Virus record (IMG/VR): IMGVR_UViG_3300032282_006988
Coordinates: 1 to 42,986 of that record
Length of the DNA: 42,986 nucleotides
Strand: one strand, 5' to 3'
From: a virus
Positions 1 to 42,986 of the stretch are shown in pieces. Numbering within the stretch: position 1 is the stretch's first letter; every line of letters starts with the position of its first letter. Below the pieces are notes generated by a model, which saw only the letters and a list, made by a program, of their open reading frames with translations, was not told the origin of the DNA and made no database searches. A program made the translations under genes and the position numbers.

Positions 1-48
1 TCATTGGTAATGAATAAGAAGTTGGTCCGATTCCAACCGGTGGCTCCA
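1..48 (+). tRNA. tRNA-Thr(GGT), 3' part only
   Basis: The 5' half lies outside the window. What remains is the anticodon loop TTGGTAA (anticodon GGT, Thr) and the 3' side of its stem, a short variable loop, a T arm at 21-37 (GTTGG, loop TCCGATT, CCAAC), the acceptor 3' strand CGGTGGC at 38-44, discriminator T and an encoded CCA at 46-48. The identity rests on the anticodon loop alone because the D arm cannot be seen. Confidence 0.8.
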
Positions 49-94
49 ATTTATATATTGACATTTTATTGATGAGTGTACAATATGTATATGT

Positions 95-445
95 ATGTAT
101 AAATTAATCACATTTCTTATTTTATGTCTTGGTTCATCTTTATTGGCCAATTCTGACACAATTTCGTTTGGTTCATCGAACAGTGCGTATGTATCTGCAT
201 TTTCAGATACATCCAATGCGCTGAATGCTCCAACCAACGTTGGCACAAGTAATAATGGCAATAATGGCAATAATGGCAATAATGGTGTTGGTAATATTGG
301 AAATGATGGAGGTGGTGGAAGTATAGATGACGGTGGATCTTGTTCGGCAGTACCAGAACCCTCCACAACAGTTGGCATTATGGGACTATCGGCGGGTTTA
401 TATATTTATTATAGAAAAAAAGTTATATGCAAATCAAAAAACTGA
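95..445 (+). CDS. Secreted protein with PEP-CTERM sorting signal
   Basis: A 116-aa protein. It starts with a Sec signal peptide (MYKLITFLILCLGSSLLA), continues with a Ser/Asn/Gly-rich low-complexity body including an NNG repeat around residues 50-65, and ends with VPEPSTT, a hydrophobic segment and a basic YYRKK tail. That order (VPEP motif, membrane helix, basic cluster at the C terminus) is the PEP-CTERM signal that exosortases cut in Gram-negative bacteria. The product should be exported and anchored or processed by the host sorting machinery. It overlaps the next gene by 19 bp, suggesting co-expression. The biological role is unknown; the low-complexity body gives no fold. Confidence 0.75.
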   Translation: MYKLITFLILCLGSSLLANSDTISFGSSNSAYVSAFSDTSNALNAPTNVGTSNNGNNGNNGNNGVGNIGNDGGGGSIDDGGSCSAVPEPSTTVGIMGLSAGLYIYYRKKVICKSKN

Positions 446-903
446 TACCATTGTTGGCTATTGCATCGTCTGCTCTATTTGGCGCAGAAGAGCAAATAAA
501 TATTTCTCGTAAAACATACGGTATTATATCTGAGCATCCAAAGATCATCGACGGAGATGTAAAAACCTCCGAAAAAATATTCTCAACATCAATCAATTTG
601 TTGTCAACTATCGAAGTTCATAAAATTGTGGTAAACGTCGTACCGAATATAGGAAAACTTGTTGTGTATGAAAAAGTAAGACCAACCAAAGAATATTCTA
701 TTGTTTTGAATATCAATGATGAGGAATATACCATTCCGTTGAAAGACGTTGACATGAAAAATATATGCATCAAATGGGTACCCCAAAACGGCACACCTAT
801 CGAAATTCGAGAAGTTTATATTTACATAAAAAATCAACCTTATTTTGGAGGTCGCACACCAGTCACTCCGTTGAATGCTGATCTCGTGAGTCCGTCGAGT
901 TAA
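427..903 (+). CDS. Secreted protein, possible beta-sandwich (discoidin-like) domain
   Basis: A 158-aa protein with an N-terminal signal peptide (MQIKKLIPLLAIASSALFGA). The mature part has a DGD element near residue 39 and alternating beta-type strands, loosely like galactose-binding/discoidin modules, but no diagnostic motif is visible, so the fold is only a suggestion. Its start overlaps the 3' end of the PEP-CTERM gene, so the two exported proteins probably form one unit. Role unknown; adhesion or envelope binding would fit. Confidence 0.6.
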   Translation: MQIKKLIPLLAIASSALFGAEEQINISRKTYGIISEHPKIIDGDVKTSEKIFSTSINLLSTIEVHKIVVNVVPNIGKLVVYEKVRPTKEYSIVLNINDEEYTIPLKDVDMKNICIKWVPQNGTPIEIREVYIYIKNQPYFGGRTPVTPLNADLVSPSS

Positions 904-913
904 ATTAGATAGT

Positions 914-1087
914 ATGAAAAAAATACTTGTGATGGGACTACCCGGCGCAGGAAAGACGACATTGTCGATTGAGCTTGCTAAAATGTTAAATGCTGTGCAT
1001 TTCAATGCGGACGAAATTCGTAAAGAAATCAATAAAGATTTGACGTTTAGTATAGAAGATAGAATAGAACAATCACGCCGACGATAA
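914..1087 (+). pseudogene. Adenylylsulfate-kinase-like P-loop kinase, 5' fragment
   Basis: The reading frame starts MKKILVMGLPGAGKTTLS, a Walker A motif (GLPGAGKT, residues 8-15), followed by HFNADEIRKEINKDL as in phage APS-kinase-like proteins. It stops after 57 residues (TAA at 1085-1087), just past a 50-bp stretch that is repeated at 3452-3501. The missing C-terminal part, in the matching frame, resumes at 3452 and runs to 3768. Joining the copies at the repeat restores a 141-aa kinase. As it stands this fragment keeps the nucleotide-binding loop but lacks the rest of the fold and is probably inactive. Confidence 0.75.
1023..1072 (+). repeat. 50-bp direct repeat, left copy
   Basis: Bases 1023-1072 are identical to 3452-3501, and similarity continues to 1080/3509 with two mismatches. 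The repeat lies inside the kinase coding sequence (residues about 37-53) and bounds a 2,429-bp interval. It is far longer than an insertion-sequence target duplication and has no transposase nearby. It looks like a homologous-recombination junction, or a repeat-induced assembly join. Confidence 0.9.
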
Positions 1088-1203
1088 CTCCAACATTAAG
1101 TGTGACACCAACGCTAACTCCAACATTAAGTGTGACACCAACGCTAACCAGAACTCCAACGCCAACCAGAACTCCAACACATACTCCAACTCCAATTTAT
1201 TAA
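1063..1203 (+). pseudogene. C-terminal remnant of a Thr/Pro-repeat protein
   Basis: An open frame with no start codon encodes a Thr-Pro-rich tail (TPTLSVTPTL repeated, then TRTPTPTRTPTHTPTPIY) ending at TAA 1201-1203. Low-complexity TP tails of this kind occur on exported or fibre-like proteins. The body of the protein is missing, and the tail begins right at the left edge of the block that splits the kinase, so it is probably the 3' end of a donor gene brought in with that block. Not expected to be expressed. Confidence 0.55.
1087..1146 (+). repeat. Tandem repeat, 30-bp unit x2
   Basis: Two perfect copies of a 30-bp unit (1087-1116 and 1117-1146, each beginning ACTCCAACATTAAG) encode TPTLSVTPTL twice. 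Shorter imperfect copies of ACCAGAACTCCAAC follow at about 1147-1180. The unit length is a multiple of three, so copy-number change would keep the frame of the Thr/Pro tail. Confidence 0.85.
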
Positions 1204-1216
1204 AATAAACAGTATT

Positions 1217-2386
1217 ATGAATATAAAGGTTCCATATGAAAAAATGGGAGATATCAGATCTTATGCATTCGTGTCTCTTATTTTAGATAAAAAACATCAA
1301 TCGGTTTACAGAGACGACTTTGTTAATGGGAAAAATGTTAAATTTTTTAACCGCGAACAGCTCTACGTCACCGTCCCCGATGATGTATACGAACAATGTG
1401 ATAGTATTATATTTTTTACATTCTCTAAAAAAACAAATAGTTGGACCACCAAGGTGATAATGTGGAAGAATGAAGACTTTGTTAAATTCAATAGTGGGTA
1501 TGAGTATATAAGAAACGCAGAAAATATACCAGATTTTAAAAAAATAGAAAATTGGATGTATCGAGCAAAGACTATACGGAATACAAACAAATCCATTGGG
1601 AAAAAAAATCTTATATATTTCACGTTGTTTGGAAATAACGAGTATATATTTCTCCAAACGGAATTATTGAAGTCACTGAAGGCGAATACCTATCAAAATT
1701 TTGATTTGTTATTCATTACAGACTCGGAAACTAAATCGTCTATACGCAAAATAAAAGAACTGAAAGATTATAATGTATATTATCATGTTGTAGATGGGAT
1801 CGATAACCCCGTAGATGCATCGATGAAAAAATTAAAAATATATGAATGGGATAATATATCTAACTATAAGAATATATTATTTCTGGACTCAGATATGATT
1901 GTTATCGGGGACGTGGGTGAAGTTTTTGAATCCGACAATCTAAAAAATAATGTGTTTTATAGTGCTACGCACAATCGGAATAACTCTTTGCATAAAACCG
2001 TATATCATTGTCTAATCGATTACAGTGAATATCAGCTTCAAAATTTTTTAGACAAAGATATCTCGGCGTTTAACGCGGGCCAGTTTTTATTTAAAAATAC
2101 ATCTGCTATGAAATCACACTTTGAAAATATAAATAATTTTGTAACTGAGTGGGACGGTAGATATTTTTTCGAGCAAAGTTTTATAAATTATTATTTCAAC
2201 CTTTTGGAGATCGCAGACACCAAAACATTTCAAAATCAATTTAAGTTCGTTTCAATAAATGAAAATCAAACTTCAAATTCGTTTGACAAAAATGCGGTTT
2301 TTGTTCATTTTATGGGCAACGCTGGTAACGGAGGGGGGAAGTTAGAATTTATGAAAAAACATTATTCAAAAATACTTGTAAAATGA
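1217..2386 (+). CDS. Glycosyltransferase family 8 (GT-A)
   Basis: A 389-aa protein. Residues about 130-385 form a GT8-type domain: an N-terminal strand NLIYFTLFGN, then YKNILFLDSDMIVIGDV near residue 222 with the DSD metal/nucleotide-sugar motif, and FNAGQFLF further on, as in glycogenin/LgtC-like enzymes. The first 125 residues are an extra domain I do not recognise. Its stop overlaps the next start (ATGA at 2383). It sits within the block bounded by the 50-bp repeats, so it may be a recent acquisition. Sugar donor and acceptor cannot be told from sequence. Confidence 0.8.
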   Translation: MNIKVPYEKMGDIRSYAFVSLILDKKHQSVYRDDFVNGKNVKFFNREQLYVTVPDDVYEQCDSIIFFTFSKKTNSWTTKVIMWKNEDFVKFNSGYEYIRNAENIPDFKKIENWMYRAKTIRNTNKSIGKKNLIYFTLFGNNEYIFLQTELLKSLKANTYQNFDLLFITDSETKSSIRKIKELKDYNVYYHVVDGIDNPVDASMKKLKIYEWDNISNYKNILFLDSDMIVIGDVGEVFESDNLKNNVFYSATHNRNNSLHKTVYHCLIDYSEYQLQNFLDKDISAFNAGQFLFKNTSAMKSHFENINNFVTEWDGRYFFEQSFINYYFNLLEIADTKTFQNQFKFVSINENQTSNSFDKNAVFVHFMGNAGNGGGKLEFMKKHYSKILVK

Positions 2387-3099
2387 ATCCTCCGCACAAT
2401 AAATTAACTGGAAGAAAATATTCATCTCAGCCAAGTGTAGGAATACCCTTGGCGTTAGAAATTTTGGAAGACAAAGATGCACACAGGAACGATATACTTT
2501 CTGCGACTTGTTATCTTGGATACAGAGCATTGGATGGTACATATAGCGACACCGACTATATATGGGAAAAGATACAATATTGTAGAAACTGGTCATTGAC
2601 CATTGCCCCGCCGGACAACGACTGGTTTAGAACTAGGTGGGTCGTATCTTATCTTATCTTGTCCATATACTTCAGAATTTATGTACGCAAAGAGCCTATT
2701 CCACTCGACTTGATTACTGAAATATGCGATCCAAAATACGCAGTCAGTCATCCTCCACAGTTCGTAAATATATTACGAGGGTGTGCATTAGGAGCCGCCA
2801 ACGAGATATTCTCTAAAAATACAAAAGGAATGCAAAAATATTTGTCTATAGGTATAGACTGTTATAAAAAATCTGTTTCAAATTACATCATAAATCCAGA
2901 AAGACCCGACCACATTGTGTATGAATCTGGTGAAGCCGTTGAAGCTCTCAACGTGATTTTAGAATTGAAATATGCCGACCCAAAAACTTATCCCAAATTC
3001 ATTGAGTCCAAATGGTATTCTAAATCAACGCAAGAGTCACGTGGGCCTTTTTATAAATGTCTCATTGGGATATATAACTTAAATCTCGGAAAAAAATGA
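2383..3099 (+). CDS. Protein of unknown function
   Basis: A 238-aa, mostly helical protein with no recognised motif. It is coupled by ATGA overlaps to the GT8 gene before it and to the truncated glycosyltransferase after it, so it likely works in the same glycan pathway. There is no signal peptide. The middle has a hydrophobic, aromatic stretch (VVSYLILSIYFRIYV) that may be a buried helix rather than a membrane span. Confidence 0.65.
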   Translation: MNPPHNKLTGRKYSSQPSVGIPLALEILEDKDAHRNDILSATCYLGYRALDGTYSDTDYIWEKIQYCRNWSLTIAPPDNDWFRTRWVVSYLILSIYFRIYVRKEPIPLDLITEICDPKYAVSHPPQFVNILRGCALGAANEIFSKNTKGMQKYLSIGIDCYKKSVSNYIINPERPDHIVYESGEAVEALNVILELKYADPKTYPKFIESKWYSKSTQESRGPFYKCLIGIYNLNLGKK

Positions 3100-3464
3100 A
3101 AGTTGTAATATTGTGCGCAGTCACGGGTAATTTGCCAGTTGTCAAAGAATGTGTTGACACGTGGTTTCCTTTGCCAGAAAACTGGGATATTGTTTTTTAC
3201 AAGAGTAAATTTACATATGTAGATGGAACCTCGGAATATCTGGAAGAAAAAAGAAAAGAGAGGGGAGTGACAATAATTGAGGACGGCGAACATAGAGGCC
3301 ATGTTTCCGCACTTGGTATATTATTTGATTACGTAAAAACAAAAGATTATCAATGGATCGTGCATCTCGACACGGATGCAAAACTGCTAAATAGAGAATT
3401 TTATTCTTGGGCGAATGAGACATTGCCTAGAGAAAAATACAAGGTGTGGGGAAGAAATCAATAA
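3096..3464 (+). pseudogene. Glycosyltransferase, 3'-truncated at the repeat junction
   Basis: This frame starts MKVVILCAVTGNLPVVKEC and reaches a DxD-type motif in WIVHLDTDAKLL (about residue 92), typical of GT-A enzymes, then runs into the right-hand 50-bp repeat at 3452 and stops after 122 residues (a usual GT-A catalytic domain is over 200). The last residues (RNQ) come from kinase DNA read in another frame. The gene was therefore cut when the block was joined to the kinase locus, and its product is probably inactive. Confidence 0.7.
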
Positions 3465-3501
3465 AGATTTGACGTTTAGTATAGAAGATAGAATAGAACA
3501 A
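3452..3501 (+). repeat. 50-bp direct repeat, right copy
   Basis: Identical to 1023-1072. It joins the truncated glycosyltransferase on its left to the 3' part of the P-loop kinase on its right. Recombination between the two copies would remove 2,429 bp and restore the kinase frame. Confidence 0.9.
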
Positions 3502-3768
3502 GCACGTCGTATGAAAGTGTTGTGTGATATTGTTGTTAGGTCTGGAAATTATGCTATAGCAGATTTTGTATGTCCAACAAAAGAAGCACAAGATGTATTT
3601 ATAACAGAAGATACATATGTTGTTTGGGTAGATAGAATAAAGATTGGCAGATATGAAGACACCAACAAACTGTTTCATCCTCCAGAAAATTTTGATATGA
3701 TAGTCAATGAATATGGATCTCCAAAGTTTTGGGCTTTGTTGATTGTTGATGAACTGCAAATACACTAA
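3452..3768 (+). pseudogene. Adenylylsulfate-kinase-like P-loop kinase, 3' fragment
   Basis: From codon 3454 this frame reads EINKDLTFSIEDRIEQARRM, then GNYAIADFVCPT and WVDRIKIGRYEDTN, the middle and C-terminal part of the phage APS-kinase-like family, ending at TAA 3768. It lacks the P-loop, which lies at 935-958. An ATG at 3415 inside the truncated glycosyltransferase is in frame and could produce a hybrid, but that would still have no nucleotide-binding site. Together with 914-1072 it forms an uninterrupted 141-aa protein. Confidence 0.75.
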
Positions 3769-3821
3769 TTGATATATTATATCTTTTGGTCATATATATT
3801 ATATATATTTTTATATAATAT

Positions 3822-4478
3822 ATGGCAAAGAAGATAAAAGTTAAATCAAATGACATACTAAATAGTCCTCTATTTGCAGGTGTGCCGCCAAAATTTGTAA
3901 AAAAAGCGGCTACCTTTTGTGAATCAAAAGAATATAGTGCTGGATCGTCTATAATAAATGAAGGTGAAAAGGGAGACTTTATGTTCATCATACTTGAAGG
4001 TGAAGTTGATGTATTAAAGGGACCAAAGAAAATGAAATTAGCCACACTTGGTAAAGGTGTATTTTTGGGCGAAGGCGCATTGGTTAGTAAAGCCCCAAGA
4101 AATGCAAGTATTGTGGCAAAAACCAACGCCAAAATTGCTGTATTTGATCAAAAGGGATTTGATAAACTATCCGTCATGCATCCATGCATTCCTGTAACAA
4201 TGATGAATGTGCACAATGAGCGATGTAAAGATACAGTGCGTAAACTCAATGTAGCAAAGTCAAAAGAATTTATATTGATGGCAGCAGTTGGATTGGTGTT
4301 GCTTGTAAAAAATTCACATAGTATATTACCAATGAATCTGCATGGTATTGCAGATCAACTTGCAAGTTATATTCCAGACCAAGTTATGGCACTTGGTGGT
4401 CCAGCGGCAGCAGCAATTGGATTAAAATTAAAACAAATGGAAATGGGAGATATAGTTTCTAAGTTGGACAAGATTTGA
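3822..4478 (+). CDS. Cyclic-nucleotide-binding-domain protein with hydrophobic C-terminal part
   Basis: A 218-aa protein. Residues about 12-125 match the cNMP-binding beta-barrel: SPLFAGVPP, then GEKGDFMFIILEGEVDV, and the phosphate-binding cassette GEGALVSKAPRNASI (about residues 81-95) with the conserved Glu and Arg. There is no helix-turn-helix, so it is not a CRP-type regulator. Residues about 147-165 (EFILMAAVGLVLLV) and an Ala/Gly-rich stretch near 195 could attach it to a membrane. It stands alone in an AT-rich intergenic setting. A sensor or a sponge for host cyclic nucleotides is possible; this is inference. Confidence 0.75.
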   Translation: MAKKIKVKSNDILNSPLFAGVPPKFVKKAATFCESKEYSAGSSIINEGEKGDFMFIILEGEVDVLKGPKKMKLATLGKGVFLGEGALVSKAPRNASIVAKTNAKIAVFDQKGFDKLSVMHPCIPVTMMNVHNERCKDTVRKLNVAKSKEFILMAAVGLVLLVKNSHSILPMNLHGIADQLASYIPDQVMALGGPAAAAIGLKLKQMEMGDIVSKLDKI

Positions 4479-4539
4479 TGAAATTGTAGTTGACCAGAAC
4501 AATATAATGTGTATAGTTATTGTTGTTCTTTTGAAATAT

Positions 4540-4625
4540 GGGCGAGTGGTGGAACTGGATATACACGCAAGTCTTAGGAACTTGTGCCGAAAGGCGTGTG
4601 GGTTCGAATCCCACCTCGCCCACCA
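4540..4625 (+). tRNA. tRNA-Leu(TAG)
   Basis: An 86-nt cloverleaf with a long variable arm, as expected for Leu. Acceptor GGGCGAG pairs with CTCGCCC. The anticodon stem CAAGT/ACTTG holds loop CTTAGGA (anticodon TAG). The variable arm is TGCCGAAAGGCGT, the T arm GTGGG-TTCGAAT-CCCAC, the discriminator A, and CCA is encoded at 4623-4625. Confidence 0.95.
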
Positions 4626-4956
4626 ATTTAAATACTTTTTTCTGGTAGTAAATTCTTTGAGGTTCGTCGCCCCATTTACTGGCTGATATACAATGACAAA
4701 ATCGTGGTTATTATTGATTGAAATGAAACGACTTCCGACACGCGGGTCTGATATAATAGTTAGATTAGAGTCCTTGAGGTAATAACTTGATTGTATGTCG
4801 AAGGAGAGCATAACTGCGGTGCCAAATCTTGGGATGACCAACCCAACGCGCAGTCAGAAAAAACTTTTTGCATTGAAAACCTTGGGAATGACTCACCTGC
4901 TGATGAACCTTGGTCGCAGAGACGCAGGTAACTCTGCCAATGCAAAATTACTTTAT
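4626..4956 (+). other. Inter-tRNA spacer with possible structured RNA
   Basis: No convincing gene. An extended -10 (TGATATAAT, box at 4752-4757) could start a transcript into the following tRNA. A nested hairpin lies at 4866-4947: a 10-bp perfect outer stem (TTTTGCATTG with CAATGCAAAA) and a 6-bp inner stem (ACCTGC 4895-4900 with GCAGGT 4924-4929). Counting only 7 outer pairs gives a 76-nt span, the size of a tRNA, but no T-loop or anticodon arm is evident. It could be a decayed tRNA or a small stable RNA. A 60-codon plus-strand ORF here (4795-4977) runs into tRNA-Leu and is not believed. Confidence 0.4.
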
Positions 4957-5042
4957 GGCCGCATGTTGGAATGGTAGACAACCTTGACTCAAAATCAAGT
5001 GCTCTAACGGGCGTGGGGGTTCAAGTCCCTCTGCGGCTACCA
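4957..5042 (+). tRNA. tRNA-Leu(CAA)
   Basis: Acceptor GGCCGCA pairs with TGCGGCT (first pair G-T). The anticodon stem CTTGA/TCAAG holds loop CTCAAAA (anticodon CAA). There is a long variable arm, a T arm GGGGG-TTCAAGT-CCCTC, discriminator A, and an encoded CCA ending at 5042. It reads TTG codons, which are frequent in the genes of this window. Confidence 0.95.
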
Positions 5043-5047
5043 ATTTT

Positions 5048-5221
5048 ATGGATACTCAAAACACAACAAACTATGATGCTGGAAAAATTGCAAAGCGTGA
5101 AGCAATGCGTAAAGAATTAAAGCGCATGAAGATGCAACATATGATTGAACTAAATCAAACTATTAGCGAAAAATCTGATGTTATTGCAAAAAGATGGATT
5201 GCTGAGTTGAAACAAAAATAA
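5048..5221 (+). CDS. Small charged protein of unknown function
   Basis: A 57-aa ORF (MDTQNTTNYDAGKIAKREAM...) that fits exactly between two tRNA-Leu genes: its ATG is 5 nt after one and its stop 6 nt before the next. It is Lys/Arg/Glu-rich and predicted helical. Part of the tRNA operon transcript; no recognisable family. The tight packing and lack of stops support a real gene. Confidence 0.55.
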   Translation: MDTQNTTNYDAGKIAKREAMRKELKRMKMQHMIELNQTISEKSDVIAKRWIAELKQK

Positions 5222-5227
5222 TTTTAT

Positions 5228-5313
5228 GGCCGTATGATGGAACTGGATATACATAATTGACTTAAAATCAATTGCCTTCGGGATTGAGGGTTCAAATCCC
5301 TCTACGGCTACCA
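5228..5313 (+). tRNA. tRNA-Leu(TAA)
   Basis: Acceptor GGCCGTA pairs with TACGGCT. The anticodon stem ATTGA/TCAAT holds loop CTTAAAA (anticodon TAA). It has a long variable arm, T arm GAGGG-TTCAAAT-CCCTC, discriminator A, and encoded CCA ending at 5313. The third Leu isoacceptor in this cluster. Confidence 0.95.
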
Positions 5314-5320
5314 CTTTAAT

Positions 5321-5479
5321 ATGAAATCATTTTGGCGTATTTGGGCAAAAGCTCTTGGAGAAAAAGCAAGTGTTGATAACTGCGAAGCAGATCGTATTGC
5401 ATTTATTCGCACACTCATTGTGCTTTGTTATGTTATAACAAATTTGTTTATTGTTGCAGGGGTGATTCGACATTGGTAA
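5321..5479 (+). CDS. Small membrane protein of a phage-conserved type
   Basis: A 52-aa protein starting MKSFWRIWAKALGEKASVD and containing one transmembrane helix (about residues 28-46, TLIVLCYVITNLFIVAGVI) before a short C-terminal HW. Similar tiny proteins beginning with W-R-x-W-A-K-A-L-G-E-K are, as I recall, common in large marine and freshwater myophages; the function is not known to me. It starts 7 nt after tRNA-Leu(TAA) and ends 1 nt before the next gene. Confidence 0.65.
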   Translation: MKSFWRIWAKALGEKASVDNCEADRIAFIRTLIVLCYVITNLFIVAGVIRHW

Positions 5480-5480
5480 T

Positions 5481-5930
5481 ATGAACGAAAAATACACAGA
5501 AAACAACGAACATTGGATAAATCTTCCTTATCCACTTTGCCCATGCCCAGAAGAAGTTGAAATATATAAAAATAATTTGTTGGATGGAAAAACTCTGTTA
5601 CTCGGTTGTACCGCACCATTGCTTGATATTTGCGATGAAGCACTTGACTTGGTGATTAGAGTTCCCAACCCAAAGATAAAACAAGGAGATTGGTACAACA
5701 TATCTGGATTTTATGATAATATCATTACTGATGGAGCAATTAATCTTACTGGACCATCATTGATAGATGCTGTAAGACCACACTGCAAACAATTAATAAG
5801 CAGAGTATTTTCTCGCAAGTTTTCATATATGAAATATGCGGAATTGTTTTATAGTGAGTTTCACAATGCAACAAAAATAGCAGAAATAAACGAATCATGT
5901 CCGATTTTCATCTGGAAGTTTACAAGTTAG
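5481..5930 (+). CDS. Methyltransferase-like protein (class I SAM fold)
   Basis: A 149-aa protein. HWINLPYPLCPCPEEVEIY is followed by KTLLLGCTAPLL (about residues 37-48), which resembles the glycine-containing motif I of Rossmann methyltransferases, and later FYDNIITDGAINLT, a motif-IV-like segment. It overlaps the PaaK/CapK-like gene by 34 bp, so the two are probably made together. The target is unknown; a glycan or small molecule is likely given the partner. Confidence 0.6.
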   Translation: MNEKYTENNEHWINLPYPLCPCPEEVEIYKNNLLDGKTLLLGCTAPLLDICDEALDLVIRVPNPKIKQGDWYNISGFYDNIITDGAINLTGPSLIDAVRPHCKQLISRVFSRKFSYMKYAELFYSEFHNATKIAEINESCPIFIWKFTS

Positions 5931-6916
5931 TAACTGCATTGGAAGAAAACCAATACAAAGAGCGTGATGTATCGTTATTGATACCAAAATGTGATATTCT
6001 TACGCGAGAACAGTTACAAAAAATACCTGTAGATCAGTCTCAACCATTTTCATCCACCAGTGGAGCAACTGGTCAACCAGTATTTGTGCAAAAGTATATC
6101 GCCCAAAATATTTGGTATTGGGCAACCAATATGCGTGAACTAGTTTGGAGAAACTGGGATACATCATTAAATTTGGCGGTGATCAACGCTTCTGTGTCAG
6201 AAGAAAAGATTACACCTTGGCCAACCAACCCATATTTGTTTCCAAATAAAGTTGGAAAGTGTTATATGCATCCAACACGAGGAGACTTGCAAGGTTGGCT
6301 TGATAGAATACAGCCAGACTATCTACATACATATCCATCCATCATCGCTACACTTGATACATCCAAACTAAAAGATGTAAAATCAACAAGTGAAAGAGGA
6401 GGAACCAACTATAGTTCAGAAGAAGTTGGTACAATTGGATTAGAATGCCCAGACAATCCAGATGTATATCATATCATGGAGAACATTGTTATAGAAATTG
6501 TAGATGACAATGACATCTTAGTTACAGACCTCACACATCCATATATCAAACGTTATAAGATAGGAGATAAAGGAGAATATGCTACTTGCAGTTGTGGCAG
6601 AAAATTGCAAACTATAAACAGAAATGTGGTTGGCAGAGTGCGTAATATGATTAAATTCAAGGATGGTACAAAGGCTTGGCCATTATTTGGCAGCAATACC
6701 ATAAGAACTGCGTGTGACACTATACAACGAATACAATGTGTGCAAGAATCTTATGATGATATTGTTTTAAGAGTACAAGGAACTATACCAGAAGATAAAA
6801 TTGAAGATGTAAAGAAATTAGTGCTAAAAAGGCTTAATCATCCATTTAATTTAAAGATAGAGTTCGTTGACAGTTTTCCAGAAGGAAAATTTGAAGAATT
6901 TGTGTGTAAAGTGTAG
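5897..6916 (+). CDS. PaaK/CapK-like adenylate-forming enzyme
   Basis: A 339-aa member of the ANL adenylation group (phenylacetate-CoA ligase/CapK type). The phosphate-binding loop SSTSGATGQPV is at about residue 52. The adenine-site motif NYSSEEVGTIGLECP is near 171. The C-terminal domain follows YKIGDKGEYATCSCGR and GRVRNMIKF. PaaK-type proteins usually have over 400 residues. Here the stretch between LKDVKSTSERGGT and NYSSEEVG appears 25-30 residues shorter than the family pattern. Such enzymes activate carboxylates as acyl-AMP, often for attachment in capsule or lipid pathways. Confidence 0.75.
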   Translation: MSDFHLEVYKLVTALEENQYKERDVSLLIPKCDILTREQLQKIPVDQSQPFSSTSGATGQPVFVQKYIAQNIWYWATNMRELVWRNWDTSLNLAVINASVSEEKITPWPTNPYLFPNKVGKCYMHPTRGDLQGWLDRIQPDYLHTYPSIIATLDTSKLKDVKSTSERGGTNYSSEEVGTIGLECPDNPDVYHIMENIVIEIVDDNDILVTDLTHPYIKRYKIGDKGEYATCSCGRKLQTINRNVVGRVRNMIKFKDGTKAWPLFGSNTIRTACDTIQRIQCVQESYDDIVLRVQGTIPEDKIEDVKKLVLKRLNHPFNLKIEFVDSFPEGKFEEFVCKV

Positions 6917-6971
6917 TTTAGTTTTACATCTTTTTTACTCAAACTATTGCTAGTTATTTACAATAAAGATT

Positions 6972-7343
6972 ATGAAGAAATTACTACTAATGTTCCTATT
7001 AGCGGCGTCATTGATGGCTGCTCAAACTCAAGTCAATCCGTCTGAAACAATTTTCACGGCTTCCAAAGTGACATTCACCGCGACAGTCGATGGTACAACT
7101 CCAATCACAGTTGCTTGGTACAAAGACAATGTGCTGCTCACAACAAATGTAACCACCACAGCAAATCAAACGGCGGTGGTAAATGATGTACTAACTTTCA
7201 CCAGCATTCAATTGACTGATGCTGGAACATATAAGGTAGTTGCCACGAATGTAGCAGGAACTGGGGAAAGCAGTCCATTGGCAGTTATTGTTGTTACTCC
7301 AGTTGGTCCAAACAACGTAAAGATTTTCATCAAGCGGGGATAA
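6972..7343 (+). CDS. Secreted single Ig-like domain protein
   Basis: A 123-aa protein: signal peptide (MKKLLLMFLLAASLMAA) and one I-set-type immunoglobulin domain with the strand motif ITVAWYKDNVLL (Trp core) and LTDAGTYKVVATNVAG (the D-x-G-x-Y tyrosine corner). Ig modules in tailed phages usually decorate virion surfaces and bind carbohydrate weakly, but those are normally part of structural proteins. A signal peptide on a free Ig domain points to export through the host inner membrane. A strong terminator follows directly. Confidence 0.8.
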   Translation: MKKLLLMFLLAASLMAAQTQVNPSETIFTASKVTFTATVDGTTPITVAWYKDNVLLTTNVTTTANQTAVVNDVLTFTSIQLTDAGTYKVVATNVAGTGESSPLAVIVVTPVGPNNVKIFIKRG

Positions 7344-7425
7344 TACTATAAATAGTTAATTGTAAAAAACCCCTCGTTTTGAGGGGTTTTTTGTTTGTAT
7401 ATAATATATACACTATTTATAGTAT
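7343..7425. repeat. 14-bp perfect inverted repeat around a terminator
   Basis: ATACTATAAATAGT (7343-7356) and its exact reverse complement (7412-7425) flank the hairpin at 7364-7392. Each arm contains TATAAATA on one strand, the T4 late-promoter consensus, in opposite orientations. It may be a pair of divergent or convergent late promoters, or a longer cruciform around the terminator. Confidence 0.7.
7364..7392 (+). terminator. Rho-independent terminator
   Basis: Stem ACCCCTC/GAGGGGT with loop GTTTT, an A-run before and a T-run after, 20 nt past the Ig-domain gene. The flanking A-run makes it potentially bidirectional. Confidence 0.9.
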
Positions 7426-7439
7426 ATAATACCACTACT

Positions 7440-8054
7440 ATGAAGAAAATATACTTAATCTTGTTATTGATTGCAACGGTGAGTTTAGCCGCTGTGGCAG
7501 TAAAGAATATCACAACTGGAACAAGTTATCGACTGACCGCATCTGATTCCGAGACACTGATAAATTTTAACCCACCACCATCCACAACCACATTTAGAAT
7601 TGTCATACCATTGGAAAGTGCTACACGAGATACATTCACCGTTGGTACAAGAGTATATGGCAGCAGCCTCGTTGATAAACCAATGTTGATTTCATGTGAT
7701 GCGGGTGTAACAATCATCAACCCAGATAATGCTTTTAGAACAAAGCACTTGGGTTCCAAATGGGCACTTACTAAAATAAAGAGGAATGTATGGCTGTTAG
7801 AAGGTGATTTGTATAGTACAGAAATTGATGCTTATGTTGGTGACGATGTAACAATCAAAGCCGAAGTTGATCCAAACGCAACAGGACCATTTGTTTTTAC
7901 ATGGTACAAGGGTGGAGCGGCATTGATTGGCCAAACCAATGCGAGCCTCAAATTATCAAACATAAAAATCACCGATTCTGGAAATTATAAAGTTGACGTA
8001 AACAACAACATCGGATATTCTTCCAGTGAAATAACAAATTTAATTGTTAGATAA
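7440..8054 (+). CDS. Secreted protein with C-terminal Ig-like domain
   Basis: A 204-aa protein, starting at the ATG at 7440 because a signal peptide (MKKIYLILLLIATVSLAAVA) begins there; an upstream in-frame ATG at 7395 would put 15 residues ahead of it. Residues about 20-125 form a beta-rich domain (TTGTSYRLTASDSETLINF) that resembles phage-fibre-associated sandwich modules. Residues about 130-204 are an Ig domain with FTWYKGGAALIG and ITDSGNYKVDVNN. It forms a pair with the preceding Ig protein. Confidence 0.75.
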   Translation: MKKIYLILLLIATVSLAAVAVKNITTGTSYRLTASDSETLINFNPPPSTTTFRIVIPLESATRDTFTVGTRVYGSSLVDKPMLISCDAGVTIINPDNAFRTKHLGSKWALTKIKRNVWLLEGDLYSTEIDAYVGDDVTIKAEVDPNATGPFVFTWYKGGAALIGQTNASLKLSNIKITDSGNYKVDVNNNIGYSSSEITNLIVR

Positions 8055-8062
8055 AATTTTAT

Positions 8063-8137
8063 ACCCCTATCATTCAATGTATAGGATTGTGCGCTTCTAA
8101 CGCACCAATGTTGGTTAGATTCCAACTAGGGGTACCA
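8063..8137 (+). tRNA. tRNA-Arg(TCT)
   Basis: Acceptor ACCCCTA pairs with TAGGGGT. The D stem is ATTC/GGAT. The anticodon stem GTGCG/CGCAC holds loop CTTCTAA (anticodon TCT, reading AGA/AGG). T arm GTTGG-TTAGATT-CCAAC, discriminator A, encoded CCA. It begins 8 nt after the Ig-domain gene. Confidence 0.93.
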
Positions 8138-8204
8138 TTTTCTTCAACTTTATAAAAACATTATATAATAAGTAAACAAAAGTCGTATTATTATAAGAAA
8201 ATAC

Positions 8205-8233
8205 TTGACTTTTTATAAAATATGAGTCATAGT
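8205..8233 (+). promoter_or_regulatory. Sigma70-like promoter (TTGACT, 17 nt, CATAGT)
   Basis: -35 at 8205-8210 and -10 at 8228-8233. The stretch TTGACTTTTTATAAAA recurs at 17553 with the same -10, so this is a repeated phage promoter. Expected start near 8241, giving a leader of about 60 nt before the 24-aa ORF. Confidence 0.8.
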
Positions 8234-8256
8234 TATGGCTGTTGGGGTTAGAATAG

Positions 8257-8290
8257 TCATATAACCTACGGGTCTGTGACTCTTATATGA
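8257..8290 (+). promoter_or_regulatory. Leader with two mutually exclusive hairpins
   Basis: TCATATAA (8257-8264) can pair perfectly with TTATATGA (8283-8290), ending just at the AAAGGA ribosome-binding site. The overlapping segments AGTCA (8255-8259) and TGACT (8277-8281) can pair instead. Such exclusive folds next to a binding site suggest a switch, but this is inference from a short stretch of AT-rich sequence. Confidence 0.4.
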
Positions 8291-8302
8291 AAGGATACAT
8301 CT

Positions 8303-8377
8303 ATGGTCATTGCTATAGCATGTTACGCTGTTCTTGGCTTGATTGTCATTGCAGACAGCGATTATAACAGCAAATAA
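8303..8377 (+). CDS. 24-aa single-helix membrane peptide
   Basis: ATG at 8303 preceded by AAAGGA at 7-nt spacing, encoding MVIAIACYAVLGLIVIADSD and four more residues. The first 17 residues are hydrophobic enough for one membrane span. It has its own promoter (8205-8233), leader and terminator (8392-8426), so a monocistronic unit is built around it. It could also be a small RNA with a chance ORF. Function unknown. Confidence 0.55.
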   Translation: MVIAIACYAVLGLIVIADSDYNSK

Positions 8378-8391
8378 AACAGTAAATAACG

Positions 8392-8426
8392 AAAAAGGAC
8401 AGAGAAAGCTCTGTCCTTTTTTATTT
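8392..8426 (+). terminator. Rho-independent terminator
   Basis: Stem AAAGGACAGAG/CTCTGTCCTTT with loop AAAG and a long T-run. It closes the small transcription unit that starts at 8205. Confidence 0.9.
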
Positions 8427-8490
8427 TAATAAATATCTCGCAGCGGTCGTGAGTATTTGGGGGTTATCAAATGACCAATTGATTTCAATA

Positions 8491-8520
8491 AAAAACCCAC
8501 CTTTCGGTGGGTTTTGTTTT
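8491..8520. terminator. Bidirectional terminator
   Basis: AAAACCCACC-TTTC-GGTGGGTTTT with A-run and T-run on opposite sides, directly at the stop of the minus-strand RlaP gene. The same stem-loop recurs at 10791-10814. Confidence 0.85.
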
Positions 8521-9234
8521 TTACATTAGATACGGTAGATATGCTCTGCGAAGAACATCATTTGCATATTTATGATCAAATTCATAATTGAATTTGCGAT
8601 CTTCATATGCTTTCTTCATGAATGATTCGGCAAGATCAAATTTGTTGTTTACTTGGGCAATTGTATATTTGTGTGGTTGCGTTTTGATATCAAACAATTC
8701 TCTCCACACATTTTCATTTTCCATTTTTATATTGACTGGGAAGTAGCCTTTTAGGAAAAACGTTTCACCACAAAATCCAAGACGCAGCAATTGCGTTGCA
8801 TTTTTTGGAGAGAACCCGTGTTTGTCTAATTGAGCCTTACGTTTGCTACCAAGCCGACCTGTGCGTTCGCCGTTGGCAAGACGCCGTTCTCCCTGTATAT
8901 AACCAAGCAAGCATCTAAACATCTTGTCTGTGTCAAGAAACTTGAACTTGTTTGTTTGTATTTCTTCAAATACATCACTTGTCTCAAGCAAGTTGTCAGA
9001 GAATAGTATTTCAAGAGCACCTGTATTGCCATTACGAAGAAGCTCAAAAAACTTGCGAACTTCATAATAAACTATGTCGTCAGTTTCCTGTTTCTGAAGA
9101 TGATCCATACGCTCCAACCCAAGTATCTTGGATGGATCTTCATTTATGAACACACCTCTATAATCAAGGTCAGACTCTGGAGTATTGAGTCCATATGCCG
9201 TACTGCCTCCCAAAGCTTTTACTAACATTTTCAT
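8521..9234 (-). CDS. RlaP-type nucleotidyltransferase
   Basis: A 237-aa protein from the ATG at 9234 (a 239-aa reading from 9240 is possible, but that codon lies upstream of the expected transcription start). It carries the polymerase-beta-fold signature GGSTAYGLNTPESDLDYRGV at the N terminus (GS motif then SDxD acids) and the long helical C-terminal region of the RlaP/YcgL-like family (COG3541). These proteins are named for their association with RNA ligases, and are thought to add nucleotides to RNA ends or act in RNA repair. It is a single-gene unit with its own promoter and terminator. Confidence 0.8.
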   Translation of the reverse strand: MKMLVKALGGSTAYGLNTPESDLDYRGVFINEDPSKILGLERMDHLQKQETDDIVYYEVRKFFELLRNGNTGALEILFSDNLLETSDVFEEIQTNKFKFLDTDKMFRCLLGYIQGERRLANGERTGRLGSKRKAQLDKHGFSPKNATQLLRLGFCGETFFLKGYFPVNIKMENENVWRELFDIKTQPHKYTIAQVNNKFDLAESFMKKAYEDRKFNYEFDHKYANDVLRRAYLPYLM

Positions 9235-9241
9235 GCTCATA

Positions 9242-9269
9242 TATTCAATAAAAAGTAGAGTTTTGTCAA
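9242..9269 (-). promoter_or_regulatory. Sigma70-like promoter for RlaP
   Basis: On the minus strand, -35 TTGACA (9269-9264), 16-nt spacer, -10 TGAATA (9247-9242). The ATG at 9234 follows after 7 nt, so the transcript would be leaderless; this decides that start over the one at 9240. Confidence 0.6.
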
Positions 9270-9311
9270 GATTATTCTATATTTATACATGAACTTAAAA
9301 TAATATAAATT

Positions 9312-9953
9312 ATGGCAACAACAACATTTACTTCAAACGGCACTTTCGTTACGCTCACAGCGTTGGCAGTAACGATGTCTGCGGTCGGTGCCGGTGGCGC
9401 TGGCAGCACAGGTGGATCAGGTGGATCTGGTGGATCTTATGCAGAATCATACAGAACACTCAAATCGGGATCTTATACAATAGTCGTAGGACAAGCAACC
9501 GCAACCGATGGTGGAAATTCATACATCGTGTCTGGTTCTGGAGAAATTCTCTTGAGAGCACCTGGTGGAAAGCAAGATGGTTCCATTGCACATCAAGAAG
9601 TGTTGCTAACCGGAAGTAAGTATGCATATTATGGTGGCTATTCTGCTGACTTTCAAGGATATGCCAGTTACAACGGCTCTGGCGGCGGCGGTGGTGGTGG
9701 ACAGACCGGAAATGGCGGAAATGGAACGAGTGCATTTTTCTCTACACCAAACACACCAGCATCTGGTGGGTTGGGAAATGCTACATCTGGAAACGGTGGA
9801 GCAGGTGCATTTTATAACGCAGGCGCAAGTCTGAATGGCGTGATACCAGCAGGAGCCGGTGTATTTCCAGGCGGAGGTGGCGGTGGATCGTATGACTATG
9901 GTGCATCAACAGCCGGTTCTGGAGCAAATGGCGTGGTAACCATCAAGTCTTAA
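9312..9953 (+). CDS. Glycine-rich tail-fibre/adhesin-type protein
   Basis: A 213-aa protein that begins TTTFTSNGTFVTLTALAVTM, the start pattern of the phage Gly_rich domain (often F-x-S-x-G-x-W/F-x-V). Poly-glycine stretches follow (GGAGSTGGSGGSGG, GSGGGGGGG, FPGGGGGGS), as in the glycine-rich adhesins of T-even-like phages that form polyglycine II sandwiches at fibre tips. There is no signal peptide, so it is a virion protein rather than an exported one. It is upstream of a terminator and has no TTGACA promoter, in line with late expression. Confidence 0.7.
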   Translation: MATTTFTSNGTFVTLTALAVTMSAVGAGGAGSTGGSGGSGGSYAESYRTLKSGSYTIVVGQATATDGGNSYIVSGSGEILLRAPGGKQDGSIAHQEVLLTGSKYAYYGGYSADFQGYASYNGSGGGGGGGQTGNGGNGTSAFFSTPNTPASGGLGNATSGNGGAGAFYNAGASLNGVIPAGAGVFPGGGGGGSYDYGASTAGSGANGVVTIKS

Positions 9954-9975
9954 AGTTCAAATTAGTTTCACAAAC

Positions 9976-10008
9976 AAAAAACCCCGCAAATCGCGGGGTT
10001 TCTTTTTT
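9976..10008. terminator. Bidirectional terminator
   Basis: Stem AACCCCGC/GCGGGGTT with flanking A- and T-runs, between the convergent glycine-rich protein gene and the macro-domain gene. Confidence 0.85.
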
Positions 10009-10513
10009 AGTTCATATCAAGGCGATAAATTATCACATCGTTGGGATAATCATCAAATGCCACTTCAATGAGTCGAGAAACAATGTCCCAAATTCCACCT
10101 CCGCGAAAACTTCCCATTTGATATGGAAATCCAACAGATGGAACGGGCAGGTCCATATCATTTTCTGTCAAATATTTAGACATACCCTCAAGAGCATTAT
10201 ATAATGCATCATAGTTGGTTTGTCTCACTCCCTTACCATATAGATTTTGACCATATAGATTGAAAATCTTTTTGATTTGAGTACCATGCTTATTGTATTG
10301 TTCCATTGGAATATATGCCATGCTGAAATTACCAAGAGTGTTTGACTTCTTTGACGCACACAATGTATCCACAGCATAAGCATCGGGATACATTTCACAA
10401 ATAGTGCGAGCAATGCCACTTCCAAATGTATTTTGACAATTGGCTTGATGACCAATTACCTCAACATCTTTAGCAAGCAATAGATTACCTTCTTTGTAAA
10501 TTAGTTTTTTCAT
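10007..10513 (-). CDS. Macro-domain protein (ADP-ribose binding/hydrolysis)
   Basis: A 168-aa protein covering one macro domain: VEVIGHQANCQNTFGSGIA (about residues 17-35, the Asn and Gly-rich ribose/phosphate loop) and VGFPYQMGSFRGGGIWDIV (about 127-145, the second phosphate loop and Trp). The family binds ADP-ribose and often removes it from proteins or nucleic acids or cleaves ADP-ribose-1''-phosphate from tRNA splicing. In a phage it could undo host ADP-ribosylation or serve RNA repair next to RlaP and the RNA ligase. It is a single-gene unit with its own promoter. Confidence 0.85.
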   Translation of the reverse strand: MKKLIYKEGNLLLAKDVEVIGHQANCQNTFGSGIARTICEMYPDAYAVDTLCASKKSNTLGNFSMAYIPMEQYNKHGTQIKKIFNLYGQNLYGKGVRQTNYDALYNALEGMSKYLTENDMDLPVPSVGFPYQMGSFRGGGIWDIVSRLIEVAFDDYPNDVIIYRLDMN

Positions 10514-10519
10514 TACAAC

Positions 10520-10547
10520 ATTCTTGCTAAAAAAATAAAAAAGTCAA
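10520..10547 (-). promoter_or_regulatory. Sigma70-like promoter for the macro-domain gene
   Basis: Minus strand TTGACT (10547-10542), 16-nt spacer, AAGAAT (10525-10520). Only 6 nt separate the -10 from the ATG at 10513, so the mRNA should begin at or near the start codon. Confidence 0.6.
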
Positions 10548-10589
10548 GACTTATTTTATATCACTTTTGTTAGATTTTATAATATTTAT

Positions 10590-10787
10590 ATGTATATGAC
10601 ACTTATACCTGGCCCAAACAATGAAATGATTACCGCAGTTGCCGTAATTCCGCATGATTACCAACCAAATGCTGCTTCACCGATAGCATCATTTACTCCA
10701 ACCGTTGCTGGAAACTGGAACACATCACCAACCACTGTTCAAGCAGCGTTGGATGAACTTGCTTCAAGAATAAAAGCACTTGAATAA
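10590..10787 (+). CDS. Small fibre/whisker-type structural protein
   Basis: A 65-aa protein (or 63 aa from the second ATG at 10596). Its C-terminal half, WNTSPTTVQAALDELASRIKALE, is the segment often found in phage fibre and head-decoration proteins just before or in a trimeric coiled coil. The N-terminal half (PGPNNEMITAVAVIPHDYQPN) is not recognised. It lies in the plus-strand fibre series and ends at a strong terminator. A virion role is inferred. Confidence 0.6.
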   Translation: MYMTLIPGPNNEMITAVAVIPHDYQPNAASPIASFTPTVAGNWNTSPTTVQAALDELASRIKALE

Positions 10788-10790
10788 AAC

Positions 10791-10819
10791 AAAACCCACC
10801 TTTCGGTGGGTTTTCTTTT
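10791..10819. terminator. Bidirectional terminator
   Basis: AAAACCCACC-TTTC-GGTGGGTTTT, same stem-loop as at 8491, between the small fibre-type gene and the convergent phosphoesterase operon. Confidence 0.88.
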
Positions 10820-11468
10820 ATGCGTCTTTGCCGTGATGGTCTGGTGCAACTGTGCTGCGCGGACTCAATTCTCTGACAATTTCATTCCATTCAACTGGAC
10901 GACGTTTCCATTCCCAACCAACATCCAATCTTTGCAGGGTTGTATCTTCTTTTAGATTGCGGTGACAATGACCGTGAATATGATACGCACCTTTGCTGAT
11001 ATGATTCCATGAAGCAATTGGATAATGAGTTAGCACAACTGCTCTGCCATCAATTGTAATTTCTGCATAATGACCAAGAAATGTGAATGGACTGTTTGGA
11101 TAATTCAATGGATATATCTCCACATCATCTGCCAACAATCCAATGTCTGCTCTACAGAAATCATATAACTGTTGCATACCAGCATTATGATTGCCCCAAA
11201 TAAAATATTGCTGTTTGCATGATAGATGCACAATTCGTTTAGCATAATCCAATGAGTTTGGTCCAGCACCAATAACAGCATCACCAAGATTGAATACAAT
11301 ATCATTTGGACCAATATGATCATTCAACATTTGATGTGTATGAGCATATGCTTCGTTGATATTGGTATATTGACGAGGACCAAGAATAAATGGTTTATCA
11401 TGACCCAAATGTAGGTCAGACACAAACCAAATCTTTTGGTCACTTGATTTTAGACTAATTTTCTTCAT
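10818..11468 (-). CDS. Calcineurin-like metallophosphoesterase
   Basis: A 216-aa enzyme with the full dimetal motif set: DLHLGH (residues about 18-23), NLGDAV (about 60-65), GNHN (about 92-95), LTHYPIASW (about 145) and GHCH (about 165). It belongs to the small single-domain phosphoesterases common in large phages, which act on nucleotides or RNA/DNA ends. It is the last gene of a five-gene minus-strand operon; its ATG directly follows the stop of the preceding ORF (TAAATG). Substrate unknown; 2',3'-end processing in RNA repair is a possibility given the neighbours. Confidence 0.85.
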   Translation of the reverse strand: MKKISLKSSDQKIWFVSDLHLGHDKPFILGPRQYTNINEAYAHTHQMLNDHIGPNDIVFNLGDAVIGAGPNSLDYAKRIVHLSCKQQYFIWGNHNAGMQQLYDFCRADIGLLADDVEIYPLNYPNSPFTFLGHYAEITIDGRAVVLTHYPIASWNHISKGAYHIHGHCHRNLKEDTTLQRLDVGWEWKRRPVEWNEIVRELSPRSTVAPDHHGKDA

Positions 11469-11564
11469 TTAAATATTTTTTTCTATAAATTCTTTTATCT
11501 TTAGTTGTTGTTTTTCATAAGAACTATGTTCTAATAGCAGTCCTTTTTTAATTTCCAATTTCAT
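11469..11564 (-). CDS. 31-aa peptide in minus-strand operon
   Basis: ATG at 11564 overlaps the stop of the previous ORF (ATGA), and its TAA abuts the phosphoesterase ATG. It encodes MKLEIKKGLLLEHSSYEKQQ and 11 more residues, charged and helical. No family recognised. The chain of overlaps is the main support. Confidence 0.45.
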   Translation of the reverse strand: MKLEIKKGLLLEHSSYEKQQLKIKEFIEKNI

Positions 11565-11731
11565 GTTATCGTATCGTTGTATATATCCAAGTATTTGTCT
11601 ATCAGCAATTTTGCTACTCGCACACCAACTGGATTGTTGGTTTTTTCAAAGTGCTCTTTCTTTTTACTCCAATATTCCAAATCTTTTTTGATTTTTTCTT
11701 TGGTGTAATATATAGTATTACCTGTTTCCAT
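11561..11731 (-). CDS. 56-aa protein in minus-strand operon
   Basis: ATG at 11731 lies inside the end of the upstream 160-aa gene (14-nt overlap), and the stop overlaps the next start. It encodes METGNTIYYTKEKIKKDLEY, continuing to KTNNPVGVRVAKLLIDKYLD; Lys-rich and helical. No family recognised. Confidence 0.5.
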   Translation of the reverse strand: METGNTIYYTKEKIKKDLEYWSKKKEHFEKTNNPVGVRVAKLLIDKYLDIYNDTIT

Positions 11732-12200
11732 TGATAATAGGGTTTTGAGAAATCAGTGCATATACAAGTTGACTTTCATATTGATACAAATCTTTTAAGT
11801 TTCTATCCAAGATATCTCTTACTGTAAAGAATGCCGCAGGGCCGAGATATTTAAATTCTCGGTCATAACCATATGAAGCCCAAAGGTCGCCTCGCCAAAA
11901 ATCTGGACCACCGCAGTTGTCCCAATACCAACCAAAATGAAGATATGGATGAGCAGCCTTGTTGTCGGCTACAATTCCAGTTGGTTTGCTAAAGTTGAGC
12001 ACATAACCATGTTCTGCGATACATCCACCTTCGGTGAAGGTCCATCCATTCTTGTTCAAGAATTTGGCAACTTTGTTGTTTGCCTTCACTCTAGCAATGG
12101 CGTCTTTTCTCGGCATGTCATATTTCAACATGTCCATATAAGTGGTCACATTGTTTGTTTCTGCCCAAGTGGGCAATTTAAATTTTTTCATTGTTTTCAT
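11718..12200 (-). CDS. Protein of unknown function
   Basis: A 160-aa protein with no motif I recognise; WTFTEGGCIAEHGYVLNF and HFGWYWDNCGGPDFW are aromatic-rich segments. ATG at 12200 overlaps the stop of the zinc-finger-like gene (ATGA), and a good Shine-Dalgarno, GGAGGA, lies 8-9 nt upstream. A second Met (12191) is possible. Second gene of the operon. Confidence 0.6.
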   Translation of the reverse strand: MKTMKKFKLPTWAETNNVTTYMDMLKYDMPRKDAIARVKANNKVAKFLNKNGWTFTEGGCIAEHGYVLNFSKPTGIVADNKAAHPYLHFGWYWDNCGGPDFWRGDLWASYGYDREFKYLGPAAFFTVRDILDRNLKDLYQYESQLVYALISQNPIINGNR

Positions 12201-12475
12201 TGTAATCTTCCTCCACCAACCAACACATTACGAAGTGTGCTAGACTGACCCTTGCGGCTAGTCTTGGCCTTGAAGTCGGCAAATGTGTCTGGCAGCATAA
12301 CTTGCAGAAATCCAGCCGTCTTGTGCTCATATACTTGTGCACCCATATACCTAGATTGAGATACACCACGCTTTGCACAACGTAGGCAAACACGCAGACC
12401 AAGCTCTGCACGCGCAGACTCAATAGGCTCGGAGCAACAAGAACACGGATTTTTGTGTAGAGTAAAACCATTCAT
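12197..12475 (-). CDS. Small putative zinc-binding protein
   Basis: A 92-aa protein with paired cysteines: CSCC at about residues 11-14 and CLRC at about 30-33 (within RVCLRCAKRG), the spacing of a treble-clef or ribbon zinc site. The C-terminal half is basic (FKAKTSRKGQSS). First gene of the minus-strand operon; its ATG is 9 nt past the -10 box. A nucleic-acid-binding role is plausible but not shown. Confidence 0.6.
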   Translation of the reverse strand: MNGFTLHKNPCSCCSEPIESARAELGLRVCLRCAKRGVSQSRYMGAQVYEHKTAGFLQVMLPDTFADFKAKTSRKGQSSTLRNVLVGGGRLQ

Positions 12476-12484
12476 ATACCGAAA

Positions 12485-12512
12485 ATAATAGAGTAAGTAT
12501 ATAAAAAGTCAA
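12485..12512 (-). promoter_or_regulatory. Sigma70-like promoter of the phosphoesterase operon
   Basis: Minus strand TTGACT (12512-12507), 16-nt spacer, TATTAT (12490-12485). The ATG at 12475 begins 9 nt downstream of the -10. It diverges from the tmRNA promoter. Confidence 0.7.
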
Positions 12513-12554
12513 GTAGAAAGTGATTTTTTTCTTCTGCGAAAAAAATAAAAAGCA

Positions 12555-12586
12555 TTGACATGCTCACGATATGTGATACTTATAGT
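12555..12586 (+). promoter_or_regulatory. Probable promoter of the structured-RNA/tmRNA unit
   Basis: TTGACA at 12555-12560. The -10 is ambiguous: GATACT (12575-12580, spacer 14, preceded by TGT) or TATAGT (12581-12586, spacer 20). Either would drive the RNA genes downstream. Confidence 0.5.
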
Positions 12587-12612
12587 AGCAGTTCTTTGAT
12601 ACAACTTTTGAA

Positions 12613-12780
12613 GCATGTAGGGTAGTTAAAAGGGCCGCTGTTTAGGAAACTCGCGGTCATTCTTCTACGACAATATAGTAGGCACCAAGTTTTCTTGTTT
12701 AAAAGCCGAAGTCACGAAGATAGGACGAATTCCCCGAATGGAACTCCGGTACTGGCTCCCAAAAACCAGTCCCTACATGT
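12613..12780 (+). ncRNA. Unidentified structured RNA upstream of tmRNA
   Basis: A 9-bp perfect closing stem (CATGTAGGG 12614-12622 with CCCTACATG 12771-12779) encloses several hairpins: GGCCGC/GCGGTC at 12633-12658 with inner GTTT/AAAC, CTAC/GTAG around 12664-12681, and ACTGG/CCAGT around 12750-12770. A T-rich run follows the closing stem. No credible ORF fits this stretch. It could be a separate small RNA or the processed 5' leader of the tmRNA precursor. I do not recognise the family. Confidence 0.55.
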
Positions 12781-12791
12781 TTTCTTTTAAT

Positions 12792-13183
12792 GGGCTCGTT
12801 TTTAGATTCTACTCTATAGAATGAGTACAAGCCGCAAGCACAGAGTCCAACGTCTCTGTATAATACCCGTTGGAAAACATAAATGCTAAGAGAAATCTTG
12901 CAAAGGTGTCTTTTCTTTCTGTTCGCAAGAACAGCGGAGCCGAGACACTTGTCGCAGCCTAATAAAATAGGCTGTCCGTTGTCCTTGTGACACAGATAAT
13001 AAGTAAACAACGTTCATCATCTGGCCGTTTGTGTGAGATAGAAGATGGTAGCACAAATCAAATACTAAACTTCAACTTCAATGTGGTGCTCTACCAAACA
13101 TTGATGTATTATAAGAGATAAGCTTGTATATGTTTGTAAGCTTTTTATATAGCACCCGGATGCAACTTCCGGCGAGTCCACCA
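12792..13183 (+). ncRNA. ssrA: Transfer-messenger RNA (tmRNA)
   Basis: A 392-nt one-piece tmRNA. Acceptor GGGCTCG (12792-12798) pairs with CGAGTCC (13173-13179), followed by A and encoded CCA. The T arm is CCGGA-TGCAACT-TCCGG. TTTAGATTCTAC matches the usual GGATTCGAC block. Helix 2 is TACAAGC (12826-12832) with GCTTGTA (13122-13128). Pseudoknot 1 is ACAGAG/CTCTGT interleaved with CCAACG/CGTTGG (last at 12868-12873). Eleven nt later a GCT resume codon at 12885 opens a 25-codon tag beginning AKRNLAK and ending ETLVAA, then TAATAA inside a CAGCCTA/TAGGCTG hairpin. It rescues stalled ribosomes and tags the products. T-loop base 55 is G instead of T. Confidence 0.95.
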
Positions 13184-13213
13184 TTTTATAACATATATAC
13201 GTAGGAAATTTTC

Positions 13214-13241
13214 TTGACTGAAAGCTTTTCTGGTGTATAGT
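13214..13241 (+). promoter_or_regulatory. Sigma70-like promoter (TTGACT, 16 nt, TATAGT)
   Basis: -35 at 13214-13219, -10 at 13236-13241. Leader of about 43 nt to the ATG at 13292, longer than at most other units here; no clear Shine-Dalgarno is seen. Confidence 0.75.
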
Positions 13242-13291
13242 TATTCGTACTTTACGTAAGTCGTGAAGATAAACAATAATATATAAAATAT

Positions 13292-14005
13292 ATGACAAAG
13301 AAAATCCTATTAATGATTACGGCATTGTTTGCCGCACTCACACTAACAGCCTCGGCTGTCACCGTCACAGCAGACGCAACATACTACACCAAGTTCTTGG
13401 ATCGTGGTGTTGTTGCATATGAAGATGTTGCAATCGTCGGAGCAAAAGTGGAAGTTGCAGGTTTTGTGTTGGGTGCAAGCACCTTCAACACCATTCAAGC
13501 AAATGCTGTGGGAAAGAACGTTGTAAGTTCTGGACTACTAAAGCGAATTGATACAACCGTTGGCTACAAGTTTACTGCTCCGTTGGCAAACTTGACCTTG
13601 GGTTCAGTTTATTCCTCTTATAGCAAGAGCATCTCCAGTATCTCCAGCACAAACGAACCATTCGTTAAGTTGGATGGTAAGTTGTGGAAGAATGCAGTGT
13701 GGGATATTACTGGTCGTGCCGATCTAAGGGTTCACACCAATAATCTAGAAACCAATGTTAAACTTCCTTTTGGACTTCAACGTCTAAAGATTGTTCCTTC
13801 TATTGGATATGGATTCAATGATCCGGGTGCAGCCACAATTGCTGCATTGAAAAATGCAAAGCAATATGCTCTGGTTGGTATTGGTTTGGGATATTACACG
13901 CAATATGCCACATTGAATATTGGTGTATATCAATCTCGTGACACGCTATTTACTGCCGGAAATACCAGCAGTGGAGTGTCTGGTGGTTTGGCTGTAAAGT
14001 TCTAA
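13292..14005 (+). CDS. Outer-membrane beta-barrel protein
   Basis: A 237-aa protein with a signal peptide (MTKKILLMITALFAALTLTA SA) followed by VTVTADATYYTKFLDRG, then repeated amphipathic strands (YKFTAPLANLTLGSVYSSYS, YALVGIGLGYYTQYATLNIG) and a C-terminal strand ending LAVKF. The terminal Phe is the usual outer-membrane assembly signal. The layout resembles small 8-12-strand porin-like barrels. In a phage, an exported barrel could mask or replace a receptor and exclude other phages. It is a single-gene unit with promoter and terminator. Confidence 0.75.
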   Translation: MTKKILLMITALFAALTLTASAVTVTADATYYTKFLDRGVVAYEDVAIVGAKVEVAGFVLGASTFNTIQANAVGKNVVSSGLLKRIDTTVGYKFTAPLANLTLGSVYSSYSKSISSISSTNEPFVKLDGKLWKNAVWDITGRADLRVHTNNLETNVKLPFGLQRLKIVPSIGYGFNDPGAATIAALKNAKQYALVGIGLGYYTQYATLNIGVYQSRDTLFTAGNTSSGVSGGLAVKF

Positions 14006-14024
14006 TAATCAGTTAGTTTTTATC

Positions 14025-14057
14025 AAAAAAGGACACCGTAAATGGTGTCCTTTTTTT
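14025..14057 (+). terminator. Rho-independent terminator
   Basis: AAAAAAGGACACC-GTAAAT-GGTGTCCTTTTTTT, 20 nt after the barrel gene. The ATG inside its 3' arm (14042) is in frame with the next gene but is not a credible start. Confidence 0.9.
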
Positions 14058-14066
14058 GTTGTATTG

Positions 14067-14094
14067 TTGACAAACATCAACATATGTGTAATAT
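14067..14094 (+). promoter_or_regulatory. Sigma70-like promoter (TTGACA, 16 nt, TAATAT)
   Basis: -35 at 14067-14072, -10 at 14089-14094. The ATG at 14102 begins 7 nt later, so the expected transcript starts at or next to the start codon. The alternative ATG at 14084 lies in the spacer and would not be transcribed. Confidence 0.7.
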
Positions 14095-14101
14095 CACTAT
14101 T

Positions 14102-15049
14102 ATGATTCTATCACATAATATAGTTCCTTCACTTTGTTGTATTCACAATGGTCTAAAAGACCAAGGTGTTAAATTCAACACCATGACTTATGCTCAATAC
14201 AAGAAATTGGGCAAAGACACAGCAATGAAGGTTCTGGCAGACCGCTCGCTCAATAATATCAAGACTATTCATGTTATTATCAAAGAGTGTGCCAAAAACA
14301 AATGGAATTATAGAATTGGCAGCAATGTATTTCCGTTGATGACGCATCCAGAAGTTATGTATAAACTTGATGATTTCTATAATGCTGCTGAAATTTATAA
14401 CGAATTCAAATTGTGTGCTGACACTATCAAACAAAACAAAGTGCGTTGCAGCATGCATCCTGACCAGTTTGTGGTTCCTGCAAGTCCAAAAAATGGTGTT
14501 GCCGAAAACTCTATTCGCGACCTTGAACAACATGCTATGATTATGGATTTGCTTCAACTACCACAATCATATGCAGCACCAATCAATATTCATATGAATT
14601 GTTATAATGACGCCAAGTTTGGTGAAGTGATTGATAGATTGGAAAAAGTTCTCAAACGCATGTCAAAATCTGTAACAAGTAGGCTTGTTTTCGAGAACGA
14701 AGATAAACTAAAAAGTTGGACTGTATATAATCTACACGAATATCTTTATAAACGCACAGGTATTCCAATCACACACGACAATCTTCATAACAAATGCAAT
14801 CCATCCACACTTCTCGATGAACAACAAGCATTTGATTTATCTGTATCTACTTGGCCAGATGGTATTATTCCATTGTTTCATTTCAGTGAATCTCTTGCTG
14901 GTAAAAATCCACGTGCTCATGCCGACTTTCCTACATTTGTACCTATGGTATATTCTACATATAAAAAAGATTTGCATCTTGATTTTGAGTTCAAGCACAA
15001 AGAATCTGCTATAAATAAGATTTCTCGCAAAAACTTATTGACAAATTGA
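14102..15049 (+). CDS. uvsE: UV damage endonuclease (UvdE/UvsE family)
   Basis: A 315-aa protein from ATG 14102 (MILSHNIVPSLCC). It shows the TIM-barrel UvdE pattern: NWNYRIGSNVFPLMTHPEV-like segment (YRIGSNVFPLMTHP), VRCSMHPDQFVV, INIHMNCYND, RLVFENEDK and GIPITHDNLHNKCNP, with metal-binding His, Glu and Asp residues. The family nicks DNA 5' to UV photoproducts and starts repair. Full length for the family (about 300 aa). Longer upstream readings start inside the promoter or the terminator and are rejected. Confidence 0.85.
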   Translation: MILSHNIVPSLCCIHNGLKDQGVKFNTMTYAQYKKLGKDTAMKVLADRSLNNIKTIHVIIKECAKNKWNYRIGSNVFPLMTHPEVMYKLDDFYNAAEIYNEFKLCADTIKQNKVRCSMHPDQFVVPASPKNGVAENSIRDLEQHAMIMDLLQLPQSYAAPINIHMNCYNDAKFGEVIDRLEKVLKRMSKSVTSRLVFENEDKLKSWTVYNLHEYLYKRTGIPITHDNLHNKCNPSTLLDEQQAFDLSVSTWPDGIIPLFHFSESLAGKNPRAHADFPTFVPMVYSTYKKDLHLDFEFKHKESAINKISRKNLLTN

Positions 15050-15065
15050 GCACATCTGACATACT
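15038..15065 (+). promoter_or_regulatory. Sigma70-like promoter (TTGACA, 16 nt, CATACT)
   Basis: -35 at 15038-15043 lies in the last codons of the UV endonuclease gene; -10 at 15060-15065. It would give a leader of about 45 nt before the ATG at 15117. Confidence 0.7.
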
Positions 15066-15116
15066 TCATTTTGTAATCAACATTACATTATCAAATAACA
15101 ACTAAATCATACTAAT

Positions 15117-15332
15117 ATGACAAAAACAACTAAAACTAAGAATGGTCGCAAGGTCAATACTTTCGTCCAAAACGAAACATACGAGATTTCCTTCTCTCGC
15201 CCTACCAAGGGCGTCAAGGACGAAACCACTCATCTGAATGTCACCGGATTCAATCCAATCACTGGTGCAGTCAACAAGGTTCGCCTTGATGGACGCGCTG
15301 TTGCTGCTCTACGTCGAGTTCTTGCTAAGTAA
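15117..15332 (+). CDS. Small basic protein of unknown function
   Basis: A 71-aa, Lys/Arg/Thr-rich protein (MTKTTKTKNGRKVNTFVQNE) ending in a basic helix AVAALRRVLAK. No family recognised; nucleic-acid binding is possible from charge alone. It has its own promoter and a strong terminator, so it is probably made in quantity. Confidence 0.6.
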   Translation: MTKTTKTKNGRKVNTFVQNETYEISFSRPTKGVKDETTHLNVTGFNPITGAVNKVRLDGRAVAALRRVLAK

Positions 15333-15358
15333 TAATTAGCAATCAAAGGTTATAAATC

Positions 15359-15391
15359 AAAATCCCACGGCAAACACCGTGGGATTTTTTC
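15359..15391 (+). terminator. Rho-independent terminator
   Basis: AAATCCCACGG-CAAACA-CCGTGGGATTTTTT, 27 nt after the 71-aa gene. Confidence 0.9.
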
Positions 15392-15394
15392 TAA

Positions 15395-15601
15395 ATGAAA
15401 AACAAACCACTGACAAAAAAACAACGCCGCGATTTGATTGATGCTTGGGCAGGAATGCATAGTTTATGTGCATATCTAAAAGATTACAAGACGAAGCCTG
15501 AAAATTTCGGTGTTAAATTTGACCCACACAGTTATGCCAAAGACATATATGAACTCCTTGATTCGGTTATAAAGAACGTTGATGACTCCGATTTGTGTTA
15601 A
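15395..15601 (+). CDS. Small protein of unknown function
   Basis: A 68-aa acidic-tailed helical protein (MKNKPLTKKQRRDLIDAWAG ...). It starts 4 nt after a terminator, with no promoter of the repeated type visible, so its transcription is unclear. No family recognised. Confidence 0.5.
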   Translation: MKNKPLTKKQRRDLIDAWAGMHSLCAYLKDYKTKPENFGVKFDPHSYAKDIYELLDSVIKNVDDSDLC

Positions 15602-15607
15602 TAATCC

Positions 15608-15635
15608 TTGACATCTTATAAAAAAGTGTCATACT
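15608..15635 (+). promoter_or_regulatory. Sigma70-like promoter (TTGACA, 16 nt, CATACT)
   Basis: -35 at 15608-15613, -10 at 15630-15635, sharing the TTATAAAAA spacer with the promoters at 8205 and 17553. The GTG at 15642 starts 6 nt after the -10, implying a leaderless mRNA with a GTG start. Confidence 0.8.
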
Positions 15636-15641
15636 AAAGTA

Positions 15642-16758
15642 GTGAAAATTGACTTACAATCTATCGACAAAGAGTCGTTTATGGTTCATCAACACTTTGT
15701 TGGTGAGCATGAATGCTTTTTGGTGCAACCAATCCACATTTGGGGCAACTTGGAATAAAGAAAACCTTATTTATCGTTCTTCATTGTGGGATAAAGAGGG
15801 CAACGCAGTATCACTGTCGTTCAAAAAGTTTTTCAATTGGGATGAAAAGCCAGACATTTTTCCAGCACCTTCTAACCTAACTGGTGCGAAGTTGATGGAA
15901 AAGCTTGACGGTTCTACTTTAATATTTTCTCGCTACAAGGGTCAAACTGTTATTCGCACACGAGGAACTGTTGATGCTCGTAAGCAAGCAAATGGACATG
16001 AGATAGACTATTTGTGCGAAAAGTACAAAAAGTTTATTGTATATCTTGAAATGGTAGAAACTAGCAATGAGTCTTTTTTACTGGAATGGTTGTCGCCAAC
16101 AAATCGTATTGTACTGACGTATGGCGACGAACCCGACATGGTTTTGACTGCTATAATCAATCACAGTGAGTATTCCTTGATGCGCCAATCTCAATTGGAC
16201 TATTTTGCATCTGATATTGGGCTGCGTCGTCCCCGCACTTTCTCCTACAACTCCGTTGAAGAAATGAAGTCGGCAGTTGAAGTGTTGAAAGACCAAGAAG
16301 GTTTGTGTGTGTATTATAACAACGAACAACAAATTCGTAAAGTAAAAGCCGCACAATATCTATTCTTGCACCGTGCAAAGTCTGAAATATCAAGCATCGA
16401 CAAGGTGATTGATGTTTATATTGACTGGTTTATGGACCGTAATACACTTTCACACGAGTTCACTGGCTATCCAGAGTTTTTCAAGTATCTGACTGAAAAG
16501 TTTGATTTTGAAATTGCTACAATGGCAACTGGACATGCTTCGCGTATCTGCGATGCTATGAAAGAAGTGAAGAAGATAATGGACGCATTGGTTCTTTTCT
16601 CGTTCGACTGCATCAATATTCCTCGCAAGGAAGCCGCCGCTAAAATCTTGCAAGCATATGGTAGCACAGGTCGTGCAGCTATGGTATTCAAGATGCTTGA
16701 TACGAAGTATATTGGCGCAGATGAATATAAAAAATTGCTATATCAAGTATTGAAGTAA
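15642..16758 (+). CDS. T4 Rnl1-like RNA ligase, apparent +1 frameshift at about 15741
   Basis: From GTG 15642 the frame encodes VKIDLQSIDKESFMVHQHFV, continuing to LVQPIHI, as in phage RNA ligases, then goes out of frame. The next frame takes over with GATWNKENLIYRSSLW. Skipping one T in the TTT at 15739-15741 gives a continuous 371-aa protein, close to the 374 aa of T4 Rnl1. Ligase motifs: EKLDGS (nucleotidyl-lysine, near 15898), LLEWLSPTN, EGLCVYY and RKVKAAQY. It seals RNA ends, classically repairing cut tRNAs. Read without the shift, translation from TTG 15649 gives a scrambled N terminus. Sequencing error, mutation or programmed shift are all possible. Confidence 0.8.
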
Positions 16759-16764
16759 AAACAT

Positions 16765-16798
16765 AGGGCTTGACTTTATATAGTTCAAGCCCTATACT
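16765..16798 (+). promoter_or_regulatory. Promoter embedded in an 11-bp inverted repeat
   Basis: -35 TTGACT (16770-16775), 17-nt spacer, -10 TATACT (16793-16798). The arms ATAGGGCTTGA and TCAAGCCCTAT are perfect complements and contain the -35 and most of the -10. The RNA from the upstream ligase gene could form this hairpin (no T-run follows), and a protein dimer could use it as an operator. The leader to ATG 16829 is about 23 nt. Confidence 0.65.
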
Positions 16799-16828
16799 AT
16801 TGCATATTAGAAATATACTTATTACTAT

Positions 16829-17338
16829 ATGATTAAACTACTAAGAGAGAAATATGAATTGCTAAGAGAAAGTAAATTGTTTTCTGAACTGAAGGCAGTG
16901 GCTTCACATAAGACAGATCTTCTTACATCCAAGATGTGGATTTTACCAGATGGTAAGCCTGTGTCTTTGGATCAATGGCATTACAGATGGTTGCAAAATA
17001 ATCCAAAAATTGCATTGAAGTATGGATTGGATGTTAAAACTTTGCCAGATGAAGAACAGCCTGTTCGTGTTGCTGCATTGAAGAAAGGATTTTTTCGCGT
17101 TAATTATGAATACAATAGTGGGACTATTACAATTGAAGGACTGTCCTCAAAGTTTCATAAAAAAATCAAAGATGCTATATTTGTGATTGCGATTGACAAT
17201 ATTAGATCAATTGATCGCATGAAATTGACACTAATGAATGAAACACTAACAAAAATTACCAGAGAGGAAGAAGCCACATTGTTCACATACAGAAGTGAAG
17301 AAGAAAAACTCGCCGCAGTTGAAGATATTATCAAATAA
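16829..17338 (+). CDS. Phage protein of unknown function
   Basis: A 169-aa protein. KMWILPDGKPVSLDQWHYRW near residues 36-55 looks like a conserved phage motif, but I cannot name the family. The C-terminal half is charged and helical (REEEATLFTYRSEEEKLAAV). No signal peptide or membrane span. It is transcribed from the promoter in the inverted repeat and followed closely by a 63-aa gene. Confidence 0.6.
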   Translation: MIKLLREKYELLRESKLFSELKAVASHKTDLLTSKMWILPDGKPVSLDQWHYRWLQNNPKIALKYGLDVKTLPDEEQPVRVAALKKGFFRVNYEYNSGTITIEGLSSKFHKKIKDAIFVIAIDNIRSIDRMKLTLMNETLTKITREEEATLFTYRSEEEKLAAVEDIIK

Positions 17339-17345
17339 ACAATAT

Positions 17346-17537
17346 ATGACAAAAACACAAAAATATCTTGAAAAAGCAGCAAAGCGATTGGTGATTGGAG
17401 ACAAAGTGCTTAGTGCATCAGGCAAAACACTAACAGTGTCATTGATTATAAATAAAGGAAATAAAACTATTATTCTATTTGACGGCGATATGGAAGTTGA
17501 TGTTGATCCGTATCTTCAAGTCAAAGTTGTTATATAA
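17346..17537 (+). CDS. Small SH3/KOW-like beta protein
   Basis: A 63-aa protein from ATG 17346: basic helix then GDKVLSASGKTLTVSLIIN and KTIILFDGDMEVDVDP, short strands that could form a small barrel. The call is weak. The upstream in-frame reading from 17295 overlaps the previous gene and is not needed. Starts 7 nt after the previous stop, so probably co-transcribed. Confidence 0.5.
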   Translation: MTKTQKYLEKAAKRLVIGDKVLSASGKTLTVSLIINKGNKTIILFDGDMEVDVDPYLQVKVVI

Positions 17538-17552
17538 AGTGTAAGAAACATC

Positions 17553-17581
17553 TTGACTTTTTATAAAAATCCTATCATAGT
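17553..17581 (+). promoter_or_regulatory. Sigma70-like promoter (TTGACT, 17 nt, CATAGT)
   Basis: -35 at 17553-17558, -10 at 17576-17581; near-identical to the promoter at 8205. ATG 17597 follows after 15 nt, giving a leader of about 8-9 nt. Confidence 0.8.
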
Positions 17582-17596
17582 TATAGGTGTATAAAA

Positions 17597-18253
17597 ATGA
17601 ATGTTATCAATCAACCAGTATTATCTCTGAACGCAAACTGGATGGCTCTTGGAACCAAGACCGTCAAAGATGCGCTAATCGCTATGCTTGGCGGTGATGG
17701 TGGAAAGAATCCGCCAGCCGTTGCTATCGACATGGACTTTGCTATTGGTGCTGATGGTAATGTTGATTGGGACAACCCTACAAGCACCACTCCTGTTGGT
17801 TGGGATGTATGGAAGACATTGCCTGTGCGTGATTATGATTTGGCGATTCATACTGCCAATATGATTATTCGTGCTCCACGAGTTATTATTCAACCCAACT
17901 ATGGTAAAATGCCTATGGTACAGCCTCGTCCGACCAAGGAAAGTATTCGCAGACGCGACGGTGGCGTATGCCAATACACTGGACAGTCCCTTTCTTGGAA
18001 AGAAGGCAATATTGACCACGTTATTCCACGTGCTAAAGGTGGTAAAAACACTTTCGAGAACATGGTTTGGTGTCATAAGGACATCAATAGTGCTAAAGCA
18101 GACAAGACCCCTAAACAGGCTGGTCTAAAGCTTATTCGTAAGCCATATGCACCAAAGTCGATTCCTGTGAGCGCAACAATCAATATTGCTCATCACCCAA
18201 GTTGGGTTCACTTCCTTGATAATGTTACGCATGTGAAAGAAGTTGTAGCATAG
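17597..18253 (+). CDS. HNH endonuclease
   Basis: A 218-aa protein with an HNH domain at about residues 118-180: RRRDGGVCQYTGQ, then GNIDHVIPRAKGG and TFENMVWCHKDINSAKADK (the D-H, N and H positions, with Cys pairs that can hold zinc). This McrA/HNH_5-like layout is found in phage-encoded HNH proteins of varied roles. The 115-residue N-terminal region (VGWDVWKTLPVRDYDLAIH) is not recognised. It has its own promoter and no sign of disrupting a neighbour, so it need not be a homing enzyme. Confidence 0.75.
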   Translation: MNVINQPVLSLNANWMALGTKTVKDALIAMLGGDGGKNPPAVAIDMDFAIGADGNVDWDNPTSTTPVGWDVWKTLPVRDYDLAIHTANMIIRAPRVIIQPNYGKMPMVQPRPTKESIRRRDGGVCQYTGQSLSWKEGNIDHVIPRAKGGKNTFENMVWCHKDINSAKADKTPKQAGLKLIRKPYAPKSIPVSATINIAHHPSWVHFLDNVTHVKEVVA

Positions 18254-18260
18254 AACAACA

Positions 18261-18287
18261 TTGACAAAATCAAGAATGTATCATAAT
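18261..18287 (+). promoter_or_regulatory. Sigma70-like promoter (TTGACA, 15 nt, CATAAT)
   Basis: -35 at 18261-18266, -10 at 18282-18287. The spacer is one shorter than in the other copies. ATG 18307 is 19 nt downstream. It drives a run of small overlapping genes to 19650. Confidence 0.6.
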
Positions 18288-18306
18288 CTGATGCATTCTT
18301 TTATTT

Positions 18307-18663
18307 ATGGACTATTTCACATTAACATTGTGCGTTTTGCTGCTTGCATATTCTGTTCGCTCTTATTATCAAATAGAGAAACTAAAGCAAAAACTCATTG
18401 AACAAGACGATGGTCATAAAAGAGCACTCGCAACAGCAGGAAATGCAATCACAGACACACTCAAAGTTGCATTTGAGCAACTAAAGAAAAACAATTCGGA
18501 CCATAGCAAAATAAATAGTAAAACAACCGAACTTAACTCAAGATTATATAGATTGGAACAACGACAAATCCGCAGCACACGAGATGATGTTAAGCGCAGT
18601 AATAACTCTAATAAAGCACAATCAAAAAATTTGACACAGGAAAACAAAAATGAAAACAAATAA
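18307..18663 (+). CDS. Membrane-anchored coiled-coil protein
   Basis: A 118-aa protein: one N-terminal transmembrane helix (YFTLTLCVLLLAYSV), then a long charged helix likely to form a coiled coil (residues about 22-95) and a polar Asn/Lys tail. The tail would lie in the cytoplasm or periplasm depending on orientation. Overlaps the next gene by 14 bp. Role unknown; spanin-like or membrane-tether functions are conceivable but unsupported. Confidence 0.6.
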   Translation: MDYFTLTLCVLLLAYSVRSYYQIEKLKQKLIEQDDGHKRALATAGNAITDTLKVAFEQLKKNNSDHSKINSKTTELNSRLYRLEQRQIRSTRDDVKRSNNSNKAQSKNLTQENKNENK

Positions 18664-18865
18664 TGAAGGACCGCGTATGGTAGAATTTGGCAAGTTAGAA
18701 CTTGGAAACAAGTTTTTTCTTGGAAACCCAGAGCTACTGACTGAAAACGCCGCATACACAAAAATAGTCAGCCAAAAGAACAATGAAGGTAAATGGGCAA
18801 ATGCAAAGAACGCATTTGGTCTTGTTACATTCGTTCAATACGACAAGCGTGTATGGAAGAAATAA
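18650..18865 (+). CDS. Small phage protein of unknown function
   Basis: A 71-aa protein (MKTNNEGPRMVEFGKLELGN) with F-x-LG and VTFVQYDKRVWKK segments suggestive of a small beta fold, as in other short phage proteins. It overlaps the previous gene and ends 1 nt before the next start, so it is part of a tight operon. Confidence 0.6.
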   Translation: MKTNNEGPRMVEFGKLELGNKFFLGNPELLTENAAYTKIVSQKNNEGKWANAKNAFGLVTFVQYDKRVWKK

Positions 18866-18866
18866 T

Positions 18867-19166
18867 ATGAAAAAGTTTGTGCTAAAACGTGAATATATTT
18901 CTGATGTTGTAGACGCCAAACATATGACATTGAATATGTATGATGGTTCTACCATATCTGGAATGTCACATGGGATAATTGATCACCCAGAGTTCACAAA
19001 GTTGCGTAATATATTACAACAAGAAGAATATATTAGCACAGAAAGAAGTTGGGTCAACGGTGACAGAGTGCTCAAACCATTTAGTTTAAATACGCTAAAG
19101 TTCAAAATTGGGGACCAATTTCCCTGTGCTGCTGCGTTGGATGTTCGCTTATCTATAAAAAAATGA
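18867..19166 (+). CDS. Small phage protein of unknown function
   Basis: A 99-aa protein from ATG 18867 (MKKFVLKREYISDVVDAKHM). The longer in-frame reading from 18783 would overlap the previous gene by 83 bp and is rejected. No family recognised. Its stop overlaps the next start (ATGA). Confidence 0.6.
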   Translation: MKKFVLKREYISDVVDAKHMTLNMYDGSTISGMSHGIIDHPEFTKLRNILQQEEYISTERSWVNGDRVLKPFSLNTLKFKIGDQFPCAAALDVRLSIKK

Positions 19167-19438
19167 AAATTGTAATCAATACTTGCTACGGTGGCTTTGG
19201 GCTTTCTAAAGAAGCTCTTGCTCTGTTTAATGAACGATCTGGTACAATTATTATCTATGAGCATGACATCGAGCGCAACAATCCTATTCTAGTAGAAATT
19301 GTGGAGCAACTGGGAGAAGCTGCCGATGGTGGCTTTGCTGAACTTAAAGTTATAGAGATTCCTAATGATGTTCAATGGCAGATTGAAGAGTATGATGGTA
19401 ATGAATGGGTGGCAGAAAAACACAGAAAGTGGGATTAA
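19163..19438 (+). CDS. Conserved phage protein (MKIVINTCYGGFGLS type)
   Basis: A 91-aa protein. The N terminus MKIVINTCYGGFGLSKEAL is a pattern I recognise from many unrelated phages and prophages, always a small protein of unknown function, with an acidic beta-rich C-terminal part (LKVIEIPNDVQWQIEEYDG). Coupled to the previous gene by ATGA. Confidence 0.65.
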   Translation: MKIVINTCYGGFGLSKEALALFNERSGTIIIYEHDIERNNPILVEIVEQLGEAADGGFAELKVIEIPNDVQWQIEEYDGNEWVAEKHRKWD

Positions 19439-19443
19439 AATTT

Positions 19444-19650
19444 ATGAAGCAAATAGGCGTAACGCAACTTGATTTAGACAAATCAACATTTGAAGAGGCC
19501 CAACAAGCATATGATCATCATATGATAATGGAGTATGCTTCAACCGCTACTGTGGAAGATTACTTGAAAATTAAAGAAGAAGCTTTAGAAAAAGCCGCCA
19601 ACATTATTTTAAAAAATCGCATAAACGATGGGTTTATTAAAATTGTGTGA
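19444..19650 (+). CDS. Small helical protein of unknown function
   Basis: A 68-aa protein from ATG 19444 (MKQIGVTQLDLDKSTFEEAQ), 5 nt after the previous stop. The in-frame alternative at 19405 overlaps the previous gene and is not favoured. All-helical prediction by eye; no family recognised. Last gene before the clamp-loader promoter. Confidence 0.55.
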   Translation: MKQIGVTQLDLDKSTFEEAQQAYDHHMIMEYASTATVEDYLKIKEEALEKAANIILKNRINDGFIKIV

Positions 19651-19655
19651 TGTTG

Positions 19656-19683
19656 TTGACATATATCCATACTATTGTATAGT
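19656..19683 (+). promoter_or_regulatory. Sigma70-like promoter (TTGACA, 16 nt, TATAGT)
   Basis: -35 at 19656-19661, -10 at 19678-19683. ATG 19695 begins 11 nt after the -10, for a leader of about 5 nt. Confidence 0.75.
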
Positions 19684-19694
19684 TGGTAAATAAC

Positions 19695-20162
19695 ATGGCA
19701 AAAATAAAAAACGAAGTTGATAAAAAGCCAAAGACTAAAAGTTTATTTGACCACCTCAATGAAGTGCGTGTGGGAAAAAATCCTAAATACTTTGATACAT
19801 TGTCTGATGCGGATAAAAAGACTTGGAGTAATTATATGCTATGCAGATTTTTGAGCATGCAGATGGACTTTGTTGATAGCATCAATGATTTACAATATTA
19901 TCAAGACAAACTAACCCCTGAGCAATTTTATAGAATTTGTATTGTTGTTGTGCCAAAAGCCAAAGTGTTTGTGCCATATATCAAAAACAGCAGAGAGAAA
20001 CACAACAAAACTTTATTGACTCTGTTGTGCATGCATTTCAAAGACAGCGAACGCAATGTAGTTGAATATATGAGTATCATGACCAATGACGACATTCGCA
20101 GTGTTGTGCAAAACTATGGTTATAGCACAGATCAAGTGGAAGAAATGCTTGAAAAGGCTTGA
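19695..20162 (+). CDS. Clamp-loader small subunit (T4 gp62-like)
   Basis: A 155-aa protein from ATG 19695 (a TTG reading at 19683 falls in the -10 box). SLFDHLNEV, then TWSNYMLCRFLSMQMDFVD and YYQDKLTPEQFYRICIVVVP, follow the order seen in gp62-type subunits (Y-M-x-x-R-F-L-S-M, F-x-x-x-x-N, then a hydrophobic V-P-K). With gp44 it loads the sliding clamp onto DNA. No gp44 gene is in the window. The dNMP kinase that follows supports a replication block. The similarity is distant, so confidence is moderate. Confidence 0.6.
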   Translation: MAKIKNEVDKKPKTKSLFDHLNEVRVGKNPKYFDTLSDADKKTWSNYMLCRFLSMQMDFVDSINDLQYYQDKLTPEQFYRICIVVVPKAKVFVPYIKNSREKHNKTLLTLLCMHFKDSERNVVEYMSIMTNDDIRSVVQNYGYSTDQVEEMLEKA

Positions 20163-20186
20163 CCAACTTGTGTAAGTGTTTATATT
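20159..20186 (+). promoter_or_regulatory. Sigma70-like promoter (TTGACC, 16 nt, TATATT)
   Basis: -35 at 20159-20164 overlaps the stop of the clamp-loader gene; -10 at 20181-20186. ATG 20195 begins 8 nt later, implying a leaderless mRNA. Confidence 0.65.
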
Positions 20187-20194
20187 GATTGTAT

Positions 20195-20854
20195 ATGAGC
20201 AACAAAAAGGTGATTGGTGTTGGGGGCGCGGCCCGCAGTGGAAAAGATACATTTGCTTCAATTTTGAGCAGAAATCTTCAACAGGCCGGAAAGTCTGTAA
20301 AACGAATTGCTTTGGCTGATCCGCTAAAGGAAAACGTAGATGCTTTCTTGCTAAAAAATATTGGCGTGTCTGCTTTCACATCTGTTCCAGAAGAAAAGTT
20401 GCTTATTCGTCCTATGCTTGTGTGGTATGGCGATGCTCAACGCAAGCGTACCAATGGTAGATATTGGATTGATATTGCCAAGAAAACCATTGATGAAACA
20501 AATTATGATTATTATATCATCACAGACGTTCGTTATGATGTATATGAAAAAGATGAACTTTATTTTCTAAAGAATGAAGTGAATGGCGTATTATGCCATA
20601 TCAGCAAATATACTATCAGCAAAGAAACTCGTGTGCTTGAACCATATGGATCAATCATAACAACGATTGAAAAGAGATTTGTTCAACCCGCCAATGAACA
20701 TGAAGAAGAAAATGATCCAAAGATCAAAGCCGCTGCACATCATGCCATTGAATGGGAACATGTAGAATACAAACTACCAGAAGCGTTATTGTTTGACCCA
20801 CAACTAAATGCTCACGTAGACAAGTTTATGGATATCTGGATTCAGAAGTTTTGA
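20195..20854 (+). CDS. Deoxynucleoside monophosphate kinase (T4 gp1-like)
   Basis: A 219-aa kinase. P-loop GGAARSGKDTF (residues about 9-19), then RIALADPLKENV, LVWYGDAQRKR and IITDVRYDVYEKDEL, the sequence of motifs in phage dNMP kinases that phosphorylate dNMPs for viral DNA synthesis. Start at 20195 because the upstream TTG reading adds only MY and lies in the promoter region. The 3' end overlaps the convergent minus-strand gene by 13 bp. Confidence 0.85.
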   Translation: MSNKKVIGVGGAARSGKDTFASILSRNLQQAGKSVKRIALADPLKENVDAFLLKNIGVSAFTSVPEEKLLIRPMLVWYGDAQRKRTNGRYWIDIAKKTIDETNYDYYIITDVRYDVYEKDELYFLKNEVNGVLCHISKYTISKETRVLEPYGSIITTIEKRFVQPANEHEEENDPKIKAAAHHAIEWEHVEYKLPEALLFDPQLNAHVDKFMDIWIQKF

Positions 20855-21345
20855 TCCCGCGAATCCTCGTCGTCATATCCTTCGTCGTCATATCCTTCGT
20901 CTCTGTCATCACCATTTTCATATTCTGCGCCATCGTCTTCATCTATATCATTTTCAAGTTCTTGTTTTAGATTAACAAAATCTTCTTGTGTGAGACCAAG
21001 TTTATCAATTATAGATGAAATCAAAAATGCAAGTTCGCGTTTGTTAAAATTTTGTGATTTAATTCCTTTACAAAATTTTGTGGTGATACTAAACAAAAGT
21101 GTTTTATTACCATCTTCAGCGGCAGGATAAATAATTCCAGGTATTGGATTACTTTGATCATGCATGTTGGAGATTTTTAGCATTTCTTCACTCAACATTT
21201 TTTTATATTCAGCATCATCTGATGCAACACTCTTGATCAATGCTTTGAGTTCGTCTATATCTTTTTTCTTGACAACTTTGGCTACGGTGAATGTTTTCAG
21301 TACACCCGTTTTTTGTAGAACATGTGAGAAAGATTTATTTTCCAT
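20842..21345 (-). CDS. Protein with acidic repeat tail, unknown function
   Basis: A 167-aa protein from ATG 21345 (MENKSFSHVLQKTGVLK); an in-frame ATG at 21375 would add 10 residues and overlap the opposing promoter. The N-terminal 130 residues are helical. The C terminus is strongly acidic with a short DEGYDDEGYDDED repeat, a pattern seen in proteins that mimic DNA or bind basic partners. It lies between two convergent plus-strand genes. No family recognised. Confidence 0.6.
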   Translation of the reverse strand: MENKSFSHVLQKTGVLKTFTVAKVVKKKDIDELKALIKSVASDDAEYKKMLSEEMLKISNMHDQSNPIPGIIYPAAEDGNKTLLFSITTKFCKGIKSQNFNKRELAFLISSIIDKLGLTQEDFVNLKQELENDIDEDDGAEYENGDDRDEGYDDEGYDDEDSRDQNF

Positions 21346-21374
21346 CGTTCTTAATAAATATACAGTCATTAGCA

Positions 21375-21402
21375 TTGACAGATAGTTTTGTTGCTATATA
21401 GT
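21375..21402 (+). promoter_or_regulatory. Sigma70-like promoter (TTGACA, 16 nt, TATAGT)
   Basis: -35 at 21375-21380, -10 at 21397-21402. ATG 21411 begins 8 nt later, implying a leaderless mRNA. Confidence 0.8.
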
Positions 21403-21410
21403 AGTAGTAT

Positions 21411-22418
21411 ATGTCAAATCAATTTCTTGTAGAAACTCCTGAGCCTACACCAGTTCCAACAGAACAAGCAGTGCCGGTAAAAAAACTCAAGAATGTGAGT
21501 TTCAGCCAATATAGCAAATGGCTAAAATGTCCTATGGAATGGAAGCTTTCATATATTGACAAGTTGGCTCCATATGAAGCAAGCATACATACCACATTTG
21601 GCACAGCCATTCATGCTGCATTGCAAGAATATCTTCGTTTGTTATATACTGTAGGAACTGCTGAAGCAGATGCGTTGGATGCATTTGGTTTGTTCAAGAA
21701 AGAATATGAAGAAGGATTAAAAGATCTAAAGATTGCTACAGATGAACAGCTCAAATTGAGCGAAGAAGAACGAGATACATTGGGTTTGATTACACAAGAT
21801 GTGGTAAAAGAGTTTGAGAATGATGGTAAAGTTATTCTGGACCATGTATTGGCATATTCACAGCGTGGCAAGCATTTTCCAAGCAAGAAATATGAACTGG
21901 TTGGCATTGAACTACCATTGGAAATTCCATTGAAAGGTGGTACAATATTATACAAAGGATTTCTTGACATTGTGCTACGAGACAAACTGACCAAAAAGGT
22001 ACTTATTTTAGATTTCAAGACATCAACCAATGGTTGGAATAAATATCAGAAGGCAGACAGAACCAAGATTGATCAACTGTTGTTGTATAAGCGGTTTTAT
22101 AATCAAATGTTTAAGGTTCCGATGACTGACATCGAAATTGAATTCTTTGTTGTAAAACGCAAACTATACGAGGATGTAGCTTTTCCACAACAACGCATTC
22201 AACGTATTTCTCCACCCGATGGTAAAATTAGCATGAAACAAGTTGAAACATCATTCTTAGAGTTTATCAATGCTGGATTTGATGCCGCCGGTGAATATAA
22301 TAAAGACGGTGTGTTTCCCAAGCAACCCGGCAAAGCCAAGAAGAATTGCAAATATTGTATCTTTAAAGAACTGAAGAACGCCGAAGGAAAGTTATATTGT
22401 GACGGAAAAGAAACTTGA
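21411..22418 (+). CDS. PD-(D/E)XK nuclease, RecB/Cas4-like
   Basis: A 335-aa nuclease. FSQYSKWLKCPMEWKLSYID and FGTAIHAALQEY give the RecB-type N-terminal helix and metal-binding His. YKGFLDIVLRD (about residue 182) and VLILDFKTS (about 201) supply the catalytic D and DxK, and IDQLLLYKRFY the conserved Gln-x-x-x-Tyr. C-terminal cysteines (CKYCIFKEL and a late C) may bind an Fe-S cluster or zinc as in Cas4/AddB-type enzymes. Likely an exonuclease in phage recombination or host-DNA degradation. Confidence 0.85.
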   Translation: MSNQFLVETPEPTPVPTEQAVPVKKLKNVSFSQYSKWLKCPMEWKLSYIDKLAPYEASIHTTFGTAIHAALQEYLRLLYTVGTAEADALDAFGLFKKEYEEGLKDLKIATDEQLKLSEEERDTLGLITQDVVKEFENDGKVILDHVLAYSQRGKHFPSKKYELVGIELPLEIPLKGGTILYKGFLDIVLRDKLTKKVLILDFKTSTNGWNKYQKADRTKIDQLLLYKRFYNQMFKVPMTDIEIEFFVVKRKLYEDVAFPQQRIQRISPPDGKISMKQVETSFLEFINAGFDAAGEYNKDGVFPKQPGKAKKNCKYCIFKELKNAEGKLYCDGKET

Positions 22419-22512
22419 TAAGTAGTTTTTATATATTGATTTGATTTCTTATATATACGGAATGTTATTTTCATATATATGTATATAGGAAAAATCAATA
22501 ATACTATTATAT

Positions 22513-22722
22513 ATGAAACTAAAAACGGGACATCCTACATCTTTTACCTCAATTCACATTTTTAAGGACAGATACACTTCATTCAAAGAAGCAGGAGTGA
22601 GTAGCGGCATGACACTGCAAAAGTTAGTCAATCGTTGTGTATATCTATATACCAATGATCCAGACTTCAAAAAGAAGATTGACGAAACAAATGCTCTACA
22701 GATCAGTGGCAGTGCGTTTTAA
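22513..22722 (+). CDS. Small ribbon-helix-helix-like protein
   Basis: A 69-aa protein. TSFTSIHIFKDRYTSFKEAG followed by GMTLQKLVNRCVYLY has the strand-helix-helix pattern of ribbon-helix-helix DNA-binding proteins. It sits 3 nt upstream of the glycan gene region and could be its regulator; that is inference. The upstream 94 bp is AT-rich with no clear promoter of the repeated type. Confidence 0.55.
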   Translation: MKLKTGHPTSFTSIHIFKDRYTSFKEAGVSSGMTLQKLVNRCVYLYTNDPDFKKKIDETNALQISGSAF

Positions 22723-22724
22723 AC

Positions 22725-23423
22725 ATGAAGATAAAGATTGCAATTGCCAACTATGGTAATTCTCAATTAGAATATTTAAATGAGATTATAAAGGAATTTA
22801 AGTCTTATACAACCCACTCGGTTGATTTGACCGTATATACCACGGTTCCGGTTGAAGAAAAACATATACTATTTCCAGCTTCTATTGGTACCAATCTTCC
22901 ACACGCTTGCAGAAAAGACATGGCAGACAGCATCAATGACTATGATTTGTTTTTATATGATGAAAATGATATGCTCATAACAGAGGATAATATTAATGCA
23001 TATATAGAACATCAAGCAACATTACCAAGCGATCAAGTGAGCGGATTTATCAGATATGAACTAAACAATGGAGCTAAAATTTTGGTGGACATGAATCCAC
23101 ACTGGGGGAAAGTGGTATCGCGTGATTTTGAAGACAATTTTTCAGTATTCAATGATCACCAAGGAGGATGGTTACTTAATCGGTATCAATTGGAACATTG
23201 TATAAATACAGGAAAGTTTGTAATGAGTTCTCATCACGGTCGGGGCGGTGCTCTTGAACAAGGTGCAAGTGACGCTTATTCGGAGTGTGGATTGACAAGG
23301 GTGTTGCCAAAAAAACTTTCGTTATTGGAAAGATTGCAAATTCGCCATCTTCCACTTAAATATACAACGAGACCGGAATGGAAGTCATTTGGAATCACAT
23401 ACGAAAATCTTCCAAATTCTTAA
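22725..23423 (+). CDS. Putative GT-A-type glycosyltransferase
   Basis: A 232-aa protein. KIAIANYGNSQLEYLNEIIK at the N terminus and DYDLFLYDENDMLITEDNI near residue 85 resemble a nucleotide-sugar-binding fold with an acidic metal motif (END). HHGRGGALEQGA may be the acceptor loop. I recognise the type, not a specific family. It opens the glycan gene region. Confidence 0.6.
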   Translation: MKIKIAIANYGNSQLEYLNEIIKEFKSYTTHSVDLTVYTTVPVEEKHILFPASIGTNLPHACRKDMADSINDYDLFLYDENDMLITEDNINAYIEHQATLPSDQVSGFIRYELNNGAKILVDMNPHWGKVVSRDFEDNFSVFNDHQGGWLLNRYQLEHCINTGKFVMSSHHGRGGALEQGASDAYSECGLTRVLPKKLSLLERLQIRHLPLKYTTRPEWKSFGITYENLPNS

Positions 23424-23430
23424 ATATAAT

Positions 23431-23458
23431 TTGACATTACGAAAATTTAAAACATACT
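23431..23458 (+). promoter_or_regulatory. Sigma70-like promoter (TTGACA, 16 nt, CATACT)
   Basis: -35 at 23431-23436, -10 at 23453-23458. The ATG of the 15-codon remnant at 23469 follows after 10 nt, so this was probably the original promoter of the GT4 gene whose 5' end is duplicated at 23469 and 23943. Confidence 0.75.
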
Positions 23459-23468
23459 AATCTTATAT

Positions 23469-23516
23469 ATGAAAAATGGTTATATTCCTCAAAAGGACAG
23501 AAAATATAATAAGTAA
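23469..23516 (+). pseudogene. 5'-end remnant of the GT4 gene (15 codons)
   Basis: Encodes MKNGYIPQKDRKYNK then stop. Its first eight residues equal the start of the GT4 protein at 23943 (MKNGYIPQAQRKK), but four of the eight codons differ at the third position only. It sits at leaderless distance from a promoter. It looks like the old start of the GT4 gene, cut off when the RHH/nuclease segment arrived. Confidence 0.6.
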
Positions 23517-23567
23517 AATCTGTAGACATTTGTATGTTTTTGTATACGACTTGATATTTATTGATAT

Positions 23568-23702
23568 ATGAAAAAATCATCGCCGAGAAAAATGATTGGA
23601 GTGAACACGGAAACTTACAAGAGAGTGAAAGATTACTGCGATGCTCGTGCATTAAAAATTGCCAAGTGGGTGGAAAAAATTCTCAATGATGCCGTCAAAT
23701 AA
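23568..23702 (+). CDS. 44-aa ribbon-helix-helix-like protein
   Basis: ATG 23568 encodes MKKSSPRKMIGVNTETYKRV and continues to KIAKWVEKILNDAVK: a strand (KMIGVN) and two helices, the minimal ribbon-helix-helix DNA-binding fold. It overlaps the nuclease gene by 14 bp. The pair could be a compact homing cassette (DNA-binding plus cutting subunit) or resemble an antitoxin-toxin pair. Too short for firm assignment. Confidence 0.55.
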   Translation: MKKSSPRKMIGVNTETYKRVKDYCDARALKIAKWVEKILNDAVK

Positions 23703-23946
23703 AATTATAGATAAATTGTACGGTGAAAACCGCAACAACTTTAAAACCGCTTTGGAAAAAAATATGCCCGATGTGTATTTAGACTTATTAATTAAAAACG
23801 AAAATAAAATTATTGAAGTAAAAAGTGAATGGACATATAAACTTCACGAAAAACGAAACATCGCTAAAAAAGCAGAGTGTATAAAACAAGGATTTAAATT
23901 TGAATTTTGGATTTTTAACAACAAAAAAGAATTAACTATATTATGA
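23689..23946 (+). CDS. Small PD-(D/E)XK (Vsr/EDxHD-like) nuclease domain
   Basis: An 85-aa protein from ATG 23689. DVYLDLLIKNENKIIEVKSE carries the D and E-x-K of a PD-(D/E)XK site, followed by WTYKLHEKRNIAKKAECIKQ and GFKFEFWIFNNK, which I recognise as the C-terminal nuclease segment of phage Vsr-like homing endonucleases. Those are usually longer, with extra DNA-binding modules; here the RHH-like partner may supply them. The stop overlaps the GT4 start (ATGA). Confidence 0.65.
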   Translation: MPSNKIIDKLYGENRNNFKTALEKNMPDVYLDLLIKNENKIIEVKSEWTYKLHEKRNIAKKAECIKQGFKFEFWIFNNKKELTIL

Positions 23947-25418
23947 AAAACGGATATATCCCACAAGCTCAACGGAAAAAAATAATTTTACTATGTGACG
24001 ATTTGCGTATGCACTCCGGAATAGCAACCATGAGCCGTGAGTTCGTAACCGGACTTGCTGGCAAGTATAATTGGGTTCAACTGGCAGGTTCAATTCATCA
24101 TCCTGAAAAGGGTAAGATTTTGAACTTGGACGGCGCGGTGAATAGCAGTGCTGGTATCAGTGATGCATATGTGCGTCTTTATCCAGTCGATGGTTATGGA
24201 ACACCAGAAATTCTAAATGAAGTCATCAACATGGAAAAGCCAGACGGCTTGCTCCACTTCACCGATCCTCGTTTCTGGGGATGGTTGTATCAGATGGAAC
24301 GCGAACTTCGTCAAAAGATTCCAATTGGTTATTATAGTATTTGGGACGATCTTCCATATCCAATGTATAACCGCGCTTTTTATGAAAGTTGTGATTGGAT
24401 CGGGTGCATCAGCAAGCAAACCAAAAACATTGTAGAAGGTGTATTGGGTTCTGTGCTCAACAAACCAACCACCGTATCTTATGTGCCGCATGGCATCAAT
24501 CCAAATGCATTTAGACCATTGACAAGTGAGTCTGAAATAAAGGAATTGGCAGTTTTACGCAAGCAATTGTTCAAGAAGGATTACAATTATGTTATTTTTT
24601 ACAACAATCGTAATATTCGTCGCAAGCAAACTTCAAGCATCATGCTTGCTTACAGAAACTTTTGTGATAATCTAACCAAGGAAGAAGCAAAGAAGTGTGT
24701 GTTGTTTATGCATACAAGTCCTTTGGATGAAGCGGGTACTGATCTACCGGCTTGTAAGACGGCATTTTGTCCAGATTATGATGTGGTCTTTAGCACAGAT
24801 AAGGTTATGCCAGAACGCATGAACCAATATTATAATATTGCTGATGTTACAATCAATCTGTCTGACAATGAAGGATTTGGACTTGGAACCGCAGAAAGTC
24901 TTGCATCTGGTACACCAATCATCGTAACAGTGACTGGTGGTTTGCAAGATCAATGTGGATTTACAGATGAAAACAACAAACCTGTAGAGTTTGATCTAAG
25001 TTGGGGAACCAACGCAGATGGACGATACAAAAATCATGGTACTTGGGTTACTCCATTGTTTCCTGGTTCAAGAATGGTACAAGGCAGCATTCCTACTCCA
25101 TATATTCTGGCTGATTATGCCAAGTGGGAAGATGCTGCTGTAGCAATGATGCACTGGTATGAAGTTGGTCGAGATGATCGCAAAGCACGTGGACTAAAGG
25201 GTCGCGAATGGCTAATGGGTCCGGATGGATTGAGCGCAGAAAAGATGTGCGAAAATATGGCATCTGGCATTGACAGTATGTTATCAAATTGGAAAGGCAG
25301 AGAACGTTTCAACATTCATCGTCATGATGAATTTGTTGGTCACAACATGCCAAACAAGAGCATTGGACTAATTCTACCAACGATTGACAGAGCAGAAGCA
25401 AAAAACAAATTCAACTAA
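23943..25418 (+). CDS. Glycosyltransferase family 4 (GT-B)
   Basis: A 491-aa enzyme. The N-terminal Rossmann domain begins KKIILLCDDLRMHSGIATMS. The C-terminal domain has the GT4 donor-site motif DNEGFGLGTAESLASGTPII around residue 310 (E-x7-E pattern). A 130-residue C-terminal extension follows. It uses a nucleotide sugar to build a glycan with its neighbours. Its start is now coupled to the small nuclease by ATGA, and its first eight codons duplicate the remnant at 23469. Confidence 0.82.
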   Translation: MKNGYIPQAQRKKIILLCDDLRMHSGIATMSREFVTGLAGKYNWVQLAGSIHHPEKGKILNLDGAVNSSAGISDAYVRLYPVDGYGTPEILNEVINMEKPDGLLHFTDPRFWGWLYQMERELRQKIPIGYYSIWDDLPYPMYNRAFYESCDWIGCISKQTKNIVEGVLGSVLNKPTTVSYVPHGINPNAFRPLTSESEIKELAVLRKQLFKKDYNYVIFYNNRNIRRKQTSSIMLAYRNFCDNLTKEEAKKCVLFMHTSPLDEAGTDLPACKTAFCPDYDVVFSTDKVMPERMNQYYNIADVTINLSDNEGFGLGTAESLASGTPIIVTVTGGLQDQCGFTDENNKPVEFDLSWGTNADGRYKNHGTWVTPLFPGSRMVQGSIPTPYILADYAKWEDAAVAMMHWYEVGRDDRKARGLKGREWLMGPDGLSAEKMCENMASGIDSMLSNWKGRERFNIHRHDEFVGHNMPNKSIGLILPTIDRAEAKNKFN

Positions 25419-25430
25419 AATAAAAATATT

Positions 25431-25622
25431 ATGGCAAAAGCACTAACTAAAGAAGAAGCAAAAGCAAAAGTATACGAGCTAACAAAACAGCTCGCCGAAA
25501 TCAAGAAGGAAAAGAAGTCGGCAAATGTTGATTTCAAAGATCGCATCAATGATGTAGAACATGAAATTGAAGCAATCATTGCTGAACAAGAAGACCAGAA
25601 TACGGCTGGAACAACTCCGTAA
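25431..25622 (+). CDS. Small coiled-coil protein
   Basis: A 63-aa, highly charged helical protein (MAKALTKEEAKAKVYELTKQ, then heptad-like segments to about residue 52, and a short polar tail). 12 nt after the GT4 gene and 21 nt before the next GT4 gene, so it is part of the glycan operon. Possibly a small scaffold; no family recognised. Confidence 0.6.
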   Translation: MAKALTKEEAKAKVYELTKQLAEIKKEKKSANVDFKDRINDVEHEIEAIIAEQEDQNTAGTTP

Positions 25623-25643
25623 TAATAAAATAAAGGTTATATA

Positions 25644-26945
25644 ATGAGTAATGAAATAAAACCTGTATGTGTATTGCAGGGACCAATAGCGTCCCGCAGC
25701 GGATATGGTGATCATACATTTCAAATTGCCACTGCGCTAATCAACAGTAACAAGTTTGATGTAAAGATCATTCCTATGCGTTGGGGCATGTGTCCAAATA
25801 CAATGCTTGATGATGAAACTGCACCAATGGTGAAAGAGATCAAGAGCAGAATAGTCAACCAACTCTCGACACAACCAGAGTTGTTTATTCAAGTTTCTAT
25901 TCCCAATGAGTTCAAACCAATTGGAAAATATAATATTGGCGTAACTGCTGGTATTGAAAGCACCATTCCAAAAGCTGAATGGGTTGAAGGAATGAACCGC
26001 ATGGACTTGAACATCGTTCCTTCCAACTTTGCCAAGGACGGATTTGTTAAAGCGGCTTACATGAAAAAACACGAGAGTGGTGCAGAAGAAAAGATTGCAC
26101 TAAACAAGCCAATCGAAGTTGCGTTTGAAGGTGTTGACATCAACATATATAAAAAGACAAATGAACCTTCTTCTGAAATCGATGCTGCCATTGATGCTAT
26201 TCCAGAAGACTTCTGTTATTTGTTTGTTGGTCATTGGCTACAAGGAGACTTGGGTGCAGATCGTAAAGACATTGGAATGCTTATAAAAGTGTTCAGCGAA
26301 GTGTTCAAGAACAAGAAAAAGAAGCCCGCTCTTGTTCTCAAGACCAGTGGTGCCACATTCAGCAAGATTGACAAAACCGAATTACTAAAGAAAATCAGTG
26401 AAATCAGAACTCCATTGACTGGAGATTTGCCAAACATTTATCTTGTTCATGGCGAATTGGAGCCAAAGGAATTGAATAGACTATACAATCATCCAAAGGT
26501 GAAGGCACATGTCAGCTTTACTCACGGTGAAGGATTTGGTCGTCCATTGCTTGAAGCAACACTAAGCGGCAAACCATTGCTCGCCAGTGGTTGGAGCGGT
26601 CACGTTGATTTCTTGCCAATAGAGTTGTCAAACTTGTTGCCTGGTACATTGGTAAATGTTCCTCCAAGTGCATGTAATGATTGGTTGATCAAAGAATCAA
26701 TGTGGTTCAATGTAAACTATAGTGTTGCGGCTCAAAAGTTGGAAGATATTTTTGATAACTATATCAAGTATATTCCAAATGCTGAAAAACTGCGTCAGCA
26801 AAACAGCGAAAAGTTCACATTGGAAGCAGGAAATAAAGTGTTCATGGACATTTTGGACAAGAACTTGCCAGCGTTTGAAAAGAAAGTGGCAATCACTCTA
26901 CCAAAGTTCAAGAAAATAACAGCACCAACACCAGTCGCAGGATGA
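25644..26945 (+). CDS. Glycosyltransferase family 4 (GT-B)
   Basis: A 433-aa GT-B enzyme. GPIASRSGYGDHTFQIA gives the N-terminal Gly-rich loop. FTHGEGFGRPLLEATLSGKP near residue 292 is the C-terminal donor-site motif with the two Glu residues. AAGGTTATATA-type sequence upstream (AAAGG, 7-nt spacing) may serve as a Shine-Dalgarno. The stop overlaps the next start (ATGA). Confidence 0.82.
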   Translation: MSNEIKPVCVLQGPIASRSGYGDHTFQIATALINSNKFDVKIIPMRWGMCPNTMLDDETAPMVKEIKSRIVNQLSTQPELFIQVSIPNEFKPIGKYNIGVTAGIESTIPKAEWVEGMNRMDLNIVPSNFAKDGFVKAAYMKKHESGAEEKIALNKPIEVAFEGVDINIYKKTNEPSSEIDAAIDAIPEDFCYLFVGHWLQGDLGADRKDIGMLIKVFSEVFKNKKKKPALVLKTSGATFSKIDKTELLKKISEIRTPLTGDLPNIYLVHGELEPKELNRLYNHPKVKAHVSFTHGEGFGRPLLEATLSGKPLLASGWSGHVDFLPIELSNLLPGTLVNVPPSACNDWLIKESMWFNVNYSVAAQKLEDIFDNYIKYIPNAEKLRQQNSEKFTLEAGNKVFMDILDKNLPAFEKKVAITLPKFKKITAPTPVAG

Positions 26946-27475
26946 AAATCAGTTATTTAGTAACTGTTCACAATGAGACACTTGAGCTTCTGCAACTGAT
27001 TGAGAAGCTCAAGACTCATATAGACTTTGTTGCCCCAAACGATGAAGTCGTTGTATTGGACGATTTTTCAGATAATGAAGACACCAAGAAAATTCTTTCC
27101 AAAGCAAAAAGTTATGGGTTCGCCGTGGTTCAACATGCACTAAACAAAAATTTTTCTGAACATAAAAATTATGGTAGCAAGCGTTGTGTGGGTGATTATA
27201 TTATACAAATCGACGCCGATGAATATTTGTTTCCAAATCTGTTGAACAACATACACGAAATCATTGAGTCAAATCCGACGGTTGAGTTGTATAGAGTTCC
27301 AAGAGTAAATATTGTAAGAGGAATGACGGAGAAAGATGTGACGATGTGGGGTTGGAACTTGTCAATTCTTCCAGAAAATAACCCAATTATAGAAACTATT
27401 ATAGATGATGCCTCGGAAGAATACGCATTTTTGAAGAAAAATAATTTGATAATTTCGGAAGAAATAGCCGGTTAA
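26942..27475 (+). CDS. Glycosyltransferase family 2, N-terminal half (split gene)
   Basis: A 177-aa product with the GT2 start MKISYLVTVHNETLELLQLI, the VVLDDFSDNEDT segment, and the metal motif IQIDADEYLFP (about residue 95). It ends after EEYAFLKKNNLIISEEIAG, where a full enzyme would go on to the NFPDYQSRIYKN segment. That segment is encoded at 28309-28563, after an HNH gene. Catalytic donor-binding residues are all in this half; acceptor-side elements are in the other. It may be inactive, or work with the second half as a split enzyme. Confidence 0.8.
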   Translation: MKISYLVTVHNETLELLQLIEKLKTHIDFVAPNDEVVVLDDFSDNEDTKKILSKAKSYGFAVVQHALNKNFSEHKNYGSKRCVGDYIIQIDADEYLFPNLLNNIHEIIESNPTVELYRVPRVNIVRGMTEKDVTMWGWNLSILPENNPIIETIIDDASEEYAFLKKNNLIISEEIAG

Positions 27476-27518
27476 TGTATATTTATTATTGATAATCATC
27501 AAACGCGAATATAAATGT

Positions 27519-28331
27519 ATGGCAAGGCCCAAAAAAACATACGAATTTCTGGAAGAAAGAACTATCAACGGGCAGATTGTTTATATACGAAAATGCCCAA
27601 ATTGCTCAAGAGAAGTTTTACACGAAAATAGATATGGCTGCGTTCTGTCTCACAAACAAAATAGAAATTGTTATGAGTGTGCAAACAAATTGAAACCGCC
27701 AGTTCCACCAGATATTATGGAAATGCGAAGAAAAAAACAATCCGAAACGATGAAGGGTGTTTGCAAAAATGCACCAAGATGGAATACGGGATTGACGAAA
27801 GAAGTTTCAGATATTTTAAGTAAAATGGGAGAAAACCATACTGGATTTAAACATTCCGATTTAACAAAAGAAATAATATCAAAGGCGTCTAAGGATAGAT
27901 GGGGAACTCCCGAAGGTAGGAAAGAATTATCAAAAATGTGGAAACAGCGTTGGAAAGATGGGTGTTATGAAAATGCAATAAAAAATGGATTATTTGGTTC
28001 AAGAAAGGGATGTACATATAAAAAAGGTAAAAAAATAGAATATACCCCGAAAGAATTGACAATTAAGAGATTATTCAAAATTTACAGGCACCAAGTTACA
28101 AAATTTACAAAAAAAGTGGCACATTTGGTTGAGGGTTACGACCCATCGAAACAGGGGCGATGCGGGGTTAAAGGTGCATATCAAATAGACCATATCATTT
28201 CTGTGCAATATGGTTTTTTAAATGGAATTCCCCCCGAAAAAATCGCGGACCCAAAAAATTTACAATTTATTACATGGGAAGAAAATTTAGCAAGAAAGAA
28301 AAAAGTTTATGTTGAAAAAAATAAAATATAA
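27519..28331 (+). CDS. HNH homing endonuclease
   Basis: A 270-aa protein from ATG 27519 (MARPKKTYEF; an earlier ATG at 27489 is less likely). A zinc-ribbon-like part comes first (KCPNCSREV, NCYECANK), then a NUMOD-like basic middle (GFKHSDLTKEIISKASK), then the HNH domain (AYQIDHIISVQYGFLNGIPP, NLQFITWEENLARKKK). It lies in the GT2 gene and fills nearly the whole inserted stretch, leaving no room for a group I intron core. Its last codons overlap the restart ATG of the GT2 3' half. Confidence 0.85.
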   Translation: MARPKKTYEFLEERTINGQIVYIRKCPNCSREVLHENRYGCVLSHKQNRNCYECANKLKPPVPPDIMEMRRKKQSETMKGVCKNAPRWNTGLTKEVSDILSKMGENHTGFKHSDLTKEIISKASKDRWGTPEGRKELSKMWKQRWKDGCYENAIKNGLFGSRKGCTYKKGKKIEYTPKELTIKRLFKIYRHQVTKFTKKVAHLVEGYDPSKQGRCGVKGAYQIDHIISVQYGFLNGIPPEKIADPKNLQFITWEENLARKKKVYVEKNKI

Positions 28332-28563
28332 AGCACCGTTGGTAAATTTCCCCGACTATCAATCTCGTATTTATAAAAATAGTCTAAAGATACAATGGCA
28401 CAAGCCATTGCACGAAACAATTACGGGAGCATCTATTGTGGCAGATCTTCCAAAAGAAGTTGATTATGCCATTATTCATGACAAGACCATAGATCGCCAA
28501 AGAGCACAAAACGAATTCTACAACAAAAACTGGTCTGCAAAGGCCAATATGGGACACGGATAA
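28309..28563 (+). CDS. Glycosyltransferase family 2, C-terminal half (split gene)
   Basis: An 84-aa product. KIKYKAPLVNFPDYQSRIYK, then LKIQWHKPLHETITGA and AQNEFYNKNW, the C-terminal part of phage GT2 enzymes whose N-terminal part is encoded at 26942. ATG 28309 overlaps the end of the HNH gene, so a coupled restart is possible and both halves could be made. No deletion of GT2 codons is evident at the join. Confidence 0.78.
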   Translation: MLKKIKYKAPLVNFPDYQSRIYKNSLKIQWHKPLHETITGASIVADLPKEVDYAIIHDKTIDRQRAQNEFYNKNWSAKANMGHG

Positions 28564-28565
28564 AT

Positions 28566-29189
28566 ATGAATAGACTAACTGAATTGGGACTCAAACACAA
28601 CACCGACAAAGCTGCCGGTCACGGATTCACAGATTTTTATCATGATTATATGGTGAAATATACCAATCCACGATTGCTTGAAATTGGAATATACGACGGA
28701 GCTTCATTGAAAATGTGGGAAGAATTTTTTGGATCTCCTACTGTAGTTGGTGTTGACATAGAACCAAAGAAGCAATATGAAAGTTTGAATATAAAAACAA
28801 TGATAGCTGATCAATCAGATCCAAAGCAATTATTGAAATGCTTGGAAGTATGTTCTGAATATGATATTATAGTTGATGACGGTGGTCATACCATGCAGCA
28901 ACAACTTGTGACCATTGCTACTTTATTTCCATGTTTGAAAAGCGGAGGATTGTATGTGCTGGAAGATTTACATACCTCTTTTATTGGAGCGCATTTTAAT
29001 CCATACAGAGACTCATTGACTGCTTATGATTTTCTATACAGAGTGAAAAAGGGACTTGAACTTGAAACTCCGTATGTTTCTCCAACTCAATTGGAATATA
29101 TAAGAAACAACGTGGAACTTATTGAATTTTTCCAAAGAGACCCCAACGATTATTTGCATAGCATAACAAGTGTTATTATAAAAAAATGA
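28566..29189 (+). CDS. Class I SAM-dependent methyltransferase
   Basis: A 207-aa enzyme. LLEIGIYDGASLKMWEEFFG (motif I, about residue 38), VVGVDIEP (motif II acid), IIVDDGGHTMQQQ (about 105) and GGLYVLEDLHTS place it with sugar- and antibiotic-type O-methyltransferases. Likely methylates a sugar of the glycan made by its neighbours. Coupled to the next gene (ATGA at 29186). Confidence 0.75.
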   Translation: MNRLTELGLKHNTDKAAGHGFTDFYHDYMVKYTNPRLLEIGIYDGASLKMWEEFFGSPTVVGVDIEPKKQYESLNIKTMIADQSDPKQLLKCLEVCSEYDIIVDDGGHTMQQQLVTIATLFPCLKSGGLYVLEDLHTSFIGAHFNPYRDSLTAYDFLYRVKKGLELETPYVSPTQLEYIRNNVELIEFFQRDPNDYLHSITSVIIKK

Positions 29190-29989
29190 TAAGTTGCACG
29201 TTCAATGGTAGATTGGGAAATCATTTATATCCAATAGCCACGGCATTATCTTTGGCAAAAAAATTGGAAGAAGGTTGTGTTTTTCCCAATGACTCATATG
29301 CAGGTCATAGGGGAAATGTGAAAGTTGATTTGAGCATGTTCAAATACAACTTTAATCGCGGCGTGGTCAACGAAAACAAGCAATATGATCATCACGTTGA
29401 TGATTATAAAGAAATACCGTTGGTCAAAAACACTACCATATCTGGATTCTATCAAGATTACAGATACTTTGATGATATTCGAGATGATTTGCTAAACAAG
29501 TATTTTGTTCCCACTGACGAAATTTCGGAGAAAATTTCCAAAATAGAAATCTCACCAAACTCGTTGGGAGTATCGGTGAGACGTGGTGACTATCTTATGC
29601 TACAACACAATCATTGTGTGTTAAGTGATATATACTATTCCGATGCCATAAATACACATTTCCAAGATGCAGATCAGTTGTTTGTGTTTTCAGATGACTT
29701 TACGTGGTGCAAACAAACATTTGGTGACAGTGCCATATATGTGAATGATAGTGTTGGTATGCAATTGTTTCTTATGACCAAAATGAAACACTTGATATTG
29801 TCCAACAGCACATTTGCTTGGTGGGGAGGATACTTGAACAACAATAATGGAAATATCGTGATGCCTGATCCTTGGTATGGTCCAAACTATGACAATAGAG
29901 GCAAAGGATTGACATATCCAAGTTGGAAACTATTAAAACACGAACGCAAAGTTTATCCTTTCCAAATGACAGCAAACATGTATAATTGA
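29186..29989 (+). CDS. Alpha-1,2-fucosyltransferase-like (GT11)
   Basis: A 267-aa enzyme of GT11 type. FNGRLGNHLYPIATALSLAK at the N terminus, VSVRRGDYLMLQH (the HxRRxDY-type motif) at about residue 130, and LSNSTFAWWGGYLN at about 208 are the three family hallmarks. GT11 enzymes transfer fucose from GDP-fucose. No GDP-fucose synthesis gene is in the window, so the donor would come from the host or elsewhere in the phage. Confidence 0.85.
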   Translation: MISCTFNGRLGNHLYPIATALSLAKKLEEGCVFPNDSYAGHRGNVKVDLSMFKYNFNRGVVNENKQYDHHVDDYKEIPLVKNTTISGFYQDYRYFDDIRDDLLNKYFVPTDEISEKISKIEISPNSLGVSVRRGDYLMLQHNHCVLSDIYYSDAINTHFQDADQLFVFSDDFTWCKQTFGDSAIYVNDSVGMQLFLMTKMKHLILSNSTFAWWGGYLNNNNGNIVMPDPWYGPNYDNRGKGLTYPSWKLLKHERKVYPFQMTANMYN

Positions 29990-29993
29990 AGAT

Positions 29994-30899
29994 ATGAAAA
30001 ATATAGTAATCAGCATGTTTGTGTTTCCGTGGGAGATTGATGGATTGGAGAGAGTACTGATTGGATTGAAAGAATCCTCATTCAACATTCATCCAGAAAT
30101 AAAGTTTCATTTGTCTATCACATTGGACACCAGCAGCAACAGAATTGATTGGGAAAAGTCTCAAATTCCTTGGTTGTTGTTTGCAGACAAACTGTCCAAC
30201 TTGAAGAAAATTTGCAATTGGTGTGAATGCGATTTTGATTATAACACAAACGGAACTATAGGAGGTTCTGCTGCCAAACGACGATCTGATGCATTAAAAT
30301 ACAAAGACAACGTTGATGCTCATGTATGGTTGGACACCGACGTTTTCTTTCCAAAGCATATATTATATGCACTGTCTACCTTTGTGTATGATATGAAGGA
30401 CCAATATTATATCATTACGCCAGAAATCATCAAATACTGGGACGATTCTTGGAACATAATCACCAACAAGAAGTATATGTCTCAGCCATACAATCACAGA
30501 GATTTCTTTGATGTATTTTCATTGGACAATGAATGTATGAACATGGATGCAACATATTTGGAACAGATCAATGGATTCAAGTTTGGTGGTGGTTGGTTTA
30601 CTTGTATTTCACGCGACCTTATGCAAAAAGCAACCGTACCTGAATTTATTGGTGAGTATGGGCCGGATGACACATGGATTACAACATTCTCTGAAGCATA
30701 CAACGCAAAATATAATAGAAAGTTGGTTCAACAACATGTTATGAGAAACATGGTAGTGACCGAAATAGGAGCAAAGTATATTGTTGAGAATCATTATAAA
30801 AAATATTTAAAGTTAAAAAACGTTGACATAGATGCTCATAAGGCTAAGATATGGCAGAGTTTCAACACCGAAATGTCAACTCATCTAAATAAAGTATGA
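29994..30899 (+). CDS. Glycosyltransferase (GT-A type)
   Basis: A 301-aa protein. MKNIVISMFVFPWEIDGLER at the N terminus and AHVWLDTDVFFPKHILYAL around residue 112 (DTD metal motif) indicate a GT-A fold. GGGWFTCISRDLM and GEYGPDDTWITTF resemble the acceptor and catalytic acidic loops. Specific family unclear. The stop overlaps the next start (ATGA). Confidence 0.72.
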   Translation: MKNIVISMFVFPWEIDGLERVLIGLKESSFNIHPEIKFHLSITLDTSSNRIDWEKSQIPWLLFADKLSNLKKICNWCECDFDYNTNGTIGGSAAKRRSDALKYKDNVDAHVWLDTDVFFPKHILYALSTFVYDMKDQYYIITPEIIKYWDDSWNIITNKKYMSQPYNHRDFFDVFSLDNECMNMDATYLEQINGFKFGGGWFTCISRDLMQKATVPEFIGEYGPDDTWITTFSEAYNAKYNRKLVQQHVMRNMVVTEIGAKYIVENHYKKYLKLKNVDIDAHKAKIWQSFNTEMSTHLNKV

Positions 30900-31681
30900 A
30901 TATAACAATCGTTGGTCATGGTCATTTGGCATATGTCACCGCAGCGTGTATGGAGCAATTTCACAAAGTGAATGTTGATGAAACCGACATTGAGAAACTA
31001 CAAGCGTCACAAATTGTTTGGATATGTTATGATACTCCCGTTGATGCGGACGGCAAACCAAGTTCTCAAGTCGTTGTTGATAGATTGAGAAACATTTTAC
31101 CAAATGCCAGTGAAGGTACAATTGTTTTGGTGTCATCTCAAATTCCAATTGGTACATGTCGAGAACTTATTTATGCATTTCCAAAATTACGAATTGCTTG
31201 TTCTCCGGAAAATCTTCGTCGCGGAAAAGCAATCAATGACTTTATGAATCCAGATCGCATCATTGTTGGGTTGGATGGAAGTGCTTTAGTTCACGCCGAA
31301 GATAGAAAGAATTTTGGACTATCGACCATAGAAGATTTGTTTGCTCCATTGAACAAACCAGTTATTTTTGTTGGGTTAGAGTCAGCAGAAATGATCAAGC
31401 ATGCAATCAATTCTTTTTTGGCTTTGAGCATTGCCTTTATCAATGAAATTTCCGAAGTGTGTGACGCAGCACGCGCAGACAAAAGTGAAGTGTCAATGGG
31501 ACTACAATCGGATAGACGCATTGGACCGTTGTCGTATCTAAAACCCGGCGGCCCATATACAAATGATACACTGGGCAGAGAAATTCACACTCTTATTGAA
31601 CTTGATAATAAGTTCAATTTGGGATTGAATCTAATTCCAGCAATCAAGAAATCCAACGATGAACATCGTAATAACTGGTAA
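30896..31681 (+). CDS. Degenerate UDP-glucose/GDP-mannose dehydrogenase-like protein
   Basis: A 261-aa protein of the nucleotide-sugar 6-dehydrogenase fold: NAD-domain start MNITIVGHGHLAYVTAACME, CSPENLRRGKAINDFMNPDR, and SAEMIKHAINSFLALSIAFI. Normal members have over 400 residues. Here the NAD domain is shortened by about 50 residues, the C-terminal UDP domain is missing, and at the catalytic Cys position (usual GGxCFPKD) the sequence reads PYTNDTLGREI with no Cys (about residue 225). Oxidation by the usual mechanism is therefore unlikely; a binding or altered role is possible. Confidence 0.72.
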   Translation: MNITIVGHGHLAYVTAACMEQFHKVNVDETDIEKLQASQIVWICYDTPVDADGKPSSQVVVDRLRNILPNASEGTIVLVSSQIPIGTCRELIYAFPKLRIACSPENLRRGKAINDFMNPDRIIVGLDGSALVHAEDRKNFGLSTIEDLFAPLNKPVIFVGLESAEMIKHAINSFLALSIAFINEISEVCDAARADKSEVSMGLQSDRRIGPLSYLKPGGPYTNDTLGREIHTLIELDNKFNLGLNLIPAIKKSNDEHRNNW

Positions 31682-32402
31682 TAGTGCGGGTATTGGCAAG
31701 ATGCTGACCGACAGATTTGTTGATAAAGGACATGTTGTGTATGGACTATCTCGTTCTTCAGAGTATAAATGTGATATAACCAACTATGAACAAGTAGAAG
31801 ATTGGTCCAGATACTTTCTTGATGCTGATATAAACATAGATGCCCTGATAACATGTGCTGGAACACAAGGTGAAATTGGAAAAATAGCAAAGACCGATGC
31901 CGCTGCTTGGACAGAAACCATATCAGTCAATCTTAATGGAACATACAATGCAATTCGCGCGATTTATCCCATCATGGACAAAGCCCGGCGAGCAAAGATT
32001 GTATGTTTGGCTGGAGGAGGTTCGGCAAATGGTAGAGCATATTTCTCTGCTTATGCAGCAGCAAAGACTGGGGTGGTTCGTTTGGTTGAAAGCATGGCAT
32101 TGGAAGAACATAATTTGGACATAAATGCGGTGGCACCCGGCGCAATCAAAACAAACATCATTGATGGTCCACTCAAGGCGGGTCCAAGTGTGATTGGAGA
32201 TGAAGAATACAACAAAGCACTGAAGCAGTCCACACAAGGAGACGATCCAGAACATATGCTGAATTTGATTGAATGGTTGTTGTCTGAAAAGAGTGATGGA
32301 ATATCTGGTAGATTTATCAGTGCTTTGTGGGATAATTGGGAAGATTTTGACAAAGAAACTTTGCCAGTCGAAAAATATAAGCTGCGAAGAAACTTGGTAT
32401 GA
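31659..32402 (+). CDS. Short-chain dehydrogenase/reductase
   Basis: A 247-aa SDR. NAD(P) motif ITGNSAGIGKML (residues 5-16), ALITCAGTQGE (about 65), and the Ser-Tyr-Lys set in GGGSANGRAYFSAYAAAKTG (about 117-136), then AVAPGAIKTNI. It probably reduces or oxidises a sugar nucleotide or other building block. Overlaps the preceding gene by 23 bp and the next by ATGA, so translation is tightly linked. Confidence 0.82.
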   Translation: MNIVITGNSAGIGKMLTDRFVDKGHVVYGLSRSSEYKCDITNYEQVEDWSRYFLDADINIDALITCAGTQGEIGKIAKTDAAAWTETISVNLNGTYNAIRAIYPIMDKARRAKIVCLAGGGSANGRAYFSAYAAAKTGVVRLVESMALEEHNLDINAVAPGAIKTNIIDGPLKAGPSVIGDEEYNKALKQSTQGDDPEHMLNLIEWLLSEKSDGISGRFISALWDNWEDFDKETLPVEKYKLRRNLV

Positions 32403-33346
32403 AGATTGGGATACATGTAAATCAATTAGACCATAGAGGTTGTGGGACCGTGCCATATGACTATTCTTTGGCTTTGCGAGATGTTCTTGGTCACGAACCA
32501 TTTATTGTAAGTTCCAAAAACAAATCCACACATCCAATGGACAAGTTTGGTGAATTTGGTTGTTTTTTGTATGAAGAAACATCCGAAATTCCATACATCA
32601 TAGACAAAGAAAAGATAGATTTGTTTTATATGATAAAATATGGCACAGACGACAAGCTGACGCCAACAAACTGTAAAACTGGTATTCATTGTGTGTTTCA
32701 GATGCATGAACCACACGGAGATGTGTATGCTGGTGTGAGTGAATGGTTATCAAAACATTTCAAGAAAGAACTGTGGGTTCCTCATATCATAAATTTGCCA
32801 AAAACAAATGAAACTCTGCATGATGATTTAGGTGTACCTAAAAATGCGTTTGTGATCGGAAGATTGGGTGGCTATGAACAATTTGATGTGCCAGATGCTC
32901 AAGCAGCTGTGGTTGAAGCATTGAACAAGCGGTCGGATTTGTGGGCTATATTCTTGAATACAAAGCCGTTTACAGATCATCCTCGCACCAAGTTCATACC
33001 ATTTCAACCAGAATTGTTATACAAAAGTAAGTTTATCAACACCTGTGATGCTATGATACATGGTAGAAGTGATGGAGAAACCTTTGGCTTGGCAGTTGCA
33101 GAGTTTTCATCATACAATAAGCCTGTGTTCACTTATGACGCACCATATTCGTGGTATATGCGAGCACACATTGATATGCTTGGAGACAAAGCTTTGACAT
33201 ATAAAAATAAAGAAGAACTGCTTTCGTATTTATTACAAATTGACAAAGAGTATGTGAAGGATATAGAATGGGACTGTTATTCAATCAAATTCTCACCGCA
33301 GAATGTTATAAACAAATTCGATGCAGTGTATATAAAATCCAAATAA
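32399..33346 (+). CDS. Glycosyltransferase (GT4-like, GT-B)
   Basis: A 315-aa protein. KIGIHVNQLDHRGCGTVPYD begins the acceptor domain; FVIGRLGGYEQFDVPD opens the C-terminal domain; MIHGRSDGETFGLAVAEFSS (about residue 220) is the GT4 donor loop with two Glu residues. Short for GT4, but both domains are recognisable. Confidence 0.77.
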   Translation: MKIGIHVNQLDHRGCGTVPYDYSLALRDVLGHEPFIVSSKNKSTHPMDKFGEFGCFLYEETSEIPYIIDKEKIDLFYMIKYGTDDKLTPTNCKTGIHCVFQMHEPHGDVYAGVSEWLSKHFKKELWVPHIINLPKTNETLHDDLGVPKNAFVIGRLGGYEQFDVPDAQAAVVEALNKRSDLWAIFLNTKPFTDHPRTKFIPFQPELLYKSKFINTCDAMIHGRSDGETFGLAVAEFSSYNKPVFTYDAPYSWYMRAHIDMLGDKALTYKNKEELLSYLLQIDKEYVKDIEWDCYSIKFSPQNVINKFDAVYIKSK

Positions 33347-33355
33347 CAACACAAT

Positions 33356-33605
33356 ATGCCAACTATAGCAGATACAACACACGGAAAATTCATGGTATTG
33401 CCCAACGACGCTCTTGGACAAGCACTGATTGAAAAACACGATTTTGAGCCTCATTTCTACAACACAATAAAAAACATAATCAAGACCGGCGACATCCGTG
33501 CGACATCCGTGCGACATTATTGATGGAAAAGCCATATCTGTAAAATTTGATAGAACAGATTGGCAGAAAGACATCAACTACGGTACATATCAGGTTCATC
33601 AATAA
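33356..33605 (+). pseudogene. Internally deleted FkbM-type methyltransferase
   Basis: The frame from ATG 33356 (MPTIADTTHGKFMVLPNDAL) is the N-terminal segment of phage FkbM methyltransferases and stops at 33523 after 55 codons. A second frame from 33513 encodes IDGKAISVKFDRTDWQKDIN and GTYQVHQ, the typical C terminus. The roughly 150-200-residue SAM-binding core is gone. The join lies on an 11-bp tandem repeat. No active enzyme can result. Confidence 0.65.
33491..33517 (+). repeat. 11-bp tandem repeat (2.5 copies)
   Basis: GACATCCGTGC occurs at 33491-33501 and 33502-33512, followed by GACAT. It sits exactly at the deletion join of the FkbM remnant, and the unit length (11) is not a multiple of three. 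It fits slippage or micro-homology end joining. Confidence 0.85.
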
Positions 33606-33606
33606 T

Positions 33607-34191
33607 ATGAAAAAAATTACACTATCTACAAATACATTAAATTCTATAGACACCCGCACGCCACAATTGTTGTCAATGATTCCGTCTTGGTATAACGACT
33701 ATTATCACTTGGAGGCTGGAAAAGAACATTATAGGCTGTTGATGTATTTGGCGTCGATATACAATTATGAAATTATAGCAGATGTGGGAACAAACATGGG
33801 AGCATCTGCATTGGCTCTTGGTACCAATCCTACCAATCTTGTATATAGTATTGATATAATCAATTGTAAACCGGGTGTTCCGACCTTCCCGAACTGCGAA
33901 TTTGCGATTGGTAATGTTATATATGACAGCAATATCATGGATAAGTTGCTACAGGCAAAGTTCATAATGTTGGATATTGATCATGAATATCATAATGAAA
34001 TTCAAATCTATAAAAAACTGATAGAAAATGGATGGAAGGGACTACTATGCTGCGATGACATTCATTTGAACGACCCAATGAAGAGATTTTGGAGCGAAGT
34101 TTCGCACACAAAGATCGATATAACCAAATATGGGCATGGTTCTGGAACTGGCTTGATAATCATGGACGATACCGAAATTGAGATGCTATGA
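33607..34191 (+). CDS. Class I SAM-dependent methyltransferase-like protein
   Basis: A 194-aa protein from ATG 33607 (MKKITLSTNTLNSIDTRTPQ; the longer reading from 33547 overlaps the FkbM remnant). IADVGTNMGASALALGTNPT (motif I, about residue 58), VYSIDIINC and FIMLDIDHEYHNEIQIYKKL with LLCCDDIHL resemble CmcI/Methyltransf_24-type enzymes. Coupled to the next GT2 gene (ATGA). Confidence 0.72.
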   Translation: MKKITLSTNTLNSIDTRTPQLLSMIPSWYNDYYHLEAGKEHYRLLMYLASIYNYEIIADVGTNMGASALALGTNPTNLVYSIDIINCKPGVPTFPNCEFAIGNVIYDSNIMDKLLQAKFIMLDIDHEYHNEIQIYKKLIENGWKGLLCCDDIHLNDPMKRFWSEVSHTKIDITKYGHGSGTGLIIMDDTEIEML

Positions 34192-34964
34192 AAAAAATTA
34201 CAACGATCATAAACTATTGTACGAACGACTATATCTTTCTAAAGTCTTGCATTGACAATGTTCGATCATTTTCACACGAAATCATCATACCATACTGCGA
34301 TCATTTTCATGATGGTACCGAAGAAAACAAATCACTACAAGAAAAGTCTGTGTTAGAAAACGCAGGTGTTCAGTTCGTAGAGTTTGCTTATGACAATACC
34401 AAGTCTTCAAGATGGCACTGCAACATTTCTCGCAAGATTGGAATAGAATTGGCACGCGCAGATACAGAGTATTTTCTGTTTCTGGACACAGATGAAATCG
34501 TTGAATCAAATAAGTTTATTGCATGGGTGAACGAAGAAGAAAAAGCGGGTATATTGGACAGTTATAAAATTGCTCATTACTGGTATTTTAGAGACTTTAA
34601 ATTTCGTAGCAAAACATGGGAAGATAACACCGTGTTTGTAAAGAAAGGACCAATCACAGAAAACGATGATTTCATTTTCCATGAAGAAGAACGCAAAGGA
34701 ATGTTTTGGTTTGTTCCACACAATTGTCGCAGAGCAATGACAACATACAATGGTAGTCCATTTGTGCATCATTATTCATGGGTGCGGTCAAAGGAAGCAA
34801 TGTTGAAAAAGGTCAGCTGTTGGAGTCACAACAAAGATCAAGATTGGGTTTCGTTGGTTCATAAAGAGTTTGAGTTGCCATTTCGTGGAAAAGATGTAAT
34901 ATTTCGCGACCGAGAATATGACATCGTTGAGCCATATGTAAATTTGCCATTGGAAAATAATTAA
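34188..34964 (+). CDS. Glycosyltransferase family 2
   Basis: A 258-aa protein. ITTIINYCTNDYIFLKSCID at the N terminus and YFLFLDTDEIVESNKFIAWV around residue 102 (DTD). HHYSWVRSKEAMLKKVSCWS near the C terminus is common in phage GT2 enzymes. Donor and acceptor unknown. Confidence 0.78.
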   Translation: MKKITTIINYCTNDYIFLKSCIDNVRSFSHEIIIPYCDHFHDGTEENKSLQEKSVLENAGVQFVEFAYDNTKSSRWHCNISRKIGIELARADTEYFLFLDTDEIVESNKFIAWVNEEEKAGILDSYKIAHYWYFRDFKFRSKTWEDNTVFVKKGPITENDDFIFHEEERKGMFWFVPHNCRRAMTTYNGSPFVHHYSWVRSKEAMLKKVSCWSHNKDQDWVSLVHKEFELPFRGKDVIFRDREYDIVEPYVNLPLENN

Positions 34965-34968
34965 TTAT

Positions 34969-35598
34969 ATGGAAAAAATTTATATATCATTGGGTGCTGA
35001 TTGTGGTTCTGCCGGTGTTTTTAGAGCATCTGGTAAAAAGACATTTTCATTTCCATTTGACTGGGTGGTGTCTTTTCATTCCATGCACAAAGTATTTCAA
35101 AATGAGTTTCGTGGATTGTTGGAAGACAGAGTGATGAACACAGAACTGCAAGGCAATGCCAATGAATTCAACGTGGATTACAACATTCGGTTTTTTCATC
35201 GCGAGTTGATCAAGGACTATGACAATACGCTAAAAAGACGATTGGATCGTTTGATTAAGTTGTTGAATTCAACCGACAAAGAACTGATTTTCCTAAGAAG
35301 ATCTCACGATCAGAAACACCACAATGAAATCAAATATTGCGGGTTGTCTGCTCCTGACGAAATTGATGATGTTCAAGATATGAAAATGTTGAGAGACATT
35401 CTATTGGAGAAATATCCCAATCTAAAGTTCAAGATACATCTGTTTCTACAATGCCCTCTTTGCAATAAAGATCAACAAAACTTTGAAGACAAGTATTTGA
35501 GCATCGTCAAAACAACACACATGGACACTCCCGGCGATTTTACAAAGAGCAGAGACTTGTGCGAAAATGAATTTTTGGAGTTGGCAAAGACATTATAA
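34969..35598 (+). CDS. DUF1796-like papain-fold protein
   Basis: A 209-aa protein. YISLGADCGSAGVFRASGKK followed by FSFPFDWVVSFHSMHKVFQN matches the N-terminal pattern of DUF1796 proteins (S-L-G-x-x-C, then P-F-D-W), often found in capsule and glycan clusters and predicted to have a papain-like fold. The Cys at about residue 11 would be the candidate nucleophile. Function unproven. Confidence 0.7.
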   Translation: MEKIYISLGADCGSAGVFRASGKKTFSFPFDWVVSFHSMHKVFQNEFRGLLEDRVMNTELQGNANEFNVDYNIRFFHRELIKDYDNTLKRRLDRLIKLLNSTDKELIFLRRSHDQKHHNEIKYCGLSAPDEIDDVQDMKMLRDILLEKYPNLKFKIHLFLQCPLCNKDQQNFEDKYLSIVKTTHMDTPGDFTKSRDLCENEFLELAKTL

Positions 35599-35601
35599 AC
35601 A

Positions 35602-36612
35602 ATGATATATACCAATTCACATGTTCATTCTCCATACTCGTTCAGTGCGTTCAAGTCAATGGACGAAATGTTTGAACTTGCCAAGAAAGATGCTGTAAAG
35701 GTGTTGGGTATCAATGATTTTTATTCGGTTGGTGGCTATGGTGAATTTCGCAACCTTGCACACGAAAATAAAATATATCCGATGTATAACGCAGAATTTC
35801 TTGCGTTGGAACCAGAGTTTCAACATTCAAAAATAAGAATAAATGATCCATCAAATTATGGTAGAATGTATATTGTTGGAAAGGGATTCCATCCGATTGG
35901 GTTTGGAATGATGGACCACAAACATAGAACTTTGTTAAAATCGGCAAAAGATTATCAAGTTGTTCATGCAAAAAAGATTATAGAAAGAGTGAATGAATTC
36001 TATAATTCAAATCTTATATCTTATGACAGCATACTACAAAATGGTGCAAAAGATTTTGTGGGAGAAAGACATATTGCAAGAGAAATCAAACGTGTTTATG
36101 CAACGGGTGATATGTCAGAAGCAGACATACGAACCAAGATGTTAAAGGTGGGAGGACCGGCATATGTCAAAGAATCCGAGGAAAATTTCCTAACAGTAAC
36201 AGAGTGCATTGAACTCATAAGATCAGCCAAAGGAATACCATGCTATCCGGTTTTGTTTGACCATGGATCAAACCAATTCACAGAGTTTGAGCATGATCTT
36301 GAAAGCATGTATGAATTTCTTGTGAAACTGGGTATTAGACATCTGGATGTTATACCGGACAGAAACAGTATTGAGAATTTGAACAGACTGGTTGAATTCT
36401 TTGATAAAAGAGGATTTTATATCATGTTTGGAACAGAACACAACACACACGAAATGAAACGAGTGCGTGTGACACACAAAGATAAAACTGAACTTGACCC
36501 GAAGTTGGTTGATATTGTTTATAAAGGATGTTGTTCAATCTCAGCGTGGCAGGCTGGGCGGTCTGAAGACGACATAGAATATGGCGACTCTATAATAAAA
36601 AGTTATTTATGA
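35602..36612 (+). CDS. PHP-domain metallohydrolase
   Basis: A 336-aa protein. NSHVHSPYSFSAFKSMDEMF (HxH motif, about residue 7), LGINDFYSVGGYGEF (about 37) and MFGTEHNTHEMKR (about 275) are the metal-ligand motifs of PHP phosphoesterases. Within a glycan region it could dephosphorylate a sugar phosphate. The long middle helical part is not recognised. Coupled to the next gene by ATGA. Confidence 0.78.
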   Translation: MIYTNSHVHSPYSFSAFKSMDEMFELAKKDAVKVLGINDFYSVGGYGEFRNLAHENKIYPMYNAEFLALEPEFQHSKIRINDPSNYGRMYIVGKGFHPIGFGMMDHKHRTLLKSAKDYQVVHAKKIIERVNEFYNSNLISYDSILQNGAKDFVGERHIAREIKRVYATGDMSEADIRTKMLKVGGPAYVKESEENFLTVTECIELIRSAKGIPCYPVLFDHGSNQFTEFEHDLESMYEFLVKLGIRHLDVIPDRNSIENLNRLVEFFDKRGFYIMFGTEHNTHEMKRVRVTHKDKTELDPKLVDIVYKGCCSISAWQAGRSEDDIEYGDSIIKSYL

Positions 36613-37331
36613 AAATTATTGTACCAATGGCAGGAAGAGGACAGCGTTTTGCAAAACTTGGATATGAAAAGCCAAAACCGCTCATACCTGTTTCAATTTT
36701 TGGCAACATTCCGATGATAGAAGCCGTAGTTAATAATATACGATTTGATGCCGAGTATATATTCATCGTTCAATCTGAACATTGTCAGAAATATAATCTT
36801 AATGTTTTGCTAGAATCAATTTGTCCGAAATGTAAAATTGTATTGACGGATGGAGTGACGGAAGGAGCCGCATGCACAGTATTGTTGACAAAGGACTATA
36901 TAGATTGCGATGAACCAATATTGATTGTGAATAGTGACCAGCATGTGCAATGGAACAAGCAGGAGTTTATTGAAAATATATCACGCGGATATGATGGGTG
37001 TATCTTCACATTCAAGACAAACAATCCCAATTGTTCTTATGTAAAACTTGACCACAACGGATTTGTAACCGAAGCGGTAGAAAAGAAAGCAATCAGTGAC
37101 ACTGGCACAGTTGGTATCTATTACTGGAACAAAGGATCGGATTTTGTCAAATATGCCAATCAGATGATACAAAAAAATATTCGCACAAACAATGAGTTTT
37201 ATATCTGTCCAGTTTATCAAGAGGCTGTGAACGATGGGAAGAAAGTCACTGCGTTCGATGTGATAAAATACTGGTCATTGGGAACGCCCGAAGACTTGAC
37301 AAACTTTTTAGATAATTATACTAAATCGTGA
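36609..37331 (+). CDS. Sugar-phosphate nucleotidylyltransferase
   Basis: A 240-aa enzyme. MKIIVPMAGRGQRFAKLGYE and KPKPLIPV give the NTP-binding G-x-G-x-R-F and Lys-Pro-Lys signature; PILIVNSDQHVQW (about residue 100) holds the metal Asp; GTVGIYYWNKGSDF follows. It would activate a sugar-1-phosphate for the nearby glycosyltransferases. Overlaps the cupin gene (GTGA at 37328). Confidence 0.83.
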   Translation: MKIIVPMAGRGQRFAKLGYEKPKPLIPVSIFGNIPMIEAVVNNIRFDAEYIFIVQSEHCQKYNLNVLLESICPKCKIVLTDGVTEGAACTVLLTKDYIDCDEPILIVNSDQHVQWNKQEFIENISRGYDGCIFTFKTNNPNCSYVKLDHNGFVTEAVEKKAISDTGTVGIYYWNKGSDFVKYANQMIQKNIRTNNEFYICPVYQEAVNDGKKVTAFDVIKYWSLGTPEDLTNFLDNYTKS

Positions 37332-37657
37332 AGAAATTTAGATTGGAAAATTTCGTTGGAGGCTGGTTTGTTGGAGATTTTGAACCAACAATCATTCAAA
37401 CACAAAACGCGGAAGTGAGTATAAAGCACTATAAAGCGGGATTCACAGAAGCACCGCATATTCATAAGATTGCAGAAGAAGTCACTGTGTTGATCAGTGG
37501 ACAGGCAAATATAGACGGAGTGGTTTATGGATCGGGTGATATATTGTTGATTGAAAAGAATGAAGCAATAAACTTTGTAGCATTAACGGACATGATTACT
37601 TGTGTAGTGAAAGTTCCGTCGGTAAAAGGAGATAAATATGTTGTTGATAAGTCATAG
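37328..37657 (+). CDS. Cupin-domain protein
   Basis: A 109-aa single-domain cupin with a GTG start overlapping the previous stop. APHIHKIAEEVTVLISGQAN carries the HxH...E cupin-1 motif, and YGSGDILLIEKNEAINFVAL the second strand pair (without a clear His). Likely a sugar-nucleotide isomerase-like or sensor protein in the same pathway. Confidence 0.72.
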   Translation: MKKFRLENFVGGWFVGDFEPTIIQTQNAEVSIKHYKAGFTEAPHIHKIAEEVTVLISGQANIDGVVYGSGDILLIEKNEAINFVALTDMITCVVKVPSVKGDKYVVDKS

Positions 37658-38072
37658 AGGAAACATCAACGGTTCCAATACAAACACGGAAAATAGTATT
37701 CCACAAATTGCAATAGCAATGCGACACGGGTTTGACGTGGAAGTTGATGTTAGACTGTTGGGAGATGGCTGGTATCTTGGACATGATTATGCTCAGTATA
37801 AAATAGACCAATCATTTTTACAAGAACATGCCGAAAAATTGTGGTGTCATGCCAAAAACGTGGCAGCACTTGAAAAAATGCTGGAACTCAAGTTGAATTG
37901 TTTTTGGCATGAAGACGATCAGTATACACTAACTTCAAGAGGAATAGTTTGGGCATATCCAAATTATTATTGCAAAGGTGCTGTACTGGTGATGCCAGAT
38001 AAAGAATTTCTTGACAATTTAAAAGAATCTATTTATGGTATTTGTATAGACAATCCGCAAAACTATTTATGA
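37638..38072 (+). CDS. Short glycerophosphodiester-phosphodiesterase-like protein
   Basis: A 144-aa protein. LLISHRGNINGSNTNTENSI followed by AMRHGFDVEVDVRLLGDGWY and LGHD match the GDPD catalytic start (HRG, ENS, ExD, H). The usual family is about 230-250 residues, so the later barrel strands are shortened; phage and capsule-cluster versions of this length are known to me. Overlaps both neighbours. Confidence 0.68.
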   Translation: MLLISHRGNINGSNTNTENSIPQIAIAMRHGFDVEVDVRLLGDGWYLGHDYAQYKIDQSFLQEHAEKLWCHAKNVAALEKMLELKLNCFWHEDDQYTLTSRGIVWAYPNYYCKGAVLVMPDKEFLDNLKESIYGICIDNPQNYL

Positions 38073-38746
38073 GAATTGCAATTTTACTATCAGGATATCC
38101 AAGAAAATATGATGTGGCATATGAATCATTGAAAGCGCCATATATAGACAAACATCAATGTGATGTGTTTGTTCATTCATGGTATGCACCAGAAAAGGTT
38201 GATAACAGTGTATATGCTGGTCTGATTGACACATTCAAGCCAACCAAAATGCTACTTGAAACACAGCGCATCTTTGATACATCCACGGAACGAGATCAAT
38301 GGAATTTATTGCTACAAAACACTTTATCTCAGTTCTATTCAGTATATAAAGCAAATCAATTGAAATGTGATTATGAAAATGAAAATAATTTCAAGTATGA
38401 CCTTGTAATCAGAATGCGAACAGATTTGCGTATAAAGCGTCCTATAGAAACAAGTGAAATAAATCCAAATCGTTTGGCAATATACAACTGGACACAGCTA
38501 AGTTTTGGTTATATGGGAGTGTCTGACGTATTTGCAATTGGACCATCGGACTTGATGAATATATATACAGATTTCTTTACTAAAATAAAGTATTATGTTG
38601 ATTCTGACGAAACGTACAATATTCCAGATGGAAAGACTCGGCCTGAATATCTGTTGCGTCATCACATCATGACTGCCAACACACTTCCGTTGCAAATATT
38701 TTGGCATGGTGACCAAACCGATCCAAGTTTTGAATTGGTGCGATGA
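38069..38746 (+). CDS. Glycosyltransferase-like protein
   Basis: A 225-aa protein from ATG 38069, which overlaps the previous stop (ATGA). MRIAILLSGYPRKYDVAYES, CDVFVHSWY, and KYDLVIRMRTDLRIKRPIET (about residue 110) are typical of a group of phage and capsule glycosyltransferase-like proteins with an RxRxD element. Exact family uncertain. It closes the main glycan run. Confidence 0.65.
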   Translation: MRIAILLSGYPRKYDVAYESLKAPYIDKHQCDVFVHSWYAPEKVDNSVYAGLIDTFKPTKMLLETQRIFDTSTERDQWNLLLQNTLSQFYSVYKANQLKCDYENENNFKYDLVIRMRTDLRIKRPIETSEINPNRLAIYNWTQLSFGYMGVSDVFAIGPSDLMNIYTDFFTKIKYYVDSDETYNIPDGKTRPEYLLRHHIMTANTLPLQIFWHGDQTDPSFELVR

Positions 38747-38773
38747 TATTTGAGCACAAGCACTTGTTATAGT

Positions 38774-38802
38774 TTGACTGTTTGGTCAAACATGTCCATA
38801 GT
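38774..38802 (+). promoter_or_regulatory. Sigma70-like promoter within an inverted repeat
   Basis: -35 TTGACT (38774-38779), 17-nt spacer, -10 CATAGT (38797-38802). GTTTGAC and GTCAAAC (38772-38792) form a perfect 7-bp inverted repeat over the -35 and may be an operator. ATG 38816 is 13 nt past the -10, a leader of about 6 nt. Confidence 0.75.
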
Positions 38803-38815
38803 GTTTATTACATCA

Positions 38816-40168
38816 ATGGCAAAAATAACCAACGCCCTGTTCACCAGTTTCAAAGAACTGAATGAGTATAAAAACTTGACGACACTTCAAAAGAAGTTTT
38901 TCAAGGATTTTTTCTCTGGAAGAAATATATTCTTGACAGGACCGGCCGGGGTTGGAAAGTCGTATTGCGCCAGTCTCTTATTCAAGTTTCTTGATTTGAA
39001 TGGCATTTTTTATGCAAAAACTGCAACAACTGGTGTAGCTGCATTAAATATAGGTGGAGTAACTTTACATTCATGGTCTGGTATGGGATTGGCCGAAGAA
39101 AATGGCATGGAACTGCTTGATAAAGTGTCTGAAAATAACAAGGCAGTCAATCGTATCAAGCACAGCAAAGTGCTTATCATAGATGAAATATCTATGGCCA
39201 AGAGCGATTTGATTGATAAACTTGATATTGTTTGTCAATATATTAGAAACAAAGACAAACCATTTGGTGGTATTCAAGTTGTGTTTGTGGGTGATTTCAT
39301 GCAACTGCCACCTGTGTTCAAGAATTTTGATGAAGAAAAGTTTGCATTTGATTCTCAAGCGTGGCGTGATGCTAAAGTAAAAACAATTCATTTGACTGAA
39401 ATTGTAAGACAGCATGACGAACCTCATTTTGCCAAGTTGCTCAATGAAATACGAATGGGTTGTGCCAAAGATTTTACATTGCTATTGGGTTGTTTGGATA
39501 GAAAGTTTCCAGATGATGGCATCAAGCCCGTCAAATTGTTTTGTAAAAATATTGATGTAAGCAAATATAACCACGACGAGTTGTATAAAATAAAAAATCA
39601 AAGTAAGTTTTATCATTCATCTGATTCTGGTGGTGATATGTGGCGTCAATTTTTTGATAAGAATTGTCCCGCTCCAACTACACTAGAATTGCGTAAAGGT
39701 GCTCAAGTTATTTTGCTGGTCAATTTGGATACAAAACTTGGATTGGTCAATGGCAGTGTTGGCACAGTGACCGAGGTATATGATACATATGTTGATATAA
39801 AATTTGCTTGTGGTGCTCAAATTATTGAAACATATAAATGGGAAATAAAGCAAAACGAGTATGATGCATTGACTGGTAATATGAAAAAGACTGTATTAGC
39901 TTCTCGCTCCCAACTCCCGTTGAAATTGGCTTGGGCAATAACAATTCACAAAAGTCAGGGCAGTACTCTCGATAGAGCAGAAATTGATGTAAGCGAAGCA
40001 TTTGCGGCTGGACAAGTGTATGTAGCATTGAGCAGAGTGCGTAACTTGGCTTCACTGAAAATACTCAGCTTTTCTCCACACAAAATCAAAGTAAATAAAA
40101 GATGTTTAGATTTTTATAATTCGCAAATTGATGAAAAAGAGATAGAGTTCTTTGTTGATGAGGATTGA
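38816..40168 (+). CDS. Dda/Pif1-type SF1B DNA helicase
   Basis: A 450-aa helicase (T4 Dda has 439). Start at 38816 because the upstream in-frame readings lie in the promoter. Walker A TGPAGVGKSY (about residue 40), motif Ia TATTGVAALNIGG, Walker B KVLIIDEISMA (about 118), VFVGDFMQLPPVF (motif III), motif IV/V around LPLKLAWAITIHKSQGSTLD and VYVALSRVRNL (motif VI). A 5'-3' helicase in replication start and recombination. Expressed separately from the glycan genes around it. Confidence 0.88.
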   Translation: MAKITNALFTSFKELNEYKNLTTLQKKFFKDFFSGRNIFLTGPAGVGKSYCASLLFKFLDLNGIFYAKTATTGVAALNIGGVTLHSWSGMGLAEENGMELLDKVSENNKAVNRIKHSKVLIIDEISMAKSDLIDKLDIVCQYIRNKDKPFGGIQVVFVGDFMQLPPVFKNFDEEKFAFDSQAWRDAKVKTIHLTEIVRQHDEPHFAKLLNEIRMGCAKDFTLLLGCLDRKFPDDGIKPVKLFCKNIDVSKYNHDELYKIKNQSKFYHSSDSGGDMWRQFFDKNCPAPTTLELRKGAQVILLVNLDTKLGLVNGSVGTVTEVYDTYVDIKFACGAQIIETYKWEIKQNEYDALTGNMKKTVLASRSQLPLKLAWAITIHKSQGSTLDRAEIDVSEAFAAGQVYVALSRVRNLASLKILSFSPHKIKVNKRCLDFYNSQIDEKEIEFFVDED

Positions 40169-40174
40169 TAAATT

Positions 40175-40609
40175 ATGACTACACAGAAAAAAGGTTGGTA
40201 TTATTATGTTATAATGATGTTATGCTTCTTGCATATTGCACTGACCGCTGCGGCAATTGCAGGGCTGAAGCATCTGTGGGACAATGATCAGTTGATGACT
40301 GATTATGTTTCAACTTTAAAAGCGGTATTTACAATATGCGTACAATTGTGGTTTGTCAGAGAAATGCTCTGGTACGAGGCTGGTTATACTATCATAACAA
40401 CTACGGAATATAAATTGTTCAAGTGTAAAGAAAGTGGCAAAGAAGAAGCATTTATGATGTTTGCTGATAGCACAGAAGAATTGGAGTATTTCTTTGAAGT
40501 CACAGAACCAACCAAAAAGGTTTATATAGAAGAAGCAGAAATGACTGGTAAAAGTATTCAAATGAAAGTATTCAACCGAGACAAAGAAGACGTGGAGGGC
40601 GACAAATGA
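40175..40609 (+). CDS. Membrane protein with two helices
   Basis: A 144-aa protein. Two hydrophobic segments (YYYVIMMLCFLHIALTAAAI and a second at about 47-62, LKAVFTICVQLWFV) are followed by a cytoplasmic, acidic beta-type domain (residues about 75-144). No family recognised. It follows the helicase by 6 nt and overlaps the GT2 gene by ATGA. Confidence 0.65.
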   Translation: MTTQKKGWYYYVIMMLCFLHIALTAAAIAGLKHLWDNDQLMTDYVSTLKAVFTICVQLWFVREMLWYEAGYTIITTTEYKLFKCKESGKEEAFMMFADSTEELEYFFEVTEPTKKVYIEEAEMTGKSIQMKVFNRDKEDVEGDK

Positions 40610-41385
40610 AAACCAAAACAGCAGCTTTTATATTAAATCATAATTTACCTGAATACACAGACATGCTGTATGAGTCGCTCAAACCATATGAGCGATACGA
40701 TTATGACTTGTTTGTGATCGATAACGGCTCGACGCCAGAAGGCAAGAGCAAGCATACATCATTTGAATTGGGAGACAATGTGTATTTTGGCGGCGGATTC
40801 AATGCTGCCATGCAATATACATTGGACAACAAGATATATGACAGTATGCTTTTCCTCAACAATGATCTTACCGTTCATCCATATCATTTTGTAAGATCGT
40901 TGAGAGAAGAGATGTTCGAGGAAGTATTATTAGACAAGGTTGGATACCAAGAAACCAAGTATGACATCGTATCTCCTTCTTTCTATAACATTGAACCAAA
41001 GGGACAGTGCCATTGGAAGAGTATGCATAGTTGGAGCGCAGGAGATATCAGACCAGTTGACTATATTGATTTCCAGTGCCCTCTTATCAGCAGACGACTG
41101 CTTGAACAAGTAAAGGAAATTGACAGTGATCTGTTGTATGGTTGGGGAATCTGTTTTTACTTTGCCCTCGTCGCAAGAAACAATGGATGGAAACTTGGAA
41201 TGGTTGATCGCTGCTGTGTATTGCATCACAACTCGCTTACGGTAAAAAAAGGTGTGGCTGGATTGGACATCCCAACATACTGCATGAGAGCGGAAACTGG
41301 ACAAAACAACTTCTTCTCAAAGAAAAATCTGTTGAGAGAATATATTGAACTTCGAAAAAAGGCGGAAACATATGAGCACAACTGA
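40606..41385 (+). CDS. Glycosyltransferase family 2
   Basis: A 259-aa enzyme. KTAAFILNHNLPEYTDMLYE, DLFVIDNGSTPEGK (about residue 36-49), FGGGFNAAMQY (about 65), and MLFLNNDLTVHPYHF (about 85, NND in place of DxD) match rhamnosyl-type GT2 enzymes. Overlaps the next gene slightly (41372). Confidence 0.8.
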   Translation: MKTKTAAFILNHNLPEYTDMLYESLKPYERYDYDLFVIDNGSTPEGKSKHTSFELGDNVYFGGGFNAAMQYTLDNKIYDSMLFLNNDLTVHPYHFVRSLREEMFEEVLLDKVGYQETKYDIVSPSFYNIEPKGQCHWKSMHSWSAGDIRPVDYIDFQCPLISRRLLEQVKEIDSDLLYGWGICFYFALVARNNGWKLGMVDRCCVLHHNSLTVKKGVAGLDIPTYCMRAETGQNNFFSKKNLLREYIELRKKAETYEHN

Positions 41386-41656
41386 AACACAACTTGAGTT
41401 TGATTTTATGAAGCCCGATCAACTGACATTTGGATGGGATAAGAATATCTACTTTTCCACAAATGCCTCGACGGCTATGTTGTCATGGAAGCCGACTTGT
41501 AATGTATCTTTTTATAAGTCTTATGAAAAGGTTGGAGAGTTGGATTGGACCGATGGTACTATGAAGTTCAATGGCGACGCCGATGAAAGTGCACAACTTT
41601 TCTTCGACAATATCATTAAAAGATACTTCCAGACGCAACTCGATTTAAAATCATGA
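41372..41656 (+). CDS. Small phage protein of unknown function
   Basis: A 94-aa protein from ATG 41372 (MSTTETQLEFDFMKPDQLTF); the in-frame start at 41345 lies deeper in the GT2 gene. GWDKNIYFSTNASTAMLSWK and MKFNGDADESAQLFFDNIIK look conserved among large phages, but no function is known to me. Overlaps both neighbours (ATGA with the next). Confidence 0.6.
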   Translation: MSTTETQLEFDFMKPDQLTFGWDKNIYFSTNASTAMLSWKPTCNVSFYKSYEKVGELDWTDGTMKFNGDADESAQLFFDNIIKRYFQTQLDLKS

Positions 41657-42567
41657 GCGAACATCTATACACTTGGGTCATTAACAGCTACAAATCGCTT
41701 CCATACTTGAAGCTTGCGGTTGAGTCTATACGCGAAAATGCGTATCATAAGAATCAACCCATCATTGTTTATACAGAGAATGACACAGAAACCCGTGATT
41801 GGCTGCTATCACAATCTGATATACAGTGTATTTATGAAGAGAACAAAGTACCGAAAGGTATAGGAGGCGGTGTAAATGAGGCAATCAAGCGGGTAAAGAC
41901 CGAATATTTCAATCTCATTCACAGTGACATGTATATCAGTAGACATTATGACGCTCCACTTTTTGATATTGTATCAAATACTGAAAAGCCTATCGTCGCA
42001 TGCGCTTGGAGACTTGAACCAAATATATTCAATAATACGGATAGACTCGGCACAATGTTTGCTCCACCAGATACAGCGGAGGGATTTGGAGCATATCACC
42101 ATGACTTCAGAAAGAATGAGTTCTTGGATTGGGTAGACTACTCATTTGCAGGATCAAACGCACCGAACTTCAGAAAAGTAGAAGGTGTATCTTACATGAT
42201 GCGTACAAAATATTTCATTCCAAACGATGAACGCTTTGCGCCAAGTTCATTTGAAGATCATATGCAGAGTGTGCTTATGCAGTTGCATGGATATGACTTT
42301 GTTGTGACCGGCAAGGCAATTGTATGGCATTTTGGAGCACGCAGCAGTCACTTCCTTGGTCAGCATGACAAACTCATTGGTACATCCGATAGACAAAAGA
42401 TAAGCGAACAAAAAAACTATAGAACTTGGCTTGAACTTTGGGGAGAGCATCCGTCGTATGATGAAGTTTCTTTTATCAAAGTAACCGATAAAATGCGTGA
42501 AATATATAACAAAAACAGAGATAAATACTTGACAGGTGATTATAGTAGTGTCATAAAGGATGTATGA
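41653..42567 (+). CDS. Glycosyltransferase family 2-like
   Basis: A 304-aa protein. YTWVINSYKSLPYLKLAVES, GIGGGVNEAIKRVKTEYFNL and IHSDMYISRHYD (about residue 95, SDM in place of DxD) give a GT-A fold. FEDHMQSVLMQLHGYDFVVT and AIVWHFGARSSHF are the catalytic-loop and C-terminal His segments. Overlaps the next gene by ATGA. Confidence 0.75.
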   Translation: MSEHLYTWVINSYKSLPYLKLAVESIRENAYHKNQPIIVYTENDTETRDWLLSQSDIQCIYEENKVPKGIGGGVNEAIKRVKTEYFNLIHSDMYISRHYDAPLFDIVSNTEKPIVACAWRLEPNIFNNTDRLGTMFAPPDTAEGFGAYHHDFRKNEFLDWVDYSFAGSNAPNFRKVEGVSYMMRTKYFIPNDERFAPSSFEDHMQSVLMQLHGYDFVVTGKAIVWHFGARSSHFLGQHDKLIGTSDRQKISEQKNYRTWLELWGEHPSYDEVSFIKVTDKMREIYNKNRDKYLTGDYSSVIKDV

Positions 42568-42986
42568 AAAATTTAACAGAAATTGAATTGCTGAACGAGG
42601 AATTGGCTATGTTCAAAAAGAACAACGAAGAGCTTATTCATCGTTGTAATGCCGCTATTGCCGCTTGGGACGAAGAGCGTGAGCGTGCTTTGCGTGAAGC
42701 AGATAGAGTAATAGAATATAAAGAAAAGTACGAAGATGTAGTGAATTATATTCGTTTTATTGGCAAGCAAATTCCTTGTAATACTGGTGGAACATATGAA
42801 AATGATCCAATTGATGCTATTCTTGATGCTGCTGTGAGAGCACTAAATGCAGAGAGATTAGAAACTAAATATAATAAAGAAGCATGTGACAAAACTTTGG
42901 AGTCGTTGCGTTATAATGTTGAACGCACCAAAGTATTTGAGCAAATCTCCAAGATGTTTTATGACGCCGACTATGAATATGATCGT
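42564..42986 (+). CDS. Coiled-coil protein, 3' end outside the window
   Basis: Open from ATG 42564 to the window end (141 codons, no stop). MKNLTEIELLNEELAMFKKN and the following 60 residues are charged and heptad-like, a coiled coil; a middle segment, YIRFIGKQIPCNTGGTYEND, breaks it. No family recognised. The start overlaps the GT2 stop. Confidence 0.65.
   Translation, partial: MKNLTEIELLNEELAMFKKNNEELIHRCNAAIAAWDEERERALREADRVIEYKEKYEDVVNYIRFIGKQIPCNTGGTYENDPIDAILDAAVRALNAERLETKYNKEACDKTLESLRYNVERTKVFEQISKMFYDADYEYDR

Follow-up and report, generated by a model that had tools for sequence, protein, structure and literature searches.

Promoter-like elements in the window

The window, i.e., the whole analysed stretch of 42,986 nucleotides (virus record IMGVR_UViG_3300032282_006988), contains 17 TTGAC-type sites (−35 box TTGACA/T/C; spacer of 16 or 17 nt, mostly 16), located upstream of genes such as those of UvdE, an RNA ligase, and a Pif1-like helicase (Table 1). 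The first-pass annotation had counted at least sixteen such copies, which agrees with this number.

Table 1. TTGAC-type sites and one late-type motif of the window. d, number of nucleotides separating the −10 box from the start codon; the names early and late are based on gene content only.
Site	Coordinates	Strand	Element	Start codon	d (nt)	Downstream gene or remark
8205	8205..8305	+	TTGAC-type promoter, counter-example			predicted leader ~62 nt; AAAGGAT upstream of a small ORF
9269(−)	9234..9269	−	early-type promoter TTGACA-16-TGAATA (weak −10)	ATG 9234	7	RlaP-type nucleotidyltransferase
10547(−)	10513..10547	−	early-type promoter TTGACT-16-AAGAAT (weak −10)	ATG 10513	6	PHROG "phosphatase" (macrodomain-like; phrog_335)
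12512(−)	12475..12512	−	early-type promoter TTGACT-16-TATTAT	ATG 12475	9	small cysteine-rich protein; conserved in L004 and L132
12555			TTGAC-type site			upstream of an RNA region; no clear −10 at normal spacing
13214	13214..13294	+	TTGAC-type promoter, counter-example			predicted leader ~44 nt
14067	14067..14104	+	early-type promoter TTGACA-16-TAATAT	ATG 14102	7	UvdE
15038	15038..15119	+	TTGAC-type promoter, counter-example			predicted leader ~45 nt
15608	15608..15644	+	early-type promoter TTGACA-16-CATACT	GTG 15642	6	RNA ligase (RNA_lig_T4_1)
16770	16770..16831	+	TTGAC-type promoter, counter-example			predicted leader ~24 nt; −35 within an inverted-repeat arm
17553	17553..17599	+	promoter TTGACT-17-CATAGT	ATG 17597	15	HNH gene
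18261	18261..18309	+	composite element	ATG 18307		TTGACA, then terminator-like hairpin and U-tract, −10 in/at the loop, then ATG; predicted leader 11 nt
19656	19656..19697	+	early-type promoter TTGACA-16-TATAGT	ATG 19695	11	weak clamp-loader A match
20159	20159..20197	+	early-type promoter TTGACC-16-TATATT	ATG 20195	8	dNMP kinase
	21343..21362	−	late-type motif TATATTTAT	ATG 21345		8 nt to ATG; convergent gene 20842-21345; minus-strand position 21625
21375	21375..21413	+	early-type promoter TTGACA-16-TATAGT	ATG 21411	8	PD-(D/E)XK nuclease
23431	23431..23471	+	early-type promoter TTGACA-16-CATACT	ATG 23469	10	15-codon stub
38774	38774..38818	+	promoter TTGACT-17-CATAGT	ATG 38816	13	Pif1-like helicase (12 nt in G1)

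The consensus of these promoters, cTTGAC(A/T)TTTtatAAAA....cATa.T with a spacer of 16–17 nt, is associated mainly with non-structural genes and has the features of a sigma-70-type promoter (TTGACA-like −35, spacer of 16–18 nt, TATAAT-like −10). All eleven start codons previously named as lying close to a −10 box were found at their positions with d = 6–15, and the leaders predicted for them are 0–9 nt long (0–7 nt in ten of them), where less than about 8 nt is regarded as leaderless. In the case of the nucleotidyltransferase gene, relatives keep the TTGAC box and their starts align with 9234, not with 9240, while the promoter of the phosphatase gene is kept in some relatives and replaced by an operon-internal position in others. 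The stub opened by ATG 23469 occupies the place of an intact glycosyltransferase gene in the relatives, and the intact copy of the window begins at 23943.

Longer leaders, of 11–62 nt, are predicted for at least five sites of the window (8205, 13214, 15038, 16770, and 18261), and many promoter matches in the related genome G1 (see below) also carry leaders. In most relatives, the leader of the HNH gene is longer and contains AAAGGAT, and this gene is thus not conserved as leaderless. As a prediction, the claim of systematic leaderless first genes can therefore be retained for a core set, conserved in diverged relatives, but not for these sites or for the HNH gene.

Phage lineage and relatives

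Two related genomes, G1 (297 kb) and G2 (185 kb), were used in the comparison. Based on PHROG assignments (T4-type terminase, portal, major head protein, baseplate wedge, family-B polymerase, and RIIA), G1 is a T4-superfamily myovirus. Its part overlapping the window exhibits 92–95% protein identity, and in this region G1 is therefore not independent of the window. Two other genomes, G3 and G4, are distant relatives (38–39% identity of the PD-(D/E)XK nuclease), in which Shine-Dalgarno (SD)-like sites reach 25–29% and TTGAC promoter matches number 8 and 3. The gene for bS21 (PF01165) is present in G3 and G4 and absent from G1 and G2 (possibly incomplete).

Regarding the host, alignment of an outer-membrane-like protein revealed no genome relative, and a comparison of the phage tmRNA with the phylum of G005 (titled Verrucomicrobia), represented by 388 genomes, gave two marginal matches only. 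As a guess, the Ig-like domains may hint at a Verrucomicrobiota host.

Distances between promoters and start codons

The genomes were searched with a position weight matrix (PWM) trained on sites picked near starts, a choice which biases the presence of matches but not their distance, and genes were called with a home-made codon model. In the window, the density of matches of ≥12 bits (per kb per strand) is 0.72 for noncoding DNA, 0.21 for coding DNA, and 0.14 once the noncoding DNA is shuffled; the corresponding values for G1 are 0.77, 0.12, and 0.14, which is an approximately six-fold enrichment of noncoding over coding DNA. The distance analysis, suggested as a check in the first-pass annotation, gave a peak at 6–11 nt from the −10 box to the ATG in both relatives: 41 of 112 noncoding matches in G1 (3.4 expected, P ~3e-33) and 26 of 55 in G2 (1.8 expected, P ~3e-24). 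In the window, 5 of 14 matches fall into this range up to the start, as compared with 0.4 expected. No such peak was visible among promoter matches located inside genes. Counted by genes, a promoter is present 4–13 nt upstream of the start in 55 of 324 genes of G1 and 29 of 181 of G2, as against 14 and 4 genes, respectively, for the comparison interval of 14–23 nt, and 10 of 1219 internal ATGs.

The distribution has a sharp lower edge, with 70 gene starts at 6–12 nt and 8 at 0–5 nt (score threshold 9). A position 6 nt after the −10 box is the limit at which a sigma-70 transcript still includes the AUG, and the edge at 6 nt gives some support to a predicted transcription start 6–8 nt after the −10 box.

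Could the boxes be chance look-alikes of AT-rich DNA, or elements with another function? A loose consensus scan barely exceeds expectation (81 found vs. 65 expected, not significant alone), and the promoter signal emerges only with the specific matrix combined with position, not with the simple consensus. Nevertheless, considering the noncoding enrichment in G1, the fixed spacer, and the conservation of the boxes amid diverged spacers, we regard this explanation as extremely improbable. An economy of packing in a compact genome, with no tie to the mode of translation, would fit the many promoters situated within short intergenic gaps. It is, however, rather unlikely, as the compact genomes of T4, Mel-JY01, and G3/G4 have no peak at 6–11 nt (with few matches to this matrix), and the noncoding share of G1 is ~20% by the present gene calls.

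Conservation of the geometry and of the start codons

For UvdE, the PD-(D/E)XK nuclease, the RNA ligase, and the glycosyltransferase, the distances between box and ATG are kept among relatives, while the spacers and surrounding letters have diverged; the 6–10 nt geometry of UvdE recurs across ~20 distinct upstream sequences. Among G1-G2 orthologues of 43–87% identity, the close-promoter geometry is kept in 10 of 18, and in some orthologues the promoter is replaced by an operon-internal position. Judging from the relatives, the near-start placement of promoters is apparently selected. The geometry of the core set is thus recurrent, conserved, and absent inside genes, which, as far as sequence tells, argues both against transcription starts well upstream of the boxes and against a motif equally frequent within genes and before first genes.

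The short leaders would be artefacts if the start codons were misannotated and translation really began further downstream. The codon model alone does prefer later starts in a few genes (UvdE 14183, HNH 17642), but orthologues can be aligned from the first residue onward, their first codons differing at third positions, the UvdE N-terminus reads M-I-L in 13 of 13 aligned sequences, and alignment from residue 1 holds for 99 of the 106 UvdE loci. Moreover, the RNA ligase starts with ATG or GTG at the same codon across relatives (GTG 15642 in the window), an exchange which supports the start assignment. Misplaced starts are therefore a very unlikely explanation.

A late-type motif with the same placement

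A second, strand-specific motif, [TC]ATATTTAT, is enriched mainly in the structural-gene region and was named late-type on the basis of gene content only. This promoter class with its near-leaderless habit is absent from the first-pass annotation. Of its sites in the clade of the window, between about one third and one half (15 of 43 and 11 of 22) lie 4–9 nt upstream of an ATG; in G3 and G4, which share the motif, the numbers are 0 and 1, and leaders are longer. The enriched motif differs from TATAAATA, the late promoter of the T4 type, which a gp55-type sigma recognizes. In G1 and G2, a direct protein search gave no match to T4 gp55 and nothing was found for Sigma70_r2, both being weak negatives.

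Translation initiation signals

Genome-wide, SD-like sites precede 6–8% of the starts, as compared with 5% in shuffled sequences (i.e., the background) and 56% in T4. All gene classes are at background, and upstream of promoter-adjacent genes there are no SD-like sites at all (0/38 in G1, 0/16 in G2). GGAGG-type sites before downstream genes, as proposed earlier, are thus not a general feature, and the whole phage, not only its first genes, appears to initiate without SD. A T at position −1 is present at 65–68% of starts (in G1, 0.64 for closely spaced genes vs. 0.65 elsewhere). The SD-free genome, the U at −1, and the AT-rich start region make direct AUG recognition, with no pairing to an SD, the most likely mode, and such recognition would also suit operon-internal genes. 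This suggests that the phage lineage relies on ribosomes needing no ribosome-binding-site signals. GTG start codons (RNA ligase; G1 151326), which would be poor leaderless starts in E. coli, speak against leaderless initiation.

Taking these data together, we consider it quite probable that the phage promoters are of the sigma-70 type, that transcription begins at the start codon or up to ~5 nt upstream, making the mRNAs of such genes leaderless or nearly so, that the late-type class behaves alike at part of its sites, and that initiation is SD-independent. What the sequences show are the motifs themselves, where they lie, how they are conserved, and the background level of SD; the 5′ ends, the sigma factor reading either class, the way in which the ribosome initiates, and the timing as early or late are put forward here as predictions. 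As a counterpoint, read-through from upstream promoters could yield leadered versions of these mRNAs.

The main competitor accepts real promoters and short leaders without any special leaderless pathway: a host ribosome ignoring SD would have allowed functionless leaders to drift to the minimum, with the same SD-independent initiation as for internal genes. The chances of this explanation are just short of even. It agrees with the background level of SD in every gene class and with the T at −1 being equally common in closely spaced genes and elsewhere, and SD-scarce bacteria are known, e.g., Bacteroidota and some Verrucomicrobia (PMC10783764). On the other hand, the distances peak sharply at the physical minimum instead of spreading broadly, and G3/G4 retain longer leaders on the common late-type motif.

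Comparison with known leaderless systems

Leaderless phage mRNAs are already known, including those of lambda cI and phiYS40, and leaderless genes are not unprecedented in phages, as might have been assumed: the middle and late mRNAs of Thermus phage phiYS40 are mostly leaderless (Sevostyanova et al. 2007, as cited in PMC3594737). As far as that citing account goes, the resemblance lies in most transcripts of whole temporal classes being leaderless and read by the host ribosome. The phiYS40 transcripts were, however, measured experimentally and belong to a phage with a Deinococcus-Thermus host, whereas here a sigma-70-type non-structural class is predicted from sequence to be near-leaderless too, within a phage whose structural and replication genes are of the T4 superfamily. 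A leaderless mRNA is likewise combined with a sigma-70 promoter in lambda cI and in further single phage genes (PMC9031893, PMC3160421), but these are isolated cases in SD-using phages, unlike the dozens of genes without SD background considered here. A −10 motif adjoining ORFs in Deinococcus-Thermus (PMC12340547) and the "TA-led" bacterial genes (PMC3160421) have a −10 box ~6–7 nt upstream of the start (or centred at ~12 nt), leading to leaderless mRNA; those genes are cellular and mostly lack a −35 box, in contrast to the viral genes with a strong TTGAC −35 in this work. In jumbo phage AR9, also a large phage with mapped promoters, 5′ UTRs are 26–491 nt long and the phage has its own RNA polymerases (PMC5312081). 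Lake phages encoding bS21, for which Bacteroidetes hosts were predicted (PMC9723584), are represented here by G3/G4; these distant kin share the [TC]ATATTTAT motif but differ in encoding bS21, in longer leaders, in more SD-like sites, and in lacking TTGAC promoters. A literature search for phage-wide leaderless surveys yielded no on-topic paper.

We lean slightly towards the view that one lake T4-superfamily lineage has moved its whole expression to near-leaderless, SD-free mRNAs in both promoter classes, while its distant bS21 relatives keep leaders. If so, phages would be adjusting leader length, as a trait, to the host ribosome. Apart from Thermus phages and a few repressor genes, leaderless translation in phages is usually seen as rare, and a widespread lake lineage with dozens of such genes, two promoter classes, and contrasting relatives would offer a natural comparison for adaptation to SD-ignoring ribosomes. 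In practical terms, gene finders that presuppose SD sites or leaders will assign wrong starts in these phages, and starts and transcription units may be called with the help of the promoter matrix.

We also considered whether promoters generally lie behind intrinsic terminators, an arrangement that would make leaderless translation obligatory, and rejected the idea, as this holds for only 3/41 in G1 and 3/27 in G2. One clear case of a promoter behind a terminator is that of UvdE, with an intrinsic terminator at 14025-14056 directly upstream.

Promoter sites and relatives

The 42,986-bp viral contig fragment carries tRNA and tmRNA genes, as well as genes for nucleic-acid enzymes and glycosyltransferases. 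For the comparative analyses, 174 loci on related viral contigs were gathered by searching with three proteins of the window, and two long relatives were read completely, i.e., G1 (297,258 bp; UvdE and PD-(D/E)XK proteins approximately 92–95% identical to those of the window) and G2 (184,824 bp; protein identity approximately 76–79%). G1 encodes T4-superfamily proteins (terminase, portal, major head protein, baseplate wedge, family-B DNA polymerase, RIIA, and ribonucleotide reductase).

Seventeen TTGAC-type sites were examined in the window. The first-pass annotation had proposed that such promoters leave the first genes nearly leaderless, and all eleven start codons on which it relied were found behind TTGAC-type boxes with 16–17 nt spacers, at 6–15 nt from the -10 box, which would give leaders of 0–9 nt if sigma-70 transcription starts about 7 nt past the -10. 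The proposal does not hold for every unit: four sites have leaders of 24–62 nt (see table), and the HNH gene, also presumed leaderless, has a longer leader with AAAGGAT in most relatives.

Distance between the promoter and the start codon

Both strands were scanned with a promoter matrix built from the boxes only, with distance information left out. Matches of at least 12 bits occurred at 0.72–0.77 per kb per strand in noncoding DNA of the window and G1, whereas coding DNA gave 0.21 (window) and 0.12 (G1), and noncoding DNA after shuffling 0.14; the motif is thus not equally common inside genes. The plot of distances from the -10 box to the first ATG opening an ORF of 40 codons or more, extended to the relatives, revealed a sharp excess at 6–11 nt, with 41 of 112 noncoding matches in G1 (3.4 expected from random noncoding positions) and 26 of 55 in G2 (1.8 expected), and no peak was found among intragenic matches. 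Viewed from the gene starts, 70 distances were of 6–12 nt and eight of 0–5 nt. Judging from the sequence, this lower edge would correspond to the point where a sigma-70 transcript just includes the AUG. Among 66 cases with distances of 6–9 nt, 34 have no purine from the seventh base past the -10 up to the ATG, which makes the A of the start codon the earliest base likely to open the transcript.

This geometry is conserved. Approximately 20 distinct sequences upstream of UvdE retain TTGACA (or TCGACA), 16–17 nt, the -10 box, and 6–10 nt to the ATG, despite varying spacer letters, and the PD-(D/E)XK and glycosyltransferase (23943) genes follow the same pattern. The RNA ligase starts with GTG or ATG, depending on the relative, at the same position. 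An early-type (TTGAC) promoter 4–13 nt before the start is kept in the N-terminally aligned G2 orthologues of 10 of 18 G1 genes.

Shine-Dalgarno background and the late-type motif

SD-like sites precede 6% (G1) and 8% (G2) of genes, versus 5% in shuffled sequence, and SD absence is therefore a property of the whole genome, beyond the first genes; the GGAGG at 12200, given as an example for downstream genes, is an exception. By the same measure, values were 56% for a 50-kb piece of T4 (shuffled 18%), 35% for Microcystis phage Mel-JY01, and 25% and 29% for G3 and G4, distant relatives encoding ribosomal protein bS21, as do the phages of PMC9723584. A T occupies position -1 in 65–68% of G1 and G2 genes.

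The structural-gene region of G1 is enriched for a second upstream motif, ATATTTAT(A). Early and late are labels taken from gene content, not from timing data. Of the noncoding [TC]ATATTTAT sites, 15 of 43 (G1) and 11 of 22 (G2) lie 4–9 nt before an ATG; a second group lies at 14–30 nt, a few of its members with an SD-like site. The noncoding DNA of G3 and G4 contains it 13 and 18 times, with only 0 and 1 copies at 4–9 nt. TTGAC promoters are nearly absent from both (8 and 3 matches).

Putative mechanism and host

Most likely, given their boxes, the TTGAC promoters are read by the RNA polymerase of the host carrying a factor of the sigma-70 type, and the late-type motif by a putative factor. 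The distance edge suggests that RNA most likely begins at the AUG or just before it, and ribosomes would then most likely take up the AUG without SD pairing. A dedicated leaderless pathway and the plain SD-independent initiation of an SD-scarce host would look alike on this evidence.

Canonical TTGAC promoters speak against a Bacteroidota host, considering the promoter type of that phylum. The Ig-like domains hint at Verrucomicrobiota, a phylum reported to include some SD-scarce members (PMC10783764). Alignment of the outer-membrane-like protein, the phage tmRNA, and start-signal statistics in Verrucomicrobiota samples assigned no host.

Examples of -10 boxes placed 6–7 nt ahead of ORFs have been described in Deinococcus-Thermus (PMC12340547), and of boxes about 12 nt ahead of starts in other bacteria (PMC3160421). 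Leaderless phage mRNAs are already on record for phiYS40, whose middle and late mRNAs are described as mostly leaderless (PMC3594737), a likeness to the present phage, whose near-leaderless mRNAs are predicted from sequence. What is new in this T4-superfamily lineage of lake phages is the extent, i.e., dozens of genes and two promoter classes with no SD background, as well as the contrast with distant relatives retaining leaders.

Other elements of the window

Features of the window and their counterparts in relatives
Position	Feature	Observation	Possible reading
6972-8054	Two secreted-looking proteins	Immunoglobulin-type domains; close to tRNA genes	
8205, 13214, 15038, 16770	TTGAC-type sites	Long leaders	
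8205, 12512, 17553	TTTTTATAAAAA	Between -35 and -10	
12555	TTGAC-type site	Precedes RNA region	
12585-12790	Noncoding, ~200 bp, TTGACA box to tmRNA	Conserved in 68 loci, to 73% identity; no Rfam family at gathering score	May be an undescribed RNA or tmRNA precursor part
13214-13292	Leader, ~44-60 nt	Conserved CTTTAC..GTGAAG hairpin-like repeat; before outer-membrane-like protein gene in relatives	
15642-16758	RNA ligase	Frame broken by one-base length difference; open for ~370 codons in relatives	Could be real mutation or assembly error
18261-18307	Promoter overlapping intrinsic-terminator-like hairpin	-10 in or at loop; ATG after U-tract; predicted leader ~11 nt	
~22473-22500	TTTCATATATATGTATATA	Almost constant in many relatives ahead of small protein gene (22513)	Possibly operator or other promoter type
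23431-23945	Glycosyltransferase promoter and first codons, conserved	Stop after 15 codons, ~470 bp with DUF7487-like fragment, then diverged second gene start at 23943	Looks like mobile gene insertion with 5'-end duplication

At the promoter-hairpin element of 18261-18307, the stem letters are wholly changed in approximately 14 distinct relatives, while the hairpin, U-tract, TTGACA, and -10 are kept; the element could end upstream transcripts and start its own. The near-palindromic TTTTTATAAAAA, which might bind a phage regulator, is common to many early-type promoters, including some at 150–210 kb of G1 (e.g., L185–L187).
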